The notes beneath the pieces were generated by a model. That model was not told the DNA's origin and searched no databases. It saw nothing but the letters and a program-made list of their open reading frames with translations. Position numbers and translations under genes: made by a program. DNA of 64,000 nt. It comes from Bacteroidales bacterium. GTDB lineage: Bacteria > Bacteroidota > Bacteroidia > Bacteroidales > UBA932. Of the stretch, positions 1 through 64,000 are shown piece by piece (position 1 is the first letter of the stretch; every line of letters begins with the position of its first letter). The stretch lies in the NCBI GenBank assembly GCA_017437125.1, contig JAFSBV010000021.1, positions 1-64,000 on the forward strand, read 5' to 3'.

Positions 1-885
1 GGAAGCACGGGAGCAGCATACAAGGCATCGGACTACTCTGCATTCGGAAATGAGTCCGCAGCGTCTTCGGTGCAGACCTCTGCTGTTCCGTCAGGCATGA
101 CCCTCCGCGAGGCCTACACCGGCAAGGAGGACCAGACCCCGAACTTCGGCACGTCCTACACCGACTTCGGAGCAAGGCAGTACAGTCCGACCCTCCGCAG
201 ATGGATGGTTCCCGACCCGATGTCGGAGAAGTACTACGGAACGAGCCCGTATGCCTTCTGTGCCAACAATCCGGTGAACTTTGTGGATCCGGATGGGAAG
301 TTCCCCGACATGATCTGGGATATTGCAAGTGTCGGATTCGGTGTCCACAGTCTCGTCGGCAACATCCAGTCGGGCAATGTGCGTGGAGCCATAGGAGACG
401 GTATCGGAATCGTTGTTGATGTCGCCGCTGCGGCGCTGCCATTCATTCCTGGTGGAGTCGGTGCTGCAAGAGCTGGAGCGAAGGTGGTGAATGCAGCTGA
501 TGATGTCGCAGATGCAGCAAAGGGTGTCAAAGTAGCGAAAGGTAAGGAAATAGCAAAAGGATCTAGCAGTGCTGTTCGAAATTCGGAATCTTCAATAGTT
601 AAGACTAAACTTTTTAAAGGTGGCGAAACAGCAGATACTAAATTAGGCAGGCAGATGCACAAAGTCTATAATCCCGGAGACGAATATATAAAAGAATTTA
701 GACTTCTAAGTGGCAAAAGAGTGGATGCTGTAAGTATAGAGAAAGGAGATATTAGAGAACTTAAGCCTAATAATAGCAAGGCTATTAAGAGAGGCGAGAA
801 ACAGGCACAAACATATATGAATGAGTTGCAAACTTTATATCCAGATATTAACTGGGAATATAATATTGATTTATATAACAAATAG
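1..885 (+). CDS. RHS repeat-associated polymorphic toxin, C-terminal part (5' end outside window)
   Basis: The reading frame is open from base 1, so only the C-terminal end is here. The first ~95 codons hold the RHS-associated core: YTGKEDQ, a DFGARQYSP stretch, RWMVPDP and ending NFVDPDGK, the usual boundary before a variable toxin tip. A short hydrophobic linker (about 300-480) follows. From about base 540 the DNA becomes AT-rich and the tip begins. It carries a possible PD-(D/E)XK nuclease site: Asp in RVDAV (codon 724) and E-L-K (codons 757-763) followed by PNN, as in the restriction-endonuclease-fold (Tox-REase) toxin families. Inferred role: contact-dependent or secreted DNase toxin used against neighbouring bacteria; delivery route is not visible here. 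The gene directly downstream is the likely immunity gene. The RHS assignment is secure; the exact toxin family is from memory of motifs. Confidence 0.88.
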   Translation, partial: GSTGAAYKASDYSAFGNESAASSVQTSAVPSGMTLREAYTGKEDQTPNFGTSYTDFGARQYSPTLRRWMVPDPMSEKYYGTSPYAFCANNPVNFVDPDGKFPDMIWDIASVGFGVHSLVGNIQSGNVRGAIGDGIGIVVDVAAAALPFIPGGVGAARAGAKVVNAADDVADAAKGVKVAKGKEIAKGSSSAVRNSESSIVKTKLFKGGETADTKLGRQMHKVYNPGDEYIKEFRLLSGKRVDAVSIEKGDIRELKPNNSKAIKRGEKQAQTYMNELQTLYPDINWEYNIDLYNK

Positions 886-888
886 AAT

Positions 889-1335
889 ATGAGAGACATT
901 GATAAGATAGTAAAGGATGTATTGATTCACAAAGGTTTCGTTTATAAGAAAAGTTCATGGTATAGAATATCAGATGACCTTATTCAAATTATCAATTTTC
1001 AGAAATCTCAATTCTCAAATAAATATTATTTAAATATAGGCATCGATGAAAAAGAAGGACAGGATTATACATTTAAAGCCGAATACCTGTTTCCGATAAG
1101 GTTGCGAGTAAATATGATATTATCAGATAAGCAATTAATAGATGCTCTGGATTTTGAGAAAGCTTATTCCGAAATAAGTAGAAAAGAGAAACTGGATAAT
1201 CTGATTATTAAAAGTATAAACTTTTTAGATAGTGTTAGCAAATGGGAACAATTGAAATCAGCAATGAATAGCAACTCGCATCTGATACATCATGCATTTA
1301 TCACCAAATCATTTATTGAAAAGATTAACTCATAA
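889..1335 (+). CDS. Probable immunity protein, DUF4304-like
   Basis: 148-residue soluble protein with no signal peptide, starting 3 bases after the RHS toxin stop codon. The N-terminal pattern (GF-x-x-KK, WYR, then a strand reading IQIINFQKS and a YYLNIGID strand) resembles the DUF4304 family, whose members are often found beside polymorphic toxins. As AT-rich as the toxin tip and unlike the GC-richer flanks, so tip and immunity gene probably moved as one unit. Inferred job: binding and neutralising the nuclease tip in the cytoplasm of the producer and its kin. The family call is moderate; the immunity role rests mainly on position and composition. Confidence 0.68.
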   Translation: MRDIDKIVKDVLIHKGFVYKKSSWYRISDDLIQIINFQKSQFSNKYYLNIGIDEKEGQDYTFKAEYLFPIRLRVNMILSDKQLIDALDFEKAYSEISRKEKLDNLIIKSINFLDSVSKWEQLKSAMNSNSHLIHHAFITKSFIEKINS

Positions 1336-1385
1336 AAAGCATATAAGTTATTATAATTTTAAAACAGAGATATAGTATTCTTTCT

Positions 1386-1412
1386 GACGGACAGGTAAAC
1401 AGCCTGTCCGTC
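1386..1412 (+). terminator. Hairpin after toxin-immunity pair
   Basis: A perfect 10-bp inverted repeat (GACGGACAGG at 1386-1395, CCTGTCCGTC at 1403-1412) with a 7-base loop, followed by a T-rich run. It lies 50 bases past the immunity stop codon and is a plausible intrinsic terminator. Confidence 0.65.
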
Positions 1413-1438
1413 ATTCTTTATATAATCATCTATGTATC

Positions 1439-1519
1439 GTGGCCGGAAGCGGCATTCAGACGGCCGACACCCTGAACATGTGGAGATACTCATATAATTA
1501 CGCGGGAAGATGTGGATGA
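1439..1519 (+). pseudogene. Possible RHS core remnant
   Basis: A 26-codon open stretch reading about GSGIQTADTLNMWRYS, which resembles the segment just before the YxGKE motif of Bacteroidota RHS proteins, then ends in TGA after 8 unrelated residues. No initiation context. Read as a displaced fragment of an RHS tip region; could be chance. Confidence 0.35.
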
Positions 1520-1723
1520 GATGAACGGAGAAAGCGGATGAAGATCTGTTGCGAAGCGGACGTCAGCCCTCCCAGATCCGCTTCGTGGCCTAAAAACATG
1601 ACAATCAGAGCATTTGCTTGCCGCGAGGCGGACGTGAGACCTCTCAGAACGGCTTCGCGATATCGCGGCTAAAACCTCGACCTTGTCGGAAACATCTCCC
1701 GTAAACATCTCCCGTAACGGAAC

Positions 1724-1948
1724 ATGAATGACGATACAACTTTGTCAAATTATTCCTATCTTGCAGACTGTACGAAACTTGAGGCGGTTGACGGCAGTGA
1801 CGGAGGATTGGTTTACAGGGGCCCGTTCGTTTACAGGAAGAGTCCGGGCGGCAGTTCATTGACATTGGAGAGCGTAGCGTTCGGAAAAAATCACCCTTGT
1901 GAGTGGTTGCGCAGAAACATTTGTGTCAGGATGCTCGGAATACCATAA
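1724..1948 (+). pseudogene. RHS protein fragment (orphan)
   Basis: The 74-codon frame encodes NYSYLADCTKLEAVDGSDG, YRGPFVYRK and SLTLESVAFG, a pattern typical of the RHS region just N-terminal to the part of the toxin seen at the left edge of the window (YKASDYSAFG). The homology stops near codon 55, and the rest reads as unrelated sequence. It is therefore a broken internal piece of an RHS gene left downstream of the active copy, as is common in RHS loci that swap tips by recombination. Unlikely to be expressed as a functional protein. Confidence 0.65.
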
Positions 1949-1955
1949 TATTTAT

Positions 1956-1963
1956 TATATTTG
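1956..1963 (+). promoter_or_regulatory. -7 box for malate dehydrogenase
   Basis: TATATTTG fits the Bacteroidota -7 consensus TAnnTTTG and lies 47 bases before the ATG at 2011. No clear TTTG at the -33 position. Confidence 0.55.
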
Positions 1964-2010
1964 CCAAGATTTGAAACTAAATGTTAACATTATAGAATAA
2001 TAGATCAATT

Positions 2011-2997
2011 ATGAACTTTTTGACTAACGACAAGCTCGTGATCGTAGGTGCCGGCGGCGCTATCGGATCAAACATGGCTCAGACAGCTCTCATGCTCGGC
2101 CTCACTCCAAACATCTGCCTTTATGACATCTATGGTCCAGGCGTAAACGGTGTTGCAGAGGAACTCTATCACTGCGCATTCGAGGGTGCAAACATCACAT
2201 GGACAACTGATCCTGAGGTTGCTTTCACAGGTGCAAAGTACATCATTTCATCAGGTGGTGCTCCTCGTAAGGAGGGTATGACTCGTGAGGACCTCCTCAA
2301 GGGTAACTGCCAGATCGCTGCTGAATTCGGTGACAACATCAAGAAGTATTGCCCTGATGTCAACCACGTGGTTGTTATCTTCAACCCGGCTGACGTGACA
2401 GCTCTTACAGCTCTCATCCGCTCAGGTCTGAAGCCAAGCCAGCTTACTTCACTTGCTGCTCTCGACTCTACACGTCTCCAGTCAGCAATCGCAAAGGAAC
2501 TCGGCGTTCCTCAGTACAAGGTAGAGAATGCACGTACTTACGGTGGTCACGGTGAGGCTATGGCAGTGTTCGCTTCAAAGATCACTGTTGACGGCAAGCC
2601 GCTCGCAGAGTACAATATTCCTGAGGACAGATGGGCTGAGATCAAGCACGCTACTATTCAGGGTGGCTCTAACATCATCAAGCTCCGTGGCCGTTCTTCA
2701 TTCCAGAGCCCTGCTTATCAGTCAGTTCTCATGATCCAGGCTGCCATGGGTGGTCCTGAGTTCCACTGGCCTGCAGGATGCTATGTAAACACTGAGAAGT
2801 ATCAGAACGTTCTCATGGCTATGCCTACAACAATCGACGCTACTGGTGTTCACTTCGGTGAGGTTACAGGTTCTGAGGAGGAGATCGCTGCTCTCGACGC
2901 ATCTTACGCACACCTCCAGGTTATGCGTGACGAGATCATCAACCTCGGCATCATCCCACCAGTATCAGAGTGGAAGACTATCAATCCTAACCTCTAA
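2011..2997 (+). CDS. mdh: Malate dehydrogenase
   Basis: 328-residue NAD-dependent dehydrogenase interconverting malate and oxaloacetate, part of the branched TCA/fumarate fermentation route of Bacteroidales. N-terminal Rossmann loop GAGGAIGSN (residues 13-21); substrate-loop arginines in the APRKEGMTRED segment; NPADV in place of the usual NPVD; a conserved LDSTR; catalytic His in TYGGHGE. This spacing and the unusual GGHGE are typical of the Bacteroidota form of the enzyme. Stand-alone gene with its own promoter; codon use is strongly biased (highly expressed style). Its 3' side has a degenerate dispersed repeat, then a terminator. Confidence 0.93.
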   Translation: MNFLTNDKLVIVGAGGAIGSNMAQTALMLGLTPNICLYDIYGPGVNGVAEELYHCAFEGANITWTTDPEVAFTGAKYIISSGGAPRKEGMTREDLLKGNCQIAAEFGDNIKKYCPDVNHVVVIFNPADVTALTALIRSGLKPSQLTSLAALDSTRLQSAIAKELGVPQYKVENARTYGGHGEAMAVFASKITVDGKPLAEYNIPEDRWAEIKHATIQGGSNIIKLRGRSSFQSPAYQSVLMIQAAMGGPEFHWPAGCYVNTEKYQNVLMAMPTTIDATGVHFGEVTGSEEEIAALDASYAHLQVMRDEIINLGIIPPVSEWKTINPNL

Positions 2998-3020
2998 CAG
3001 AAGGCGAAAAGTCCCCGGGA

Positions 3021-3060
3021 TTGTCATCCTGAGGAGGGGCAAAGTCCCGACGTGAGGATT
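3021..3060. repeat. Degenerate copy of dispersed intergenic repeat
   Basis: Contains ttgtcatcctgagg and ends in tgaggatt, matching the outer parts of the better preserved copies at 31751 and 52451, but the centre differs. Confidence 0.45.
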
Positions 3061-3069
3061 AAAAAACAA

Positions 3070-3113
3070 AAAAGTGCAAAATTTTATTAAAAAGTTTTGC
3101 ACTTTTATTTTTT
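3070..3113 (+). terminator. Terminator after mdh
   Basis: 12-bp perfect inverted repeat (3070-3081 AAAAGTGCAAAA; 3095-3106 TTTTGCACTTTT) followed by a T tract. Its right arm also supplies the TTTTG that may act as the -33 element of the following tRNA promoter. Confidence 0.8.
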
Positions 3114-3126
3114 GTGCCTATATTTG
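3095..3126 (+). promoter_or_regulatory. Promoter of tRNA-Pro
   Basis: -33-like TTTTG at 3095-3099 and -7 box TATATTTG at 3119-3126, separated by 19 bases, which fits the Bacteroidota sigma-AB pattern. The tRNA begins 27 bases downstream. The -33 element overlaps the mdh terminator stem. Confidence 0.65.
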
Positions 3127-3153
3127 CAGTCCCAAATGAAAGGGAAACATAAT

Positions 3154-3227
3154 CGGGGTGTGGCGCAGTTGGCTAGCGCATCTGGTTTGGGACCAGAGGG
3201 TCCTGTGTTCGAGTCACAGTACCCCGA
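3154..3227 (+). tRNA. tRNA-Pro (anticodon TGG)
   Basis: Folds as a full cloverleaf: acceptor CGGGGTG pairing with TACCCCG, D-arm around GCGCAGTTGGCTAGCGC, anticodon stem TCTGG/CCAGA with loop TTTGGGA giving anticodon TGG, and T-arm with GTTCGAGTC. Discriminator A at 3227; the CCA end is not encoded. Confidence 0.95.
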
Positions 3228-3236
3228 CTTACAAGG

Positions 3237-3275
3237 AAAGCAACTGTCTGGAATTCAGACGGTTGCTTTTTTCTT
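3237..3275 (+). terminator. Terminator after tRNA-Pro
   Basis: 14-base arms 3237-3250 and 3256-3269 (AAAGCAACTGTCTG facing CAGACGGTTGCTTT, one G-T pair) with a 5-base loop, then a T run. Confidence 0.85.
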
Positions 3276-3349
3276 GTTCTGCATCTTGCTCTGCAATACA
3301 AAATAATTGCGTATATTTACGCTGTTAACCACATTTCTGTATAAATATC

Positions 3350-4495
3350 ATGAAATCTCATCTTACATTAGGAATCCTCATTGCATTTGCAGTTATCGTG
3401 TCCTGCACAGGTAATGCTCAGACAGGAGTCATCACCGAGCCGACAAGTGCCGTCACAAATGTTCCGGGAGCGGAATATCCCAAGATAAATCCGGATCTGA
3501 CCGCTGTATTCCGCAATGATATGCCGGAAGCGGAATCTGTTTCTGTCAATATAAACGGCAAATCCTATCCTATGACGAAAGGGAAGGATGGAAAGTGGGA
3601 AGTGACAACAGAGCCTCTCGTTCCGGGTTTCCATTATTATACAATGACTGTGGACGGAAAACGTGTTTCTGACCCTAACAGCCGTCAGTATTTCGGTTCT
3701 TTCTTCTGGTCCAGCGGCATAGAGGTTCCGGAAGCCGGTGTGGATTATTATCTCGAGAAGGATGTCCCTCACGGAGAGATCATGCTTGTAAGGTATGATT
3801 CCGAACTGACAGGTGAGGTCAGGACATGCTATGTCTATCTTCCTCCTCAATATGCATCCGAACCGGAGCGACGCTTTCCTGTGCTTTATCTGATGCACGG
3901 TGCGGGAGAAGATGAGACCGGATGGGCTACACAGGGCCTGATGGGCAATATCATGGACAATCTGATCGCAGAAGGTGAGTGCGAGCCTATGATCATTGTC
4001 TGTGAGCGAGGCACTGCCGTCCTGGCTGGATCAGAGCCTGCAAAGGGCTTCAACCTCTTCAATTTCGATGCATTTGAAAAGGTTATGGTCGAAGAGACCG
4101 TGCCTGTGTTTGATTCACGCCTGCGCACCATAGCCGACCGTGACCATCGTGCGATATGCGGTCTTTCACTTGGTGGTTTCCAGTCATATACGATCGGTCT
4201 GAACCATCCGGATCTTTTCGGTTGGATCGGTGGATTCAGCGGCTCCGGTCGTGGTCCGTATGACCGTCGTGACTCAGAGATGTATCCGACATCATTGAAT
4301 GAAGACTACCATCTTCTTTATCTAAGCATAGGTACCGATGAGCCTGAAGGCATGTATCAGGGAATATATGATCTGCACGTCGCTTTGGACAGTCTTGGTG
4401 TGAATCATGTATATTACGAATCTCCGGGAACAGGCCACGAATGGCTCACATGGCGTCGTTCGCTCCATCAGTTCGCCCCAATGCTTTTCAGATAG
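3350..4495 (+). CDS. Secreted CE1-like esterase (feruloyl/acetyl esterase family), lipoprotein
   Basis: 381 residues. N-terminal signal with a lipobox ending at Cys19 (VIVSC), so probably anchored to the membrane. Residues ~45-125 form an immunoglobulin/CBM48-like beta domain, as in many Bacteroidota xylan esterases. The alpha/beta-hydrolase part follows: MHGAGED oxyanion region, nucleophile Ser273 in GLSLGG, catalytic His363 in GTGHEW. Such enzymes remove acyl or feruloyl groups from plant polysaccharides; the true substrate is not evident because no other xylan genes are nearby. A TATATTTA -7-like box is at 3312-3319. lolD starts 3 bases after the stop, so transcription may continue. Confidence 0.85.
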   Translation: MKSHLTLGILIAFAVIVSCTGNAQTGVITEPTSAVTNVPGAEYPKINPDLTAVFRNDMPEAESVSVNINGKSYPMTKGKDGKWEVTTEPLVPGFHYYTMTVDGKRVSDPNSRQYFGSFFWSSGIEVPEAGVDYYLEKDVPHGEIMLVRYDSELTGEVRTCYVYLPPQYASEPERRFPVLYLMHGAGEDETGWATQGLMGNIMDNLIAEGECEPMIIVCERGTAVLAGSEPAKGFNLFNFDAFEKVMVEETVPVFDSRLRTIADRDHRAICGLSLGGFQSYTIGLNHPDLFGWIGGFSGSGRGPYDRRDSEMYPTSLNEDYHLLYLSIGTDEPEGMYQGIYDLHVALDSLGVNHVYYESPGTGHEWLTWRRSLHQFAPMLFR

Positions 4496-4498
4496 TCT

Positions 4499-5149
4499 AT
4501 GATACAGGCAAAAGGAATAGAAAAATCCTTCGGTACATTGAAGGTGCTGAAGGGAATTGATTTCACTGCCGGGAAATCGGAGGTGGTCTCGATCATGGGT
4601 GCTTCGGGCGCAGGCAAATCCACATTGCTTCAGATACTCGGAACATTATCGACCCCTGATTCGGGATCGCTGGTCATAGATGGGACAGATGTGCTCCAGC
4701 TGAAAGGAAAGGCCATGGCGGAGTTCAGGAACAGGAAGATAGGCTTTGTCTTTCAGTTCCATCATCTCCTGCCTGAGTTTACCGCTTTGGAGAATGTGAT
4801 GATTCCCGCATTCATTGCAGGAAGGTCGAAATCCGATGCAGAGACTGCTGCAAAGGCTCTTCTTGCCGATCTCGGACTGGCTGACCGTATAGGCCATAAG
4901 CCTTCCGAACTTTCCGGAGGAGAACAGCAGAGGGTTGCGATAGCACGTGCCCTGATAAACAATCCTTCCGTACTTTTTGCTGACGAGCCATCCGGCAATC
5001 TTGATTCAAAGACGAAGGAGGAGCTTCACAAGCTTTTCTTTACACTCAGGGACAAGTACGGTCAGACTATAATAATCGTCACCCATGATCCGGATCTGGC
5101 GAAGATGTGCGACAGATCGCTGTATATGGTTGATGGTCAGTTTGTTTGA
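4499..5149 (+). CDS. lolD: ABC transporter ATP-binding protein, LolD-like
   Basis: 216-residue ATPase with all ABC motifs: Walker [10 protein letters not shown] (34-42), Q-loop Gln86, signature LSGGEQQ (138-144), Walker B VLFADE (158-163), H-loop His196. Length and the [16 protein letters not shown] segment fit the LolD/MacB group that drives release of lipoproteins from the inner membrane (with LolC/E) or related exporters. No permease gene is adjacent, so the partner must be encoded elsewhere. Sits between the esterase (3-base gap) and trmN6 (1-base gap) in one likely transcript. Confidence 0.85.
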
Positions 5150-5150
5150 T

Positions 5151-5972
5151 ATGGGCATATTCCGGTTCAAGTATTTCAATGTCGTAAATGAGCGCAGCGC
5201 CATGAAGGTTAACACCGATGGCGTGTTGCTCGGGGCGTCCATGACCATAAGGCCGGAGGACAGGAGGTTTCTGGATATAGGGACAGGGACCGGAACCATC
5301 GCGCTGATGGTGGCGCAGAGATTCTCACGTCTCGCTCCGCTCAGCGAAGCTACTCTGAAAAACGACGAAGCACGACTGAAAGATCGAGAGTCGGATTGTG
5401 ATGACGGGAAAATGCGGTGCGGCAGCTACGGAGGGGATATGATGATCGATGCCATTGATGTCGATGAGCCGTCAGCCGAAGAGGCGGCGATGAATTTCAG
5501 GAATTCTCCGTGGAACGGAAATATGAAGGCTCATCATATGTCTCTTGAAGAATTTGCGGCATCATCTGATGCGGAATATGATCTGATTTTTTCGAATCCG
5601 CCGTATTTCGAGGATTCTCTGACGGCTCCGGATGAGAGGAAAAGCACTGCCAGGCATACCTCGGAAGGCCTTTCATACAGGGATATATTTGAATTTGCTG
5701 CAGACAGGACTACGGAACATGGCAGAGTCGCTCTTGTCCTTCCGGCCGATCAGGAGACAGGATTGTGCAGGTATGCACGAATGTGCGGCTTCCATCTTTT
5801 CAGAATCATCCGTGTCAGGACTGTTCCACGCAAGAATCCCGTCAGAATCATAGCCGAGTTCTCGAAAATTCGTTGCGCGGAGCCGGAAGATCTTACCCTT
5901 ACTATACAGAATGAGGGAAAATATACTCAAGAGTATCTTTCCCTCACCCATGATTTCTATCTGTTTGCCTGA
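5151..5972 (+). CDS. trmN6: tRNA1(Val) (adenine37-N6)-methyltransferase, with internal insertion
   Basis: 273 residues from the ATG one base after the lolD stop; an upstream in-frame extension overlapping lolD is rejected because MGIFRFKYF is the natural family N-terminus. SAM-binding motif LDIGTGTGTIAL (41-52) and catalytic NPPY (149-152) identify the YfiC/TrmN6 family, which methylates N6 of A37 in tRNA-Val. Unusual: about 40 residues (roughly 58-97) separate VAQR from MIDAIDVDE, which are normally almost adjacent. The extra DNA is charged, low in hydrophobics and begins with a GC-rich dyad similar to the dispersed intergenic repeats (see findings). The insertion lies at the end of the helix after motif I, so activity may be retained. 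Ends directly against the next, convergent gene. Confidence 0.85.
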   Translation: MGIFRFKYFNVVNERSAMKVNTDGVLLGASMTIRPEDRRFLDIGTGTGTIALMVAQRFSRLAPLSEATLKNDEARLKDRESDCDDGKMRCGSYGGDMMIDAIDVDEPSAEEAAMNFRNSPWNGNMKAHHMSLEEFAASSDAEYDLIFSNPPYFEDSLTAPDERKSTARHTSEGLSYRDIFEFAADRTTEHGRVALVLPADQETGLCRYARMCGFHLFRIIRVRTVPRKNPVRIIAEFSKIRCAEPEDLTLTIQNEGKYTQEYLSLTHDFYLFA

Positions 5973-6446
5973 TTATCTTCGGCTTCCGGGTCCTTCATGC
6001 AGCTTGCGGATGTGCTGTCTTCTGAATTTTTCTTCAGCAACAAATATCTTGGCTACCTTTTTGTCTGTCAATATCTTACGATATTTTTCGACGGACTCGT
6101 TGCGTATATCGTCCTGTTTTCCCAAAGCGGTCATGTATCTTTCCAGACACTTGCTGATCTCCTTGTCGGCCTTGTTTTCGTTCAGTGCCTTCTCCAGCTC
6201 CATATATGAAGCGAATGTCTCATGCATGGCCTTGTCCAGCTCTTCACTGACCATGTTATATATCGGCCAGAACTTCTGAGCTTCATCCGGAGTCAGACCT
6301 ATCTCCATTGTCAGGAATGCGATCTTTTCGCTCTGCATTCTCTCTTTCCAGTCACCCTTGTCGTTAAACTGTGCTGAAACCTTTATGCTGCTTGCCAGGA
6401 AAATTACTGATACTGACAGCAGTATTGTTAAAAACCTGTTCTTCAT
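5973..6446 (-). CDS. Periplasmic Spy/CpxP-like protein
   Basis: 157 residues with a clear Sec signal peptide (cleavage near VSAQ, residue ~26). The mature part is helical and charged with an LTPDEAQKFWPIYN motif, the Bacteroidota counterpart of the LTxxQ repeats in Spy/CpxP chaperone-like envelope stress proteins. It is third in a unit with an ECF sigma factor and an anti-sigma-like protein, an arrangement seen often in Bacteroidota. Inferred role: periplasmic sensor or chaperone under control of that sigma factor. The precise function is unknown. Confidence 0.65.
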   Translation of the reverse strand: MKNRFLTILLSVSVIFLASSIKVSAQFNDKGDWKERMQSEKIAFLTMEIGLTPDEAQKFWPIYNMVSEELDKAMHETFASYMELEKALNENKADKEISKCLERYMTALGKQDDIRNESVEKYRKILTDKKVAKIFVAEEKFRRQHIRKLHEGPGSRR

Positions 6447-6453
6447 GATGCAA

Positions 6454-6861
6454 CTATTTTGACAATTCTATTTCTTCAACAGTAACTCCCGAATAAATGA
6501 GATAGTTTATTATATCCTCATTCTCAATTTCGGCATCGGCGATCTGAGAACCGTATGCCATCTCATATTCAACGGTATTCATCATGTCTCCTGAAAAGAC
6601 GAGGTAATCTTCCTGAGTCATGATTTCAGCAGGTGATGTCTTCTGAAGGAACAACGTTCCGACGGTAACGAGGAATACGAATACTGCCGCCATAGCCACA
6701 TAAGGCATAAGTCTTTCCGTCAGACTCATCCTGACGCATGGCTTCATCTCTGCCTTGAATGTCTCGAAATATCCTTCGGGAACGCTGTAAGGCATGATTT
6801 TCAGCTTAGGCTCCTGAGCCAGTATGTCTGTTTTCAAATCTTTCATATACTCTTTAGACAC
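6454..6861 (-). CDS. Single-pass membrane protein, anti-sigma-like
   Basis: 135 residues from a GTG at 6861; an ATG at 6846 (MKDLKTD) is an equally possible start. One hydrophobic segment (YVAMAAVFVFLVTVGTLFL, about residues 69-87) separates a short cytoplasmic N-terminal part containing VPEGYFE, a motif common in Bacteroidota proteins next to ECF sigma genes, from a C-terminal acidic periplasmic tail. Located between the sigma factor and the Spy-like gene. Inferred as the membrane partner that holds or tunes the sigma factor; no canonical anti-sigma zinc motif is seen. Confidence 0.6.
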   Translation of the reverse strand: MSKEYMKDLKTDILAQEPKLKIMPYSVPEGYFETFKAEMKPCVRMSLTERLMPYVAMAAVFVFLVTVGTLFLQKTSPAEIMTQEDYLVFSGDMMNTVEYEMAYGSQIADAEIENEDIINYLIYSGVTVEEIELSK

Positions 6862-6900
6862 AATATCAAATCAATGGTTTATAATATGTTCCGAAAAAAA

Positions 6901-7440
6901 CTAAAACCTTTTCAGCATTTCTTCCTTTATCTTGTTATATGCATGATGGTATGATGCCTTGAGGGCTCCTACCGAGGTGTCGGTGATTTCCGATATCTCT
7001 TCATATTTCATTTCATCGAAATATCGGAGGCTGAAAACGATCCTCTGCTTCTCCGGGAGCCTCTGAATGGCCTTGTGCAGCTCGCGCTGGAGTTCGTCAC
7101 CGTTGAAATATGCGTCATCGTCAATCTTTCTTTCAAGTATTCCGGAAGCGGAGTCGAGGGATATCAGAGCCTTGAACTTCTGTTTGCGCAGATGATTGAG
7201 TACTTCGTTGGTCGCGATCCTGTAAATCCAGGTGTAAAGTCTTGAATCTCCACGGAAGGCCGGCATGGCGGTCCAGATCTTGATGAATATGTCCTGAAGC
7301 AGGTCGTTGGTGTCTTCATGGGAGCATAGAAAACGGCGTACATGCCAATAGAGTCTTTCAGTATAGGCATCCGTTATGCCCCTGAAAGCCTCTTCCGACT
7401 GTCCGCAGCCGTAAAGTTCTATGATTCTTTCGTCAGTCAC
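6901..7440 (-). CDS. RNA polymerase ECF sigma factor
   Basis: 179 residues, starting at GTG 7440 (an in-frame TAA lies just upstream and there is no ATG near the start of the conserved part). Region 2 includes the DTNDLLQDIFIKIW core-binding stretch and the FRGDSRLYTWIYRIATN -10 recognition stretch; region 4 has LPEKQRIVFSLRYFDEMKYEEI and a helix-turn-helix with SVGALKASYHHA. Probably directs the downstream envelope genes. A -7 box lies upstream at 7478-7485. Confidence 0.9.
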   Translation of the reverse strand: MTDERIIELYGCGQSEEAFRGITDAYTERLYWHVRRFLCSHEDTNDLLQDIFIKIWTAMPAFRGDSRLYTWIYRIATNEVLNHLRKQKFKALISLDSASGILERKIDDDAYFNGDELQRELHKAIQRLPEKQRIVFSLRYFDEMKYEEISEITDTSVGALKASYHHAYNKIKEEMLKRF

Positions 7441-7477
7441 TTTTGTTTAGACGTTCAAAATCCGGAATGGATTAAAA

Positions 7478-7485
7478 CAAAAATA
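7478..7485 (-). promoter_or_regulatory. -7 box for the ECF sigma operon
   Basis: Reads TATTTTTG on the minus strand (TAnnTTTG), 37 bases before the GTG at 7440. It is divergent from, and within 30 bases of, the lepA -7 box. Confidence 0.55.
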
Positions 7486-7507
7486 GAGAAAAAATTGCTT
7501 TATTTAC

Positions 7508-7515
7508 TATCTTTG
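7508..7515 (+). promoter_or_regulatory. -7 box for lepA
   Basis: TATCTTTG, 20 bases before the lepA ATG, giving a very short leader. Confidence 0.65.
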
Positions 7516-7535
7516 CACCGATTATATACTTATAA

Positions 7536-9323
7536 ATGAAGAACACAAGAAACTTTTGCATCATTGCGCATATCGATCACGGTAAAAGTACGCTTGCCGA
7601 CAGAATGCTGGAGGTGACCGATACTCTCAATGCGCGTGATATGGAGAACCAGGTCCTTGATTCGATGGACCTTGAGAAGGAGAAGGGCATCACCATCAAG
7701 AGCCACGCTATCCAGATGGATTATAATTATAAAGGTGAGAAATATACACTCAACCTTATCGACACTCCGGGTCACGTTGACTTCTCATATGAAGTTTCAC
7801 GTGCAATCGCTTCGTGCGAGGGTGCGCTGCTTGTGGTGGATGCGACGCAAGGTATTCAGGCTCAGACAATTTCGAACCTGTATCTTGCGATAGAACATGA
7901 TCTTGAAATCATTCCTGTACTCAATAAGATCGATGTGGATTCTGCCATGATTGATGTCGTGACAGATCAGGTCGTTGATCTTCTGGGCTGCAAGCCTGAG
8001 GAGGTGCTCCTTGCTTCCGGCAAGACAGGAGAGGGTGTGAAGGAGATCCTTGACGCCATCATCGAGAGGGTTCCGGCTCCGACGGGAGATCCTGAGGCTC
8101 CGCTTCAGGCCCTCATCTTCGACTCTGTATTCAATTCGTTCAGGGGCATCATCGCATATTTCAAGGTTGTTAACGGATCAATAAAGAAGGGAGACAAAGT
8201 CAAGTTCTTCAATACGGGAAAGGAATATGAGGCGGATGAGATCGGAGTGCTCAAGATGAAGATGCATCCGCGTGACGAGATTCCATGCGGCAGCGTGGGA
8301 TATATCATATCAGGCATCAAGTCGGCTGTGGAGGTAAAGGTCGGTGATACGATCACTCATCTTTCGAAGCCTTGCAATGAAGCTATCGCCGGATTTGAGG
8401 AGGTGAAGCCGATGGTCTTCGCAGGTATGTATCCTGTAGAGACAGACCAGTATGAGGAACTCAGAGCTTCTCTCGAGAAGTTCCAGCTTAATGACGCTTC
8501 CTTTGTTTTCGAACCTGAGTCTTCTCTTGCCCTCGGATTCGGTTTCCGATGCGGTTTCCTCGGACTCCTGCATCTCGAGATAGTCCAGGAACGTCTTTTC
8601 AGAGAATTCAACATGGATGTGATAACGACGGTTCCGAATGTTTCGTACAAGGTCTATACGACTCAAGGTGAGTGCTTGGATGTCCATAATCCATCAGGAC
8701 TTCCGGCTCCTACGCTCATCGACAAGATCGAGGAACCTTATATCAGGGCTCAGGTCATTTCGAGGTCTGACTATTATGGTCCGATCATGAAGCTCTGTCT
8801 TGATAAGAGAGGAGTGCTTATCAATCAGCATTATCTCACAGCTGATCGTCTTGAACTGACATATGAAATGCCGCTTTCCGAGATTGTCTTTGATTTTTAT
8901 GACAAGCTCAAGTCTATATCAAAGGGTTATGCATCATTTGACTATCATGTGGTAGGCTTCAAGGAGGCTAAGCTTGTCAAGCTCGATATTCTTCTGAACG
9001 GAGATCAGGCCGATGCTCTCTCGACGCTCATACATGCTGACCATGCATATGATTTCGGCCGCAGGATGTGCGAGAAACTCAAGGAACTCATACCTCGCCA
9101 GCAGTTCGACATAGCCATCCAGGCAGCGGTGGGTGCCAAGATCATTGCACGTGAGACTGTCAAGGCAGTAAGAAAGGACGTGACGGCGAAATGTTACGGA
9201 GGAGATATCACCCGTAAGAGAAAGCTTCTCGAGAAACAGAAGCAGGGAAAGAAGAGGATGCGTCAGATCGGAACGGTCGAAGTTCCTCAGAGTGCTTTCA
9301 TGGCTGTCCTCAAGCTGGACTAA
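7536..9323 (+). CDS. lepA: Elongation factor 4 (LepA), ribosomal back-translocase
   Basis: 595 residues, normal length. Translational GTPase: P-loop AHIDHGKST (11-19), switch I region ending [23 protein letters not shown]-like domains follow and the C-terminal LepA-specific domain ends with [24 protein letters not shown], a family signature. Acts on ribosomes during initiation or stalled elongation. Single gene between its own promoter and a terminator. Confidence 0.97.
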
Positions 9324-9332
9324 GTCAATTAA

Positions 9333-9365
9333 AAAAGGGAAACCTCACGGCTTCCCTTTTTATAT
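9333..9365 (+). terminator. Terminator after lepA
   Basis: AAAAGGGAAACC (9333-9344) faces GGCTTCCCTTTT (9349-9360) with one mismatch and a 4-base loop, continuing into T/A-rich sequence. Confidence 0.75.
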
Positions 9366-9544
9366 ATCTTTCAGGATCCCATCGGAATTGCATGAATAGA
9401 AATGATGGAGTCCGGTGAAAGAGACGAATAAGATTCTTAACCGAAGGCAAAGATCATCATTCTGATGTTGCAAACGGTTGTAATACTTGTTGTTTTTGTT
9501 GTTGTTTTACGTGTTGTAGGGCCTTCAGAGCCGTTTTTTGAAAA

Positions 9545-10270
9545 ATGAATAAGAAATTGGAATCCCTGATCCGCACCAGTGACATCAGCGGTATGTTCCT
9601 GTCATTGTCAGGAATTGTCCTTGGCATTCTGCTGGCTGTGTCGGATTATCATGTCGCCTGGGAGCCGGCACTTTCACTCATTCTTACGACAATATTTCTT
9701 CATATATATATGTCGTCGGACAGCAGGATATTCCTGGCAGCTTCCGTTGCCGGAGCCATACTTACAGCGTACCTTTCTTTCGGCAGGCTTCTTTCGCTGG
9801 AAGCTCTGCTTCTCTTGCTTTTCAGCTGGTTCGTCATCAGACTGGCAAGGGGTACGTCCGGCACAGGTCGTGTGGCAGACTCATTCATAACATGTCTGCT
9901 AAAAGGCCCGATAGCTCTGTTCGGAGCATATTTCGTTTGTACCCACACCTTCGGATTCTGGCTGCTGCTTCTGCCGGCATTCTCGATGGGTGTCCTTTGT
10001 GTGGCGGCTGACGGGATGGAAGATGGATTCGGAAAGAATATGACCGCAGCACTTGTCGTTCTGGGACTGGCCCTGATATCGGCATATTCGTTCATGAGGA
10101 TATTACATCCGGCACATTTCATATATGCCGTCATGATACCGGTGTTCCTATTCTATATATATAAGATGTACAAGTCAGAGGCTTCTGTCTCATACAGACC
10201 GGCGTTGGCGATATGTACCTTTGCCCTTGCTGTCCTGACGGGACTGGGCTTCATCGGATATCTTTTCTAA
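9545..10270 (+). CDS. Multipass membrane protein, divergent UbiA/MenA-like
   Basis: 241 residues, with about seven or eight hydrophobic segments and almost no soluble part. The N-terminal layout ([22 protein letters not shown]) recalls MenA/UbiA prenyltransferases, but the Asp-rich NDxxD sites that bind the prenyl diphosphate are not seen: the position after the second membrane segment reads IYMSSDSR. It may be a catalytically altered paralogue or a different membrane family. Its 3' end overlaps the convergent yidD by 4 bases. Upstream (9366-9544) no clear promoter was recognised. Function left open. Confidence 0.45.
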
Positions 10271-10521
10271 GGAACGGGGTCATATCCGTGACCTCCCCAC
10301 GGATGGCATCTCAGGATGCGTCTGACAGTCAGGTACAGTCCTTTGAAGGGACCGTGCTTCCTGAATGCTTCCAGGGCATATTGTGAACAGGTCGGAGTGA
10401 ACCGACAGGTCGGCGGCTTGAGAGGGGAGATGCAGACCTGATAGAACCGTATCAGCAGAATGAACGGTGCGATTGCGGCCTTTCTGATGAAGGCGGCTGC
10501 ATTACTCAGTCGTTGATTCAT
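10267..10521 (-). CDS. yidD: Membrane protein insertion efficiency factor YidD
   Basis: 84 residues with the family core: [24 protein letters not shown], then [18 protein letters not shown] small amphipathic inner-membrane-associated protein that assists YidC/Oxa1 insertion. Overlaps the end of rnpA by 20 bases, matching the widely conserved rnpA-yidD arrangement; here rpmH and yidC are not adjacent. Last gene of a five-gene minus-strand operon. Confidence 0.94.
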
Positions 10522-10906
10522 CGGTCGCTTCTTTTGTTGGAATCGTATGATTTATCTTTTCGATGATCTGACCTACTGCGGCATATATCTCCTCGTAGCT
10601 CATGATCTCTTTCGTGCCATACATGAAAAGCACGTCCAGTCCGTCACTGACGGCCAGGTTGTGCTTCTGCTTTCTATAGCTTTCCCTTATCCTTCTTTTG
10701 ATGAGATTGCGTTTTACTGCCCTCTTGAAGAACTTCTTTGAGACAGATACCATAATCCTGTTCGTACCGCTTCCGCTGTCCTTGAGGCAAAGAAAGCGCA
10801 TTCCTGACACATTGCCATACTTGCCGCCGTCAAGAAGCTTCGAGATGTTCTTCTTGCCGCACAATCTTTCTTTCTTAGGAAGGGTATTGCAGGTGCTTGT
10901 ATTCAC
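10502..10906 (-). CDS. rnpA: Ribonuclease P protein component
   Basis: 134 residues. The RNA-binding signature is present as [18 protein letters not shown], with the preceding VSVSKKF strand and N-terminal [11 protein letters not shown]. Forms RNase P with the rnpB RNA and trims the 5' leader of pre-tRNAs. Starts 2 bases after the end of hemD and overlaps yidD. Confidence 0.93.
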
Positions 10907-10908
10907 TT

Positions 10909-11649
10909 TCAGTTCTTTGAGAGATATAGCTCGAGTGCCTTGGCTACTGAAGGAGCTTCTACTGTAGGTGCCGAGATCTCGATCTCGAGTCCGGCTTCCT
11001 GCATTGCTCCGACGATTGATCTGCCGTATGACACAAACTTTATTCCCTCCTGCTTGAAATCAGGCTGGTTCTCGTAAAGCGACTTTACGTCAGCAGGATT
11101 GAAGAACACTATGAGGTCGTATGAGTGGAGATCGACATCCTTTATGTTCTGTGATACAGGCTTGACGAATACGGCAGTCTCGAAATCATATTTCTGAGTC
11201 TCGAATGCCTTGGTAACGGCATCCTTTGCAGAAGATTCCGAAGTTGCGATAAGGAATTTCTCTCCCTTGTGCTTTGTGCCGATGAGTCCGATGATGGAAT
11301 CAGGCTTGCCGTCTCCGAAGAAGATCTTCCTCTTGCGATAGACGATATGCTTCTGCAGATAATTGGCTACAGCCTCAGTCGTGCAGAAATATTTCATGGT
11401 CTCAGGAACCTTTACGCGGAGTTCTTCGCAGAGCTGGAAGAATGCGTCTATTGTGGATCTTGCTGAGAAAACGATTGCCGTATGATCGAGAATGTTGATT
11501 CTCTGAGCACGGAACTCCCTGGAAGTCAAGGGTTCTATCTTGAAAAAAGGCTTGAAGTCGAAGTTGACTCCAAACTTTTCTGCAATGCTGGTATAAGGCG
11601 AAGCCGTCGTCGGCTGCTGCTGTGAAATCAGTATGTTCTTTACACTCAT
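10909..11649 (-). CDS. hemD: Uroporphyrinogen-III synthase family protein
   Basis: 246 residues showing the two-lobe HemD pattern: ISQQQPTTASPYTSIAEKFG at the N-terminus, AIVFSARSTIDAFF, the linker FFGDGKPDSIIGLI, then FLIATSESSAKDAV and DLIVFFNPADVKSL. The family cyclises hydroxymethylbilane to uroporphyrinogen III. In Bacteroidota this gene is usually next to DUF4271, as here, and many of these bacteria lack other early haem genes, so whether it makes haem precursors here is unknown. Confidence 0.85.
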   Translation of the reverse strand: MSVKNILISQQQPTTASPYTSIAEKFGVNFDFKPFFKIEPLTSREFRAQRINILDHTAIVFSARSTIDAFFQLCEELRVKVPETMKYFCTTEAVANYLQKHIVYRKRKIFFGDGKPDSIIGLIGTKHKGEKFLIATSESSAKDAVTKAFETQKYDFETAVFVKPVSQNIKDVDLHSYDLIVFFNPADVKSLYENQPDFKQEGIKFVSYGRSIVGAMQEAGLEIEISAPTVEAPSVAKALELYLSKN

Positions 11650-11654
11650 CTAAC

Positions 11655-12275
11655 CTAAACAATTAACGCTGAAATCATAAGAATTCCAGTCGGGAGAATT
11701 TCAAGGGCGCAAAGGTACAAAAAAGCTGTGAAAAAAGAGCAACCTGAAATAAAAATTTGAGTTTTTCTCAACAGGAAGAGTGCATAGATTGCTGCTGATA
11801 TCCAAAGCATTGCACTTCTGATGACACCGTCATCAACATTCAGGAATGAGAGGACGCCGCCTGTGAGGATGAGTATCAGAGTAAGTATTATGAAGAATGT
11901 GTATGAACATCTTTCAGCAGTCTTTGCCGATTTCCCTGAATTCCTGTGCGTACGCACCGTCATCGACATCATGATCCTGATCCCGCAGTATGCCAGGAAT
12001 ATTCCTATGGTGACAATGGTGCGTACGTTTTCGCCCATGCTGCCCATGAATGCCGGATCATAAAGTCTGAATCTGCCCACTACAAGGCAGAACGGCAATA
12101 TGCATGCAACGGCGATCATGTCCCTGTCAAGGCTGTTCTTGACGCTTGCTTCCAGATTGACGCTTTCCTTCCACCTCGCCATACAGGCTATCAGGGACGG
12201 AAATATGTTGATCAGCCTCTTCAGAAGGGTGATCATGATAATCGTGGATATGAGTGCCAGTATGTCGAACAGCAT
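11655..12275 (-). CDS. DUF4271 integral membrane protein
   Basis: 206 residues with about six membrane-spanning segments and the RFRLYDP segment typical of DUF4271 proteins. Family members nearly always sit directly upstream of hemD in Bacteroidota; here the gap is 5 bases. Function unknown. It starts 1 base after the yciH-like gene. Confidence 0.75.
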   Translation of the reverse strand: MLFDILALISTIIMITLLKRLINIFPSLIACMARWKESVNLEASVKNSLDRDMIAVACILPFCLVVGRFRLYDPAFMGSMGENVRTIVTIGIFLAYCGIRIMMSMTVRTHRNSGKSAKTAERCSYTFFIILTLILILTGGVLSFLNVDDGVIRSAMLWISAAIYALFLLRKTQIFISGCSFFTAFLYLCALEILPTGILMISALIV

Positions 12276-12276
12276 A

Positions 12277-12621
12277 TCAGTTTCCTCTTTTTGCCTTATA
12301 TCCCATTTCTTTCAGGAGGGCTACGACGCGGTCACGGAAATCTCCCTGGATGGTGATCTCTCCGTCCTTCGCGCTTCCTCCCACTCCGCATTTCACTTTC
12401 AGAGCACGTCCGAGGTCTGCCAGATCATCCTGACTTCCGATGAATCCGGTGACAAGGGTGACCTGCTTTCCGCCACGTCCCTTCCTGTCGATGGACACTA
12501 TGAGGTTCTGCTTCGATGGCTCGAGCGTAACCTCTTCCTGTACAGTTTCTTCCTCGTATGCAAAGTCGGGATTGGTTGAAAATACCACTCCAAGCCTTTT
12601 CTTCCAGTCGTTTTCTGCCAT
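12277..12621 (-). CDS. yciH: SUI1/YciH-family translation initiation factor
   Basis: 114 residues. The C-terminal two thirds match the eIF1/SUI1 fold: RKGRGGKQVTLVTGF, then LGRALKVKCGVGGSAKDGEITIQGDFRDRV. Bacterial members are thought to influence start-codon selection, with little known in Bacteroidota. First gene of the operon yciH-DUF4271-hemD-rnpA-yidD; all gaps are 5 bases or less. Divergent promoter shared with the DUF2723 gene. Confidence 0.9.
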   Translation of the reverse strand: MAENDWKKRLGVVFSTNPDFAYEEETVQEEVTLEPSKQNLIVSIDRKGRGGKQVTLVTGFIGSQDDLADLGRALKVKCGVGGSAKDGEITIQGDFRDRVVALLKEMGYKAKRGN

Positions 12622-12645
12622 GATTCCAGATGGTTCAAAAATTTA

Positions 12646-12680
12646 TTTTTGCAAATATAGTGATAATCGTCGTATATTTG
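12646..12680 (+). promoter_or_regulatory. Promoter for the DUF2723 gene
   Basis: -33-like TTTTTG ending at 12651 and -7 box TATATTTG at 12673-12680, with a 21-base gap. Predicted RNA start near 12687 favours the ATG at 12708 over the one at 12693. Confidence 0.65.
12652..12659 (-). promoter_or_regulatory. -7 box for the yciH-hemD-rnpA-yidD operon
   Basis: Reads TATATTTG on the minus strand, 30 bases before the ATG at 12621. It abuts the TTTTTG (12646-12651) that would be the -33 element of the divergent DUF2723 promoter. Confidence 0.65.
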
Positions 12681-12707
12681 TAAGTTTGATGAATGTTATA
12701 TAAGATA

Positions 12708-15700
12708 ATGGATAATAGAAAATTCACATTTTGGAACAGGCTGACCGCGACCCTTATGTTCGTGATTTCGGCTGTCGTCTATCTCATGACCATCGAGCCT
12801 ACCGCATCTTTCTGGGACTGCGGCGAGTTCATCGCTTCTTCGTATAAACTGGAGGTAGGTCACCCGCCGGGAAACCCTGTGTTCCAGCTCTTTGCGAGAT
12901 TCTTCACCATGTTCGGTGACAATATGCATGCTGCTGTTGCCGTTAATGCATTCAGCGCGATATGCTCGGCTTTGACGATATTCTTCCTTTACCTTACGAT
13001 CGTATTTCTTGCCAAGCGTATCGTAAAGCCTTCGTCTGACGGGACATACAGCGTTGCAAAGGCTATCGCCATCTTCGGATCAGGTGCTGTCGGCTCTCTC
13101 GCATATACATTCAGCGACACATTCTGGTTCTCGGCCGTGGAAGGCGAGGTATATGCAATGTCGTCTCTGATCACTGCCCTTGTCTTCTGGGCCATGACAA
13201 AATGGTACGAGCAGGCTGACCGTCCTTATGCAAACAGATGGATAGTTCTGATATCATTCCTCATGGGTCTGTCTATCGGCATCCACCTTCTCAACCTTCT
13301 TGCGATCCCGGCCCTCGTATTCATGTATTATTACAAGCAGAGGGAGAACGGCCACTACAGCTTCAAGGAGTATCTGAAGATATTCCTGGTGTCTGTCGTG
13401 ATCCTGGCTGTCATCCTTTTCGGAATCATCCCGTATCTTCCGAAGCTGGCGGCATATGTCGATCTCTTCTTCGTGAACACATTGGGACTACCGTTCAACA
13501 GCGGTGCCGCATTCTTCATGCTTGCGCTTCTCGGAGCATGTTTCTGGGGACTTTTCCGCACTATGAAGAACCAGAAGGTATTCGCCAATACAGTGCTTCT
13601 GTGCTTCACTATGATAGTTGTCGGCTTTTCGCTCTTCACCATCGTGATCATAAGATCCAGCGCCAAGACACCTACAAACGAGTATCAGCCGGATAATCCG
13701 TTCACCCTCGTGCGTTATCTCGGACGCGAGCAGTACGGCAGCAATCCTCTCGTATATGGACAGTATTTCGATTCTCCTTATGAGATCGAACATACGAAGT
13801 ACTGGGCTCCTATGGGTGACAAGTACATCAAGGCGGAAGGCCCTGGCGAGGTTGTCTATACGGACGGAAAGATGCTCTTCCCAAGAATGTGGAGTGGAAA
13901 CGATCCTAAGCATATATCATTCTATCAGTCATATATGGGCAAGGGCGGAGTGGTCGTGCCTGGTGCAGAGCACAAGAAGCCGACATTCTTCCAGAACCTG
14001 ACATTCTTCTTCGACTATCAGATGAACTGGATGTACTGGCGTTATTTCATGTGGAACTTCGCCGGCCGTCAGAATGATGTCCACAGCCCTTCTCCTGGCG
14101 ATATCTTCACAGGAAACTGGGAAAGCGGAATCGGCATTCTTGACGAGATCCGTCTTGGAGACCAGTCCGATGCTCCGGGATATCTGAAAGACAACAAGGG
14201 AAAGAACCATTACTATATGCTTCCGCTCATCCTTGGTCTCATCGGCCTCTTCTTCCAGTTCGGCCGTGACAAGAGAGGATGCTGGCTGACCTTCCTCATG
14301 TTCTTCATGACAGGAATCGCCATTGTTGTATATCTCAACCAGCCTCCATATCAGGTACGTGAACGTGACTATGCATATGCCGGTTCGTTCTATTCGTTCT
14401 CCATATGGATCGGACTTGCTGTCGCAGCTGTTTACAGCTGGCTGGAGGATTCAGGAAGGTTCAAGGGTGCACGTCGCGATACTGTGGCAGCGTCTGCCGT
14501 TGTCGTACTTCTTCTCGGAGTACCTGTCCAGATGGCATCGGAGAACTGGGATGACCATGACAGAAGCAACCGTTACACAGCTGTAGAGATGGCGAAGAAC
14601 TATCTGAACTCAGTCGGCCCGAACGGTATCCTCATAACGCATGGGGACAATGACACATTCCCTCTCTGGTATGCGCAGGAGGTAGAGAACATACGTACCG
14701 ATGTGCGTATAGCCAACACCTCGCTTCTCGGAACCGACTGGCATATCGACCAGATGAAATATGCTGTCAATGAGTCTGCACCGCTTGATCTCGGAGTGGG
14801 TCCGAAGCAGTATCTTTACGGAACAAATGAGTTCGTATATATATATGACACACGCGATACGGCCATCCTTCTTTCGGATGTGATGCGTATTTTCAAGCAT
14901 CCGGATGCAAAGCTTCCTCTTTCAAGCGGAAAGCAGGTGGATTACATCATGTCGCGCAAGCTCATAGTTCCTGTCAACAAGGAGAATATCCTCAAGTACG
15001 GAATTATGGATGAGAAGTACGCAGACCGGATTCCTGATCAGATCACTCTTACTATTCCTAAGGATAAGGACTATCTCACCAAGCCGGAGATTTTCATGCT
15101 CGATCTTCTTTCTAACTATCAGTGGGATCGTCCTATCAACCTTCTCAGCATGGGAGGAGATATCAATATCGGTATCAAGGACTATCTCATGTACGAGGGA
15201 TTCTCATATAAGTTCGTTCCGATAAAGAACAGGATGAAGAGCACTGAAATCGGATTTGCGGATCCGGAGGATCTGTATTACAAGATGAAGAACGTGTTCT
15301 CATGGGATGCCCTCAAGCGTACCGACTGGTTCGTGGACTACCAGAACTACTATACATTCTGCGGAGTCCTTTCACAGAGGAGCCTGTTCGTGAATGTGGC
15401 TAAGGAAATGCTCAAGATCGGGGATTCTGCCAGGGCTGTCGAAATCCTTGACATGTGTCAGGAGTGTGTTCCGGAGGCTAATTTCCCTCTTGATCTGACC
15501 TACCTCGGCTTCTCAAACGAATATATGGTGCTCGATATGGTAGAGACATATTACAAGGCGGGAGCTTCTGACAAGGCTCTGGATCTCTCGAAGAGATTCA
15601 TAGACAGCATCTTTGAATCAACGGTATTCTTCCTCGAGTATTATGACTTTGCAAAGAGGGAGTTCGAGGCTTGCTACAACTGCATATCGTATGTGGCTGA

Positions 15701-15782
15701 TATTTCAGAACACTTCGGCAACAAGGAATATGCGGCAGAAGTCAGGGACCGCTTCAACACCTTGCTTGATATAGAGGAATAG
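12708..15782 (+). CDS. DUF2723 membrane protein, putative GT-C glycosyltransferase
   Basis: 1024 residues from ATG 12708. The N-terminal half has about ten membrane helices and the DUF2723 hallmarks: TASFWDCGEFIASSYKLEVGHPPGNP (acidic catalytic-type loop), FSAVEGEVYAMSS, and SIGIHLLNLL. The second half is a soluble region with GILITHGDNDTFPLWYAQEV and TPR-like C-terminal helices. Family members are related to protein O-mannosyltransferases (GT-C fold) and are near-universal in Bacteroidota, where they are suspected to add sugars to exported proteins from lipid-linked donors. Acts in the inner membrane, active side outward. Single gene. Confidence 0.85.
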   Translation: MDNRKFTFWNRLTATLMFVISAVVYLMTIEPTASFWDCGEFIASSYKLEVGHPPGNPVFQLFARFFTMFGDNMHAAVAVNAFSAICSALTIFFLYLTIVFLAKRIVKPSSDGTYSVAKAIAIFGSGAVGSLAYTFSDTFWFSAVEGEVYAMSSLITALVFWAMTKWYEQADRPYANRWIVLISFLMGLSIGIHLLNLLAIPALVFMYYYKQRENGHYSFKEYLKIFLVSVVILAVILFGIIPYLPKLAAYVDLFFVNTLGLPFNSGAAFFMLALLGACFWGLFRTMKNQKVFANTVLLCFTMIVVGFSLFTIVIIRSSAKTPTNEYQPDNPFTLVRYLGREQYGSNPLVYGQYFDSPYEIEHTKYWAPMGDKYIKAEGPGEVVYTDGKMLFPRMWSGNDPKHISFYQSYMGKGGVVVPGAEHKKPTFFQNLTFFFDYQMNWMYWRYFMWNFAGRQNDVHSPSPGDIFTGNWESGIGILDEIRLGDQSDAPGYLKDNKGKNHYYMLPLILGLIGLFFQFGRDKRGCWLTFLMFFMTGIAIVVYLNQPPYQVRERDYAYAGSFYSFSIWIGLAVAAVYSWLEDSGRFKGARRDTVAASAVVVLLLGVPVQMASENWDDHDRSNRYTAVEMAKNYLNSVGPNGILITHGDNDTFPLWYAQEVENIRTDVRIANTSLLGTDWHIDQMKYAVNESAPLDLGVGPKQYLYGTNEFVYIYDTRDTAILLSDVMRIFKHPDAKLPLSSGKQVDYIMSRKLIVPVNKENILKYGIMDEKYADRIPDQITLTIPKDKDYLTKPEIFMLDLLSNYQWDRPINLLSMGGDINIGIKDYLMYEGFSYKFVPIKNRMKSTEIGFADPEDLYYKMKNVFSWDALKRTDWFVDYQNYYTFCGVLSQRSLFVNVAKEMLKIGDSARAVEILDMCQECVPEANFPLDLTYLGFSNEYMVLDMVETYYKAGASDKALDLSKRFIDSIFESTVFFLEYYDFAKREFEACYNCISYVADISEHFGNKEYAAEVRDRFNTLLDIEE

Positions 15783-15834
15783 ACTTTTTTTGGGGGGGGC
15801 ACGAGGTCATTGTTTCGTGACATCCTCAATAACC

Positions 15835-15902
15835 ACCGACGGACTGTGATCCGCGAAGCAGAAACAAAAGGGAAATGCTTCGCTCTATCACAGTCCGTCG
15901 GT
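15835..15902. terminator. Long hairpin after the DUF2723 gene
   Basis: Perfect 16-bp outer stem (15835-15850 with 15887-15902) plus an inner 8-bp stem GCGAAGCA/TGCTTCGC (15853-15860 with 15876-15883). No T tract follows directly. Much longer than ordinary terminators. A T7G8 homopolymer pair sits just before it at 15785-15799. Confidence 0.6.
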
Positions 15903-16505
15903 AGTTGGTAGTTTTAACAGCGGTTCCAGTGAATTCCTGCAGGACACACTTCACTAAAACATCAATGCTGCCCCGATATTTTGGCAATTCGGTTTGTTAT
16001 AGTGAATGTAAGCATGTTAAAGTTCACCAGAGGTGCTGATAGTGCGGATATATTCTCTGTCCGTTACGTTCAGGAGTAACAAGTTCTTGAGTGGGGCTTG
16101 CTTTTTACAGATTATGCTTTAGTCAGAGTCTGGACAGAAAATGCTCTGAATCTGCCCGAGGTGTGTCGGAAATCTATATGGTTTGCATGTTTGGGGAAGA
16201 GCTTGGCTGTTTATTGCCAGAAATCTGTCCAAGCTGTAATGTTAGGGAGCACCGTATGTTTTAGGCGAATTATTAACTTCGTGGTATCCTGATGACATTC
16301 TGAATTTGGAGTGGAGGCGGGTGTTTCAGTGAGTGGCTGAACATGGGAACTCCGGTTAAACTTAGTTTGGAGTCCGCTCTATATCCCGTTGAGCGGAAAA
16401 TCGGTCCGGAGTGTTCTCCTGTCGCTCTTCGGCCATGGAAAATCAGCCGTTGAGCGGCAAGAGCGGCTATTCACCAGATTCTTCGCTCAACGGAAATGTA
16501 TGAAA

Positions 16506-16557
16506 AACAGAACCTCGTCCGGGAATTCTGACATTTTTCCGGACGAGGTCCTGTGTT
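16506..16557 (-). terminator. Terminator after the minus-strand methyltransferase
   Basis: About 17-base arms: AACAGAACCTCGTCCGG (16506-16522) facing CCGGACGAGGTCCTGTGTT (16539-16557), with two imperfect positions and a T-rich loop on the plus strand. Lies 24 bases past the stop of the minus-strand gene. Confidence 0.65.
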
Positions 16558-16580
16558 CTGATGGTAGAGCTTGGAATCTT

Positions 16581-17516
16581 CTATCTCGCGAGTCTTACGA
16601 AGACGCTCAGCGGTAGGTTCTTGCCATAGGAGTCACGGAGGACGAGCTCTCCGAAGTCGAGGGATTTGTAGGCGTTCTTCAGGCAGAAGGCCTGCTTTAC
16701 TATGGTCTCTCCGAGGACTGCGGAATAGCCGTTTGAGTAGAGATTGAGAACCATGAAGCTGTCCTGTGGTGCAAGGATGGCTGCAACGCACTGGAGCATC
16801 TCGTTAAGGCACTCGTCAAGCTTCCATTTCTCTCCGTCCGGGCCATGGCCGTATGCAGGCGGGTCGAGGATGATTCCCTGATATGTGTTGCCTCTCTTTG
16901 CCTCTCTACGGGCGAATTTTAATGCATCCTCGACAATCCATCTGATGTTGTCCAGACGGCTTGCCTCCATGTTTCCGCGTGCCCATGTGACTACCTGACG
17001 TACGGAATCCAGATGGGTCACGTCTGCTCCGGCTGCCTTAGCTGCGAGAGATGCGGCTCCGGTATATGCGAAGAGGTTCAGAACGCGTGGTTTCGGCTTG
17101 CCTTCAGCCTCAGCCTTTTCGACGAGGGCGCGGGTCTGCTTATAGATATATTCCCAGTTTGATGACTGCTCGGGGAATACTCCGACGTGCTTGAAGGAGG
17201 TGAGTCCGAGGCGCAATGAGAAGTTAAGGCCTTCCTGGGCTCCGTTGTAACGGATATACCATTGATCGTCCATCTTCTTCTTGCGTTCCCATGTTCCGCT
17301 GTCTTCCTTGCCGGCCTTTCCGAAGCCAGCACCGGTCTTGAAACGGGTGTGGATCAGCTTGTTCCATTCGCCTTCTGAAAGCGATTTGTCCCATAGAGCC
17401 TTCGGCTCAGGGCGTGCCATGATGAACGGACCGAATCTTTCGAGCTTTTCGAAATTACCGGAATCAATGAGTTCGTAGTCTTTCCAGAATGCGCCAGGGC
17501 TTTCAATAGTCATCAT
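16581..17516 (-). CDS. Class I SAM-dependent methyltransferase, RlmI/RlmK-like
   Basis: 311 residues from the ATG at 17516 (or 17513); the frame is open further upstream, but the promoter -7 box at 17536-17543 puts the RNA start after that extension, and MTIESPGAFW is the natural beginning. SAM site: LNLFAYTGAASLAAKAAGADVTHLD; catalytic-region motif DPPAYGHGPDGEKWK. This is the COG1092 type that methylates 23S rRNA (m5C or m7G); there is no N-terminal PUA domain. The modified base cannot be assigned from sequence alone. Confidence 0.83.
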   Translation of the reverse strand: MMTIESPGAFWKDYELIDSGNFEKLERFGPFIMARPEPKALWDKSLSEGEWNKLIHTRFKTGAGFGKAGKEDSGTWERKKKMDDQWYIRYNGAQEGLNFSLRLGLTSFKHVGVFPEQSSNWEYIYKQTRALVEKAEAEGKPKPRVLNLFAYTGAASLAAKAAGADVTHLDSVRQVVTWARGNMEASRLDNIRWIVEDALKFARREAKRGNTYQGIILDPPAYGHGPDGEKWKLDECLNEMLQCVAAILAPQDSFMVLNLYSNGYSAVLGETIVKQAFCLKNAYKSLDFGELVLRDSYGKNLPLSVFVRLAR

Positions 17517-17535
17517 AATGCGTTGAAAATTTGCG

Positions 17536-17543
17536 CAAAGATA
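17536..17543 (-). promoter_or_regulatory. -7 box for the RlmI/K-like gene
   Basis: TATCTTTG on the minus strand, 19 bases before the ATG at 17516; it decides the start choice. Confidence 0.65.
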
Positions 17544-17773
17544 CACTTTTGTGGAAACTTGTACATGAAAACCTTCGTTTTTGTGGCTAATTCCAACAGC
17601 AATGTGCCAGGAGATCATTTCCGACGACCACCGAGCACGCCGATCCTGCTCTGACATGGCTGTGGGACATATAAGTGTGCTTGGTGGTCGATATTTTAGA
17701 CCTCTGGGCACATTTGAAAAGTACTTTTTTACGGACGGAGTTTTGTTTTGTATTGTATTTCACCGAAAATTGC

Positions 17774-17781
17774 TAAATTTG
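17774..17781 (+). promoter_or_regulatory. -7 box for pgk
   Basis: TAAATTTG, 39 bases before the pgk ATG; TTTTG repeats at 17741-17750 lie near the -33 position. Confidence 0.6.
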
Positions 17782-17820
17782 CTCGGATTTAGGAAATATT
17801 AACAAACATACTATACAATT

Positions 17821-19071
17821 ATGCAACAGTTTATCGACAACTACGATTTCACAGGCAAGAAGGCCATTGTCAGAGTTGACTTCAACGTTCCACTCAACGA
17901 GAAGATGGAGATCACTGACGACACACGTATCCGTGCAGCTATCCCTACACTCAAGAAGGTACTTGAGAAGGGCGGAGCTGTTATTGTTATGTCTCACCTC
18001 GGACGTCCTAAGGGAGTTACTGAGAAGTTCTCTCTCAAGCACATCCTCGGTCGCGTTGAGGAACTCCTCGGAGCTCCTGTAAAGTTCGCTGACGACTGTC
18101 AGGCTGCTGATGCTCAGGTAGCTGCCCTCAAGATGGGTGAGTGCCTCATACTCGAGAACCTCCGTTTCTATGCTGAAGAGGAAGGAAAGCCAAGAGGCGA
18201 GTTCGCTACTGACGAAGAGAAGAAGGCTGCAAAGGCTGTTGTAAAGGAGAATCAGAAGGAGTTCGTGAAGAAGCTTGCTTCTTATGCTGACTGCTACATC
18301 AACGATGCATTCGGTACAGCTCACCGTGCTCACGCTTCTACAGCCCTCATCGCTGACTACTTCCCTAACGACAAGATGTTCGGTTATGTGATGGAAGGTG
18401 AGATCAAGGCTATCGACCACGTTCTCAAGACTCCGGAGCACCCTGTGACTGCAATCGTGGGTGGTGCAAAGGTATCTTCAAAGATCACTATCATCGAGAA
18501 GCTCTTCGACGCAGTTGACAACATGATCATCGGCGGTGGAATGGTTTATACATTCAAGAAGGCTCAGGGCGGTCAGATCGGACGTTCGCTTTGCGAGGAC
18601 GATCAGATGCAGCTTGCTCTCGACACTCTCAAGAAGGCTGAGGAGAAGGGCGTGAAGATCTATCTCTCAAAGGAGGTTGTGATCGCAGACGATTTCTCTA
18701 ACGATGCTAATACAAAGATCTGCCTCAACTCAGAGATTCCTGACGGTTGGGAAGGTATGGATGCAGCTCCAAGCACTCTCGCTATGTGGGAGGAGGTTCT
18801 CATGAACTCAAAGACTATCCTTTGGAACGGTCCTGTAGGTGTATTCGAGATTCCTGCATTCGCAAAGGGTACAAACCGCATCGCCGAGATTCTTGCAAAG
18901 GCAACTGCTGAGAACGGAGCATTCACACTCGTAGGTGGTGGTGACTCTGTAGCAGCTGTAACTCAGATGGGTTATGCAAACAAGGTAAGCTACGTTTCAA
19001 CTGGTGGTGGTGCAATGCTCGAGTATCTCGAGGGCAAGGAGCTCCCAGGTATCGCAGCTATCCGCAAATAA
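17821..19071 (+). CDS. pgk: Phosphoglycerate kinase
   Basis: 416 residues. RVDFNVPL near the N-terminus, the substrate-binding SHLGRPKG, the hinge motif, and the nucleotide-binding GGGDSVAA near the C-terminus. Transfers phosphate from 1,3-bisphosphoglycerate to ADP in glycolysis, in the cytosol. Codon use is strongly biased (ctc, aag, gct), as for mdh, pointing to high expression. Stand-alone, with promoter and terminator. Confidence 0.98.
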
Positions 19072-19104
19072 CATAACTGCACTTAGTGCATTTTCATGGT
19101 GAAA

Positions 19105-19148
19105 GTGCGCGCGGTACCCTGAAAAAGAGGGGACCGAGCGCACTTTTC
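19105..19148 (+). terminator. Terminator after pgk
   Basis: 15-base arms (19105-19119 and 19129-19143) with two mismatches, followed by TTTT. Its GTGCGCGCGGTACCC arm resembles the stem of the hairpin at 57099-57134. Confidence 0.75.
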
Positions 19149-19186
19149 CTATGTTTTTGCACTTGATACTCTCTGATAGATGTAGT

Positions 19187-19221
19187 TTTTTGCAGGAATC
19201 CGTGTCTAAATGTTATCTTTG
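19187..19221 (+). promoter_or_regulatory. Promoter for lgt
   Basis: -33-like TTTTTTG ending at 19192 and -7 box TATCTTTG at 19214-19221, 21 bases apart; ATG at 19243 is 21 bases downstream. Confidence 0.7.
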
Positions 19222-19242
19222 CAGGATTAAAGCAGAAATATT

Positions 19243-20124
19243 ATGTTGGAAACGTTGGTAGTCAATTGGCATATGAACCCGGAGCTGTTCAGCATCGGGC
19301 CTTTTTCGGTGAGGTGGTATTCATTGCTTTTCATTTCGGGATTCATCCTCGGATGGTTCATTTTCAAGTGGTTCTTCAAGAGGGAGGGTGTGCCTGTAAC
19401 GCTTCTTGATCCGCTTCTCTACACCCTTCTCATCGGTACGATTGTCGGTGCCCGTCTGGGTCACTGCCTCTTCTATCAGCCGGATTATTATCTCGGAAGC
19501 TGGCAGGGATTCACGGAAATATTCATGCCGTGGAAAGGAGGCCTCGCGAGTCATGGCGGTACTATCGCCCTCTTTATTGCAATGTGGTGGTTTGCAAGGC
19601 ATTACGGGAGGAAATATGATTTCGATTTCGTCTGGATCCTTGACCATCTGGCAATAGCGGTATGCTTTGCCGCCACATTCATCCGTCTCGGAAACCTCTG
19701 CAACTCCGAGATATATGGAGACGTGACAACCCTTCCATGGGGATTCGTTTTCGAACTCAGGGGAGAGACCGAACCTAAGCATCCTACCCAGCTCTATGAG
19801 GCTCTCAGCTACTTCCTGCTGGGAATTTTCCAGATCCTGATGTATAAATACAGGCTTGACAAGCTTCACAGAGGATTCTTCATCGGTACGTTCTTCATCG
19901 GATGCTTCGGCATGCGCTTCCTCATCGAGTTCATCAAGGAACCTCAGGTGGGATTCGAGCAGGATATGGTACTTAATATGGGTCAGTGGCTCAGCATTCC
20001 GTTCGTCCTTCTCGGCATAGGCTTCCTGGTTTACAGCTACGTCAAGAAACAGCCTGCAAGGATAGTGCATCCTGAAAAGAAGAAGGCTGCTCCGACCCAT
20101 TACGCAAAAAGCATAAGCAGATGA
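19243..20124 (+). CDS. lgt: Prolipoprotein diacylglyceryl transferase
   Basis: 293 residues with seven membrane segments. Signature residues: GTIVGARLGHCLFY, GGLASHGG (with the essential His), RLGNLCNSEIYG (Lgt signature), and HPTQLYE. Adds a diacylglyceryl group to the lipobox Cys of prolipoproteins, the first step of lipoprotein maturation; it serves the many lipoproteins encoded in this window. Followed by a 4-base overlap (ATGA) with the YbaK-like gene. Confidence 0.97.
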   Translation: MLETLVVNWHMNPELFSIGPFSVRWYSLLFISGFILGWFIFKWFFKREGVPVTLLDPLLYTLLIGTIVGARLGHCLFYQPDYYLGSWQGFTEIFMPWKGGLASHGGTIALFIAMWWFARHYGRKYDFDFVWILDHLAIAVCFAATFIRLGNLCNSEIYGDVTTLPWGFVFELRGETEPKHPTQLYEALSYFLLGIFQILMYKYRLDKLHRGFFIGTFFIGCFGMRFLIEFIKEPQVGFEQDMVLNMGQWLSIPFVLLGIGFLVYSYVKKQPARIVHPEKKKAAPTHYAKSISR

Positions 20125-20666
20125 CAGGAAACCCACGTATCGACGAGGTTCTGACCTTCCTTGAAGATCATGGCCTCGATTACAAGCTTCATACGCATCC
20201 GCCTCTACCTACCATCGAGCTTGCCCTTGAATATTGGAAGGAGATAGATTCCACCCATTGCAAGAACCTGTTTTTCCGCAATCACAAGGGAAACCGTCAT
20301 TATCTCGTGGTGTTCGAATGCCATAAGGAGATGCAGATCCATTCCCTTGAACATATGCTGAAGCAGGGTAAGCTTTCATTTGCATCGGCTGAGCGCATGG
20401 AGCGTTGCCTGGGCCTTCTTCCTGGCTCAGTGTCACCTCTCGGCCTGATTCATGATCCGGAGACGGATGTCCTTACCAAGGAGCATTTCCCGAACGGACA
20501 CAGGGTTAAGCTTTTCCTTGACCAGGATCTCAAGACGGCAGAAAGAGTCAGCTTCCATCCGTGTGACAATACAGGAAGCGTAGTGCTTTCCAATGCGGAT
20601 TTCATGAGATTTCTTGAAATCTGGGGAGGAGAATACGAATGGCTCGACGTGACTGTCGAGGTCTGA
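20121..20666 (+). CDS. YbaK/ProX-type aminoacyl-tRNA deacylase
   Basis: 181 residues of the prolyl-tRNA-editing fold: THPPLPTIELALEYW at the N-terminus, the catalytic-type lysine in CKNLFFRNHKG, VVFECHKEM, and SVSPLGLIHD. Such stand-alone proteins hydrolyse mischarged Ala- or Cys-tRNAPro; the ProX/PrdX subgroup is the closest match. Cytoplasmic. Translationally coupled to lgt by an ATGA overlap, which appears to be shared transcription rather than a functional link. Confidence 0.85.
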   Translation: MTGNPRIDEVLTFLEDHGLDYKLHTHPPLPTIELALEYWKEIDSTHCKNLFFRNHKGNRHYLVVFECHKEMQIHSLEHMLKQGKLSFASAERMERCLGLLPGSVSPLGLIHDPETDVLTKEHFPNGHRVKLFLDQDLKTAERVSFHPCDNTGSVVLSNADFMRFLEIWGGEYEWLDVTVEV

Positions 20667-20692
20667 AAACATCCGTTTTTGTCATAAGGGAA

Positions 20693-20721
20693 GTTGTTTT
20701 GGAATATATGGCCAAAACAAC
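20693..20721. terminator. Possible terminator hairpin after lgt operon
   Basis: Perfect 10-bp inverted repeat GTTGTTTTGG/CCAAAACAAC with a 9-base loop, 27 bases past the stop codon. No T run follows, so termination is uncertain. Confidence 0.45.
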
Positions 20722-20767
20722 ACCGGATAATCCCAAAATAAAGTTATGATTGGTGTGAAATTTGTAG

Positions 20768-20775
20768 TATTTTCG
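20768..20775 (+). promoter_or_regulatory. -7-like box for the efflux operon
   Basis: TATTTTCG followed by CGCC, a variant of TAnnTTTG that is also seen before the TonB receptor gene (38676-38683). Predicted RNA start near 20780 supports the ATG at 20804 over the TTG at 20780. Confidence 0.5.
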
Positions 20776-20803
20776 CGCCTTGAAAATCAGTGTATTTAAA
20801 AAG

Positions 20804-22315
20804 ATGAAAAAAACAGTGGTAACTACAGTGATTGTTGCAGGAGCCTTCCTGTCGTCATTCTCCGCTTCAGCTCAGTATAAGACTGACAATATGCCGGAGG
20901 ATGCGCCTAAGGCTGAAGTCCAGGCAATTCTGGATGAGGCTGCGGATGCTGAGACTCCCGTCATAATCACTTTGGAACAGGCGCTCGAGATTGCCTTGAG
21001 CGAAAATGTGTCGGTAAAGGTTGCCGACATGGAGATTGAAAGGACAGGATTTGCTAAGAAAGGAACGTATGCTGCCCTTTTCCCTCAGATTGACGCTTCC
21101 GGTGCATACCAGAGAACGATCAAGAAGCAGGTGATGTATATGGACTTCGACATGAGTTCGCTTGGCGGAGCCATGGGCGGCGGAGCTGGAGAAGGCGGTG
21201 AGACCGAACTTCCTGACGGTGTCGAGATTCCTGAAACAGACAAGGATTCGTCAAATAACGGCGGCGGTCTTGAAGTGGGACGTTGGAACACATGGAGTGC
21301 AGGTGTAACGGCTGCGATGCCTCTTGTGAATGCACAGCTCTGGAAGAGCATCACCCTTTCCGGTCTTGATGTGGAGCTGGCTGTCGAAAAGGCCCGTTCA
21401 TCACGTCTTGAAACAGTCACTCAGGTCAAGAACGCATATTTTGCGACACTTCTTGCAAAGGAAGCATTCAATGTCTATAAGGAAGTGTATGAGAATGCCG
21501 TAAGCAACTATGACGAGGCTAAGAAGAAGTTCGATGCAGAGAAGGTTTCCGAAATGGAGCTTCTCAGAGCAAAGACTACTGTAGCTAATGCTATTCCGAA
21601 TGTATATAATGCGGAAAGTTCGGTGATTCTGTCATTGTGGCAGCTCAAGGCCGTGCTTGGTGTCGATCTTGACATGAACCTCGATATTGCAGGACAACTC
21701 TCTGACTTTGCAGAGCATATGCTGTATGATATCAATCAGAATGACAGCGTGAGCCTCGACCGTAATACTACCATGAAGCAGCTCGCCATCCAGTCGGAAA
21801 TGCTTGCCGAGACAATCAAGCTTCAGAAGTATGCGAATATTCCGTCGCTCGCCCTTGCATTCAATTTCAGCATGAATGCGATGACCAACGACTTCAATTT
21901 CAGCGAATACCGCTGGACTCCATATTCATATGTAGGTCTCAGCCTCAATATTCCGATTTTTGCCGGTGGAAAGCGCTACCAGCAGATACGTCAGGCAAAG
22001 AACCAGTATCAGCAGGTACAGCTTCAGACAGAGAACACAGAGCGTCAGCTCAAGATCGCGATCCGTCAGAGCCTTACAACGATGGAGACGAACATGAAGA
22101 GCTATTATGCCGCTCAGGATGCAGTGGCTTCAGCAGCAAAGGGTTACAGCATTGCGGAAAAGGCATATCAGGTAGGCCGCAGTACTCTCATCGAGCTTAA
22201 CGATGCTCAGCTTGCACTTACTCAGGCTCAGCTCGCAGAGTCACAGGCGATCTATAATTTCGTTGTGGCCAAGGCTCAGCTCGAGCAGACCCTCGGTCAG
22301 GATTTCATTGAATAA
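20804..22315 (+). CDS. TolC-family outer-membrane efflux channel
   Basis: 503 residues from ATG 20804. Signal peptide MKKTVVTTVIVAGAFLSSFSASA. Two outer-membrane-efflux repeats with long periplasmic helices: first around LEQALEIALSENVSVKVAD, second around VGLSLNIPIFAGGKRYQQIRQAKNQ, then VGRSTLIELNDAQLALTQAQ. A Gly-rich acidic insert (GGAMGGGAGEGGE, about residue 125) is unusual and may be surface exposed. Forms the outer-membrane duct for the RND pump encoded by the next two genes. Confidence 0.93.
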   Translation: MKKTVVTTVIVAGAFLSSFSASAQYKTDNMPEDAPKAEVQAILDEAADAETPVIITLEQALEIALSENVSVKVADMEIERTGFAKKGTYAALFPQIDASGAYQRTIKKQVMYMDFDMSSLGGAMGGGAGEGGETELPDGVEIPETDKDSSNNGGGLEVGRWNTWSAGVTAAMPLVNAQLWKSITLSGLDVELAVEKARSSRLETVTQVKNAYFATLLAKEAFNVYKEVYENAVSNYDEAKKKFDAEKVSEMELLRAKTTVANAIPNVYNAESSVILSLWQLKAVLGVDLDMNLDIAGQLSDFAEHMLYDINQNDSVSLDRNTTMKQLAIQSEMLAETIKLQKYANIPSLALAFNFSMNAMTNDFNFSEYRWTPYSYVGLSLNIPIFAGGKRYQQIRQAKNQYQQVQLQTENTERQLKIAIRQSLTTMETNMKSYYAAQDAVASAAKGYSIAEKAYQVGRSTLIELNDAQLALTQAQLAESQAIYNFVVAKAQLEQTLGQDFIE

Positions 22316-22330
22316 TAAACGTTAAAAAAT

Positions 22331-23362
22331 ATGAAGACTATTTTCAGAATTATGCCGTTGGCGGTAGCTGCAATCATAGCTGCCGGATGCGGTAACACTG
22401 GCAGCAAGACCGCAGAACAGGCAACTGTTGTTGAAGATATCACCCCAACCGTGGCTGTTGAAAAGGTGTCTGTACGCGAAGTGCCTCAGGAAGAGACATA
22501 TACATCGACTGTCCAGGCTTATGTAAAGAATAATATCGCACCTCAGACAGCCGGCCGAATCAGCAGGATTCTCGTTGATGTAGGTGACTTCGTGAAGAAG
22601 GGACAGGTGGTGGCCGAGATGGATCAGACCCAGCTTGCCCAGGCAGAGCTTCAGATGAAGAACAATGAAGTTGAGTACAACCGTCTCAAGGAACTTTATG
22701 AAGTAGGCGGTCTCTCGAAGTCCGATCTGGATGCTATTGAAATGGCATATAACGTAAGCAAGACACAGTTTAACAATCTCAAGGAGAATGCGACCCTCGT
22801 ATCTCCTATCAACGGTGTGATCACAGCCCGCAACTATGATGCAGGCGACATGTACGCCATGAGCGCACCTATCTATACTGTCGAGCAGATCGTGCCAGTA
22901 AAGCTTCTCGTAGGCATTTCGGAGACTGATTATTCGAAGGTAAAGAAGGGTGACTCGGTGACAATCACTGCGGACGCTCTTCCTGGAAAGACATTCTACG
23001 GAAAGATAAACAAGGTATATCCTACAGTAGATCCTGCAACCCGTACATTCACTGTCGAGGTCGTCGTTGACAACAACTACAGCACTCTCCGTCCGGGAAT
23101 GTTCGTAAGAGCTACCGTGAAGTTCGGTGTGAACAACAGTGTCGTGATTCCTGACGTAGCAGTGGTAAAACAGCAGGGCTCGGGTGAAAGATTTGTATAT
23201 ATCCTCAATGAGGACGGTACCGTTACATATCAGAAGGTGCTTCTCGGCCGTCGCATGGGTACGGAATACGAAGTGCTTGAGGGTATCGCAGATGGTGCCA
23301 AGGTCGTGACAGGTGGTCAGATCCGCCTCAAGGACGGCATTAAGGTTACAGTTAACGAATAA
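22331..23362 (+). CDS. RND efflux periplasmic adaptor (membrane fusion protein), lipoprotein
   Basis: 343 residues. Lipobox IAAGC (Cys20), so anchored by lipid to the inner membrane. Adaptor order is intact: barrel-sandwich hybrid half (TAGRISRILVDVGDFVKKGQ), helical hairpin (LAQAELQMKNNEVEYNRLKELYE), second lipoyl half (LVSPINGVITARNYDAGD), beta-barrel, and membrane-proximal domain ending GGQIRLKDGIKV. Links the RND pump to the TolC channel. 15 bases after tolC, 8 before the pump gene. Confidence 0.94.
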   Translation: MKTIFRIMPLAVAAIIAAGCGNTGSKTAEQATVVEDITPTVAVEKVSVREVPQEETYTSTVQAYVKNNIAPQTAGRISRILVDVGDFVKKGQVVAEMDQTQLAQAELQMKNNEVEYNRLKELYEVGGLSKSDLDAIEMAYNVSKTQFNNLKENATLVSPINGVITARNYDAGDMYAMSAPIYTVEQIVPVKLLVGISETDYSKVKKGDSVTITADALPGKTFYGKINKVYPTVDPATRTFTVEVVVDNNYSTLRPGMFVRATVKFGVNNSVVIPDVAVVKQQGSGERFVYILNEDGTVTYQKVLLGRRMGTEYEVLEGIADGAKVVTGGQIRLKDGIKVTVNE

Positions 23363-23370
23363 GTCAGAAT

Positions 23371-26300
23371 ATGAGCATTTACAGAAAAGCGGTAAATAAT
23401 CCGGTCACCACTTCGCTTGTCTTCATAGCGTTGGCGATCTTCGGTATATTTTCGCTGATTAACATATCATTGGACAGGTTCCCTAAGTTCGATGCGAACG
23501 TGGTCATGGTCATGTCGTCGTATCCGGGAGCCAGTGCGGAGGATATCGAGACCAACCTTACGAAGGTGCTCGAGAACTCCCTGAACGGTGTGAGCGACCT
23601 CAAGAACCTCAGCTCGACTTCAAAGGAGAACATTTCGCTCATCACTCTTGAATTTGTCGAGGGCGTGGATATCGATGTCGCTACAAACGATGTCCGAGAC
23701 AAGCTCGACATGGTGAATTCGGTGCTTCCTGACGGAGCATCACTTCCGGTCATCTTCAAGTTCAGCGCCGACGACATGCCTATCATGATCATGGCCGCAA
23801 CTGCAGACGAGAGCCTCCAGGCCCTCGAGAAGATACTGGATGACAAGGTCGCAACTCCTCTTGCACGTGTGTCAGGTGTGGGTACAGTGTCTATTTCCGG
23901 TGCCCCTCAGCGCGAGATCCAGGTATATTGCGACCCGAACAAACTTGAAGCATATGGACTTACCATTGCAGGTATATCAAGCCTCATAGCTCAGGAGAAC
24001 AGAAACGTGCCTTCCGGTTCCATCGACATCGGATCCAATTCATATTCGCTCCGCGTGGAGAAGGAATTCAATGCTGCGGACGAGATGCTGGACATCGTTG
24101 TAGGACATTCCAACGGAAAGACCATATATCTCCGCGATGTCGCAAGAGTGGTCGATGGAGTAGAGGAAAGGTATCAGGAAGCATATGTGAACGGAACCCA
24201 GGGAGCCCAGATCATCATTCAGAAGCAGGCTGACGCCAATCCTGTCAATGTGATCAAGGGTATCAAGAAAGAGATGAAGAAGATCGAGAAGAATCTTCCT
24301 TCCGATATCGAGATCAGGACGGTCGTTGACAGCTCGGACAATATCATCAACACTCTCAACTCATTGAAGGAGACCATCATAGTGACCTTCCTCATCGTGA
24401 TGCTCGTCGTATATCTCTTCCTCGGAAGATGGCGTGCGACATTCATCATCGTACTTGCGATTCCTATTTCCCTCCTTGCATCCCTGATGTACCTCTGGGC
24501 AACCGGAAACACATTGAACATCGTCTCGATGTCAGCCCTTTCGATCGCCATCGGTATGGTCGTCGATGATGCCATCGTGGTTCTCGAGAACATCTCGACA
24601 CATCTCGAAAGAGGAGCCAAACCTAAGGAAGCCGCAGTACATGCGACACAGGAAGTAGGTATTTCCGTAATCGCTTCGACATTGACCATGCTTGCCGTGT
24701 TCCTCCCTCTTACAATGATCAAGGGTATGGCCGGCCTCATGTTCAAGCAGCTCGGATGGATCACCAGCATCATCATGATCGTATCGACCATCGGTGCGCT
24801 CACGCTCATCCCGATGCTTTGTGCCAATTTCCTCCGCTTCAAGCCTAAGACAGGAAAGATTCATGATCTGATATTCGGTAACTTCAACAGGTTCCTGAAT
24901 TGGATATCAAAAGGTTATGCCCGTCTCATCAACTGGTGCATCGGCCACAGGACAATCGTCGTCATAGCTTCATTTGCTGTATTTATCGCAACTGTAGGAA
25001 TCCTCGGCCCTTCTATCAAGACCGAGTTCATGCCTAAGGCTGACGAGGGACGTATAACCATCCAGCTTGAGCTTCCTGCAGGAACAGGACAGAACATTAC
25101 CCGTTCGCTTGCACACGAGATTTACGGCAAGTTCGCTGATGCGATTCCGGAAATCGTGAACTGCTCGTATTCGCTCGGTCAGGCTGATACCGACAACTCT
25201 TTCGCTTCCATGCAGACTAACGGAACGCATGTCGTTTCATACAACATCAATGTCGGAAGTATGGAAGAACGAGAGCGCTCTTCAGCTCAGATCGCTGATG
25301 TCATCCGTGGCATCCTTGCAGATTACCCTGAGTTCAAGAAGATCCGCGTTACCGAAGGTGGCGGCGGAATGGGTGGAGCCTCAACAGTCGATGTAGAGAT
25401 CTACGGATATGATTTCGAGACCACAGACATGGTTGCCAAGGAGATCCAGGCTCAGATGCTCACTACGGGAGAATACTCTCAGGTACTTCTCAGCCGCGAT
25501 GAATATACTCCTGAATATCAGGTGGATTTCGACCGTGAAAAGCTTGCTGTGAACGGTCTGAACAGTACTACTGCCGCTTCATACCTCAGTGCCGCGATGA
25601 ACGGTTCGACACAGTCTTTCTATCGTGAGGACGGTGATGAGTACGACATCCGTGTCCGTTATGCTCCGGAGTTCCGTACAAGCATCGAGGATATCGAAAA
25701 CATCATCATCTATAACAACATGGGCAAGGGAGTAAGAATCAAGGACCTCGGTACAGTCGAGGAGTCACTTACACCTCCTTCGATCCAGAGAAAGAACCGT
25801 GAGCGTCTCATCACCGTATCGGGTATCGTGGCTGACGGTGTGGCTCTTTCAGATGCAGTTGCATCGACTGACAGGATCATCGCCGATACCGAAATCCCTT
25901 CGGAACTTGCTATCGAGATAGGCGGTTCATATGAGGACCAGCAGGAAATGTTCGGAGACCTCATCATGCTTCTCGTGATGATCATCATCCTCGTGTATAT
26001 CGTGATGGCTTCTCAGTTCGAATCCTTCATGAGTCCGTTCGTGATCATGTTCTCCATTCCTTTCGCTTTCGTAGGAGTGCTTCTCGGTCTGTGGGTTACA
26101 GGTACGCCTCTTGGCGCGATGGGTCTGGTAGGTATCCTGATCCTCATGGGTATCGTGGTGAAGAACGGTATCGTGCTCATCGACTATACGATTCTCATGC
26201 GCGAGAGGGGATACAGCATTGCGGAGTCTTCTGTGATTGCGGCGAAATCCCGTCTCCGTCCTATCCTCATGACCACTCTCACCACTGTCCTCGGTATGAT

Positions 26301-26487
26301 TCCTATGGCTGTGGGACAGGGAGAAGGTTCAGAGATGTGGCGCTCGCTCGGTATGGTAGTGGCATGGGGTCTTTCTATATCGACTCTCGTGACCCTCGTG
26401 ATCATCCCTACCGTATATGCCTCAATGGCATCATGGCAGGACCGTCGCGCTTCTAAGAAACTGGCAAAGAAACTCGCAAAAGCTTAG
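23371..26487 (+). CDS. RND-family efflux transporter permease (AcrB type)
   Basis: 1038 residues, full length. Twelve membrane helices in the usual 1+5 pattern, twice. NPVTTSLVFIALAIFGIFSL at the start; YPGASAEDIETNLT and LVYIVMASQFESFMSPFVIMFSIP are family motifs, and the proton-relay segment AIGMVVDDAIVVLENI carries the paired Asp. Sequence resembles the HAE (hydrophobe/amphiphile) branch more than the metal CzcA branch. Exports drugs, bile salts or similar compounds in exchange for protons. Substrate unknown. Confidence 0.95.
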   Translation: MSIYRKAVNNPVTTSLVFIALAIFGIFSLINISLDRFPKFDANVVMVMSSYPGASAEDIETNLTKVLENSLNGVSDLKNLSSTSKENISLITLEFVEGVDIDVATNDVRDKLDMVNSVLPDGASLPVIFKFSADDMPIMIMAATADESLQALEKILDDKVATPLARVSGVGTVSISGAPQREIQVYCDPNKLEAYGLTIAGISSLIAQENRNVPSGSIDIGSNSYSLRVEKEFNAADEMLDIVVGHSNGKTIYLRDVARVVDGVEERYQEAYVNGTQGAQIIIQKQADANPVNVIKGIKKEMKKIEKNLPSDIEIRTVVDSSDNIINTLNSLKETIIVTFLIVMLVVYLFLGRWRATFIIVLAIPISLLASLMYLWATGNTLNIVSMSALSIAIGMVVDDAIVVLENISTHLERGAKPKEAAVHATQEVGISVIASTLTMLAVFLPLTMIKGMAGLMFKQLGWITSIIMIVSTIGALTLIPMLCANFLRFKPKTGKIHDLIFGNFNRFLNWISKGYARLINWCIGHRTIVVIASFAVFIATVGILGPSIKTEFMPKADEGRITIQLELPAGTGQNITRSLAHEIYGKFADAIPEIVNCSYSLGQADTDNSFASMQTNGTHVVSYNINVGSMEERERSSAQIADVIRGILADYPEFKKIRVTEGGGGMGGASTVDVEIYGYDFETTDMVAKEIQAQMLTTGEYSQVLLSRDEYTPEYQVDFDREKLAVNGLNSTTAASYLSAAMNGSTQSFYREDGDEYDIRVRYAPEFRTSIEDIENIIIYNNMGKGVRIKDLGTVEESLTPPSIQRKNRERLITVSGIVADGVALSDAVASTDRIIADTEIPSELAIEIGGSYEDQQEMFGDLIMLLVMIIILVYIVMASQFESFMSPFVIMFSIPFAFVGVLLGLWVTGTPLGAMGLVGILILMGIVVKNGIVLIDYTILMRERGYSIAESSVIAAKSRLRPILMTTLTTVLGMIPMAVGQGEGSEMWRSLGMVVAWGLSISTLVTLVIIPTVYASMASWQDRRASKKLAKKLAKA

Positions 26488-26491
26488 AATT

Positions 26492-26785
26492 ATGAAAGGA
26501 ATTTTTATAGCATATGACCAGGCTTACAACATGGAAATTGTTGAAGCTCTTGAAGAAATCGGCTGCAGGGGATTCACAATGTGGCAGGATATAGCAGGTC
26601 GCGGAGGCATTGACGGAGAGCCGCATCTCGGAAACCATGCATGGCCAACCATGAACAATGCGATCCTGACATTTGTTCCGGATGAAAAGGTCGATGACAT
26701 TCTCGCAATGGTGCGCGCAAAGGATGAGGAAACCCCTGATCTCGGACTCCGTGCATTTGTGTGGAATATTGAGAAATACTATTAA
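26492..26785 (+). CDS. Small PII-like signalling protein linked to RND pump
   Basis: 97 residues, 4 bases after the pump gene. Predicted alternation beta-alpha-beta-beta-alpha-beta (KGIFIAYDQAYNMEIVEALEEIG, GFTMWQDIAGRGG, NAILTFVPDEKVDDILAMVRAKD) fits the ferredoxin-like PII/CutA trimer fold. A T-loop-like segment with GRGGIDGEPHLGNHAWP lies between strands 2 and 3, different from nitrogen-sensing GlnB. PII-like proteins encoded with RND pumps have been described in other bacteria (sometimes called PII-NG). Inferred role: sensing a small ligand or nucleotide and tuning the pump. Fold call is by pattern; no ligand site is certain. Confidence 0.6.
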   Translation: MKGIFIAYDQAYNMEIVEALEEIGCRGFTMWQDIAGRGGIDGEPHLGNHAWPTMNNAILTFVPDEKVDDILAMVRAKDEETPDLGLRAFVWNIEKYY

Positions 26786-26808
26786 ACCTTTAAGGTATCA
26801 TTATTGTA

Positions 26809-26844
26809 ATTCCAGTCGCAATTCTTTATATTTGCGACTGGAAT
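26809..26844. promoter_or_regulatory. Inverted repeat overlapping the thioredoxin promoter
   Basis: Perfect 13-bp arms ATTCCAGTCGCAA (26809-26821) and TTGCGACTGGAAT (26832-26844). The -7 box TATATTTG (26827-26834) of the trx gene runs into the right arm. It may be the efflux-operon terminator, an operator, or both. Confidence 0.65.
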
Positions 26845-26877
26845 TATTATTATACAAACCATTTAAAGCATAAAGTT

Positions 26878-27192
26878 ATGGCACATGTTGTTACTGACGC
26901 GAATTTCGCTGAAACATTGAATACAGATAAGCCTGTATTGGTAGATTTCTGGGCTACATGGTGCGGTCCATGCAAGGCTATCGCTCCTGTAATCGATGAG
27001 ATTGCAGCAGAGTATGAGGGCAAGGCTGTTGTAGGCAAATGCAACGTCGATGAGTGTGACGATGCTCCTATGACATACGGCATCAGAAGCATCCCTACTC
27101 TTCTTTTCTTCAAGAACGGTGAGCTTGTTGACAGACATGTAGGTGTCATCACAAAGGCCGACCTCGCAGCAAAGCTTGATTCACTTATCTAA
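26878..27192 (+). CDS. trxA: Thioredoxin
   Basis: 104 residues with active site WCGPC (Cys29, Cys32), the cis-Pro in SIPTLLFF, and no signal peptide. Cytoplasmic disulfide reductase. 43 bases after its -7 box. The next gene starts 16 bases on, so it may head a longer transcript through to trmB. Confidence 0.96.
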
Positions 27193-27207
27193 TCCCCTTA
27201 CGCACAT

Positions 27208-27825
27208 ATGAAACGAATCTTAATGATCATCGCTGCCTTCCTGACCTTGTGCTCTGTGCAGTCACATGCTCAGATACGTTGGGGAGTCACAGGCGGAATG
27301 AATTTCAGTACGTCGAAGTTCACTGAAGTTGACGTGCAGGCCAGGACAGGCTGGAATGCGGGTCTCACATGCATTGTGGATCTGCCTCTCGGCCTTTCGC
27401 TCCAGCCTGCTCTTATATACAGTCAGAAGAATACCAATGTGACAGAGTCCATAGCTCAGAACATGGGATTTGTAGAGCTTCCTGTTTCGGTGCAGTGGGG
27501 TCCTGATCTTCTTCTGTTCAGACCTTTCGTTGATTTTACCCCGTATGTCGGATATGCCATATCCAACAAGGCATATGGAGACGTAAGCTTTGCCGGAATC
27601 AAGGATTTCTCGTCCTGGGAAGGAAAGGAGAGATTTGAGTACGGACTCGGCATCGGAGGCGGAATCAACATATGGAAGCTTCAGGTGATAGCAAGATACT
27701 GCTGGAACTTCGGTTCACTTTATAATGTTGAGGGGTGGAATGACATAAAGAATCATTTCTCGGACCTCAAGACAGACAACAGGAATTTTCAGGGTCTGAC
27801 ACTGAGCCTGGCCCTCCTGTTCTAA
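27208..27825 (+). CDS. PorT-like outer-membrane beta-barrel protein
   Basis: 205 residues. Signal peptide (MKRILMIIAAFLTLCSVQSHA), then WGVTGGMNFST, a start typical of Bacteroidota small 8-stranded outer-membrane barrels (PorT/OmpW-like, 'outer membrane beta-barrel' families), alternating hydrophobic strands, and a C-terminal ...TLSLALLF ending in Phe. Function unknown; structural assignment only. Confidence 0.75.
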   Translation: MKRILMIIAAFLTLCSVQSHAQIRWGVTGGMNFSTSKFTEVDVQARTGWNAGLTCIVDLPLGLSLQPALIYSQKNTNVTESIAQNMGFVELPVSVQWGPDLLLFRPFVDFTPYVGYAISNKAYGDVSFAGIKDFSSWEGKERFEYGLGIGGGINIWKLQVIARYCWNFGSLYNVEGWNDIKNHFSDLKTDNRNFQGLTLSLALLF

Positions 27826-27837
27826 GGAGTTTTGCGG

Positions 27838-28371
27838 ATGAAAAATAAGATAGCAGTTTACTGCTCTGCAAGTTTTGAAATAGATCCAAAGTTCAACAAA
27901 GTCGCCCGTGAATTTGTCCGGGCGGCTTCGTTGCGTGGATATGGCATAGTTACCGGTGGTACTGTAAAGGGTACCATGGGTGAGGTTTCTGATGAGCTTC
28001 ATGCGTGTGGCGGATATCATCTTGGTGTCATCCCCCGCTTCATGGAGCAGTATGTGTATCCTGACCTTTCAGAGGTCATATGGACCGATACAATGTCTGA
28101 GAGAAAGACTTTGCTGAGGAAGGATACATGCGCCGTGGTGGCATTGCCTGGAGGCGTCGGAACTTTGGATGAGGTGATAGAAGTCCTTGCACTTGTGCAT
28201 CTGAAGCAGTATTTCGGTAGGATATTCCTTCTGAACCACGATGGATTCTATGAACCGTTGAGGCGACTGCTTCAGCATTATGTTGATATGAAGATGATGA
28301 GCGAGGCCACGATGGAAAAGGTCGTGTTTGCCGATACCCCTCAGGACATTATTGATGCTTTGGAGAAATAG
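27838..28371 (+). CDS. LOG-family protein (TIGR00730 type)
   Basis: 177 residues from ATG 27838 (a TTG six bases upstream is also possible; an AGGAG lies at about 27824-27829). Rossmann-like fold with the family motifs GTVKGTMGEVSD, TMSERKTLL, and the nucleotide-site PGGVGTLDE. LOG proteins release cytokinin-like bases from nucleoside monophosphates (phosphoribohydrolase). The bacterial role is probably nucleotide salvage or turnover. 12 bases after the barrel gene, 5 before the polyprenyl synthase. Confidence 0.87.
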   Translation: MKNKIAVYCSASFEIDPKFNKVAREFVRAASLRGYGIVTGGTVKGTMGEVSDELHACGGYHLGVIPRFMEQYVYPDLSEVIWTDTMSERKTLLRKDTCAVVALPGGVGTLDEVIEVLALVHLKQYFGRIFLLNHDGFYEPLRRLLQHYVDMKMMSEATMEKVVFADTPQDIIDALEK

Positions 28372-28376
28372 AGAAG

Positions 28377-29366
28377 ATGGATATCAGGTCAATCAGGGAA
28401 TATCTCGGTCATGACTGGACTGCGGTGCAGGAGCGTATAACATCGTCCCTGCATAGTGACATTGCGCTTCTTAATTCGACTAACAGCTCCATCCTTTCCA
28501 ATTCAGGAAAGCAGATGAGGCCGCTTCTGTCCCTTATCATGGCCCGTGCATGTTCCGGAAAGGGCGAGCCTGCGGCAGATGCGTCGATCCGTTATGCAGC
28601 GGCAGCGGAACTGCTTCACAATGCTACTCTTCTTCATGACGATGTCGCGGATGACAGTGACCAGCGCAGAGGAGTGCCTACGGTGATGTCCCTCATGGGA
28701 CCGTCGGTTTCGGTTCTTGTAGGAGATTATTGGCTTGTCAAGGCCATGGAACTCATCCTGGGCCAGGCTGAGAGTGATCATAAGGTCATAAAGGTCTTCT
28801 CGAAGACCCTCAGCGATCTCGCGGAAGGTGAGATGCTTCAGCTCCAGAAGGCCCAAAGCGGCGATACGGATGAGAAGGATTACCTCAGGATAATATATAA
28901 CAAGACGGCTTCACTGTTCGAGGCGGCGTGCGTGTCAGCGGCAGTGTCTGTGTCTGCATCCGCGGAATATGAGCAGGCTGCCAGGGAATATGCTGTTGCT
29001 CTCGGCCTGGCTTTCCAGATCAAGGATGACATTCTGGATTATTCCGGAACCGATTCTGTGGGAAAGCCGCTTGGAGTGGATGTGCTTGAGCAGAAGATAA
29101 CCATTCCTCTGCTGGGAGCATTCCGCAATGCCGGTTCAGATGAAGAGGCTCGTGTACGTGACCTGATAAGGAAGATTGTCGATCATCCGGAATACAGAGA
29201 TGAAATAGTGTCTTTCGTGAAGTCTAACGGAGGACTTGAATATGCCGTAAGCCAGCTGGACAGATATGTTTCAGAGGCTGTAGGGGCTTTGGCGGTGCTT
29301 CCGGATTCGACAGAGAAGGAAATGCTTGTCGAACTTGCATATTTTACAGCAAGGAGGGTGTTCTGA
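28377..29366 (+). CDS. Polyprenyl diphosphate synthase
   Basis: 329 residues. First Asp-rich motif DDVADD (88-93) followed by SDQRRG, and second motif IKDDILDYSG; KQMRPLL near the N-terminus. Trans-polyprenyl synthase that extends FPP with IPP to the long side chain of menaquinone. Chain length is not readable. Its stop overlaps the holB start (TGATG). Confidence 0.92.
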   Translation: MDIRSIREYLGHDWTAVQERITSSLHSDIALLNSTNSSILSNSGKQMRPLLSLIMARACSGKGEPAADASIRYAAAAELLHNATLLHDDVADDSDQRRGVPTVMSLMGPSVSVLVGDYWLVKAMELILGQAESDHKVIKVFSKTLSDLAEGEMLQLQKAQSGDTDEKDYLRIIYNKTASLFEAACVSAAVSVSASAEYEQAAREYAVALGLAFQIKDDILDYSGTDSVGKPLGVDVLEQKITIPLLGAFRNAGSDEEARVRDLIRKIVDHPEYRDEIVSFVKSNGGLEYAVSQLDRYVSEAVGALAVLPDSTEKEMLVELAYFTARRVF

Positions 29367-30421
29367 TGAGGTTTGCCGATATCATAGGAAATGCAGAAGT
29401 TGCAAAGGCGCTGGTTTCAATGGCGGACAGCGGCAGGGTGGCTCATGCCATGCTCATGTATGAGAATGAAGGCTGCGGCGCCCTTGCGTTGGCACTGGCA
29501 TATGTCCAGTATCTGAACTGCAGCAATCCTCATGACGGGGATTCCTGCGGCGAGTGTCCTTCATGCCGTCAGATGGCGAAGCTTATCCATCCTGACGTAC
29601 ATTATGTGTTTCCTGTAAACAAAGGTCCCAAGACCTCGGATGACAAGCCTACATCGGAATCATATATCAACTATTGGAGGGAGCTTGCTGTCTCCAATCC
29701 GTATTTCACCGAAGCTGACCTTCAGAAGGCGATCGGAATAGAGAGCAAGAACGGTCTGATTGCGGTGGCTGAAGCGAAGTCCATCATAAGCAAGCTGTCT
29801 CTGACTGCTGTTTCAGACGGTTACAAGGCTGTGGTGTTCTATCTTCCTGAAAGGATGAATCAGGAGACAGCGAACAGACTTCTCAAGATGGTGGAGGAAC
29901 CGCCTGAAAAGACCCTGTTCATCTTTATCACCCATGCACCGGAAAAGGTGCTTCAGACAATTTTCTCCCGTTGCCAGAGCATCAGGGTGATGCCTTTGAC
30001 GAAGGAGGAGGCAGAAGAAGTCAGGATGCTTCGTCCTGCAGATGACCGTGAGGAATATGACCGTTTCATGGAAATATTTACGGATCTCATGAATGCGGTT
30101 CTTGCCCGTGACCTCATGGCGGCTCTCGAGTGCGGAGAGATGATTGCGGCCCTGGAGTCGCGTGAAAAGCAGAAAGCTTTTTGTAACTTTGCGGGCGGAT
30201 GTATAAGAAAGATATTCATGATCCAGCAGAACATGCATCAGATTGCAGGTGTGGCTGAAGAGGAACAGGAGTTCTATTCTTCCGTTGCAGGACGATGTGG
30301 CAAGGGATTCTGTGCGAGATCGGTTTCAAATATAGATAAGGTCGTGTCCATGATCGACAGGAATGTGAATTCCAAGATCCTGTTCTGTGACCTTGTCAAC
30401 CGTATGTTTTTAAGCGTATGA
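29366..30421 (+). CDS. holB: DNA polymerase III delta' subunit
   Basis: 351 residues. Begins FADIIGNAEVAKALVSMADSGRVAHAMLM, the clamp-loader start. The P-loop is degenerate (ENEGCGALALA), as in delta' subunits that do not hydrolyse ATP. Zinc-binding Cys cluster (CSNPHDGDSCGECPSC), sensor-like LLKMVEEPPEKTLFIFIT, and SRCQSI. Part of the clamp loader at the replication fork. Overlaps both neighbours by 1 and 4 bases. Confidence 0.93.
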   Translation: MRFADIIGNAEVAKALVSMADSGRVAHAMLMYENEGCGALALALAYVQYLNCSNPHDGDSCGECPSCRQMAKLIHPDVHYVFPVNKGPKTSDDKPTSESYINYWRELAVSNPYFTEADLQKAIGIESKNGLIAVAEAKSIISKLSLTAVSDGYKAVVFYLPERMNQETANRLLKMVEEPPEKTLFIFITHAPEKVLQTIFSRCQSIRVMPLTKEEAEEVRMLRPADDREEYDRFMEIFTDLMNAVLARDLMAALECGEMIAALESREKQKAFCNFAGGCIRKIFMIQQNMHQIAGVAEEEQEFYSSVAGRCGKGFCARSVSNIDKVVSMIDRNVNSKILFCDLVNRMFLSV

Positions 30422-31746
30422 ACGAATCAAAGAGATACGATTGTTCAAGAGGCTGTACTGTAGAGCGTCTTGACAGTGGAGAGATTGACTGCAGCTACCG
30501 TCAGGGATGTTGCAAGCTTGAGGTTTACGACTGGCTTGCAGGTGTCAGTCAGGAGCAGTACAAGGACTATTTCGAAGTCCGTTTCAAGAATACAAGGAAG
30601 GCGATATACCGCAACGGATCAGGTCAGAGCATCAAGATAGGAGATCTGGTTATCGTTGAGGCAGCGAACGGTCATGACCTCGGCATTGTGACTCTTGAAG
30701 GTCCGATCGTGGGCCGTCAGATGAAATGCAAGAGGATAAACCCTGAGACATTCGAGTTCAAGAGGATATACCGTAAGGCAAAGCTTTTTGATATCGAAAG
30801 ATGGCAGGAGGCCATTGCCCGTGAGCATGAGACGATGATACGTTCACGTCAGATAGCTGCCGAGCTCGGTCTTGAGATGAAGATCGGTGATGTGGAGTTC
30901 CAGGGAGACGGAACAAAAGCGATATTCTATTACATAGCTGACGGACGTGTGGATTTCCGCCAGCTGATCAAGGTATTTGCCGAGGAGTTCCGCATAAGGA
31001 TAGAAATGAAGCAGATCGGTGCACGTCAGGAGGCCGGACTTATCGGAGGACTTGGAGTCTGCGGACGTGAACTGTGCTGCTCGAACTATATTTCAAGCTT
31101 CCAGTCCATCACGACTTCTGCTGCACGTTGTCAGGATCTTTCCCTCAACCCTCAGAAGCTTGCGGGACAGTGCGGAAAGCTCAAATGCTGTCTCAATTAT
31201 GAGACGGCTGCATATATGGATGCCCAGTCACGTATTCCTAAGGTTCACAATCCTTTAGAGTTCGAGGACGGACTTGCATATCTCATGAAGACGGATATCC
31301 TCCGTGAGATCATGTATTTCTCATATGATCCACAGTCTCTGGCCAATCTTTATCCTCTCTACGCGGAAGATGTATGGGATATAATAAGGATGAACCGCAA
31401 TGGCGAGAAGCCTGAGTCTCTCAAGAATGACTCGGAATCGGTTGCTCCTGAATTCGTTACAGCTGTCGGTGATGATGCCATCAACCGTTTTGACGAGGCG
31501 CGTAAGCGTAAGAGGAAGAAGAAGTCCCGCAGCGGCGGACAGAAGAATGCCGCACAGTCAGCAGAAGCAAAGCCGGCTGAACCTAAGACTTCAGAGCAGA
31601 AATCTTCTGCCGAATCCGGCAAGGATGGTCAGAAGCCGGAGCAGAAAAGAGAACACAAAGGCGGACACAAGGGCCCGAAAGGCGGAAACAGGAATGGAGG
31701 CAACCGTCGTAACGACCGTCCAAAGAAGGATGCACCTTCAGAATAA
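30418..31746 (+). CDS. ricT: PSP1-domain protein, RicT-like
   Basis: 442 residues. Cys-rich N-terminus (Cys9, 13, 25, 31, 32) and the PSP1 core: LGIVTLEGPIVG, FQGDGTKAIFYYIADGRVDFRQL, then the ARQEAGLIGGLGVCGRELCC and QCGKLKCCLNYE iron-sulfur segments. In Bacillus the related YaaT/RicT protein forms an Fe-S complex affecting RNA processing and development. The C-terminal ~90 residues are Lys/Glu/Gly-rich and disordered, ending in basic Gly repeats, a feature often seen in Bacteroidota homologues. Overlaps holB by 4 bases, a conserved pairing. Confidence 0.88.
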   Translation: MNESKRYDCSRGCTVERLDSGEIDCSYRQGCCKLEVYDWLAGVSQEQYKDYFEVRFKNTRKAIYRNGSGQSIKIGDLVIVEAANGHDLGIVTLEGPIVGRQMKCKRINPETFEFKRIYRKAKLFDIERWQEAIAREHETMIRSRQIAAELGLEMKIGDVEFQGDGTKAIFYYIADGRVDFRQLIKVFAEEFRIRIEMKQIGARQEAGLIGGLGVCGRELCCSNYISSFQSITTSAARCQDLSLNPQKLAGQCGKLKCCLNYETAAYMDAQSRIPKVHNPLEFEDGLAYLMKTDILREIMYFSYDPQSLANLYPLYAEDVWDIIRMNRNGEKPESLKNDSESVAPEFVTAVGDDAINRFDEARKRKRKKKSRSGGQKNAAQSAEAKPAEPKTSEQKSSAESGKDGQKPEQKREHKGGHKGPKGGNRNGGNRRNDRPKKDAPSE

Positions 31747-31750
31747 CATT

Positions 31751-31777
31751 GCCATCCTGAGCGGAGCGAAGGATCTT
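31751..31777. repeat. Dispersed intergenic repeat copy
   Basis: gccatcctgagcg followed by gagcgaaggatct: a dyad ATCCT...AGGAT around a GAGCG core. Fills most of the 47-base gap between ricT and trmB, and runs into the trmB start region. Confidence 0.75.
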
Positions 31778-31793
31778 TATACATATATCATAT

Positions 31794-32621
31794 ATGGGAA
31801 AAGACAAATTAAGAAAATTCAAGGAAAACGAGACATTCAGATGTCTGGTACAGCCGGCAACCTCTGAGGTTCTCGGCTGTGACCATCCTTTGAAGGGCAA
31901 CTGGGGTCGCGATTTCTTCGGCAATGACAATCCGATAATCATTGAACTCGGATGCGGCAAAGGCGATTATACCGTTGACCTGGCCGAGCGTAATCCATCG
32001 TTCAACTATATAGGCATCGACATCAAGGGAGCACGCCTCTGGAAGGGTGCGAAATATGCGACAGAGCATGGCCTGAACAATGTCGGCTTCCTTCGCACGC
32101 GCATTGAATTCATCGAATCACTTTTTGCGTACGGTGAGGTTTCAGAGATATGGATAACATTTGCGGATCCTCAGATCGGACGGGAAAAGAAGCGCCTTAC
32201 AGCACCGCTGTTCATGAACCGCTATCGTAATTTCCTGAAGCCGGGCGGAATCATACATCTCAAGACCGACAGCAGGTATCTCCATGAATATTCCCTTGCC
32301 ATGGCACAGCAGAACGGCCTGGATATCCTGGCAGCAGCAACGGACATATATGGTGAGGATCGTGAACGTCTTTATGAAAGCGGCCTTTCTTCATTATGCG
32401 GCCGTGATGCCGTCAATGCCCTTTTCGAGGTACAGACCTTTTATGAATCGCAGTACCTGGCACAGGGATTCCCGATCACATATCTTTCATTCCTTGCCGA
32501 TCATGAGGGCGACTACATAAGCCCTGAATGGGACGAAGATCGTTGGAAGGATGAAGGCCATCATTTTGTTATTCCTTCCGGCCTTCCGGTCGCTTCAAAA
32601 TTCTATCCCGGCGAGAAGTAA
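31794..32621 (+). CDS. trmB: tRNA (guanosine46-N7)-methyltransferase
   Basis: 275 residues. SAM motif IELGCGKGDYTVDLA and the family motif ITFADPQIGREKKRL, the Bacteroidota variant of FPDPWPKKRH. Methylates N7 of G46 in the tRNA variable loop. Somewhat longer than E. coli TrmB (239) through a C-terminal extension ending HHFVIPSGLPVASKF. Convergent with miaA. Confidence 0.92.
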   Translation: MGKDKLRKFKENETFRCLVQPATSEVLGCDHPLKGNWGRDFFGNDNPIIIELGCGKGDYTVDLAERNPSFNYIGIDIKGARLWKGAKYATEHGLNNVGFLRTRIEFIESLFAYGEVSEIWITFADPQIGREKKRLTAPLFMNRYRNFLKPGGIIHLKTDSRYLHEYSLAMAQQNGLDILAAATDIYGEDRERLYESGLSSLCGRDAVNALFEVQTFYESQYLAQGFPITYLSFLADHEGDYISPEWDEDRWKDEGHHFVIPSGLPVASKFYPGEK

Positions 32622-32678
32622 ATGAATCGTCCGCAGGTGTTACTATCTGCCTGGTTTTCAGGAGGTTGTGCCCTATGG

Positions 32679-33710
32679 TCATACGTTGGCCCAGTGGATG
32701 CGGATGCCTTTGCGTTCCATGCCGCGGAACCATGTCATCTGGCGCTTGGCGAACTGATGGATGGCAGTGGCAAGCTGGGTGCGCATTTCTTCGAATGTGA
32801 GCTGGCCGACGAGGTATAGGGTCACGAATTTATATTCCAGACCGTAATATATCAGGTCTTCTGCAGAAATTGGCTTGTGATCAGGGGCCAAGGCAGGATG
32901 TGTCCCGTCGATAAGTCCTTTGATCTCTTCCACCATGCCTTCTTCCAGACGGGCATCCAGCCTGCGGTCAATACGTGCATTCCTTTCTTCGCGTGTCACG
33001 AGCGTACCTATATAATATGTGTTCTTCGGAAGGAAACTCGTGCGCTGAACCGGATGTGCGGCTTCGTATATCGCTATTTCCAATGCGCGGATAAGGCGTT
33101 TGCGTGTGTCGTAGTCGGTGCTGTTATGCAGAGGCTTCAATGCTGCCAGCTGTGCTATGAGCTCTTCGTCGGATTTCTTTTCAAGCTCAGCACGTAGCTC
33201 CGGATCCGGCGGAACTTCCGGGAGGGAATATCCGCATGTCGCAGCTTCGATATATAGACCTGATCCACCGCAAAGAATCGGAATACCTCCTCGGCCGACT
33301 ATATCCTTGTATGCCTTCTCGAAGTCGCGCTGATATTCGAATATATTGTATTTGGTTCCGGTATCCACGATATCCATAAGATGGTATGGAATCTCCTCAT
33401 ATTCAGAAAGATCCTTTCCGGTCCCGATGTCCATTCCACGATAGACCTGGCGTGAGTCGGCGGAAATTATTTCGGCGCCGGCCTTGCTGATAGCAGAAGC
33501 CTCCCCAATAGATATCTGCTCCAATAGAGAGTTGATCTGGCGGGCGAGCCGGACTGCATAACGGGTCTTGCCCGAAGCGGTCGGACCAAGAACGCATATG
33601 AGATCGATCTCTCCGGAGAGATATTTTTCGAGAATCTCCCTGACGTTGATTTCTTCCGCCTGAGGCAGCTCGGCCATCGGAGGTATCGGTGTGAACGGTT
33701 TCTTTGCCAT
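32679..33710 (-). CDS. miaA: tRNA dimethylallyltransferase
   Basis: 343 residues from ATG 33710. P-loop GPTASGKT, SADSRQVYRGMDIGTGKDL, YHLMDIVD, GGSGLY and DYDTRKRLIRALEI identify MiaA, which adds a dimethylallyl group to N6 of A37 in tRNAs reading U-starting codons. There is an extra segment (INSLLEQISIGEASAISKAG) between the P-loop helix and the SADSRQ motif. The -7 box at 33718-33725 is only 8 bases from this ATG, so the mRNA is either nearly leaderless or starts translation at the next Met (33677). Confidence 0.93.
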   Translation of the reverse strand: MAKKPFTPIPPMAELPQAEEINVREILEKYLSGEIDLICVLGPTASGKTRYAVRLARQINSLLEQISIGEASAISKAGAEIISADSRQVYRGMDIGTGKDLSEYEEIPYHLMDIVDTGTKYNIFEYQRDFEKAYKDIVGRGGIPILCGGSGLYIEAATCGYSLPEVPPDPELRAELEKKSDEELIAQLAALKPLHNSTDYDTRKRLIRALEIAIYEAAHPVQRTSFLPKNTYYIGTLVTREERNARIDRRLDARLEEGMVEEIKGLIDGTHPALAPDHKPISAEDLIYYGLEYKFVTLYLVGQLTFEEMRTQLATAIHQFAKRQMTWFRGMERKGIRIHWANV

Positions 33711-33717
33711 AGTGGTG

Positions 33718-33725
33718 CAAAGATA
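33718..33725 (-). promoter_or_regulatory. -7 box for miaA
   Basis: TATCTTTG on the minus strand, ending 7 bases before the ATG at 33710. Divergent from the restriction-modification promoter 24 bases away. Confidence 0.6.
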
Positions 33726-33748
33726 TTTAAAGAATCGGAATAATCTTT

Positions 33749-33756
33749 TAAATTTG
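33749..33756 (+). promoter_or_regulatory. -7 box for the restriction-modification operon
   Basis: TAAATTTG, 28 bases before the ATG at 33785. No controller-protein box recognised. Confidence 0.6.
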
Positions 33757-33784
33757 CAGTATATTAACTTTTTATAGGTTTGAT

Positions 33785-34882
33785 ATGACTTATTTTGAAG
33801 AAATCAAGGAACTTGTGAATAAGGTCCCACATACTTTGGCTGATTTCACACAGCCAAGAGATGTTGCTCGTATTCCAACTCAGGCAAGCTCCAATTTTAT
33901 TACAAATAAAGAGCAGGGGGATTGGGCGGAGAATCTGCTGGCACGTGCGATAAATACGACTTCGAATTATTATGTTGCGGTCAAATATGGAAAGTCGGAC
34001 GCTGTTGTAGCAGGTGAACCAGGTTTTGATGTTTTCTTCAAGGAATTTCAGGAAGAATTGGACGAGATCGGCAAACGGCCGGATCTGCTGATATTCAGAA
34101 AAGAGGATTTTGATAAAGACTTAGGTATGGATATCAGTCATGTAGATCATACAAGGATTGATGAGTATGTCAGAAAGGCTGTAGCAGGCATAGAAGTGAG
34201 GTCCAGTGCATTTCTGATTGACCATTACGAGGAAGCAATGCAGAATCGTGTTGCATGTTTTACTTCTAAAGCAATGGAGCTCAGAAATGAGATTTTGGAA
34301 GAATATCACGAGGATCTCCAGCATCCTTCACGTGTGAAATATTGCCATCTTCTCGAAGGTATGACGGAAGAATCTCTGATCATTACAGATTTCAAGGTTC
34401 CCGGATGGAGGTCTTCTGAAAGATTGTTGTCTTTGAATGATAAACTCAAGGAACTTAAGGCTGCTATCAAGGAAATCCAGAAAAGAGACTATCTGTCCAT
34501 AACACCAAAGGTAGAGGATCTGAAGGTTGTATATAAGTGGATAGAGACATACAATGTGCCTCATTATTATTTTCAGGTCTTTTTTGACAAGGTATATGGA
34601 ATATCCTTCAAAAGGATATTGGAGATAATATCGGATTCTGATAATGAGGGAATTGTTTTCTCTGTTGAGAGCGATTCAAAAAACCAGAATAAGGATACAA
34701 TCAAGGTACGTTCAAAGTCAGGAATCGAAGTTGCATATAAAGTTGACGAACCTGATCATAGAAGCGTAAGAAAAGAGATGGAAAGGGGCCGTTTGCTTTT
34801 TTATGTGACGTTTGAAGGTGGTACGGCATACATTGACATAGATAAATTGAAGTCGGTTCTGGATTTAGAAGGAGAATTTTAG
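33785..34882 (+). CDS. Type II restriction endonuclease, AccI-like
   Basis: 365 residues. The N-terminal [22 protein letters not shown] segment is characteristic of the AccI restriction-enzyme family (AccI cuts GTMKAC). A probable PD-(D/E)XK-type site: Pro99-Asp100 in RPDLLIF and Glu137-Val-Arg139 in GIEVRSSAF, with Arg where Lys is usual. Less GC-rich than its neighbours. The next gene, overlapping by one base (TAGTG), is its methyltransferase. Protects against foreign DNA. The family call is from pattern; cleavage site is unproven. Confidence 0.75.
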
Positions 34883-36441
34883 TGCAGAGCATGGGTTCCA
34901 TAGAGTCGGATTATGTTCTTAGAACTCCGATAGAGCATCGCAAGCATTATGCTCAATTCTTTACCCCGGTCTCATTGGCGGATGTCATGACTGATTGGTT
35001 GGTGAAGAAAGGGGATATAGTGTCAGTGCTGGAACCTGCTTTCGGACTGGGAGTATTTACCAGATGTCTTTTGGAAAAGAAGGATAATCTTGATATAAAA
35101 GGCTTTGATGTAGACGAAAAGATTTTTAATGAGAGCAGGAGAATATATGGATCGCAGGTAAATCTCTTGAATCAGGATTATATGCATAATGACTGGAATA
35201 ATAAATATGATGCCATTATCTGTAATCCACCTTATTTCAAGTTTCACAATTATGACAATAAAAAGATAATTGATGAGATCGAAGCTCGTCTTTCATGTAA
35301 ACTGAATGGTTTTACCAATCTATATACATTGTTTTTGTTGAAGTCCATTCATCAGCTTAATCCAGGAGGAAGATGTGCATATATAGTACCTTCGGAGTTC
35401 CTGAATTCTGACTATGGAAGACTGGTGAAAAGACATTTGCTTAAGACAAGATCGCTACGTCATATTATTGTCTTTAGTTTTGAAGATAACCTTTTTGAAG
35501 ATGCATTGACTACGTCTTGTCTTGTACTATGTGAAAACAGCGAGGACTGCGAAACAGTGCGTTTTACGTCTCTTCCTACACTGAATGGTACGGGACTGAT
35601 AAAGAAATGTCTGGACAATGATTTCCCTGATAATGTATTCAGCAGGGAATATGCCTTTTCTGATCTTGATCCTGATGTGAAATGGAAGAATTATTATCAG
35701 GAATGCAATGTAAGTAAATATGGAAATCTGGTGCCGTTCTCTGTATATGCTAAAGTTATGAGGGGAATAGCAACGGGTGCGAATGATTTTTTCATATTCA
35801 ATAAGTCCAAAGCAGAAGAACAGCATGTGGGTGAAGAATTTCTGCGTCCATGTGTTTGCAGGTGCGCAGATGTAAAGGGATCGGTTTTCACCGAAGAAGA
35901 CTATCAGAAACTGAAGGAAGCTGACAAGAATGTATATCTGTTGGATGCGGTTGGAGTGGAAGATGAAAATGTAAAAAGATATCTGAAAAGTGGAATTGCC
36001 GATGGGGTTGATAAAAAGTATCTGACTTCAAGTCGTAATCCATGGTATGCTCTTGAAAACCGATTACCTTCACCGATTTGGGTGACAGTCTTCAACAGAA
36101 AAGGATTGAGGTTTGTCAGAAATCAGGCAGGTGTCAGCAATCTTACTACATTTCATTGCGTATATCCTCAAAGAAGTCTTTATAATGATGTTTCTGATGA
36201 TCTGTTGTTCGCCTATCTTCAGACCGATATAGCGAAGGAAATATTTGCAGATAACTGCAGAGAATATGGAAATGGATTGCAGAAATTTGAACCGAATGAT
36301 CTTAACAAAGGGATGATGATGGATATAGCATTACTTCCGGATCATGAAAAAAAGAAGATTGAGGCAATGGTCAGGGACTGTCCGGAATCATTGCCTGTGA
36401 AAGAAATAGAAATTATATTATTAAAATATTTTCAGAATTAA
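34882..36441 (+). CDS. DNA N6-adenine methyltransferase of the restriction-modification pair
   Basis: 519 residues from GTG 34882 (ATG 34891 is an alternative). N-terminal YAQFFTP motif, SAM motif I LEPAFGLG (50-57), catalytic motif IV NPPYF (115-119), then [14 protein letters not shown]; a C-terminal target-recognition half follows. The order (SAM, catalytic, TRD) is the gamma class of m6A enzymes. Protects host sites from the adjacent endonuclease. The pair sits between miaA and smpB with no integrase or repeats, and ends 4 bases before smpB. Confidence 0.85.
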
Positions 36442-36445
36442 GATT

Positions 36446-36895
36446 ATGCCGAAAGCAAAAAGCAGTGTAGAGATAAAGAACAGGAGGGCTTCGTTTGATT
36501 ATGAGTTCATAGAGACCTTCCAGGCGGGAATTGTGCTTACCGGCACAGAGATAAAATCCATCAGGGCCGGAAAGGCTTCACTGGTGGATACATTCTGTTA
36601 TTTCAATGGTAACGAGCTGTATGTCAAGAATATGCATGTTGCCGAATACTGGTGGGGCAGCTGGGGAAAGCATGACCCGCGCCGCGACAGGAAACTCCTT
36701 CTTAACCGCAAGGAACTCAACAGACTCCAGAGAGCGGTCAAGGAAAAGGGATTGACTATTGTTGGAGTCAAGCTTTATATTGCTGAGAACGGCTATGCAA
36801 AGATATTGATTGCATTGGCCCGTGGTAAGAAGGAATATGACAAACGTGCTTCCATCAAGGAGAAGGACCTCCGCAGGGAGATGGAAAGGATATAG
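36446..36895 (+). CDS. smpB: SsrA-binding protein SmpB
   Basis: 149 residues. [36 protein letters not shown] and [22 protein letters not shown], then a basic tail DLRREMERI. Binds tmRNA and carries out trans-translation to rescue stalled ribosomes. It begins 4 bases after the methyltransferase, so it may be partly co-transcribed with the acquired R-M genes. Confidence 0.97.
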
Positions 36896-36905
36896 CGCTT
36901 CAGCA

Positions 36906-36984
36906 GAAAACAACATACCCCGTCGGGCAAGCGGAGCATTTTCCTGAATCTCTGCGAAGCGGCCCGACGGGGTATGTTGTTTTC
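36906..36984. terminator. Bidirectional long hairpin between smpB and metK
   Basis: Perfect 23-bp inverted repeat (36906-36928 with 36962-36984). The outer ends are AAAA/TTTT on both strands, and the loop holds GCGGAGC and GCGAAGCG. Lies between the convergent ends of smpB and metK, so it can terminate both. Confidence 0.75.
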
Positions 36985-36992
36985 CGGATGTG

Positions 36993-38312
36993 CTAGAGGT
37001 TGAATGCTTCCTTGATCATGTCAACCGAGTCAAGGAGTTCCCAGCCGAAGAACTGGACAAGTTCCTGAACATCCTTGCCGTCACGTCTGACGGTCACAGT
37101 CGCCTTGTAAGGGTCGCGGCCTACATGTCCGTATGAAGCTGTAGGCTCATAGATAGGCTTCTTGAGGCCGAACTTTTCGATGATCTTTGCAGGACGGAGG
37201 TCGAAGAGCTCCTCTATCTTGAGGGCGATCTCTGCATCAGTGAGTCCGTTCGCTGCAGTTCCGTATGTATTCACGAATATGCTCAACGGACGTGCTACTC
37301 CGATCGCATATGAAACCTGGACGAGCATCTCTCGCGCTACGCCTGCCGCTACCATGTTCTTTGCGATGTAACGTGATGCATAAGCTGCTGACCTGTCAAC
37401 CTTAGAAGGATCCTTTCCTGAGAATGCTCCGCCGCCGTGTGCTCCCTTTCCGCCATATGTGTCCACGATGATCTTGCGTCCGGTAAGGCCTGTGTCGCCG
37501 TGAGGACCACCGATCACGAACTTGCCTGTAGGGTTTACATGAAGGATGTAGTCATCCTTGAAGAGCGCTGCTGTTTCAGGCGCGAGTGTGTCGATGAGCA
37601 TAGGGAGAAGAATGTTACGGACATCTTCGCGTATCTTTGCCTGCATTGCCTCGTCAACCCTCTTCTGACCGAACTGTGCACATCCGTCAGCATAGCTCAT
37701 GTTTCCGAGAGAAGCCGGTGTAAACTCGTCATGCTGTGTCGAAATCACAATTGTATGAACGCGTACAGGCTCATTTGTCTCACCGTCATACTCGATGGTG
37801 AACTGTGACTTCGAATCCGGACGGAGATATGGCATGAGCTCAGGCTTCTGCTTGCGGATCTTCGCGAGCATGAGAAGGGCCTGATGCGAGAGAGCAAGAG
37901 GGAGAGGCATATATTCCTCAGTGTCGCGGCATGCATATCCGAACATCATACCCTGGTCGCCTGCACCCTGTGCATCCGCATCTTCGCCTACCACACCACG
38001 GTTGATATCAACGCTCTGCTCATGAAGGGCAGAAAGGATTCCGCATGAATTGCCGTCGAACATGTACTCGGCCTTGTTATAGCCGATCTTGTTGATGACG
38101 CGGCGCACTGTCTTCGGTATATCCACATATGCATCCTCTGAGCGGACTTCGCCGCCCACTACCACGAGACCGGTGCTGCAGAATGTCTCGCAAGCAACCT
38201 TCGCCTCAGGATCCTGACGGAGAAATTCGTCAAGAATTGCATCGGAAATCTGGTCCGAAACCTTGTCTGGGTGTCCTTCTGACACCGATTCAGATGTAAA
38301 TAAATAGTTCAT
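36993..38312 (-). CDS. metK: S-adenosylmethionine synthetase
   Basis: 439 residues from ATG 38312 ([21 protein letters not shown], the usual family start). ATP/Met-binding motifs: [24 protein letters not shown], and [19 protein letters not shown]. Makes SAM from methionine and ATP. The frame is open upstream to an ATG at 38456 just after the SAM-II riboswitch, but those 48 codons look noncoding. Longer than E. coli MetK (384), as usual for Bacteroidota. Confidence 0.96.
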
Positions 38313-38477
38313 ATCTTTAATATTATCTTTTATTTCAATATTGTTATTGTCATATCTTCTCCGAAAGGCGTGCTGACGCCCAGGCATAAAATAAGCCCCA
38401 CAAGAATGCGGAGCCGTCACAAAAACACAAAACATTGATATGAAAGCGGTCACCATGGCATGTGACCAATTGTCAAT

Positions 38478-38528
38478 ATTTTAGCATTTTTTAACGTGGT
38501 TGCAAGCAGCCAAATCTCTCCACATTCA
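38478..38528 (-). ncRNA. SAM-II riboswitch upstream of metK
   Basis: On the minus strand the conserved SAM-II blocks occur in order: AATGTGG (P1 5' side), GAGATTTGG, CTGCTTGCAA, CCACGTTAAA (P1 3' side, 7 bp with one G-T), and ATGCTAAAA. They match the known SAM-II (metA/SAM_alpha) consensus GATTTG...GCTTGCA...CCACGTTAAA...GCTAAA. Binds S-adenosylmethionine and normally hides the ribosome-binding site, giving feedback control of metK. Confidence 0.88.
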
Positions 38529-38562
38529 GGACGCTTCAGGAAGCGTCTTTCTTTTCGGGCGG

Positions 38563-38592
38563 CAAAGATAGTCAAAATAATTGATATGCAAA
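38563..38592 (-). promoter_or_regulatory. Promoter for the metK leader
   Basis: -7 box TATCTTTG at 38563-38570 and TTTG at 38589-38592 on the minus strand, 18 bases apart. RNA would begin near 38556, just before the hairpin and riboswitch. Confidence 0.7.
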
Positions 38593-38675
38593 CTGGTTGA
38601 TGAATAAAATGATAAATAATGATATTAATAGGTTCAAAAACAGCATCAAAATTTTCTAACGTCGTTAAAAAGTAG

Positions 38676-38683
38676 TATCTTCG
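38676..38683 (+). promoter_or_regulatory. -7-like box for the TonB receptor gene
   Basis: TATCTTCG followed by CGCC, the same variant as before the efflux operon (20768). 36 bases before the ATG. Confidence 0.5.
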
Positions 38684-38719
38684 CGCCATTAAAACCTTAT
38701 TATTATTATCTAAAGTGTT

Positions 38720-41700
38720 ATGAAACAATCAATTAAGTGTCTTATTGCTGTTTTTGCAGCAATGCTTATGAGCGTAGCTGCCTTCGCGCAGGTGACTACA
38801 TCAGCTCTGGGTGGACGCGTTGTTGACGTAAACGGTGAACCTGTTGTTGGTGCTGCAGTGATTGCTACTCACACACCTTCAGGAACTGTTTATCCTGTCA
38901 TCACAAACGAGTCAGGTCGTTATACCATGAACGGTATGCGTGCCGGTGGCCCTTACACAGTAGAAATCTCATGCTTGGGTTTCCAGACTGTAACTTTCAC
39001 AGATCTTACCCTTCAGCTTGCTGAGACTTTCTCGTTGGATGCGACTCTCAATGAGGATGCTGAAATGCTTAGCGAGGCAATGGTGATCGGAGCAGCAGCT
39101 TCAAAGTTCTCTGCTCAGAAGATGGGTTCTGCAACCAACATCTCAAGCAAAGAAATCACTTCTCTTCCTACAGTAAGCAGAAGCATCACAGACGTTACAA
39201 GACTTTCACCATACGGAGGTAACGGCATGAGCTTCGCAGGAGCTGACGGACGTACTGCCAACTTCACTGTCGATGGAGCAAACTTCAACAACAACTTCGG
39301 TCTTTCAGACAATCTTCCTGGTGGCGGAAGCCCTATTTCAATCGATGCTATCGAGGAAATGCAGGTGGTTATCTCTCCATATGACGTACGTCAGACAAAC
39401 TTCATCGGTGGTGGTGTGAACGCCATCACAAAGTCAGGTACAAACACATTGAAGGGATCTGCATATGTATATCACCGCAACGAGAACATGCGTGGTAACA
39501 TGGCTGCTGGAAAGGAAGTTTCAGGTGCACGTGACAAGGATCGCAACACTACTTACGGTTTCACTCTCGGTGGTCCTATCATCAAGAACAAGCTCTTCTT
39601 CTTCGTGAACGCAGAGTACTCTACAATCCCTACAGTAGTAAACAGATGGCGTGGTTCTGTTGACGGAGTCGAGAACGCTGACGCAAATATCTCACGTACA
39701 ACCCTCGCAGACCTCGAGAAGGTTTCGAACTTCGTGAAGGAGAAGTACGGATATGATACAGGTTCATGGACTGACTTCCCTGCAACAGAGAGCAACATGA
39801 AGCTCCTCGCACGTATCGACTGGAACATCAATGACAACCACAAGCTTGCTGTAAGATACAACTACACTCTCAACCAGGCTTGGAACTCTACAAACGCTTC
39901 TTCAATGGACGGTGGTCCACGTGCAGCGTTCGGACGTTTCTCACAGTACGGTATGTCATATGCAAACTCGCTCTATTCGATGGACAACCTCGTGAGCACA
40001 GTTTCACTCGATCTCAACAGCCGTCTTAGCGACAACCTTTCAAACCAGTTCCTTGCAACATTCTCAAAGCTCGACGATATGCGTGGCACAAACTCAACTG
40101 ACATGCCGTTCGTTGACATCCGTAAGGATGACGGAAGCTCTGTTCTTCCATACATCGCACTCGGATACGAGCTCTTCACTTGGAACAACGGTGTTCACAA
40201 CACCCATATCAGCATCAAGGATGACCTTACATATTATGCAGGTGATCACAAGTTCACTGCAGGTCTGAACTACGAGTATCAGATGGCTGACAACTCATAC
40301 ATGAGAAACGGTACAGGTTATTATCGTTACAAGAGCCTTGATGACTTCCTTACAGGAGCTGCTCCTGAGGTAGTATGTCTCACTTACGGTTATGACGGTG
40401 AGGCAAACCCTGCAGCACGTGTAAGATTCCACAAGGCCGGTGTATATGCTCAGGACGAGTGGAACGCAACTGAGGACTTCAAGCTTACAGCAGGTCTCCG
40501 TCTTGATGGTCTCTTCTTTGACAATCAGGACCTTATGACTAACAAGGCTATCTATGAGCTCGAGTACATCGTTGATGGTCAGAAGCGTCATATCGACACT
40601 GGCAAGTGGCCTACATCTGCAATCACAGTTTCTCCACGAGTAGGTTTCTCTTGGGACGTACTTGGTGACAACTCACTCAAGTTCCGTGGTGGTACAGGTC
40701 TCTTCTCAGGCCGTCTCCCTCTCGTATTCTTCACCAACATGCCTACAAACTCAGGTATGGTTCAGTACCAGGCAAAGCTTAACGGTACAGGTAACAACGG
40801 TGGTGTGAAGACTGACATGAGCCAGTTCGCAGGCGGTCTCCTCATGCGCGAGGAACTCCTCAACAAGCTTATCTCAATGGGATATCCTAATACTATTTCT
40901 CCAGAGGACGGTACGGTTCCTGCAGAAATTTCAGCAGTTGATCCTAAGTTCAAGATGCCACAGGTATGGAAGACTTCATTCGCTATCGACTACAACTTCC
41001 CTACTGCATTCCCATTCTCTATCAGCGCTGAGGGTATCTACAACAAGACAGTTAACGGCGTCATCATCCGTGACTGGAGCGTGAAGAGCACAGATGGCTT
41101 CACAAGACTCAACGGTGTTGACAACCGTCCTCTCTATCAGGACTACCATCAGACTGCTCCTGACGGATCTAACCTCCCTGCTGCATATGTTCTCGAGAAC
41201 ACTAACCAGGGTTACGGTTACTCAGGTACATTCACTGTGAACATGCGTCCTGTCGAGGGTCTTTCACTCATGGCTGCATATACTCATACAGTATCTAAGG
41301 AGCTTACAGGTATGCCAGGTTCAAATGCTTCTTCAGTATTGAACTACATGGGTACAATCTATGGTCCTAACGATCCAGGTCTCCACAACTCACAGTATGT
41401 TACTCCTGACCGTGTAGTTGCTTCAGCTACTCACAGCGACAGAAGCGGCAACCACTTCAGCTTCATCTACGAGGCATGGAGAGGCGGTTATAACTACACT
41501 TACATGACTGCAAACGATATGAACGGTGACGGTTATAACTATGACCTCATCTATATCCCTACAGATGAGCAGGTTGCTAACAACGAGTTCAGATTCGTGT
41601 CAGCTGACGATGCACAGCGTTTCATGGACTATGTTCACGCTGACAAGTATCTCAGCAAGAACCAGGGCAAGTATGCTGAGTCTTACAGCGTTTACTCTCC

Positions 41701-42016
41701 TTGGACTCACAGACTCGATTTCAGCTACAAGCATGATTTCAAGGTTAAGGCCGGCAAGTCAACTAACACTCTCCAGCTCAGCCTCGATATCAAGAATATT
41801 CTTAACCTCTTCAACTCTAACTGGGGCGTGTCTAAGTATATGAACCCTGCTCTCGGTGAGGGACGTATCCTTAAGTATGAGGGATATGACAAGGACGGTT
41901 ATGCAACATTCTCTACTCCAGCAGCTGTGAATCCTTCAACAGAGGTTTGGAATCCTTCAATCGGAATCGGCCAGTGCTGGTATGCTTCAGTTGGTATCAA
42001 ATATATGTTTAACTAA
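38720..42016 (+). CDS. TonB-dependent receptor, Oar-like (CarboxypepD_reg N-terminus)
   Basis: 1098 residues. Signal peptide (to about SVAAFAQ, residue 24), then a carboxypeptidase-regulatory-like beta domain (VVDVNGEPVVGAAVIATH ... SCLGFQTVTF, ~30-105), a plug domain with SISIDAIEEMQVVISPYDVRQ and FIGGGVNAITKSGTN, and a 22-strand barrel ending YASVGIKYMFN. Oar-type receptors carry large substrates or moor surface structures. First gene of the nucleic-acid-linked region; the OB-fold lipoprotein follows 18 bases later, like a SusC-SusD type pair without SusD. Codon bias suggests high expression. Substrate inferred only from context. Confidence 0.92.
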   Translation: MKQSIKCLIAVFAAMLMSVAAFAQVTTSALGGRVVDVNGEPVVGAAVIATHTPSGTVYPVITNESGRYTMNGMRAGGPYTVEISCLGFQTVTFTDLTLQLAETFSLDATLNEDAEMLSEAMVIGAAASKFSAQKMGSATNISSKEITSLPTVSRSITDVTRLSPYGGNGMSFAGADGRTANFTVDGANFNNNFGLSDNLPGGGSPISIDAIEEMQVVISPYDVRQTNFIGGGVNAITKSGTNTLKGSAYVYHRNENMRGNMAAGKEVSGARDKDRNTTYGFTLGGPIIKNKLFFFVNAEYSTIPTVVNRWRGSVDGVENADANISRTTLADLEKVSNFVKEKYGYDTGSWTDFPATESNMKLLARIDWNINDNHKLAVRYNYTLNQAWNSTNASSMDGGPRAAFGRFSQYGMSYANSLYSMDNLVSTVSLDLNSRLSDNLSNQFLATFSKLDDMRGTNSTDMPFVDIRKDDGSSVLPYIALGYELFTWNNGVHNTHISIKDDLTYYAGDHKFTAGLNYEYQMADNSYMRNGTGYYRYKSLDDFLTGAAPEVVCLTYGYDGEANPAARVRFHKAGVYAQDEWNATEDFKLTAGLRLDGLFFDNQDLMTNKAIYELEYIVDGQKRHIDTGKWPTSAITVSPRVGFSWDVLGDNSLKFRGGTGLFSGRLPLVFFTNMPTNSGMVQYQAKLNGTGNNGGVKTDMSQFAGGLLMREELLNKLISMGYPNTISPEDGTVPAEISAVDPKFKMPQVWKTSFAIDYNFPTAFPFSISAEGIYNKTVNGVIIRDWSVKSTDGFTRLNGVDNRPLYQDYHQTAPDGSNLPAAYVLENTNQGYGYSGTFTVNMRPVEGLSLMAAYTHTVSKELTGMPGSNASSVLNYMGTIYGPNDPGLHNSQYVTPDRVVASATHSDRSGNHFSFIYEAWRGGYNYTYMTANDMNGDGYNYDLIYIPTDEQVANNEFRFVSADDAQRFMDYVHADKYLSKNQGKYAESYSVYSPWTHRLDFSYKHDFKVKAGKSTNTLQLSLDIKNILNLFNSNWGVSKYMNPALGEGRILKYEGYDKDGYATFSTPAAVNPSTEVWNPSIGIGQCWYASVGIKYMFN

Positions 42017-42034
42017 TTTATTATCAGGAATATC

Positions 42035-43528
42035 ATGAAACTTAGAAATATTTTCACAGCTCTTGCAGCCGTAGCGGTACTCGCTTTCGCGGGTTGCCAG
42101 GAGAAGGAGAGATTCCTTGATGAAGTACAGGTTTCTCAGTCTATGATCGCTATTCCTGTTGAAGGCGGTCAGACTCAGATCACTGTAAATGCTGAAACCG
42201 ACTGGGCTATTGAAGGCGCTCCTGAGTGGCTTACAGTATCTCCAGCTTCAGGCTCAAGAGGAGAGGCTAAGGTTACTTTCTCTGCTGAGGCTACAAAGTC
42301 AACAAACGAGGCTGTCCTTTATCTCAATTGCGGTGAGGTTTCTCAGATGCTCACAGTAGTCCAGATGGCCGCTAAGGTAGAGGCACCTCTTACAGACTGC
42401 GCTACAGTTCTCGCAGAGAACAACGTAGGCAAGGTTTACAAGTGCAAGGGTACAATCACAGACCTTACAAACTATGACAAGTACGGTTGCTTCTACATCA
42501 ACGACGGTACTGCAACAGTATATGTATATGGTTCAATGAACCCAGCACAGTTCAGCCCTGAGGTTGGTGACATCATCACATTCGAGGGTCCTTGGACTTC
42601 ATACGGCAACTTCGACGACGTGACTATCCTCTCTCTCGAGAAGTCTCTCATCAAGGTTGAGAAGGTTATCCCTGCAGCTCCGCTTTCACTTGACGGTGGC
42701 ACAGTTACAGTAGCCCTCACAGTAAAGGGTGACGACCTCACAATCGAGATCCCTGAGGATGCACAGGCATGGCTTACAGCTGGTGAGCCAGAGGCTCTCG
42801 GAAACATGACAACAGTAGAGCTTACAGCTACTGCAAACGAGGGTGGTGCACGTACAACTACAGTTACATTCAAGACTACAAGCAAGGGCAAGGAGTATGT
42901 TGCAATGGCTGACATCGAGCAGCTCGGAGCTATCGCTGAGGTTTCAGTGGCAGACTTCCTCGCAGCTGAGGTCGGTACAGCACTCTTCAAGCTTACAGGT
43001 GTTGTGAAGAATGTAAAGAGCGACGTTTACGGTAACTTCGACCTCGTTGACGCAACAGGTTCAGTATATGTTTACGGTCTTACTGCAACTCAGGTGGCAA
43101 GCAACGACAAGTCATTCGGTTCACTCGGAATCAAGGAAGGTGATGTTGTTACAATCATCGGTACAAGAGCAGAGTACAAGGGTACAGCACAGGTAGGTGG
43201 TCCTGCTTACTATGTAAGCCACGTCGGCACTACTGAGTCAACTGTAGCTGACTTCCTTGCACAGCCTACAGGCAGTGACTGGTACAAGCTTACAGGTACT
43301 GTAACAAACATCGCAAGCGACGTTTACGGTAACTTCGACCTCGTTGACGAGACTGGTTCTGTATATGTTTATGGTCTTACAGCAGCTCCGGTAGCAAAGA
43401 ATGACAAGTCATTCGCTTCTCTCGGACTCGTTGAAGGCGACAAGATCGTCATCGTAGGAACAAGAGCAGAGTACAAGGGTACAGCTCAGGTAGGCGGTCC
43501 TGCTTACTTCATCAAGAAGGCAGAGTAA
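42035..43528 (+). CDS. Surface lipoprotein with BACON and OB-fold domains
   Basis: 497 residues. Lipobox AFAGC (Cys20) followed by QEKE. A BACON beta-domain (~30-112: GGQTQITVNAETDWAIEG ... WLTVSPASG), then an OB-like domain (~125-210: VYKCKGTITDLTN, GCFYINDGTATVYVYG), a second BACON-like domain (~215-300), and two near-identical OB-like domains (each ~97 residues, offset exactly 99 codons) of the nucleic-acid-binding type. Probably the substrate-capturing partner of the upstream TonB receptor on the cell surface; nucleic-acid binding is inferred from the OB fold. Confidence 0.75.
   Translation: MKLRNIFTALAAVAVLAFAGCQEKERFLDEVQVSQSMIAIPVEGGQTQITVNAETDWAIEGAPEWLTVSPASGSRGEAKVTFSAEATKSTNEAVLYLNCGEVSQMLTVVQMAAKVEAPLTDCATVLAENNVGKVYKCKGTITDLTNYDKYGCFYINDGTATVYVYGSMNPAQFSPEVGDIITFEGPWTSYGNFDDVTILSLEKSLIKVEKVIPAAPLSLDGGTVTVALTVKGDDLTIEIPEDAQAWLTAGEPEALGNMTTVELTATANEGGARTTTVTFKTTSKGKEYVAMADIEQLGAIAEVSVADFLAAEVGTALFKLTGVVKNVKSDVYGNFDLVDATGSVYVYGLTATQVASNDKSFGSLGIKEGDVVTIIGTRAEYKGTAQVGGPAYYVSHVGTTESTVADFLAQPTGSDWYKLTGTVTNIASDVYGNFDLVDETGSVYVYGLTAAPVAKNDKSFASLGLVEGDKIVIVGTRAEYKGTAQVGGPAYFIKKAE
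42955..43519 (+). repeat. Direct repeat of OB-domain coding DNA
   Basis: Two copies offset 297 bases; segments such as 43022-43080 against 43319-43377, and 43167-43211 against 43464-43508, are nearly identical at the DNA level, so the duplication is recent or maintained by recombination. Confidence 0.8.
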
Positions 43529-43550
43529 TCATACTCTATATACATTCTCT

Positions 43551-43584
43551 AAGGCTGTCACCGCAAGGTGACGGCCTTTTTTTG
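43551..43584 (+). terminator. Terminator after the first OB lipoprotein
   Basis: AAGGCTGTCACC/GGTGACGGCCTT (43551-43562, 43567-43578) with a GCAA loop, one G-T pair, and a T run. Confidence 0.9.
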
Positions 43585-43620
43585 CCTCTGCAACGTATTG
43601 GATATCTGTATTTTTTCCTT

Positions 43621-43628
43621 TATTTTTG
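43621..43628 (+). promoter_or_regulatory. -7 box for the BACON/OB-nuclease operon
   Basis: TATTTTTG, 55 bases before ATG 43684; TTG at 43598-43600 is 20 bases upstream. Confidence 0.6.
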
Positions 43629-43683
43629 TAAATTCAAGAAAAATGTCAATTAAGGAAAAAGCTAATATTTATAAAAAAGTAAC

Positions 43684-45828
43684 ATGAAAATCAGAAATCT
43701 TTTTTTAGGAATCATCGCTTCCTTGGCGGTATTTGCAGCCTGCCAGGAAGAGGAAGTGAATCTCGGTACTCCGAACATCGTGCTAAGCGAAACCGAGATC
43801 TGTTTTGAGTCAGCTGGCGGAGAACAGGCACTCACTGTTACTGCAAGCCGCGACTGGATGGTAGAGACAGATGCGGACTGGGTGGTGGTATCACCAGAGT
43901 CAGGTCTTGCATCGGCTGATGCCCAGACAGTTACTGTTACGGTTCTTGAAAACACAGGTCTTGACCGTTCTGTAGATGTGAAGTTCACAATCGGTATGAA
44001 GAGCAAGTATCTGACTGTAAATCAGGCAGGTCCTAAGGGCTCGGCAGAGAACCTCATCATTTATTACAACGACTATGACAAGGTGGTTGCAGAAAAGACA
44101 TACGGCTCAGGTTCAAGCTGGCCATACCTCGATCAGTTCGACGGCTGGCAGAACCAGACAGGAACAGGTGCTGCAAACGTGACATATGCATACAGCGGTA
44201 TGTCTGCACGTGCAAACTCTACATCCAACAGCAACTATTCCGATTATGAGGGTTCCGGAAACAACAACATGTTCTTCGGAAAGAGTGCATATCTTGCTAC
44301 AGGCAACATCGCCCTCGGCGGTGCGACAGACCTCGTACTCACATTCGGTTCAGAGAAGTATTCACAGGACGGAGACAGCATCTTCAAGAATTCTGAATTC
44401 CATGTATATCTCAGCAACGACGGCAGTAAGTGGGTTGAGCTTGACTACACGTTTGCCGGAACAGAAGGCGGAAGATGGAACCTTGCGACAGCGAACTTCT
44501 CGGTTCCTGCAGGTACGGAGAACCTCTCGGTATGCGTAAAGGTTGACGTAGCCAGCGTTTATCGTATGGATGACCTCAAGCTCGAGATTTCAGAGACTGC
44601 AGGTACTGCTGTTGACTTCTCGAAGGGAGTGGAGATGGATTTCACAGCCGGCGGCAGCACAGGTGGCGGTTCAACCCCTGCTGCTCCTGAATCAAAGGGC
44701 AAGAAGACCGTGGCCGAGTTCATCGCGGCAGCCGACAAGTCAAACTATTATGAACTTACCGGTAAGGTATCAGGCTTCAATGCAACATATTGCAGCTTCG
44801 ATCTTACAGACGATTCAGGAAAGATTTATGTATATTCAGTTCTCGATGAGAGCAAGGCAGAGTGGACAAGCAAGATCTCAAACGGTGGCACAATCACCAT
44901 CTATGCTAAGTATGAGTACTATGAGCCGAAGGACCAGCATGAGGTAGTTGACGCATATATCGTAAGCTTCAAGGCAGACGGTGGAAATACCGGCGGTGGA
45001 AACGAGAATGAGGGCAAGCCTTCAAGTCTCACGAAGGTTACAGTGGCAGAATTCCTCGATGCTCCTGAAAGCAGCGACACTTGGTACGAGCTTACAGGTG
45101 AGATCACATCCATCGCAGAAGGAAACGCATACGGAAACATCTACATCAACGACGGTACCGGTGAAGTTTACATTTATGGCCTTACAAACGGCTGGGTAGG
45201 CTACAATGACAAGTCATTCGACAGCATCGGCCTCAAGGTCGGCGACACGGTTACCCTCGGATCGCTCAGAGGTTCATATAACGGACAGCCTCAGGGTGGC
45301 GGAAGCAAGATGCCTGCATATTATATCAGCCATGTCAAGGGCGAAGGCGGAGATCAGGGCGGCGACGATCCTACTCCTCCGTCAGGAGATGCCGGAGAGT
45401 TTGATCCGACCATTTCATGGGATCTCGGTGAAAAGGCTTATGATGCCACTTCAGGAACGACTGCACAGACTGGTACTGTCAACGGAGTCGAGGTAAGCAA
45501 CATGCTCAAGCTCGGAACAAGTAAACTTACTGGAGATGCTACTCTCCATGTTCCTGCCGGAACAAAGAAGCTCGGCTTCTACTGTGTGGCATGGAAGGGC
45601 AAGAAGGCGCAGGTAAGGTTCTCAGTGAACGGAACAGAGATCGCAACCATCGAGCCGGCTGCAAATGCAGGAGCTTCAGGCAATCCTCCATACACTATCA
45701 CAGTTTCAGACAGTGACTATTTCGAGGTGGAAATGCCTTCGGCAGACGCTGCAGATGTCAAGGTCGAGACACTTGATCCTGCAAACGGACGTGTCATCTT
45801 CATCGGCCTCAAGGCTCTCACAGAGTAA
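43684..45828 (+). CDS. Surface lipoprotein with BACON, jelly-roll and OB-fold domains
   Basis: 714 residues. Lipobox VFAAC (Cys20). BACON domain (~30-118: GGEQALTVTASRDWMVE ... VVVSPESG), a beta-sandwich module (~125-310: YYNDYDKVVAEKTYG ... VYRMDDLKLEI), two OB-like domains separated by Gly-rich linkers (~345-435 YYELTGKVSGFNATYCSFDL; ~455-550 WYELTGEITSIAEGNAYGN), and a C-terminal beta-sandwich. Similar design to the previous lipoprotein. 3 bases before the nuclease gene. Inferred to bind extracellular nucleic acid and present it to the nuclease. Confidence 0.72.
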   Translation: MKIRNLFLGIIASLAVFAACQEEEVNLGTPNIVLSETEICFESAGGEQALTVTASRDWMVETDADWVVVSPESGLASADAQTVTVTVLENTGLDRSVDVKFTIGMKSKYLTVNQAGPKGSAENLIIYYNDYDKVVAEKTYGSGSSWPYLDQFDGWQNQTGTGAANVTYAYSGMSARANSTSNSNYSDYEGSGNNNMFFGKSAYLATGNIALGGATDLVLTFGSEKYSQDGDSIFKNSEFHVYLSNDGSKWVELDYTFAGTEGGRWNLATANFSVPAGTENLSVCVKVDVASVYRMDDLKLEISETAGTAVDFSKGVEMDFTAGGSTGGGSTPAAPESKGKKTVAEFIAAADKSNYYELTGKVSGFNATYCSFDLTDDSGKIYVYSVLDESKAEWTSKISNGGTITIYAKYEYYEPKDQHEVVDAYIVSFKADGGNTGGGNENEGKPSSLTKVTVAEFLDAPESSDTWYELTGEITSIAEGNAYGNIYINDGTGEVYIYGLTNGWVGYNDKSFDSIGLKVGDTVTLGSLRGSYNGQPQGGGSKMPAYYISHVKGEGGDQGGDDPTPPSGDAGEFDPTISWDLGEKAYDATSGTTAQTGTVNGVEVSNMLKLGTSKLTGDATLHVPAGTKKLGFYCVAWKGKKAQVRFSVNGTEIATIEPAANAGASGNPPYTITVSDSDYFEVEMPSADAADVKVETLDPANGRVIFIGLKALTE

Positions 45829-45831
45829 TCC

Positions 45832-47016
45832 ATGACGATAAGCAAGGTAATAAATAAGGTTGCAGTGGTCTTGACGGCCATCTGCACCTTATTTGTTTCT
45901 TCATGTGACGAGCAGACTGATGACGGACTGAGCGTTACGCTGAAGTCAGGCAATGTTACGGCTGAGGCCGGACAGATGTTTGTCAGTGTCACCAGCAGTA
46001 CATCTTGGACATTATATATGACAGCCGAGGACGGAGAGGATGGAACAGACTGGGCCAGTCTGAACGTAACTTCCGGAACCGGAAACAAAAGCAACGTCAT
46101 ATTGACATACGAGGCGAATGATGGCGAGGACTCGCGTTCTATCTCGATAGTGGTCGATAACGGCAGAAACTGGGCGAAATGCATCTTTACCCAGCCTGGA
46201 CTCGGCCAGCAGGGAGGAGAGGAACCGCTTCCTCAGCCGGAACTCGATCTGACGAAGACAGGGTGGCTGGAACTTCCGGCAATGGACGATCCAGACCTCG
46301 GCTACTACAGCCACAGCTTCGAGATGAACGGTCAGAAGTACCGCAACTACTCTTTCGGATGGAGCCAGACCGACCTTGTGGCTCACTGGGTCGCATATCC
46401 TCTTTGTTCAATATATACGAATAAAAGGGTTAACCGTACCGATGAATGGGCATATGACCCGCTTCTCGGACCGGAATTCTCGTCCGCTCCTTTCGGCGGC
46501 TACGGGGGATCATACGCAAGAGGCCATCAGGTACCTTCGGCAGACCGTCTGTGCTGCCGTGAAGCCAATGTGCAGACCTTCTATGGAACGAACATGACTC
46601 CGCAGAACAACGGACATAACGGGGGCATATGGCAGGATATCGAAAGCTATGTCCGCAATATTGCCAACAAGTCAGATACGACATACGTGGTTTCCGGATG
46701 CATGGTGAAGGACAGTCAGAATTTCACACAAGACTCAGACGGCAAGAAGATGACCGTGCCTACGGCATATTTCAAGGCAGTCCTCCGTTACACCAAGTCA
46801 TCGACCTTGAGCACATGGGCTGCAATGGCGTTCTATACGGAGCACAAGGATTATCCTGACAATACGCCTTTCAAGACCATCGCCATGTCTGTCGATGAAC
46901 TTGAGGATGTCACCGGCCTTGACTTCTTTGTCAATCTTCCTGAAAAACTCGGTGAGAAACGCGCATCGGAACTTGAGGCGGAAGACCCTGTGACCAATTC
47001 CGTATGGGGACTGTAA
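45832..47016 (+). CDS. DNA/RNA non-specific endonuclease (NUC1 family), lipoprotein
   Basis: 394 residues. Lipobox VSSC (Cys25), BACON-type domain (~33-122), then the betabetaalpha-metal nuclease. Catalytic motif ARGHQVPSADR around His232 (the common DRGH Asp is Ala here), and metal-site residues in YGTNMTPQNNGHNGGIWQDIE (Asn254, Asn259/260). Degrades single- and double-stranded DNA and RNA into oligonucleotides in the known family. Surface exposure is inferred from the lipid anchor. In one transcript with the OB lipoprotein before and the phosphatase-type nuclease after. Confidence 0.88.
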   Translation: MTISKVINKVAVVLTAICTLFVSSCDEQTDDGLSVTLKSGNVTAEAGQMFVSVTSSTSWTLYMTAEDGEDGTDWASLNVTSGTGNKSNVILTYEANDGEDSRSISIVVDNGRNWAKCIFTQPGLGQQGGEEPLPQPELDLTKTGWLELPAMDDPDLGYYSHSFEMNGQKYRNYSFGWSQTDLVAHWVAYPLCSIYTNKRVNRTDEWAYDPLLGPEFSSAPFGGYGGSYARGHQVPSADRLCCREANVQTFYGTNMTPQNNGHNGGIWQDIESYVRNIANKSDTTYVVSGCMVKDSQNFTQDSDGKKMTVPTAYFKAVLRYTKSSTLSTWAAMAFYTEHKDYPDNTPFKTIAMSVDELEDVTGLDFFVNLPEKLGEKRASELEAEDPVTNSVWGL

Positions 47017-47033
47017 AAAGATAAGACACCAAT

Positions 47034-48113
47034 ATGAAAAAGATACTCTACATACTGATCGCACTGACGCTATTCAGCACAGGTGCATCTGCTCAGAAGA
47101 ATGGTGAAAAGAACCATGTCATAGGATTCTACAATCTCGAGAATCTCTTTGACACATACGACGATCCTGCGAAGAACGACGAGGAATTCCTCCCGGAAGG
47201 AAAAAACAAATGGACTGAGGCGAAATATCAGAAGAAGCTTCAGAACATGGCCAAGGTCATAAAGTCCATGAAGGAGGAGAACGGAGCATGGCATGCCCTT
47301 CTCGGAGTGTCTGAAATAGAGAACAGGCTTGTGCTCGAGGATCTCGTCATGGAGCCTCAGATAGCGGAAGCGAATTATCAGATCGTCCATTATGACGGTC
47401 CGGACAGACGAGGCGTGGATGTGGCTCTCCTCTATAATCCTAAGGTATTCACCTTCCTCGACAGCGAATCTATTCCTTTCACATTCGAGGGCAGCTCGAT
47501 CGACTGGATCCAGTCTCAGGAGGAAAGGGACTATTTCAGGACACGTGATATCCTCATGGTTCACGGAACTATTGACGGTGAACATTTTGCGATATATGTG
47601 GCCCATCTTCCATCACGCTCCGGCGGCAAGAAGGGGGGCAACCAGCTTCGCGACAGAGGAGGCGAGATAATGTATAATCATGCGATGGAGATGCAGAAGA
47701 AATATCCGGGCATAAAGATAGTCTGCATGGGTGATATGAACGACAACCCGACAGACACGAGCATGGCTGAATACCTTCACGGACTCGAGAACAAGGCTGA
47801 CGTGACCGACACTGATTTCTTCTCGCCTTTCCTGTCGATGCTCAAGGCAGGATTCGGCTCCCTCGCATATCAGGGAGTATGGAGCATATATGACCTTCTT
47901 CTGGTCAACAATGCCCTTGCAAACCCTCAGGAAGGCACATTCGGACTCCGTCAGCTCCATAAGAAGGGATTTTACGGACGCATTTATAACCCTAAGTTCC
48001 TGACCAACCAGAAAGGACAGTACAAGGGTACACCGTTCAGAACCTTCTCCAACGGAGCTTTCATCGGAGGCTACAGCGACCATTATCCGACTTATATCGT
48101 AATAACCAAATAG
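47034..48113 (+). CDS. Secreted endonuclease/exonuclease/phosphatase-family enzyme
   Basis: 359 residues, signal peptide (MKKILYILIALTLFSTGASA), 17 bases after the NUC1 gene. All EEP catalytic motifs are visible: FYNLENLFD, GVSEIENR, VALLYNPKVF, VAHLPSRSGGK, MGDMNDNPTD, and the final GGYSDHYPTYI (Asp-His). No lipobox, so likely periplasmic or secreted. Could cut the oligonucleotides made by NUC1 or strip phosphate; related EEP genes occur beside TonB receptors in many Bacteroidota. Confidence 0.85.
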   Translation: MKKILYILIALTLFSTGASAQKNGEKNHVIGFYNLENLFDTYDDPAKNDEEFLPEGKNKWTEAKYQKKLQNMAKVIKSMKEENGAWHALLGVSEIENRLVLEDLVMEPQIAEANYQIVHYDGPDRRGVDVALLYNPKVFTFLDSESIPFTFEGSSIDWIQSQEERDYFRTRDILMVHGTIDGEHFAIYVAHLPSRSGGKKGGNQLRDRGGEIMYNHAMEMQKKYPGIKIVCMGDMNDNPTDTSMAEYLHGLENKADVTDTDFFSPFLSMLKAGFGSLAYQGVWSIYDLLLVNNALANPQEGTFGLRQLHKKGFYGRIYNPKFLTNQKGQYKGTPFRTFSNGAFIGGYSDHYPTYIVITK

Positions 48114-48119
48114 GAAAGG

Positions 48120-48263
48120 AGATTTCTCCACTCGCTTCGCTCGGTCGAAATGACAGTGTTGTTAAGCCGGTTGAAATGACAGTGTTGATAAGCCGGTCGA
48201 AATGACAGGATGACATGTTTAAGTGTCATTTCGAGCGAGGCCGCAGGCCGAGTCGAGAAATCT
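48120..48263. repeat. Composite inverted repeat with 26-bp tandem units
   Basis: Outer ends agatttctc (48120-48128) and gagaaatct (48255-48263) face each other, each next to a 'cgaaatgaca/tgtcatttcg' block with GC-rich dyads. Between them gaaatgacagtgttg-type units of 26 bases repeat at 48147-48172 and 48173-48198, with a partial third. Lies directly upstream of the second TonB receptor. Confidence 0.8.
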
Positions 48264-48279
48264 GCATAATGACAACAAA

Positions 48280-51240
48280 ATGATAAAGAAAGCATTACTA
48301 TTCATCACGGCACTGCTTTGCTCATCCGCTCTTTTCGCCCAGAGCAACGACTGGGGAGGAGTGAAGGGTACGGTCGTGAACCGTGCCGGCAGAGCACCTA
48401 TTGCTGAAGCGGCATTGACCATCTCCCAGAATGGCGAGACCGTAGCTTCCGCAACATCTGATGCTGAAGGTAAGTTCCTCATCGAGAACCTTCCGAACGG
48501 AATGTATGATATGACGATTAAGGCTCCGGGTTTTCTGGATGCCAATGTCAATGTGACGGTCGAGGGTTATGTAAAGGATCTGATCTTTGTGGGAATGGTC
48601 ATCGAACAGGTAGTCATGGATGTCGATGATTCCAATTTCGCTGAATTCGATATGGATGATTCGGGATTCGAGGATGCCCCTTCCATTCTTTTCGACAGCA
48701 ATGACCCGTTCACGGACATCGCCAGCTTCGGCTTCAGCAACATCCGCTTCAAGAACAGAGGTTATACGAATGAATCTCAGGACGTATATCTCAGCGGCAT
48801 CAGAATGAACGACGCCATCACGGGATATTCTCCGTTTTCACTCTGGAGCGGTCTCAACGAGGCTATGAGAAGCAAGGAAAGCACTATAGGAAACGAGGTC
48901 TCCGACTATGGCTATGGCGGTTACAACGGAGTTACGAACATCCATGCGATGCCTTCAAGCGTACGTACGGGATGGAGGTTCAGCGCCCTCACCAACAGTG
49001 CCCTCTACCGCCTCCGCCTCATGGCCACATATGCATCAGGCGAGCTTGACAACGGATGGTCATACGCATTCAACGTATCTGCCCGTCTCGGTGGAAACGA
49101 TTGGGTGAAAGGAGTTTACTACCGTAATTTCGCATATTACTTCGGAGTTGAGAAGAAATTCGGAGACATCCACAGGATCGGTCTCGTGACTTTCGCCGCT
49201 CCGGGCCAGCGCGGTGCACAGAATGCATCGACCCAGGAGGTATATGACCTGATCGGTGACAACATGTACAACAGCAATTGGGGATATCAGAACGGCAGAG
49301 TGCGCAATGCGCGTGTCCGCAAGACATTCGAGCCGATAACCATCCTCAAATATACCGCGACTCCTTCAGACGACCTTGAGGCTTCTGCTACAGTGCTCTG
49401 GCGTACAGGAAAGAACGGATATACCGCGATGGACTGGTATGATGCGGCTGATCCGCGTCCGGACTATTACCGCAACCTTCCAAGCTATTACTGGATGGAG
49501 GACGAGGATTACGACAGGCAGAATTTCGAGAAATACGCATGGGCGAAGGATGCATGGGTAAACGACTATCCTCAATACACCCATCTTGATTGGGACCGTC
49601 TCTATAACGTGAACTGGAACAACTACGATGCAGACGGACTCCGCCGCTCTAAGTATGCGGTCGAGGAACGTCGCGTGGATCAGAACGATATCAATCTCAA
49701 TGCAAGCCTGAAATGGACTGCAGGCAAGATATTCACACTTACAGGAGGCATCAATTACAAGTGGAACCGTACAGAGTACTACAAGAAGATGGACGATCTT
49801 CTCGGAGGTGACTACTATATCAATATCGACCAGTTCGCGGAACGTGATTTCGCATCCTCGCCTGCTATGGTTCAGAACGACCTCGACTATTACCTGGCAC
49901 ATGGTGAAGCACAGTCGCTCCAGCAGGGAGACAAATACGGCTATGACTATTATGCACATGTCCGCAAGGCTAATGCATGGGCTAACGGATCTCTCGACCT
50001 CGGTGCTTTCAAGGCAGATCTTGCGGCACAGATAGGATATGAGAAGTTCTGGAGGGAAGGACTTGTCAGGAAGGGTCTTTTCGCAGGACTTGATGACAAT
50101 GGAAACGAGTTCATCATCGACGGAAAGAATCTCACTTCATATGAAATGGTGAACGGAGTTAAGACTCCGATCACCTCGAAGGGCAATTCTGCAGTCTCTG
50201 ACTTCCTTACATATTCGGCAAAGCTCGGTCTTCAATATCATATCGACGGAGGCCACAGAATATATGCAAATGCAGCTTATTACAATGATGCCCCTACATT
50301 TGCCCAGTCATTCATCTCGCCTCGTACACGAAACTCTCTTGTGCCGAATCTCGAGACGATGAAGACCACTTCTGCAGACATCAACTATCAGTTCAGCAAC
50401 AACGGATACAATTTCCGCATCACCGGTTTCTGGACCACCATCAAGGACCAGACGGACATGATGAGCTTCTATGATGACTCGCAGAATTCGTTCACGAACT
50501 TCGCCATGAGCGGCATCGATCAGCGTCATATGGGCGTGGAGTTCGGATTCAAGATCCCTGTATTTGTCCAGGGTCTTTCAGTAGAGGGAGCCTTCAGCTG
50601 GGGTGAATATATATATACATCGACTCCGCGCATGACTCAGACAGTTGACAACAGTGCCGAGGTGATATTCGACAACCAGGCTGTTCCTTACTGGGCAAGC
50701 AGTCCGGTATTCAGAAAGACCGTAATGGACGGCGAAACTGTATATGAGACAGATCTCAACGGCGATCCTGTGGTCGAGAGCTGGCAGAAGCATTACGTTC
50801 CTTCAACTCCACAGCTTGCAGCCGATCTCGGACTCAACTACAGGACGAATTCATATTGGTTCTTCGAACTTCACGGTCAGTATTTCGCGAACTCGTACCT
50901 CGACATGAACCCTCTCTACAGGACGGATATGGCTACAGCCGGTCCTGACGGAATCGTTACACCTGTGGAGATCGAATACATGACGGCTCAGGAGAGGTTC
51001 GACCCTGTATTCCTTCTCAACGCGAGCATCGGAAAGTCGTGGTATATCGACCGCAAGTACAACTTCGGATTCTCCCTCAACCTTCAGAACATGCTGAATA
51101 ACAGGATGGTAAAGACCGGAGGTTACGAGCAGACCCGTCTGATCGACAGCAAGAGCATGGAGAGATACTACCGGTTTGATTCGAAGTATTTCTATATGCA
51201 GGGCTTTAATTATATGTTGAACCTCTATTTCAGATTCTAA
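48280..51240 (+). CDS. TonB-dependent receptor (CarboxypepD_reg type)
   Basis: 986 residues from ATG 48280; the frame extends 19 codons upstream into the repeat and is rejected there because MIKKALLFITALLCSSALFAQ is a normal signal peptide. CarboxypepD_reg domain (~30-105: VVNRAGRAPIAEAALTIS), a plug region (NIRFKNRGYTNESQDVYLSGIRMND), and a long beta-barrel ending MLNLYFRF, with terminal Phe. Followed by the DUF5689 lipoprotein, an arrangement typical of nutrient-uptake pairs. Substrate unknown; nucleic acid or its products are suggested by neighbours. Confidence 0.9.
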   Translation: MIKKALLFITALLCSSALFAQSNDWGGVKGTVVNRAGRAPIAEAALTISQNGETVASATSDAEGKFLIENLPNGMYDMTIKAPGFLDANVNVTVEGYVKDLIFVGMVIEQVVMDVDDSNFAEFDMDDSGFEDAPSILFDSNDPFTDIASFGFSNIRFKNRGYTNESQDVYLSGIRMNDAITGYSPFSLWSGLNEAMRSKESTIGNEVSDYGYGGYNGVTNIHAMPSSVRTGWRFSALTNSALYRLRLMATYASGELDNGWSYAFNVSARLGGNDWVKGVYYRNFAYYFGVEKKFGDIHRIGLVTFAAPGQRGAQNASTQEVYDLIGDNMYNSNWGYQNGRVRNARVRKTFEPITILKYTATPSDDLEASATVLWRTGKNGYTAMDWYDAADPRPDYYRNLPSYYWMEDEDYDRQNFEKYAWAKDAWVNDYPQYTHLDWDRLYNVNWNNYDADGLRRSKYAVEERRVDQNDINLNASLKWTAGKIFTLTGGINYKWNRTEYYKKMDDLLGGDYYINIDQFAERDFASSPAMVQNDLDYYLAHGEAQSLQQGDKYGYDYYAHVRKANAWANGSLDLGAFKADLAAQIGYEKFWREGLVRKGLFAGLDDNGNEFIIDGKNLTSYEMVNGVKTPITSKGNSAVSDFLTYSAKLGLQYHIDGGHRIYANAAYYNDAPTFAQSFISPRTRNSLVPNLETMKTTSADINYQFSNNGYNFRITGFWTTIKDQTDMMSFYDDSQNSFTNFAMSGIDQRHMGVEFGFKIPVFVQGLSVEGAFSWGEYIYTSTPRMTQTVDNSAEVIFDNQAVPYWASSPVFRKTVMDGETVYETDLNGDPVVESWQKHYVPSTPQLAADLGLNYRTNSYWFFELHGQYFANSYLDMNPLYRTDMATAGPDGIVTPVEIEYMTAQERFDPVFLLNASIGKSWYIDRKYNFGFSLNLQNMLNNRMVKTGGYEQTRLIDSKSMERYYRFDSKYFYMQGFNYMLNLYFRF

Positions 51241-51347
51241 AGATTCCTCGTCTCGGCTTCCAGCCTTGCTCGGAATGACAGTATGACTCAAGAAGAATGA
51301 AGTATGATTGGTGTCATTTCGACCGAACGAAGTGAGTGGAGAAATCT
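51241..51347. repeat. Second composite inverted repeat copy
   Basis: Left part agattcctcg...cggaatgacag (51241-51281) and right part gtgtcatttcga...gagaaatct (51311-51347), the same head-to-head design as 48120-48263 but without the tandem units. Placed just before the DUF5689 lipoprotein gene. Confidence 0.75.
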
Positions 51348-51362
51348 ATGACAATTAAAGTT

Positions 51363-52397
51363 ATGAAGAAAATATACATATTACTGGCTGCAATGGTCCT
51401 CTTCGCCGGATGTGAGGAGTTCCAGCCTGTCTTCACAGGCAAATATCCTGACCCTCAGGAGCAGTACATATATACGGATGCTGATTTCGGAAAATTTACA
51501 TCCATAGCCGATCTCAAGGCAATGTATGCCGAGAACGGCAACAAGCCTTATACTGTCGAGAAGAATTGTGTCATCAAAGGTCAGGTGACTACCTCGGATC
51601 AGGTAGGAAACCTTTACAAGAGCCTTTATATCCAGGACGAGACAGCCGGCATCGAAGTCAAGATCGGCAAGAACGGCCTTTACAACGAGTACAAGCTCGG
51701 CCAGTGGATATATATTGACTGTTCAGGCCTGACAGTAGGTGACTACAACGGAATGATCAACATCGGCTATTCCGACCCGACAGGAGAATACGAGACGGGC
51801 TATCTCGAGCATGCCTACATCATCAACGAGCATGTATTCAAAGGTGAATACGGTGATCCGGTAAAGCCGGTGGTGGTGAAGGAGGCCGACCTGCATAAGG
51901 ACGTTAATCTCGGCCGTCTCGTGACCATAGAGAATCTGAAGTATGATGACCATATCTTCATCCTCGCATATGTCGATCCTAACGGAAACAGGAAGGATTA
52001 CACCAACAACGGAATATTCATCGACGAGGAAGGCCCGGACAACTACGGCGTGACCACATGGGCATGTTCCGAAAGCAAATGGAAGGAATATCTCAATGCC
52101 GGCAATTTTGACAGCGTAGAGGCTGCCGGAACCACAGTCGGAGCCCTCAGAAAGGGCAAGGGAATCGGTTCCATGGCATATTCGGTGAGCCAGTACTTCA
52201 AGATGGGAAAGACCGATGTACAGGTGCGTACCAGCGGATATGCCCGTTTTGCAGACACCGAGATCCCTCAGGAGGTGCTTGACGGAAAGGCCACCGTATC
52301 ATTTACCGGTATCCTTACAGAGTACAAGGGCGCAGCCCAGTTCACCCTCATCGATCTTGACGGTGTCAGAAAGACCGACGGCACAAACTGGTATTGA
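51363..52397 (+). CDS. DUF5689 lipoprotein
   Basis: 344 residues from ATG 51363 (an upstream in-frame ATG at 51336 falls in the repeat). Lipobox VLFAGC (Cys16). TSIADLKAMYA, YTVEKNCVIKGQVTTSD, and SLYIQDETAGIEVKIGKNGLY are the DUF5689 pattern, an OB-like fold; a second such half follows (EVLDGKATVSFTGILTEYKGAAQFTLIDL). DUF5689 proteins commonly accompany TonB receptors and EEP nucleases in Bacteroidota. Probably the surface binding partner of the preceding receptor. Confidence 0.8.
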   Translation: MKKIYILLAAMVLFAGCEEFQPVFTGKYPDPQEQYIYTDADFGKFTSIADLKAMYAENGNKPYTVEKNCVIKGQVTTSDQVGNLYKSLYIQDETAGIEVKIGKNGLYNEYKLGQWIYIDCSGLTVGDYNGMINIGYSDPTGEYETGYLEHAYIINEHVFKGEYGDPVKPVVVKEADLHKDVNLGRLVTIENLKYDDHIFILAYVDPNGNRKDYTNNGIFIDEEGPDNYGVTTWACSESKWKEYLNAGNFDSVEAAGTTVGALRKGKGIGSMAYSVSQYFKMGKTDVQVRTSGYARFADTEIPQEVLDGKATVSFTGILTEYKGAAQFTLIDLDGVRKTDGTNWY

Positions 52398-52414
52398 TCC
52401 TCCCGATCTCTCCC

Positions 52415-52480
52415 GATCCCTCCTGAGCTCCTTCTGTCATCCTGAGCTCCTCCTGTCATCCTGAGCGCAGCGAAGGATCT
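52415..52480. repeat. Tandem and dispersed repeat cluster
   Basis: Three tandem-like tcctgagctcctyctg units (about 52421-52456) lead into a full copy tgtcatcctgagcg...cgaaggatct (52454-52480). Directly upstream of the M3 peptidase gene. Confidence 0.75.
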
Positions 52481-52505
52481 ATATAAGAATCAAACAATCC
52501 GAAAT

Positions 52506-54512
52506 ATGAAAAAAGTATTATTTGCACTTTCAATCATCATGGCAGCAGTTTCCTGCAACAGAGTGAACCCGTTCCTCGGAGAATGGGAAACACCTTACGG
52601 TATTCCTGATTTCAACCAGATTCAGGAGAAACACTATATCCCTGCAATTGAATACGGCATCCGCCAGCAGCAGGGTGAAATCGACGCGATCATCGCAAAT
52701 CCGGACGCTCCTACATTCGAAAACGTAGTTGAGGCATATGAGCGTTCAGGTGCGGTTCTTGACCGTGTTTCGATGGTTCTCTTCAATGTTTCCGAGTCAG
52801 ATGCGACAGAGTCTCTCCAGAAGATCGTAGAGCAGGCTCTTCCTCTCATTTCCGTTCATAGCGACAATATCTTCATGAATCCGTACTTCTTCAAGAAGGT
52901 GGAGGCTCTTTATAACGATATCGAGAATCTCGGTCTCAACCAGGAGCAGAAGATGGCTCTCAAGAAGCTCTACAACTCATTCGTGAACAATGGTATCGCC
53001 CTCAGCGAGGCCGATCAGGCACGCATGCGAGAGATCAACCTCGAGCTTTCTTCGCTTTCAAATACATTCGGAAACAACCTTCTTGCAGAGAACAATGCAT
53101 TTGCTGAGGAATTCGGCATTTCAGTTTCAGAATATGGCGGAGCGATGGCTGCAACAGAAGACCGTGCCCTCCGTGAGAAGATGTTCAAGGCATATGCCTC
53201 ACGTGGCAACAACGGCAACGAATATGACAACAAGGACCTGATTGTCAAGACTATGGCACTCCGTATCGAGAAGGCGAAGCTCCTCGGATACGATACACCG
53301 GCAGATATGATCCTTCATGACAAGATGGCCGGCAGTGCTGAGACAGTGGATGAATTCCTTTCAAGCCTCATGGCCCCTGCCATCGCTAAGGCAAAGGAAG
53401 AGATCGCTGACATGCAGGCTGTTATGGACGAGGATATCAAGGCAGGCCTTCTTCCTGAGGGCAGCGTGATCGAGCCATGGGACTGGGCATATTACACTGA
53501 AAAGGTGCGTAAGGCTAAATATGCACTCGACGAGGAGCAGACAAAGCCATATTTCCAGATGGAGAACGTGCGTCAGGGCGTATTCGACCTCACCACAAAG
53601 CTTTGGGGACTTCAGTACGAGAAGCTCGAGGATATTCCTGTATATCATCCTGAGGTTGAGGGATTCAAGGTGACAGATGCAGACGGCTCGCTCATCGGTG
53701 TGATCCTCACAGACTATTTCCCACGCAGCACAAAGAGAGGCGGTGCATGGATGACCAACTTCGTGAATCAGGAGGTTCTTGACGGAGAGGATATACGTCC
53801 TGTAATCGTGAACGTAGGAAACTTTGCCAAGCCGGCTGACGGCAAGCCTTCACTCCTTACCCTCGACAATGTAGAGACTCTTTTCCATGAGTTCGGACAT
53901 GCACTTCACGGTCTTCTCAGTCAGTGTACATACAAGAGCGTGAGCGGAACATCCGTAGCACGTGACTTTGTGGAGCTTCCTTCACAGATCATGGAGAACT
54001 GGGCATTCCAGAAGGAGGTTCTTGCTGATTATGCACGTCATTATGAGACCGGTGAGATCATTCCTGACGCACTCGTGGAGAAGATCGAAGCTGCCGGCAA
54101 CTTCAATCAGGGCTTCATGACTACAGAGCTCGCAGCTGCTTCAATCCTTGACCTCAAGTGGCATATGCTTGATTCTGTAGAGGGTCTCGATCCTATGGCA
54201 TTCGAGGCGGAGGCATGTAAGGAAATGGGTCTCATCGACGAGATCATCCCTCGTTACCGCAGCACATATTTCGCCCACATCTTCAGCGGCGGATACAGTG
54301 CAGGATATTACAGCTACCTTTGGGCAGAGGTACTTGACAAGGATGCATTCGAGCTCTTCCTCGAGAAGGGAATCTTCGACAAGGAGACAGCAATGTCATT
54401 CCGCCGCAATGTCCTCGAGAAGGGTGGCAGCGATGAGCCGATGGATCTCTACCGCCGCTTCCGTGGCGCAGATCCTGATGCAGGTGCCCTCCTCCGTGGT
54501 CGCGGACTTTAA
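52506..54512 (+). CDS. dcp: M3-family metallopeptidase (peptidyl-dipeptidase Dcp-like), lipoprotein
   Basis: 668 residues. Lipobox AAVSC (Cys17), unlike cytosolic Dcp, so membrane-anchored. Zinc site LFHEFGHALHG (about residue 461) with a downstream Glu; M3 motifs YGIPDFNQIQEKHYIPAIEYG and FSGGYSAGYYSYLWAEVLDKD. Removes dipeptides from oligopeptides. Last in the 38.7-54.5 kb cluster: it could digest protein bound to nucleic acid, or be unrelated. Codon bias is strong. Confidence 0.92.
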   Translation: MKKVLFALSIIMAAVSCNRVNPFLGEWETPYGIPDFNQIQEKHYIPAIEYGIRQQQGEIDAIIANPDAPTFENVVEAYERSGAVLDRVSMVLFNVSESDATESLQKIVEQALPLISVHSDNIFMNPYFFKKVEALYNDIENLGLNQEQKMALKKLYNSFVNNGIALSEADQARMREINLELSSLSNTFGNNLLAENNAFAEEFGISVSEYGGAMAATEDRALREKMFKAYASRGNNGNEYDNKDLIVKTMALRIEKAKLLGYDTPADMILHDKMAGSAETVDEFLSSLMAPAIAKAKEEIADMQAVMDEDIKAGLLPEGSVIEPWDWAYYTEKVRKAKYALDEEQTKPYFQMENVRQGVFDLTTKLWGLQYEKLEDIPVYHPEVEGFKVTDADGSLIGVILTDYFPRSTKRGGAWMTNFVNQEVLDGEDIRPVIVNVGNFAKPADGKPSLLTLDNVETLFHEFGHALHGLLSQCTYKSVSGTSVARDFVELPSQIMENWAFQKEVLADYARHYETGEIIPDALVEKIEAAGNFNQGFMTTELAAASILDLKWHMLDSVEGLDPMAFEAEACKEMGLIDEIIPRYRSTYFAHIFSGGYSAGYYSYLWAEVLDKDAFELFLEKGIFDKETAMSFRRNVLEKGGSDEPMDLYRRFRGADPDAGALLRGRGL

Positions 54513-54552
54513 TCGGTGCAACGCAACTTGCTGAGTATCAAGAATATAAAAC

Positions 54553-54584
54553 AAAAGCCTGCCGTCCTTTGACGGCAGGCTTTT
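54553..54584. terminator. Bidirectional terminator between M3 peptidase and GH92
   Basis: 14-bp perfect stem AAAAGCCTGCCGTC/GACGGCAGGCTTTT (54553-54566, 54571-54584) with a 4-base loop; the A/T ends suit both strands. Confidence 0.9.
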
Positions 54585-54602
54585 AGTGTAAAGCGTTGAA
54601 TG

Positions 54603-56936
54603 TTAGAGAGTTGTGTTGCTCTCGTTTCCCATCACGAATACCAGCTCTCCACCTGCAGCTATGTCGCTGTGAGTGATGTACCATTTGTCGTACGGCTTTC
54701 CGTTGAGGGTGATGCTCTGGATGTAGCGGTTGGTGTCGCTGTTGTTTTCTGCGGTTATTCTGAAGGTTATATCACCGCCTGCAGAGTCCCTGCCGACCTT
54801 GATTTCCGCTTCATCAAACAAAGGACTTCCGAACCAGTAACGTCCGGATGCCGGCTCTACCTCATAGAATCCCAAAGACGAAAGAATATACCATGCGGAC
54901 ATCTGACCTACGTCTTCATTTCCCGAAAGTCCGTCAGGCTCAGCACTATATAGTGTCTCCAGAACTTCACGTACCTTGTCTGCCGTCTTCCATGGCTGTC
55001 CGGCCATAGTATAGAAATAAAGGATATGGTGGCTCGGTTCGTTTCCATGTGCATACTGACCGATGAGTCCTGAAATGTCAGGTGAAATATCCTCGCCTTC
55101 CAGAACCGATGAAACCGTGAAAAGCGAATCCAGCTTTTCAATGAATGCCTCTTTGCTTCCGAAACACCCGATCAGTCCGTCGAGATCATGCGGAACCAGC
55201 CATGTATATTGCCATCCGTTGCCCTCGCAGTAGTCATCTCCCCTGTGATTTGATGAGAAAGGACTGTAATTGTCACGGAACTGTCCCTTGCTGTCCTTAC
55301 CCCTTATGAAGCGGAGTTCCGGGTCGAAAAGATGCCTGTATGACCTGCTGCGGGCAGTGAAATATTCAAGATCAGCTTCGTATGATGCCTTGACAGAGTC
55401 GCATGACGCGCGTCCGGCCATCAGTTCCGCAGCATTTGCCAGCGCTCCGTCCGCGAGGGCATATTCAAGATCATATGCAACAGACTCATTCATAGTTTCA
55501 CATGGGATATATCCATATTCCATCCTGTGTTCCTGACCTCTGTCTGGCCTGAGGGCCGAAGCCTTCATCGCCTCATATGCAAGCCAATAGTCAAAGCCCT
55601 CGAATCCCTTCACTATCGCATCTGCCACCGGAGGAATGCCCGGATTGCCGACCATGCAGTTGGTCTCGCAGCCATGCAGATGCCATACCGGAAGCTTTCC
55701 CTGTTCCTTATATATTGCCAGCATTGTGTTGATGAAGCCGGTATATCTTTCAGGCTGGAATATCGTGTAAAGCGGCATTGCTGCTCTGTAAGTATCCCAT
55801 AATGAGAATGTTGTATATGTATCATATCCCGGATTTTCATACGTTCTGCCGTCTGCCCCGCGATAGCTTCCGTCAATATCGCAGAATGTCGAAGGGGCGA
55901 TCATGGTATGATAAAGCGCCGTATAGAATATCTTTTTTGCTTCCTCGTCTCCGGTTTCGATATGTATGCGGCTGAGCTCGTCATTCCAAGCCTTGCCGGC
56001 CGCATCAGCTGTTGCATCGAAGTCCCAGCCCGGCAGCTCTTCCTTCATATTGGCATATGCCCCTTCCATGCTGACAGGGGAGAGGGTGACCTTCATGAGC
56101 ACCTGCTTTTCCTCGAATTCCGCATGGGCGTATAAAGGTACATCTATATATTCATCATCCCATATCTGTATGTTCATATTCCTGATTGTCAGCCTGTTGC
56201 ATGGCTCGGAAAACTCTGCATAGAAATATATCTTCTGGTCGTCAGCCCATCCGCGTGAATATCTGTAACCCCTGATGGCCCTGACGTTTTCAAGAACCTG
56301 TGAATCCTTCTCTGCCTGATCATCTGATGTCAGTGCCTTTCCGGTCATAGGATCGGCCGCTTCCATGAATGCATCCATCGTCCTGTCCCAGCATCCTCCG
56401 TTCTTGAGATCGATTACGATACCGTTGCCTGCATCCTTGTCAAAGCTGTATCTGTGCATTCCCACACGGTTTGTCGCGGTAAGTTCCGCTGCAACATTGT
56501 ATCTGGTCAGATAGACGCTGTAATATCCGGGACGCGCACTTTCCTTTGTACGGTCAGCATATGACCACAGACCTGATTCCGGATCGCTTTCCCTGCCGCG
56601 GGCGAATGTCAGACTGTCCCCGTTCACAGGCATCACCGTGATATCGAAAAGGTCGCCTATGCCCGTACCGCTCAGATGGGTATGCGAAAAACCTATGACG
56701 GTCGAATCACTGTCGTGATATCCCGAACACCAGTCCCACTCCTGAGGGATGCTTGTCGGGCCCAGCTGGACCATTCCGAAAGGTACATTTGCACCGACAA
56801 ACACATGTCCATGTCCGCCGGAACCGATTTTCGGATCCACATATTGGGTGAAAATCACCTCTTCCGAACATCCGATAAGGAATGTTGCCGTAAATATCAA
56901 TGAAAACCGTGCAATGATATTTGATAACTCTTTCAT
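54603..56936 (-). CDS. GH92 alpha-mannosidase, lipoprotein
   Basis: 777 residues from ATG 56936; the open frame runs further upstream but the promoter at 56962-56969 lies within it. Lipobox FLIGC (Cys22). GH92 motifs in order: FVGANVPFGMVQLGP, GFSHTHLSGTG, TFSLWDTYRAAMPLY, CEGNGWQYTWLVPHD, GNEDVGQMSAWYILSSLGFYEV. Calcium-dependent exo-mannosidase cutting alpha-1,2/1,3-linked mannose from N-glycans or yeast mannan. No SusC/D nearby, so it is an isolated glycan enzyme. Confidence 0.93.
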   Translation of the reverse strand: MKELSNIIARFSLIFTATFLIGCSEEVIFTQYVDPKIGSGGHGHVFVGANVPFGMVQLGPTSIPQEWDWCSGYHDSDSTVIGFSHTHLSGTGIGDLFDITVMPVNGDSLTFARGRESDPESGLWSYADRTKESARPGYYSVYLTRYNVAAELTATNRVGMHRYSFDKDAGNGIVIDLKNGGCWDRTMDAFMEAADPMTGKALTSDDQAEKDSQVLENVRAIRGYRYSRGWADDQKIYFYAEFSEPCNRLTIRNMNIQIWDDEYIDVPLYAHAEFEEKQVLMKVTLSPVSMEGAYANMKEELPGWDFDATADAAGKAWNDELSRIHIETGDEEAKKIFYTALYHTMIAPSTFCDIDGSYRGADGRTYENPGYDTYTTFSLWDTYRAAMPLYTIFQPERYTGFINTMLAIYKEQGKLPVWHLHGCETNCMVGNPGIPPVADAIVKGFEGFDYWLAYEAMKASALRPDRGQEHRMEYGYIPCETMNESVAYDLEYALADGALANAAELMAGRASCDSVKASYEADLEYFTARSRSYRHLFDPELRFIRGKDSKGQFRDNYSPFSSNHRGDDYCEGNGWQYTWLVPHDLDGLIGCFGSKEAFIEKLDSLFTVSSVLEGEDISPDISGLIGQYAHGNEPSHHILYFYTMAGQPWKTADKVREVLETLYSAEPDGLSGNEDVGQMSAWYILSSLGFYEVEPASGRYWFGSPLFDEAEIKVGRDSAGGDITFRITAENNSDTNRYIQSITLNGKPYDKWYITHSDIAAGGELVFVMGNESNTTL

Positions 56937-56961
56937 AACTATACCGATTATCCGTATCTTA

Positions 56962-56969
56962 CAAAGATA
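56962..56969 (-). promoter_or_regulatory. -7 box for GH92
   Basis: TATCTTTG on the minus strand, 25 bases before ATG 56936. Confidence 0.65.
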
Positions 56970-57098
56970 GCAATACTTTCCTAAATCCCGTCCAAGCATT
57001 CCTGCTGAAGCAGCAAAGCCCAGCTGTGAGCGAGCGAAGCATATTCCTATGATTCTGCAGAGAGAGCCTTGCACCTGTAGCATTTTTGCTATGAAAAC

Positions 57099-57138
57099 GC
57101 GCGAGATACCCTTCAAAATCGGGGTACCTCGCGCACTT
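57099..57138 (-). terminator. Terminator after gpmI
   Basis: GCGCGAGATACCC (57099-57111) faces GGGTACCTCGCGC (57122-57134), one mismatch. Followed on the minus strand by GTTTTCAT. Related in sequence to the pgk terminator (19105). Confidence 0.7.
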
Positions 57139-57213
57139 TTACTGGTTTGATGCTGCAGGTCTCTTTATAAATCATACCGAACTATCGCATTCCTGCAGGC
57201 TTGGTCCGGGGAT

Positions 57214-58737
57214 TTAGATCAGCGGCTGGCCGGTCATGGCTGCAGGCTGCTCGATGCCCATGAGCTTGAGGATGGTAGGAGCAACGTCAGCAAGCTTTCC
57301 GTCCTTTACTTCCTTGACCTCGTCACCGGCATTCACAACGATGAAAGGAACATCGTTCAATGAGTGAGCGGTGTTAGGAGTACCGTCATCGTTAACAGCG
57401 TAGTCGGCGTTACCGTGGTCAGCTGTGATGAGGATTGCATAACCCTGTGCCTTGGCTGCCTCCACAACCTTCTCCACACACTGGTCAACTGCGATGACAG
57501 CCTTGCGGATGGCCTCATAGATACCTGTATGGCCGATCATGTCACCGTTTGCGAAGTTGAGGATGATGAGGTCGTTGCGACCTGTGTTGATGGCCTCAAC
57601 GAGCTTCTTAGTAACTTCCGGAGCACTCATCTCAGGCTGGAGATCGTAAGTAGCAACCTTTGGAGAGTTCACGAGGATGCGGTCTTCATTTTCGAAGAGA
57701 GCCTCGGCACCACCGTTGAAGAAGAATGTCACGTGAGCATACTTCTCTGTCTCGGCGATACGGAGCTGGTTCTTGCCGGCCTTTGAAACAACCTCTCCAA
57801 GGGTCTCCTGAACGTTTTCCTTGTCGAAGAGGATGTGCACGCCTGTAAAAGATGCATCATATGGAGTAAGACAGCAGAAGTAGAGCGGAAGGGTCTTCAT
57901 TCCGAAATCCGGCATATCCTGCTGTGTGAGGACTGCTGTGAGCTCGCGTGCGCGGTCGTTACGGAAGTTGAAGAAGATCACTGCATCGCCTTCCTGAATC
58001 TTTGTCAGCGGTGCGCCAGAAGCGTCGGTAACAACGATAGGCTTGATGAACTCATCGGTAACTCCCTCGTCATATGATGCCTGGATAGCCTCTGTAGCTG
58101 AAGTCGCGTAATTGCCCTTTGCGTCAACGAGCATGTCATATGCCTCCTTCACGCGCTCCCATCTCTTGTCACGGTCCATAGCGTAGAAACGTCCGCAGAC
58201 TGTTGCGACCTTGCCTGTAGAAGCCGCCATAGCTGCCTCAAGACCCTCTACAAAGCCCTTTCCGCTCTTTGGGTCAGTGTCACGACCGTCCATGAAGCAA
58301 TGTACATATACATCCTCAAGACCATATTCCTTGGCTACGTTGAGGAACTCATATACATGCTCGAGTGAGCTGTGCACACCACCCATTGAAGCAAGGCCCA
58401 TTAGGTGAAGCTGCTTTCCTGTACTCTTCACATAGTCATATGCAGCCTTGATCTCTGCGTTCTGGAGAAGCTTGTGATCGCGGCATGCGATGTTGATCTT
58501 CACGAGATCCTGATATACCACACGTCCGGCACCGAGATTGAGGTGACCTACCTCTGAGTTACCCATCTGGCCTTCCGGAAGACCTACAGCCTCTCCACAT
58601 GCCTTGAGAGTGCTCATAGGGTACTGCTTGCGGAGGTTCTCGATATACGGAGCTCCCTGTGTGTAGATGACATTAGACTCATCCTGTCTGCCCTCGCCCC
58701 AACCGTCGAGGATCATAAGTAGAACTTTCTTGTCCAT
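57214..58737 (-). CDS. gpmI: 2,3-Bisphosphoglycerate-independent phosphoglycerate mutase
   Basis: 507 residues. Metal-binding Asp11 (LDGWGEG), phospho-acceptor Ser61 in [49 protein letters not shown] and TADHGNAD carry the Mn ligands of the alkaline-phosphatase fold. Interconverts 3- and 2-phosphoglycerate in glycolysis. Biased codon use. Confidence 0.97.
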
Positions 58738-58768
58738 TTCGATATGTATTTAAATATTTTCCATTTAA

Positions 58769-58820
58769 AGATTCTTCGCTTTCGCTCAGAATGACAATAT
58801 CATTTCCTCAGAATGACATT
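58769..58820. repeat. Dispersed repeat copies upstream of gpmI
   Basis: agattcttcgctttcgctcagaatgacaat and a shorter tcctcagaatgacatt, the same family as at 51241. They lie in the gpmI leader. Confidence 0.65.
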
Positions 58821-58832
58821 CTTTTTGCGACG

Positions 58833-58840
58833 CAAATATA
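58833..58840 (-). promoter_or_regulatory. -7 box for gpmI
   Basis: TATATTTG on the minus strand; gives a leader of about 90 bases containing the dispersed repeat. Confidence 0.6.
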
Positions 58841-58861
58841 CAATTTATACACCACTTTTTC

Positions 58862-58869
58862 TAATTTTG
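58862..58869 (+). promoter_or_regulatory. -7 box for rnr
   Basis: TAATTTTG (TAnnTTTG), 50 bases before the ATG at 58920; divergent from the gpmI promoter. Confidence 0.55.
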
Positions 58870-58919
58870 TAGGATGAAAACAGCAGGGAGTCCGATCCTT
58901 GCATAATGAAGAAACACAG

Positions 58920-61295
58920 ATGGGAAGAAACAGACATTCAAGCGGCAAGAGCCGTGGCAGAGGAAAAAAGGAAAGAAAAGTGTTTCCTCAGGTCGTCGGA
59001 AAAGTCCAGATGACCCGTGAAGGATATGCATTCATCATAATCGAAGGAGAGGAAGACGATGTGTTCGTGAAGGCTTCAAAGACCCGTGGAGCTCTTCATG
59101 GCGATACGGTCCGTGTGTCGGTGACACGTGAAAAGAACGACAGGCAGCGCAGGGAAGGTGAGGTCATCGAGATTCTGGAAAGGTCTCCTAAACCGTTCAT
59201 CGGAATACTTCATGTGGTGGGAAATCAGGCCTGGGTGCTTATGCAGAGCCGTTTCATGCCATATGACATAACCATACCGTTCACTATCACGGACAAGCAG
59301 CGCTACCGCAGGCATAATGTCAGAGGACAGTCGATGGCAGAGCCTAAGGATGAAACAGGATGGCTCAAGCCTCTTGGTGACGAACTCTATGCCATCCACA
59401 GGGTATATGAGCTGGGAGAGGACGGTTACGGCCGTCAGGAGCTTACGGCCCGTTCGGGCATGAAGGTGGCTGCGGTGGTGGATGACTGGCCTCGCAGCGA
59501 GATGTCTCCAAGAGGACATATCGTCGATGTGCTCGGTGAGCCGGGAGACAATGACACCGAGATGCATGCAATACTTGCGGAATATGCTCTGCCTTACCGT
59601 TTCGAGTCGGAAGTGGCCAATGCCGCCGATCAGATATCCGAAGAAATCACGGAAGAGGATATCAGGACACGAAGGGACTTCCGTCAGACTCTTACATTCA
59701 CCATAGACCCTGCCGATGCCAAGGACTTTGACGACGCGATATCGTTCAGGAAGCTGGAAAGCGGCAATTATGAGATAGGAGTCCATATCGCGGATGTTAC
59801 CCATTACGTCCGTCCGGGATCTGTGGTTGACAAGGAGGCCGAGGCGCGTGGAACATCGGTATATCTGGTTGACAGGACCGTGCCGATGCTGCCGGAGAAG
59901 CTTTGCAACAAGCTCTGCTCTCTCCGTCCGCACGAAGAGAAGCTCACATTCTCGGCTGTATTTGAAATGACTCCTCTGGGCCGTTTTGCAGGCCAGTGGT
60001 TCGGCAAGACCATAATATATTCGGACTACAGATTTGCATATGAAGAGGCTCAGGCCATCATAGAGGCAGGTCCGAAGGCATCGCATGAGGGTGTTCCGGA
60101 AGACATAAAGGAGGCGATACTCATATTGAACGGCCTTGCCGCCAAGCTCCGCAAGAAGAGGTTTGCCGCTGGCGCGATCAGCTTCGACCGTCCGGAAATG
60201 AAGGTCGAGGTCGATGAGAAGGGCCGTCCGGTCAATGTATATCAGAAGGTCACCAAGGAAGCCAACTGGCTTATAGAGGAGTTCATGCTCCTTGCAAACA
60301 GAACTGTCGCAGAATTCGTTGCCACAGGATGCAAGGGAACCGGTGATGCTCCGGCAAAGGGAGCCAGGAAGCAGGCCAAGACCTTCGTTTACCGTGTCCA
60401 TGACGAGCCGAATCAGGAAAAGGTAGAGAATCTCCGCAACTTCATAGGCAACTTCGGCTACCGGATGGGACCGACAAACAACGGAAAGGACATATCCAGA
60501 GAGCTGAACAGCCTCTTCGAGGCAGCCAAGGATACTCCTGAATACAATGCCATCGAACTTCTTTCGCTCAGGACCATGGCAAAGGCACGTTACGACACCG
60601 AGAATCTCGGCCATTACGGACTGGCGTTCAAGTATTATACACATTTCACATCTCCTATCCGCCGCTATCCGGACATGCTCGTGCACAGGCTTCTGGCTCA
60701 GTATCTTGAAGGAGGCGAGTCGGCAAGGAGGGAGACATACGACAAGCTCTGCAAGCATGCATCGGAAAGGGAGATCGTGGCAGCTGAGGCTGAGCGCGCA
60801 AGCATCAAGTACAAGCTCATCGAGTTCATGCAGGACAAGGTCGGATATACATTCGGAGGACATATCTCAGGTCTTACGGAATGGGGAATGTATGTCGAGA
60901 TCGAGCCGACGATGATCGAGGGAATGGTGGCTCTCAGAGACATAAAGAGCGATTTCTTCGAATTCGATCAGGATCATTACAGGCTGGTCGGCAAGCGTTC
61001 GGGCATCGTCTATAATCTTGGAGATCCTGTGCGCATCCGCGTGAAGAAGACCAATCTGGAACAGAAGCTTCTTGACTATGAGCTGATCGAGACAGGTCTT
61101 GAGGAAAGGGTATATGACCGTATCGACTATGAACAGGGAAGGGGTACATCCTTCATCAAGGGAGAGGACGGATCGTTTGACAATGTGACGGTCGGCATAA
61201 ACAAGGCCGCCCGCAAAGAGAAGGTCCGCAAGGCCATCCAGGAGTCGAAACGCAAGTCGAAGAAGGCTGCTGTTAAACGTTCTTCAAAGAAATAG
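58920..61295 (+). CDS. rnr: Ribonuclease R
   Basis: 791 residues from ATG 58920 (a TTG at 58899 would add 7). Basic N-terminus (NRHSSGKSRGRGKKERK), cold-shock-like OB domains, RNB domain with the metal-binding DPADAKDFDDAIS (about residues 262-274), an S1 domain (about 640-725: FGGHISGLTEWGMYVEI), and a Lys-rich tail. 3'-to-5' exoribonuclease that degrades structured RNA and works with SmpB-tmRNA quality control (smpB is elsewhere in this window). Confidence 0.96.
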   Translation: MGRNRHSSGKSRGRGKKERKVFPQVVGKVQMTREGYAFIIIEGEEDDVFVKASKTRGALHGDTVRVSVTREKNDRQRREGEVIEILERSPKPFIGILHVVGNQAWVLMQSRFMPYDITIPFTITDKQRYRRHNVRGQSMAEPKDETGWLKPLGDELYAIHRVYELGEDGYGRQELTARSGMKVAAVVDDWPRSEMSPRGHIVDVLGEPGDNDTEMHAILAEYALPYRFESEVANAADQISEEITEEDIRTRRDFRQTLTFTIDPADAKDFDDAISFRKLESGNYEIGVHIADVTHYVRPGSVVDKEAEARGTSVYLVDRTVPMLPEKLCNKLCSLRPHEEKLTFSAVFEMTPLGRFAGQWFGKTIIYSDYRFAYEEAQAIIEAGPKASHEGVPEDIKEAILILNGLAAKLRKKRFAAGAISFDRPEMKVEVDEKGRPVNVYQKVTKEANWLIEEFMLLANRTVAEFVATGCKGTGDAPAKGARKQAKTFVYRVHDEPNQEKVENLRNFIGNFGYRMGPTNNGKDISRELNSLFEAAKDTPEYNAIELLSLRTMAKARYDTENLGHYGLAFKYYTHFTSPIRRYPDMLVHRLLAQYLEGGESARRETYDKLCKHASEREIVAAEAERASIKYKLIEFMQDKVGYTFGGHISGLTEWGMYVEIEPTMIEGMVALRDIKSDFFEFDQDHYRLVGKRSGIVYNLGDPVRIRVKKTNLEQKLLDYELIETGLEERVYDRIDYEQGRGTSFIKGEDGSFDNVTVGINKAARKEKVRKAIQESKRKSKKAAVKRSSKK

Positions 61296-61300
61296 CTATT

Positions 61301-61687
61301 ATGAAACCACCGAAAGACATAGAGAAATATCAGGAGCATTACGACGAGAAGAAGTTCGGCACAAAGCTTCCTAAGGTTGCGAGAAAGGCCGGATCCAAGC
61401 TTGTCTATGCTGCCCTGCTGCTGTACTATGTGCTGCGCAGCAAGACTGTGTCGAATGCCGACAAGACCAAGATATACGGTGCGCTCGGCTATTTCCTCCT
61501 GCCTCTGGACATTCTTCCGGACTTCATCCCTCTGGCAGGATATACGGATGACCTTACAGCCGTAATATGGGCCGTACATACCGTATGGAAGAACATCACG
61601 CCAGAAATAAAAAGCAAAGCCGCCGCGAAGACCCGCGAATGGTTCGGGGACTTCGACCAGGCGGCTGCAGATGATCAGCTTGGCTGA
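61301..61687 (+). CDS. DUF1232 (YkvA) membrane protein
   Basis: 128 residues, 5 bases after rnr. The YkvA/DUF1232 core is plain: KIYGALGYFLLPLDILPDFIPLAGYTDDLTAV, with one or two hydrophobic stretches. Function unknown. Ends 2 bases before the convergent GH31 gene. Confidence 0.85.
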   Translation: MKPPKDIEKYQEHYDEKKFGTKLPKVARKAGSKLVYAALLLYYVLRSKTVSNADKTKIYGALGYFLLPLDILPDFIPLAGYTDDLTAVIWAVHTVWKNITPEIKSKAAAKTREWFGDFDQAAADDQLG

Positions 61688-61689
61688 TT

Positions 61690-64000
61690 TTAGAATTTCA
61701 CAGTGACTTTACGACCGTCGTAGCGGATGGATTTTTCCATTCCTGCGACGGTTGCCTTGAATACCCTCTCGGTCTTCATTCCGTCGAAGCTTCCTTCCCT
61801 CTTGCCGATGGTGAGCTTGCGCTTCGCATCATCCCATGTGATGTCGATCGTGCTGTGGGCATCATTGTTTCCGTCATCCTCATAGAGACAGAATGTCGCG
61901 TCAGCTCCAGGATATACGTTCAGAACTACCGGTTCATCGGATTTTTCCTCAACATGCTGCTTGACAGGTCCCATAGGAACGATGCTGCCGGCCTTTACGA
62001 ATACAGGAATGTCCTCGATGGTGACAGGAGCATATATGTAGCGTCCTCCCACATGTCTTTCACCTGTACGGAAATCATACCATCCTCCCTCATTTTCAGG
62101 AAGATATACCCTGCATTCGGTGACACCCTTGTCAGTTACAGGATATATGAGAAGCGACTGTCCGAACATGTAGCTTATGTCCTGCTTCAGTGCTTCCTCA
62201 TCTCCAGGGAAGTCGAAGACGAAAGGCCTCATGAGGGAAGAACCGGCATATGATACCTTAGCGGCTTCCGAATATATGTACGGAAGAAGTTTGTAACGAA
62301 GCTCGATCTGCTTCCTGATTATCCTTGTCGCCTCAGGACCGTATTGCCATGGCTCGGTGTTGCTCATATATCCGTGGACACGCATCAGCGGAAGGAATGT
62401 TCCTACCTGGATCCATCTTATCATACGCTCGATGTAGTCCTCGTTCCTGTACTGGTCATAGGGACGGAAGAATCCTCCTGCGTCATATGTCCACCAAGGA
62501 AGACCTGTCGATACGAAATTCAGGCCTGCAGAGATCTGATAACGGAGTGTCTGCCAGTCATTTCCAACGTCGCCTGACCATAATACCGCGCCATGGCGCT
62601 GAGCTCCCGAGAAGCCGCTTCGGGTGAATATCATAGGCCTTCTTTCGGAATCATCCTTTTTCAGACCGTTATATATGGTCTCTGTAACCTTTAGAGGATA
62701 AACGTTCCTGTAACGTTCTCCAGGCTGTGTTCCCTTCATTATCCTGCGTCCCTCGAGGTCGTCGTTCTCAGGTTCGGTAGCATCCTGCCACCATGCGTCG
62801 ATCCTGTATGGCTTGAGAAGCCTGTCGCGGAAATTGTTCCAGTAGAATGTCGATGCATCCGTGTCGAAGAAGTCGATCCATGTTGTCTCAGGGATGAAGA
62901 GTCCTTTTGCCTGTGCGGCCTTTCCCACCTCGGAAGAAGGGTCGATCTTTGACCAGACCGAGATCATGAGCTTCATATCCATATCATGAAGATCCTTTAC
63001 CATCTGTGCAGGATCAGGATAATGTTCCTCATCGAAACGCATTGCGTTCCAGCCGTATTTTCCCCAATACTGCCAGTCCTGGACTATCAGGTCGATAGGA
63101 ATCTGCTCCTCGCGGAAACGGCGTGCAGTAGTGAGAAGTTCATCCTGCGAATGGAATCTTTCCCTGCAGTGGATATATCCGAAAGCCCATGAAGGGAGCA
63201 TCGGAACTTCGCCGGAAACGGCTCTGTATGAAGATATGACCTCGTCACCGTCTCCTACGAAAACGGTATAGTCAACGCATTCCGCAACAGGTGATCTGAA
63301 TACGGTCCTGTCGTCGGTCTTTCTGTAATATATGGTCGGATTGTCGCCTCTTTCAAGCTCGGCTGTGAATTCATGTCTTCCGGCCTTGAGGTCAACGATG
63401 ATTGATGTTGTAGGCGGAAGCCATGCATTGACGAGATTGATCACATTCTTTCCGTCGATGCTCAGATCGTGCCTGCGGGCCATCTTCTGGCCTACATCAA
63501 GAAGGATGGCATATCTTCCGTCCTCGGCGATGTCAACTGTAGCCTTGAAGTCATGGGTACGTCTTGTCTCCCTCCTGTTACCCTCTGTCGAGGTCACGTT
63601 CAGGGTCACTTCTTCACCTTTCGCCTCAGCCCTTTCCATCTTCACACTCTTGTCTGCAGGATTGAAATCAGTCAGACCGTAATTGTTCCAGAGAAGGCCG
63701 TAACCCTTGCTGGAAAGGATGAAAGGTATCGATATCTGGGTGTTCACCTGTGTGAGCCTTCTTGTAAGGTCCTTCACGTTGAGGTAACCGTCCTGAAACT
63801 GTCCCAGACCGTATATGTACTCGTCTTCCGGCGAATCGATCACCAGCTTTGCCTCTCTTGTCGGCTCGCCCTGAACGGTTCCGTCCTTCAGCTCATGAGC
63901 CAGAGCGGAGAACACCTTCTTGCCGTTGCTGTTCATTATTTCGATCCTTCCGCTGCTTCTGTCAGCCGTTACGGTCATGCCCTTGAGAGTGAGGACTGTC
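61690..64000 (-). CDS. GH31 alpha-glucosidase/xylosidase family (5' end outside window)
   Basis: At least 769 residues; frame continues beyond base 64000 (TLKGMTVTADRSSG reads as mid-domain), so the N-terminus is missing. N-terminal beta-sandwich (EYIYGLGQFQDGYLNVK), then the TIM barrel: RFREEQIPIDLIVQDWQYWG, nucleophile Asp in DAWWQDATEPEN, acid/base region WSGDVGNDWQTL, and MRVHGYMSNTEPW. C-terminal DUF5110-like domain. Releases alpha-linked glucose or xylose. Signal sequence, if any, lies outside the window. Confidence 0.92.
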   Translation of the reverse strand, partial: TVLTLKGMTVTADRSSGRIEIMNSNGKKVFSALAHELKDGTVQGEPTREAKLVIDSPEDEYIYGLGQFQDGYLNVKDLTRRLTQVNTQISIPFILSSKGYGLLWNNYGLTDFNPADKSVKMERAEAKGEEVTLNVTSTEGNRRETRRTHDFKATVDIAEDGRYAILLDVGQKMARRHDLSIDGKNVINLVNAWLPPTTSIIVDLKAGRHEFTAELERGDNPTIYYRKTDDRTVFRSPVAECVDYTVFVGDGDEVISSYRAVSGEVPMLPSWAFGYIHCRERFHSQDELLTTARRFREEQIPIDLIVQDWQYWGKYGWNAMRFDEEHYPDPAQMVKDLHDMDMKLMISVWSKIDPSSEVGKAAQAKGLFIPETTWIDFFDTDASTFYWNNFRDRLLKPYRIDAWWQDATEPENDDLEGRRIMKGTQPGERYRNVYPLKVTETIYNGLKKDDSERRPMIFTRSGFSGAQRHGAVLWSGDVGNDWQTLRYQISAGLNFVSTGLPWWTYDAGGFFRPYDQYRNEDYIERMIRWIQVGTFLPLMRVHGYMSNTEPWQYGPEATRIIRKQIELRYKLLPYIYSEAAKVSYAGSSLMRPFVFDFPGDEEALKQDISYMFGQSLLIYPVTDKGVTECRVYLPENEGGWYDFRTGERHVGGRYIYAPVTIEDIPVFVKAGSIVPMGPVKQHVEEKSDEPVVLNVYPGADATFCLYEDDGNNDAHSTIDITWDDAKRKLTIGKREGSFDGMKTERVFKATVAGMEKSIRYDGRKVTVKF

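What the first reader, a model, noticed from the sequence alone, without database searches (positions are those of the whole stretch)
38720..54512. Possible surface nucleic-acid capture, cleavage and import locus
In about 16 kb there are two TonB receptors, three lipoproteins with OB-like domains (two with BACON domains), a lipid-anchored NUC1 DNA/RNA endonuclease and a secreted EEP enzyme, finished by a lipid-anchored M3 peptidase. The NUC1 and EEP genes share a transcript with an OB lipoprotein. This resembles a polysaccharide-utilisation locus in layout, but SusD is replaced by OB-fold proteins and glycosidases by nucleases. OB folds commonly bind nucleic acids; import of DNA fragments or nucleotides as food or phosphate is an inference.
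Basis: partly seen in the sequence, partly recalled or inferred. Interest (0 to 1): 0.75.

Follow-up and report, generated by a model that had tools for sequence, protein, structure and literature searches.

The report
Likely surface DNA-import locus with nucleases
A bacterium of the Bacteroidota carries a conserved set of surface genes that probably grab, cut and pull in DNA; it is built around relatives of two genes that a duck bacterium needs to take up DNA, and may help explain an uptake step that is still unknown.

Summary
There are two modules: TonB1-OB1 (38720-43528) and OB2-NUC1-EEP-TonB2-DUF5689 (43684-52397); the M3 peptidase is an optional passenger. In 119 genomes of the window's family NUC1 lies next to EEP in 34, and all 34 also carry TonB2 and a DUF5689 gene about 4 kb downstream (about 1 expected by chance). 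TonB2-DUF5689 is an old pair: TonB2 is in 31 of 217 other genomes of the phylum (DUF5689 follows directly in 30) and in 147 of 148 of Riemerella's family. Gene order and named loci identify it as the counterpart of RA0C_RS04915-RS04920, published as essential for natural transformation of Riemerella anatipestifer. An EEP gene stands divergently beside this pair in most relatives read; no mutant of it is reported in what I read. NUC1 was probably gained once. AlphaFold gives TonB2 a TonB-transporter fold; DUF5689 looks like two OB folds (fold search not run). Best reading: a TonB-driven DNA importer to which surface nucleases were added. Scavenging is favoured over transformation here (own ComEC is a 369-aa stub), but transformation is not excluded. 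DNA binding, import and expression are not shown.

The parts
38720..42016 (+). TonB1, Oar-like outer-membrane receptor (1098 aa); module 1
   Evidence: Pfam OMP_b-brl_4 1.1e-52; directly follows an apparent DUF5689-NUC1 fusion gene in 5 of 7 such loci read; no similarity to the Riemerella uptake barrel (best E 1.5)
42035..43528 (+). OB1 lipoprotein: BACON plus three OB-like repeats; module 1
   Evidence: Pfam; lipobox CQEKE; profile of five OB repeats of OB1 and OB2 best matches RPA32 in the PDB, E 3.2e-4
43551..43578 (+). terminator-like hairpin between the two modules
   Evidence: consensus scan; total count not above shuffles
43684..45828 (+). OB2 lipoprotein: BACON plus two OB-like repeats; first gene of module 2
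   Evidence: an OB1/OB2-type gene precedes NUC1-EEP in 24 of 25 loci (the other is cut by the contig start)
45832..47016 (+). NUC1, lipid-anchored DNA/RNA non-specific endonuclease with a weak BACON domain
   Evidence: PF01223 2.2e-39; PDB relatives NucA, Serratia nuclease, EXOG; RGH and further N and E columns invariant in 16 operon NUC1s, window has ARGH for DRGH
47034..48113 (+). EEP, endonuclease/exonuclease/phosphatase-fold enzyme with a signal peptide and no lipobox
   Evidence: PF19580 6.9e-94; 29% identical to the R. anatipestifer enzyme, E 3e-61; conserved polar residues invariant in 29 rows
48280..51240 (+). TonB2, TonB-dependent transporter (986 aa from ATG 48280)
   Evidence: 28% identical over the whole length to the R. 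anatipestifer barrel, E 4e-104; AF2 model with plug region and 22-strand barrel, best PDB matches Fiu, PqqU, FecA, FhuA
51336..52397 (+). DUF5689 lipoprotein, partner of TonB2, predicted two OB folds
   Evidence: PF18942 1.4e-47; 33% identical over 169 residues to the R. anatipestifer partner, E 3e-17; AF2 strand order b-b-b-a-b-b twice
52506..54512 (+). M3 family peptidase lipoprotein, optional passenger
   Evidence: Pfam 1.3e-131; follows DUF5689 in 7 of 33 relatives' NUC1-EEP loci read; 0 of 8 M3 proteins have two or more acidic residues right after the lipid Cys

Best explanation
The locus encodes a TonB-powered system that captures, cuts and imports DNA across the outer membrane. OB2, NUC1 and DUF5689 sit on the cell surface as lipoproteins; OB domains hold nucleic acid, NUC1 cuts it, DUF5689 hands it to TonB2, and TonB2 moves a DNA strand or fragment into the periplasm, where the secreted EEP enzyme processes it. 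Shown: gene content, conserved gene order, homology of the TonB2-DUF5689 pair to the two R. anatipestifer genes essential for transformation, predicted transporter fold of TonB2, conserved nuclease motifs. Inferred: surface exposure, DNA as the substrate in this organism, order of steps, location of EEP. Use of the imported DNA: scavenging of nucleotides and phosphate is judged more likely here than genetic transformation (about 60 to 40). TonB1-OB1 is a parallel module, probably for a related substrate.
For: Homology and gene order to the R. anatipestifer pair; markerless deletions of RS04915 and RS04920 abolish transformation (PMC8459023); tonBA and tonBB mutants lower transformation frequency there (PMC8383284, outline and one section); all 34 genomes with NUC1 beside EEP carry TonB2 and DUF5689; DUF5689 and NUC1 apparently in one ORF in 20 of 119 genomes (Pfam run on one, L096, and confirmed); OB repeats most like RPA32; TonB2 fold; two or more acidic residues in the six after the lipid Cys, a surface-export mark by recall, in OB1 7 of 7, OB2-type 25 of 36 (32 with a lipobox), NUC1 23 of 38 (32), DUF5689 25 of 39 (33), M3 0 of 8 (no background control); a bb-alpha-metal nuclease is an entry nuclease in Moraxella (PMC6384898, passages); own ComEC is a 369-aa stub without DUF4131.
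Against: No experiment on any of these proteins. In Riemerella the two genes are shown to be needed for transformation, not to bind or carry DNA. Flavobacterium johnsoniae has all the homologues but was not transformable under the conditions tried (PMC8459023 discussion). EEP enzymes have many substrates (recalled). OB folds also bind sugars and proteins. TonB2 is only 28% identical to the Riemerella barrel, enough room for a changed substrate; its best fold matches carry small ligands. NUC1 has ARGH in place of DRGH, which may weaken it. Competence-only ComEC proteins occur in known competent strains (PMC6299819, passages), so the stub does not settle nutrition versus transformation; the link between NUC1 and short ComEC rests on about one gain. 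The tonBB effect in Riemerella is ascribed to iron by its authors (abstract).
Confidence: 0.6

Rival explanations
1. It is a natural-transformation uptake system also in this organism: NUC1 and EEP make ends and a single strand, and ComEC carries it into the cytoplasm. (This is the other use of the same import machine and lies inside the 0.6 given to the best explanation.)
For: Core pair homologous to essential transformation genes; bb-alpha-metal entry nucleases exist; a ComEC-domain gene is present; five of the 35 rows of the NUC1 clade, near its base, keep a long ComEC.
Against: Own ComEC is 369 aa, shorter than the 417-872 aa reported for known competent strains, without the DUF4131 domain; no long ComEC was found in 30 of 34 genomes with NUC1-EEP (draft genomes, own classes); a surface nuclease would tend to destroy donor genes.
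Confidence: 0.25
2. A PUL-like locus for a glycan or glycoprotein; the nucleases are unrelated passengers and the OB domains bind sugar or protein.
For: BACON domains are known from glycan loci (recalled); a GH92 gene lies next to the locus; the BACON part of OB1 has a match to a GH16 entry, E 6.5e-4; TonB-lipoprotein order is like SusCD.
Against: No SusD and no glycosidase inside the conserved core; NUC1-EEP goes with TonB2 and DUF5689 in 34 of 34 genomes; apparent DUF5689-NUC1 fusions; a GH92 relative was seen in one of 25 loci, several kb away (L130).
Confidence: 0.1
3. A surface DNase for cleaning or defence: removal of biofilm DNA, host DNA webs or phage DNA, without import.
For: Lipid-anchored nuclease; secreted EEP.
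Against: Does not explain a TonB transporter and its DUF5689 partner conserved with the nuclease; no PADLOC model matches NUC1 or EEP at E 0.001.
Confidence: 0.08
4. TonB2 imports nucleotides, phosphodiesters or another small ligand released by the enzymes, not DNA itself.
For: Fold matches are small-ligand transporters; phosphate-starved Flavobacterium induces TonB transporters and extracellular nucleases (PMC8115612, passages).
Against: The homologous pair is needed for transformation, which requires long DNA to pass the outer membrane.
Confidence: 0.2

Closest known systems
R. anatipestifer transformation pair RA0C_RS04915-RS04920 (PMC8459023; outline, passages and sections 18-21 read)
   Same: Full-length homologous barrel (28%) followed by a DUF5689 lipoprotein; an EEP gene beside it
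   Different: There EEP is divergent, the pair lies near recA and comEC and no NUC1 was seen; the partner is longer, with DUF5017 per the paper (here only a sub-cut-off match in two Riemerella-type loci and none in L172). In the window it is one operon with NUC1 and OB2 and a short partner
SusCD polysaccharide utilisation loci and utilisomes (recalled; PMC7618045 seen only in a search listing)
   Same: TonB transporter followed by a surface lipoprotein, with surface enzymes
   Different: No SusD, no glycosidase in the core; OB-type lipoproteins and nucleases instead
Pneumococcal EndA and Moraxella NucM entry nucleases (PMC6384898, passages)
   Same: bb-alpha-metal nuclease acting at DNA entry
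   Different: They work with other competence systems; here the nuclease is a BACON lipoprotein in a TonB operon
Phosphate utilisation (PusCD) loci of Flavobacterium (PMC8115612, passages)
   Same: TonB-type transport tied to phosphorus compounds
   Different: SusD-type partners and phosphatases; no DUF5689-NUC1-EEP core in the passages I saw
DNA-degradation loci of marine sediment bacteria (PMC8289736, passages)
   Same: Clusters of extracellular nucleases with nucleic-acid-binding domains
   Different: Described for Ca. Izemoplasmatales with ABC transporters; the word TonB does not occur in the text

Membership tests
Riemerella-type outer-membrane DNA-uptake pair | full-length homologous CarboxypepD_reg beta-barrel | tested here: met
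   E 4e-104 over the whole 935 aa; gap between full-length relatives (E 3e-176 or better) and the next barrels (3e-58) in 218 genomes
Riemerella-type outer-membrane DNA-uptake pair | DUF5689 lipoprotein directly downstream | tested here: met
   51336-52397; same in 30 of 31 other phylum genomes with TonB2
Riemerella-type outer-membrane DNA-uptake pair | DUF5017 in the partner | tested here: not met
   no DUF5017 match in the window protein at E 0.1; also not found in the named R. anatipestifer locus L172 at E 0.001
Riemerella-type outer-membrane DNA-uptake pair | required for DNA uptake | not testable with these tools
   shown only for R. anatipestifer, as loss of transformation
SusCD polysaccharide utilisation locus | SusD-family lipoprotein | tested here: not met
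   no SusD domain in any of the nine proteins scanned
SusCD polysaccharide utilisation locus | carbohydrate-active enzymes in the operon | tested here: not met
   only a convergent GH92 outside
DNA/RNA non-specific endonuclease (PF01223) | domain and conserved RGH, Asn, Glu | tested here: met
   first motif residue is A, not D
TonB-dependent transporter | plug and 22-strand barrel | tested here: met
   AF2 model, mean pLDDT 78.9; strand count is mine from the DSSP line; the 50 best PDB matches shown are TonB-type transporters, TM-score about 0.4-0.5 by query; no Pfam Plug hit
OB-fold nucleic-acid binding protein | OB fold in OB1/OB2 | tested here: met
   PF01336 1.9e-7 for OB1, sub-cut-off for OB2; RPA32 3.2e-4 for the repeat profile
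OB-fold nucleic-acid binding protein | OB fold in DUF5689 | tested here: inconclusive
   strand order fits, profile match to the OB repeats E 1.6e-4, probability 50%, nothing in the PDB by sequence; fold search not run, machine busy
OB-fold nucleic-acid binding protein | binds nucleic acid | not testable with these tools
   needs a binding assay
Natural transformation system | ComEC with its accessory domains | tested here: not met
   369 aa, Competence domain only; Competence-only forms occur in six known competent strains, so not decisive

The most novel reading that the evidence does not exclude
Bacteroidota have their own TonB-powered outer-membrane DNA importer (TonB2-DUF5689 with EEP as its dedicated nuclease), old within the class and used for transformation in Riemerella; in the window's family one clade recruited a surface nuclease and OB lipoproteins and turned it into a DNA-eating utilisome, after which ComEC decayed.
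Probability: 0.35. Interest if true: 0.9.

Novelty: new variant of a known kind. Interest (0 to 1): 0.74.

Why it matters
How Bacteroidota bring DNA across the outer membrane is open: the step is called unclear for Porphyromonas gingivalis (PMC11532111, passage) and the published Riemerella model is speculative by its own words. A TonB transporter that carries DNA would differ from the known pilus- and secretion-type uptake routes (recalled). The finding names a conserved three-gene set (EEP, TonB2, DUF5689), points to EEP as a candidate for the strand-cutting nuclease that the Riemerella model leaves unidentified, and offers a testable case of an uptake machine turned to feeding.

Tried and rejected
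PUL for glycans: rejected as best reading (no SusD, no core glycosidase). M3 peptidase as part of the system: rejected, follows in 7 of 33 relatives' loci read. Statistical claim that NUC1 drives ComEC loss: the raw table is striking (long ComEC in 12 of 13 TonB2 genomes without NUC1, 4 of 34 with), but the tree shows only 2 changes of NUC1 (one is G101, whose contig ends inside EEP) and 3 of ComEC, so no independent test is possible. In that table partial sub-cut-off DUF4131 matches were counted as absent, except eight that I placed with the middle class. Viral contigs: 90 stretches matched a pattern, none a TonB2 relative. PDB sequence searches with the DUF5689, EEP and TonB2 profiles gave nothing useful. 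Literature: DUF5689 occurs in one held paper; in the titles and abstract openings listed by searches (several capped at 10-20 of up to 529 papers) I saw no description of a TonB2-DUF5689-NUC1-EEP locus. Subscription papers and preprints are not held, so this is no proof of absence.
Full report
What is there. The window lies in a 2.8-Mb, 99-contig genome, about 91% complete, in the same class as Riemerella (kinship labels); its own family (f1 here) was not named. Between 38720 and 54512 eight genes run in the same direction. Intergenic gaps are 18 bp (TonB1-OB1), 155 bp with a terminator-like hairpin and an inexact promoter-like site (OB1-OB2), 3 bp (OB2-NUC1), 17 bp (NUC1-EEP), 166 bp (EEP to the TonB2 ATG), 95 bp (TonB2-DUF5689) and 108 bp (DUF5689-M3). 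Promoter and terminator scans are weak evidence: the terminator count is not above shuffles and the exact promoter pattern is absent on the + strand of the locus. This gives two likely units: TonB1-OB1, and OB2-NUC1-EEP-TonB2-DUF5689 with M3 behind it.

Conservation in the family. I searched 119 genomes of the family, own genome included, with three Pfam models: EEP in 112, DUF5689 in 68, NUC1 in 65. Tabulating places (weaker rows left out), NUC1 lies within 2 kb of EEP on the same strand in 34 genomes, and all 34 have a DUF5689 gene 3.9-4.6 kb downstream. Rough chance expectations, under assumed gene numbers, are 0.35 and 0.76. The gap is filled by TonB2: a TonB2 model finds a relative in 47 of 119 genomes, including all 34. 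Besides the window, all 33 loci were read gene by gene (25, 8). The order OB lipoprotein, NUC1, EEP, TonB2, DUF5689 recurs; a few genes known from the Pfam searches are hidden by my simple ORF caller (NUC1 in L105 and L240, EEP in L120, DUF5689 in L113) and some loci are cut by a contig edge (L114, L242, L247). M3 follows in 7 of 33. In 20 genomes DUF5689 and NUC1 have the same ORF length and place, so they appear to be one gene; Pfam on the one example scanned shows BACON, DUF5689 and Endonuclease_NS in 918 aa. In 5 of 7 such loci read, TonB1 follows directly. So nucleases accompany both kinds of module in the family.

An older core. In 218 genomes of the phylum, the TonB2 model gives 32 full-length matches (E 3e-176 or better, own genome included), then a gap to 3e-58. 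DUF5689 follows within 1.5 kb in 30 of the 31 others. In 20 of these loci read, a divergent EEP gene stands right before TonB2 in 17 and DUF5689 follows in 19. In a second family (f4) TonB2 is in 147 of 148 genomes; of 20 loci read, DUF5689 follows in 20 and divergent EEP precedes in 19. My NUC1 profile found no NUC1 in these 40 loci of about 20 kb.

Link to natural transformation. Huang et al. 2021 (PMC8459023; outline, passages, and sections 18-21 whole; [quoted passage not shown] the DNA-binding and transport roles are their speculation. They call homologues widespread in the phylum, and then say RS04915 was found only in Flavobacteriaceae. A genome scan with TonB2 of one f4 genus named 56 loci, among them R. 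anatipestifer CCUG25054 (L172) and R. columbina (L173). L172 has the contig length and TonB2 position of L155. In L152, L155 and L157 an ORF with the RecA motif GPESSGKT (motif recalled) lies upstream and eight ORFs lie between it and TonB2; in the other 17 loci no such ORF is in range. In L152 the fifth ORF after recA is ComEC, and L172 has ComEC at the matching place. This is the spacing of locus tags RS04870 (RecA), RS04895 (ComEC), RS04915 and RS04920. By the same count the divergent EEP gene is RS04910. The paper mentions RS04910 as an upstream gene whose transcription did not change; no mutant of it is listed in the text I read. The window's TonB2 is 28% identical to the R. anatipestifer barrel over its whole length (E 4e-104), EEP 29% (E 3e-61), DUF5689 33% over 169 residues (E 3e-17). 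TonB1 shows no similarity (best E 1.5), a negative control. In the 56 named loci, divergent EEP precedes in 43 of 50 with room and a DUF5689 or OB-type ORF follows in 50 of 53 with room. DUF5017 was matched only below its cut-off in L152 and R. columbina and not in L172 at E 0.001.

Protein evidence. TonB2 was modelled on 34 aligned sequences (mean pLDDT 78.9, pTM 0.76): a carboxypeptidase-like domain, a plug region and, by my count of the strands, a 22-strand barrel. The 50 best solved structures shown are TonB-type transporters: Fiu (1.7e-30), PqqU, YncD, FecA, FhuA, OprC and others, with query TM-scores of about 0.4-0.5. DUF5689 (pLDDT 77, pTM 0.71) shows strand order b-b-b-a-b-b twice, as in OB folds; its fold search never ran, and by sequence it has no PDB relative. 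The OB repeats of OB1 and OB2 match RPA32, a subunit of the single-strand DNA binding protein RPA (recalled), best in the PDB (E 3.2e-4; next unrelated entry 0.097) and are weakly like DUF5689 (E 1.6e-4, probability 50%). NUC1 is related to NucA, Serratia nuclease and EXOG; R, G, H and further N and E columns are invariant in 16 operon NUC1s, while the first motif letter is D in 12, A in 2 (window included) and S in 2. EEP keeps conserved N, E, D, H, D-N and D-H residues in 29 rows; their catalytic role is recalled. Acidic residues right after the lipid cysteine, a surface-export mark in Bacteroidota by recall, are frequent in OB1, OB2, NUC1 and DUF5689 proteins and absent in 8 of 8 M3 proteins (no background control).

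Nutrition or transformation. The own genome has one ComEC-domain match, in a 369-aa gene with the Competence domain only, and no DUF4131 match. Among 47 TonB2 genomes, a long ComEC (600 aa or more with DUF4131 over its cut-off) is in 12 of 13 without NUC1-EEP and 4 of 34 with it; among 72 without TonB2 it is in 22. A quick TonB2 tree of 64 rows (LG+G4; the outgroup does not form one side) puts all 34 NUC1-bearing rows, plus G101 whose contig ends inside EEP, in one clade of 35 (SH-aLRT 100). Its first branch is G112, a 68%-complete genome with no DUF4131; the next is five rows, G023, G032, G078, G090 and G101, that keep a long ComEC. So NUC1 was probably gained once, before ComEC shrank. With so few changes this cannot be tested statistically, and ComEC is also short or absent in 50 of 72 genomes without TonB2. 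Against a firm conclusion, Competence-only ComEC occurs in six known competent strains and dominates Porphyromonadaceae (PMC6299819, passages), and P. gingivalis transforms (PMC11532111, passages). Entry nucleases of the bb-alpha-metal kind are known in pneumococcus and Moraxella (PMC6384898, passages), so NUC1 alone does not decide either. F. johnsoniae, which has the homologues, was not transformable under the conditions tried.

Verdict. Most likely a TonB-driven DNA import system with surface nucleases, a variant of the Riemerella uptake pair; scavenging is favoured over transformation in this organism. It works like a SusCD locus but is not one: SusD and core glycosidases were tested and not met.

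Noticed in passing
33785-36441: Adjacent pair of a type II restriction enzyme (REase_II 4.6e-175) and a type II methyltransferase (5.3e-211) upstream of the locus.
   Followed up: partly
L096, L098, L099, L100, L109: Apparent DUF5689-NUC1 fusion genes directly before TonB1, in several loci near metK; a second nuclease-TonB arrangement in the same family (Pfam on L096 only).
   Followed up: partly
L127 (1266-5651), L105 (1204-5529): Giant proteins of about 1450 aa with four DUF5689 matches each, upstream of the nuclease operon.
   Followed up: no
L143, L144, L146: A second, shorter TonB2-like barrel (850-880 aa, E 1e-66 to 6e-89) near the main pair.
   Followed up: no
G000:C53:164411-165016, G000:C62:24767-25399, G000:C99:20630-21502: Two more NUC1-family nucleases and one more EEP gene elsewhere in the genome.
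   Followed up: no
L151:1132-2241: ComEC-domain gene of only 369 aa, lacking DUF4131; in the same family ORFs with DUF4131 reach 700 aa and more.
   Followed up: partly
PF18942 search, control genomes: DUF5689 also rings in Bacillus subtilis above its cut-off; the gene was not shown, an OB-fold extracellular nuclease there is my guess from memory.
   Followed up: no
54603-57116: Convergent GH92 gene beside the locus.
   Followed up: no
L234-L237: TonB2 with divergent EEP (in L236 hidden by my ORF caller, but placed) and no recognised DUF5689 next to it; small unassigned genes stand near TonB2 instead.
   Followed up: no
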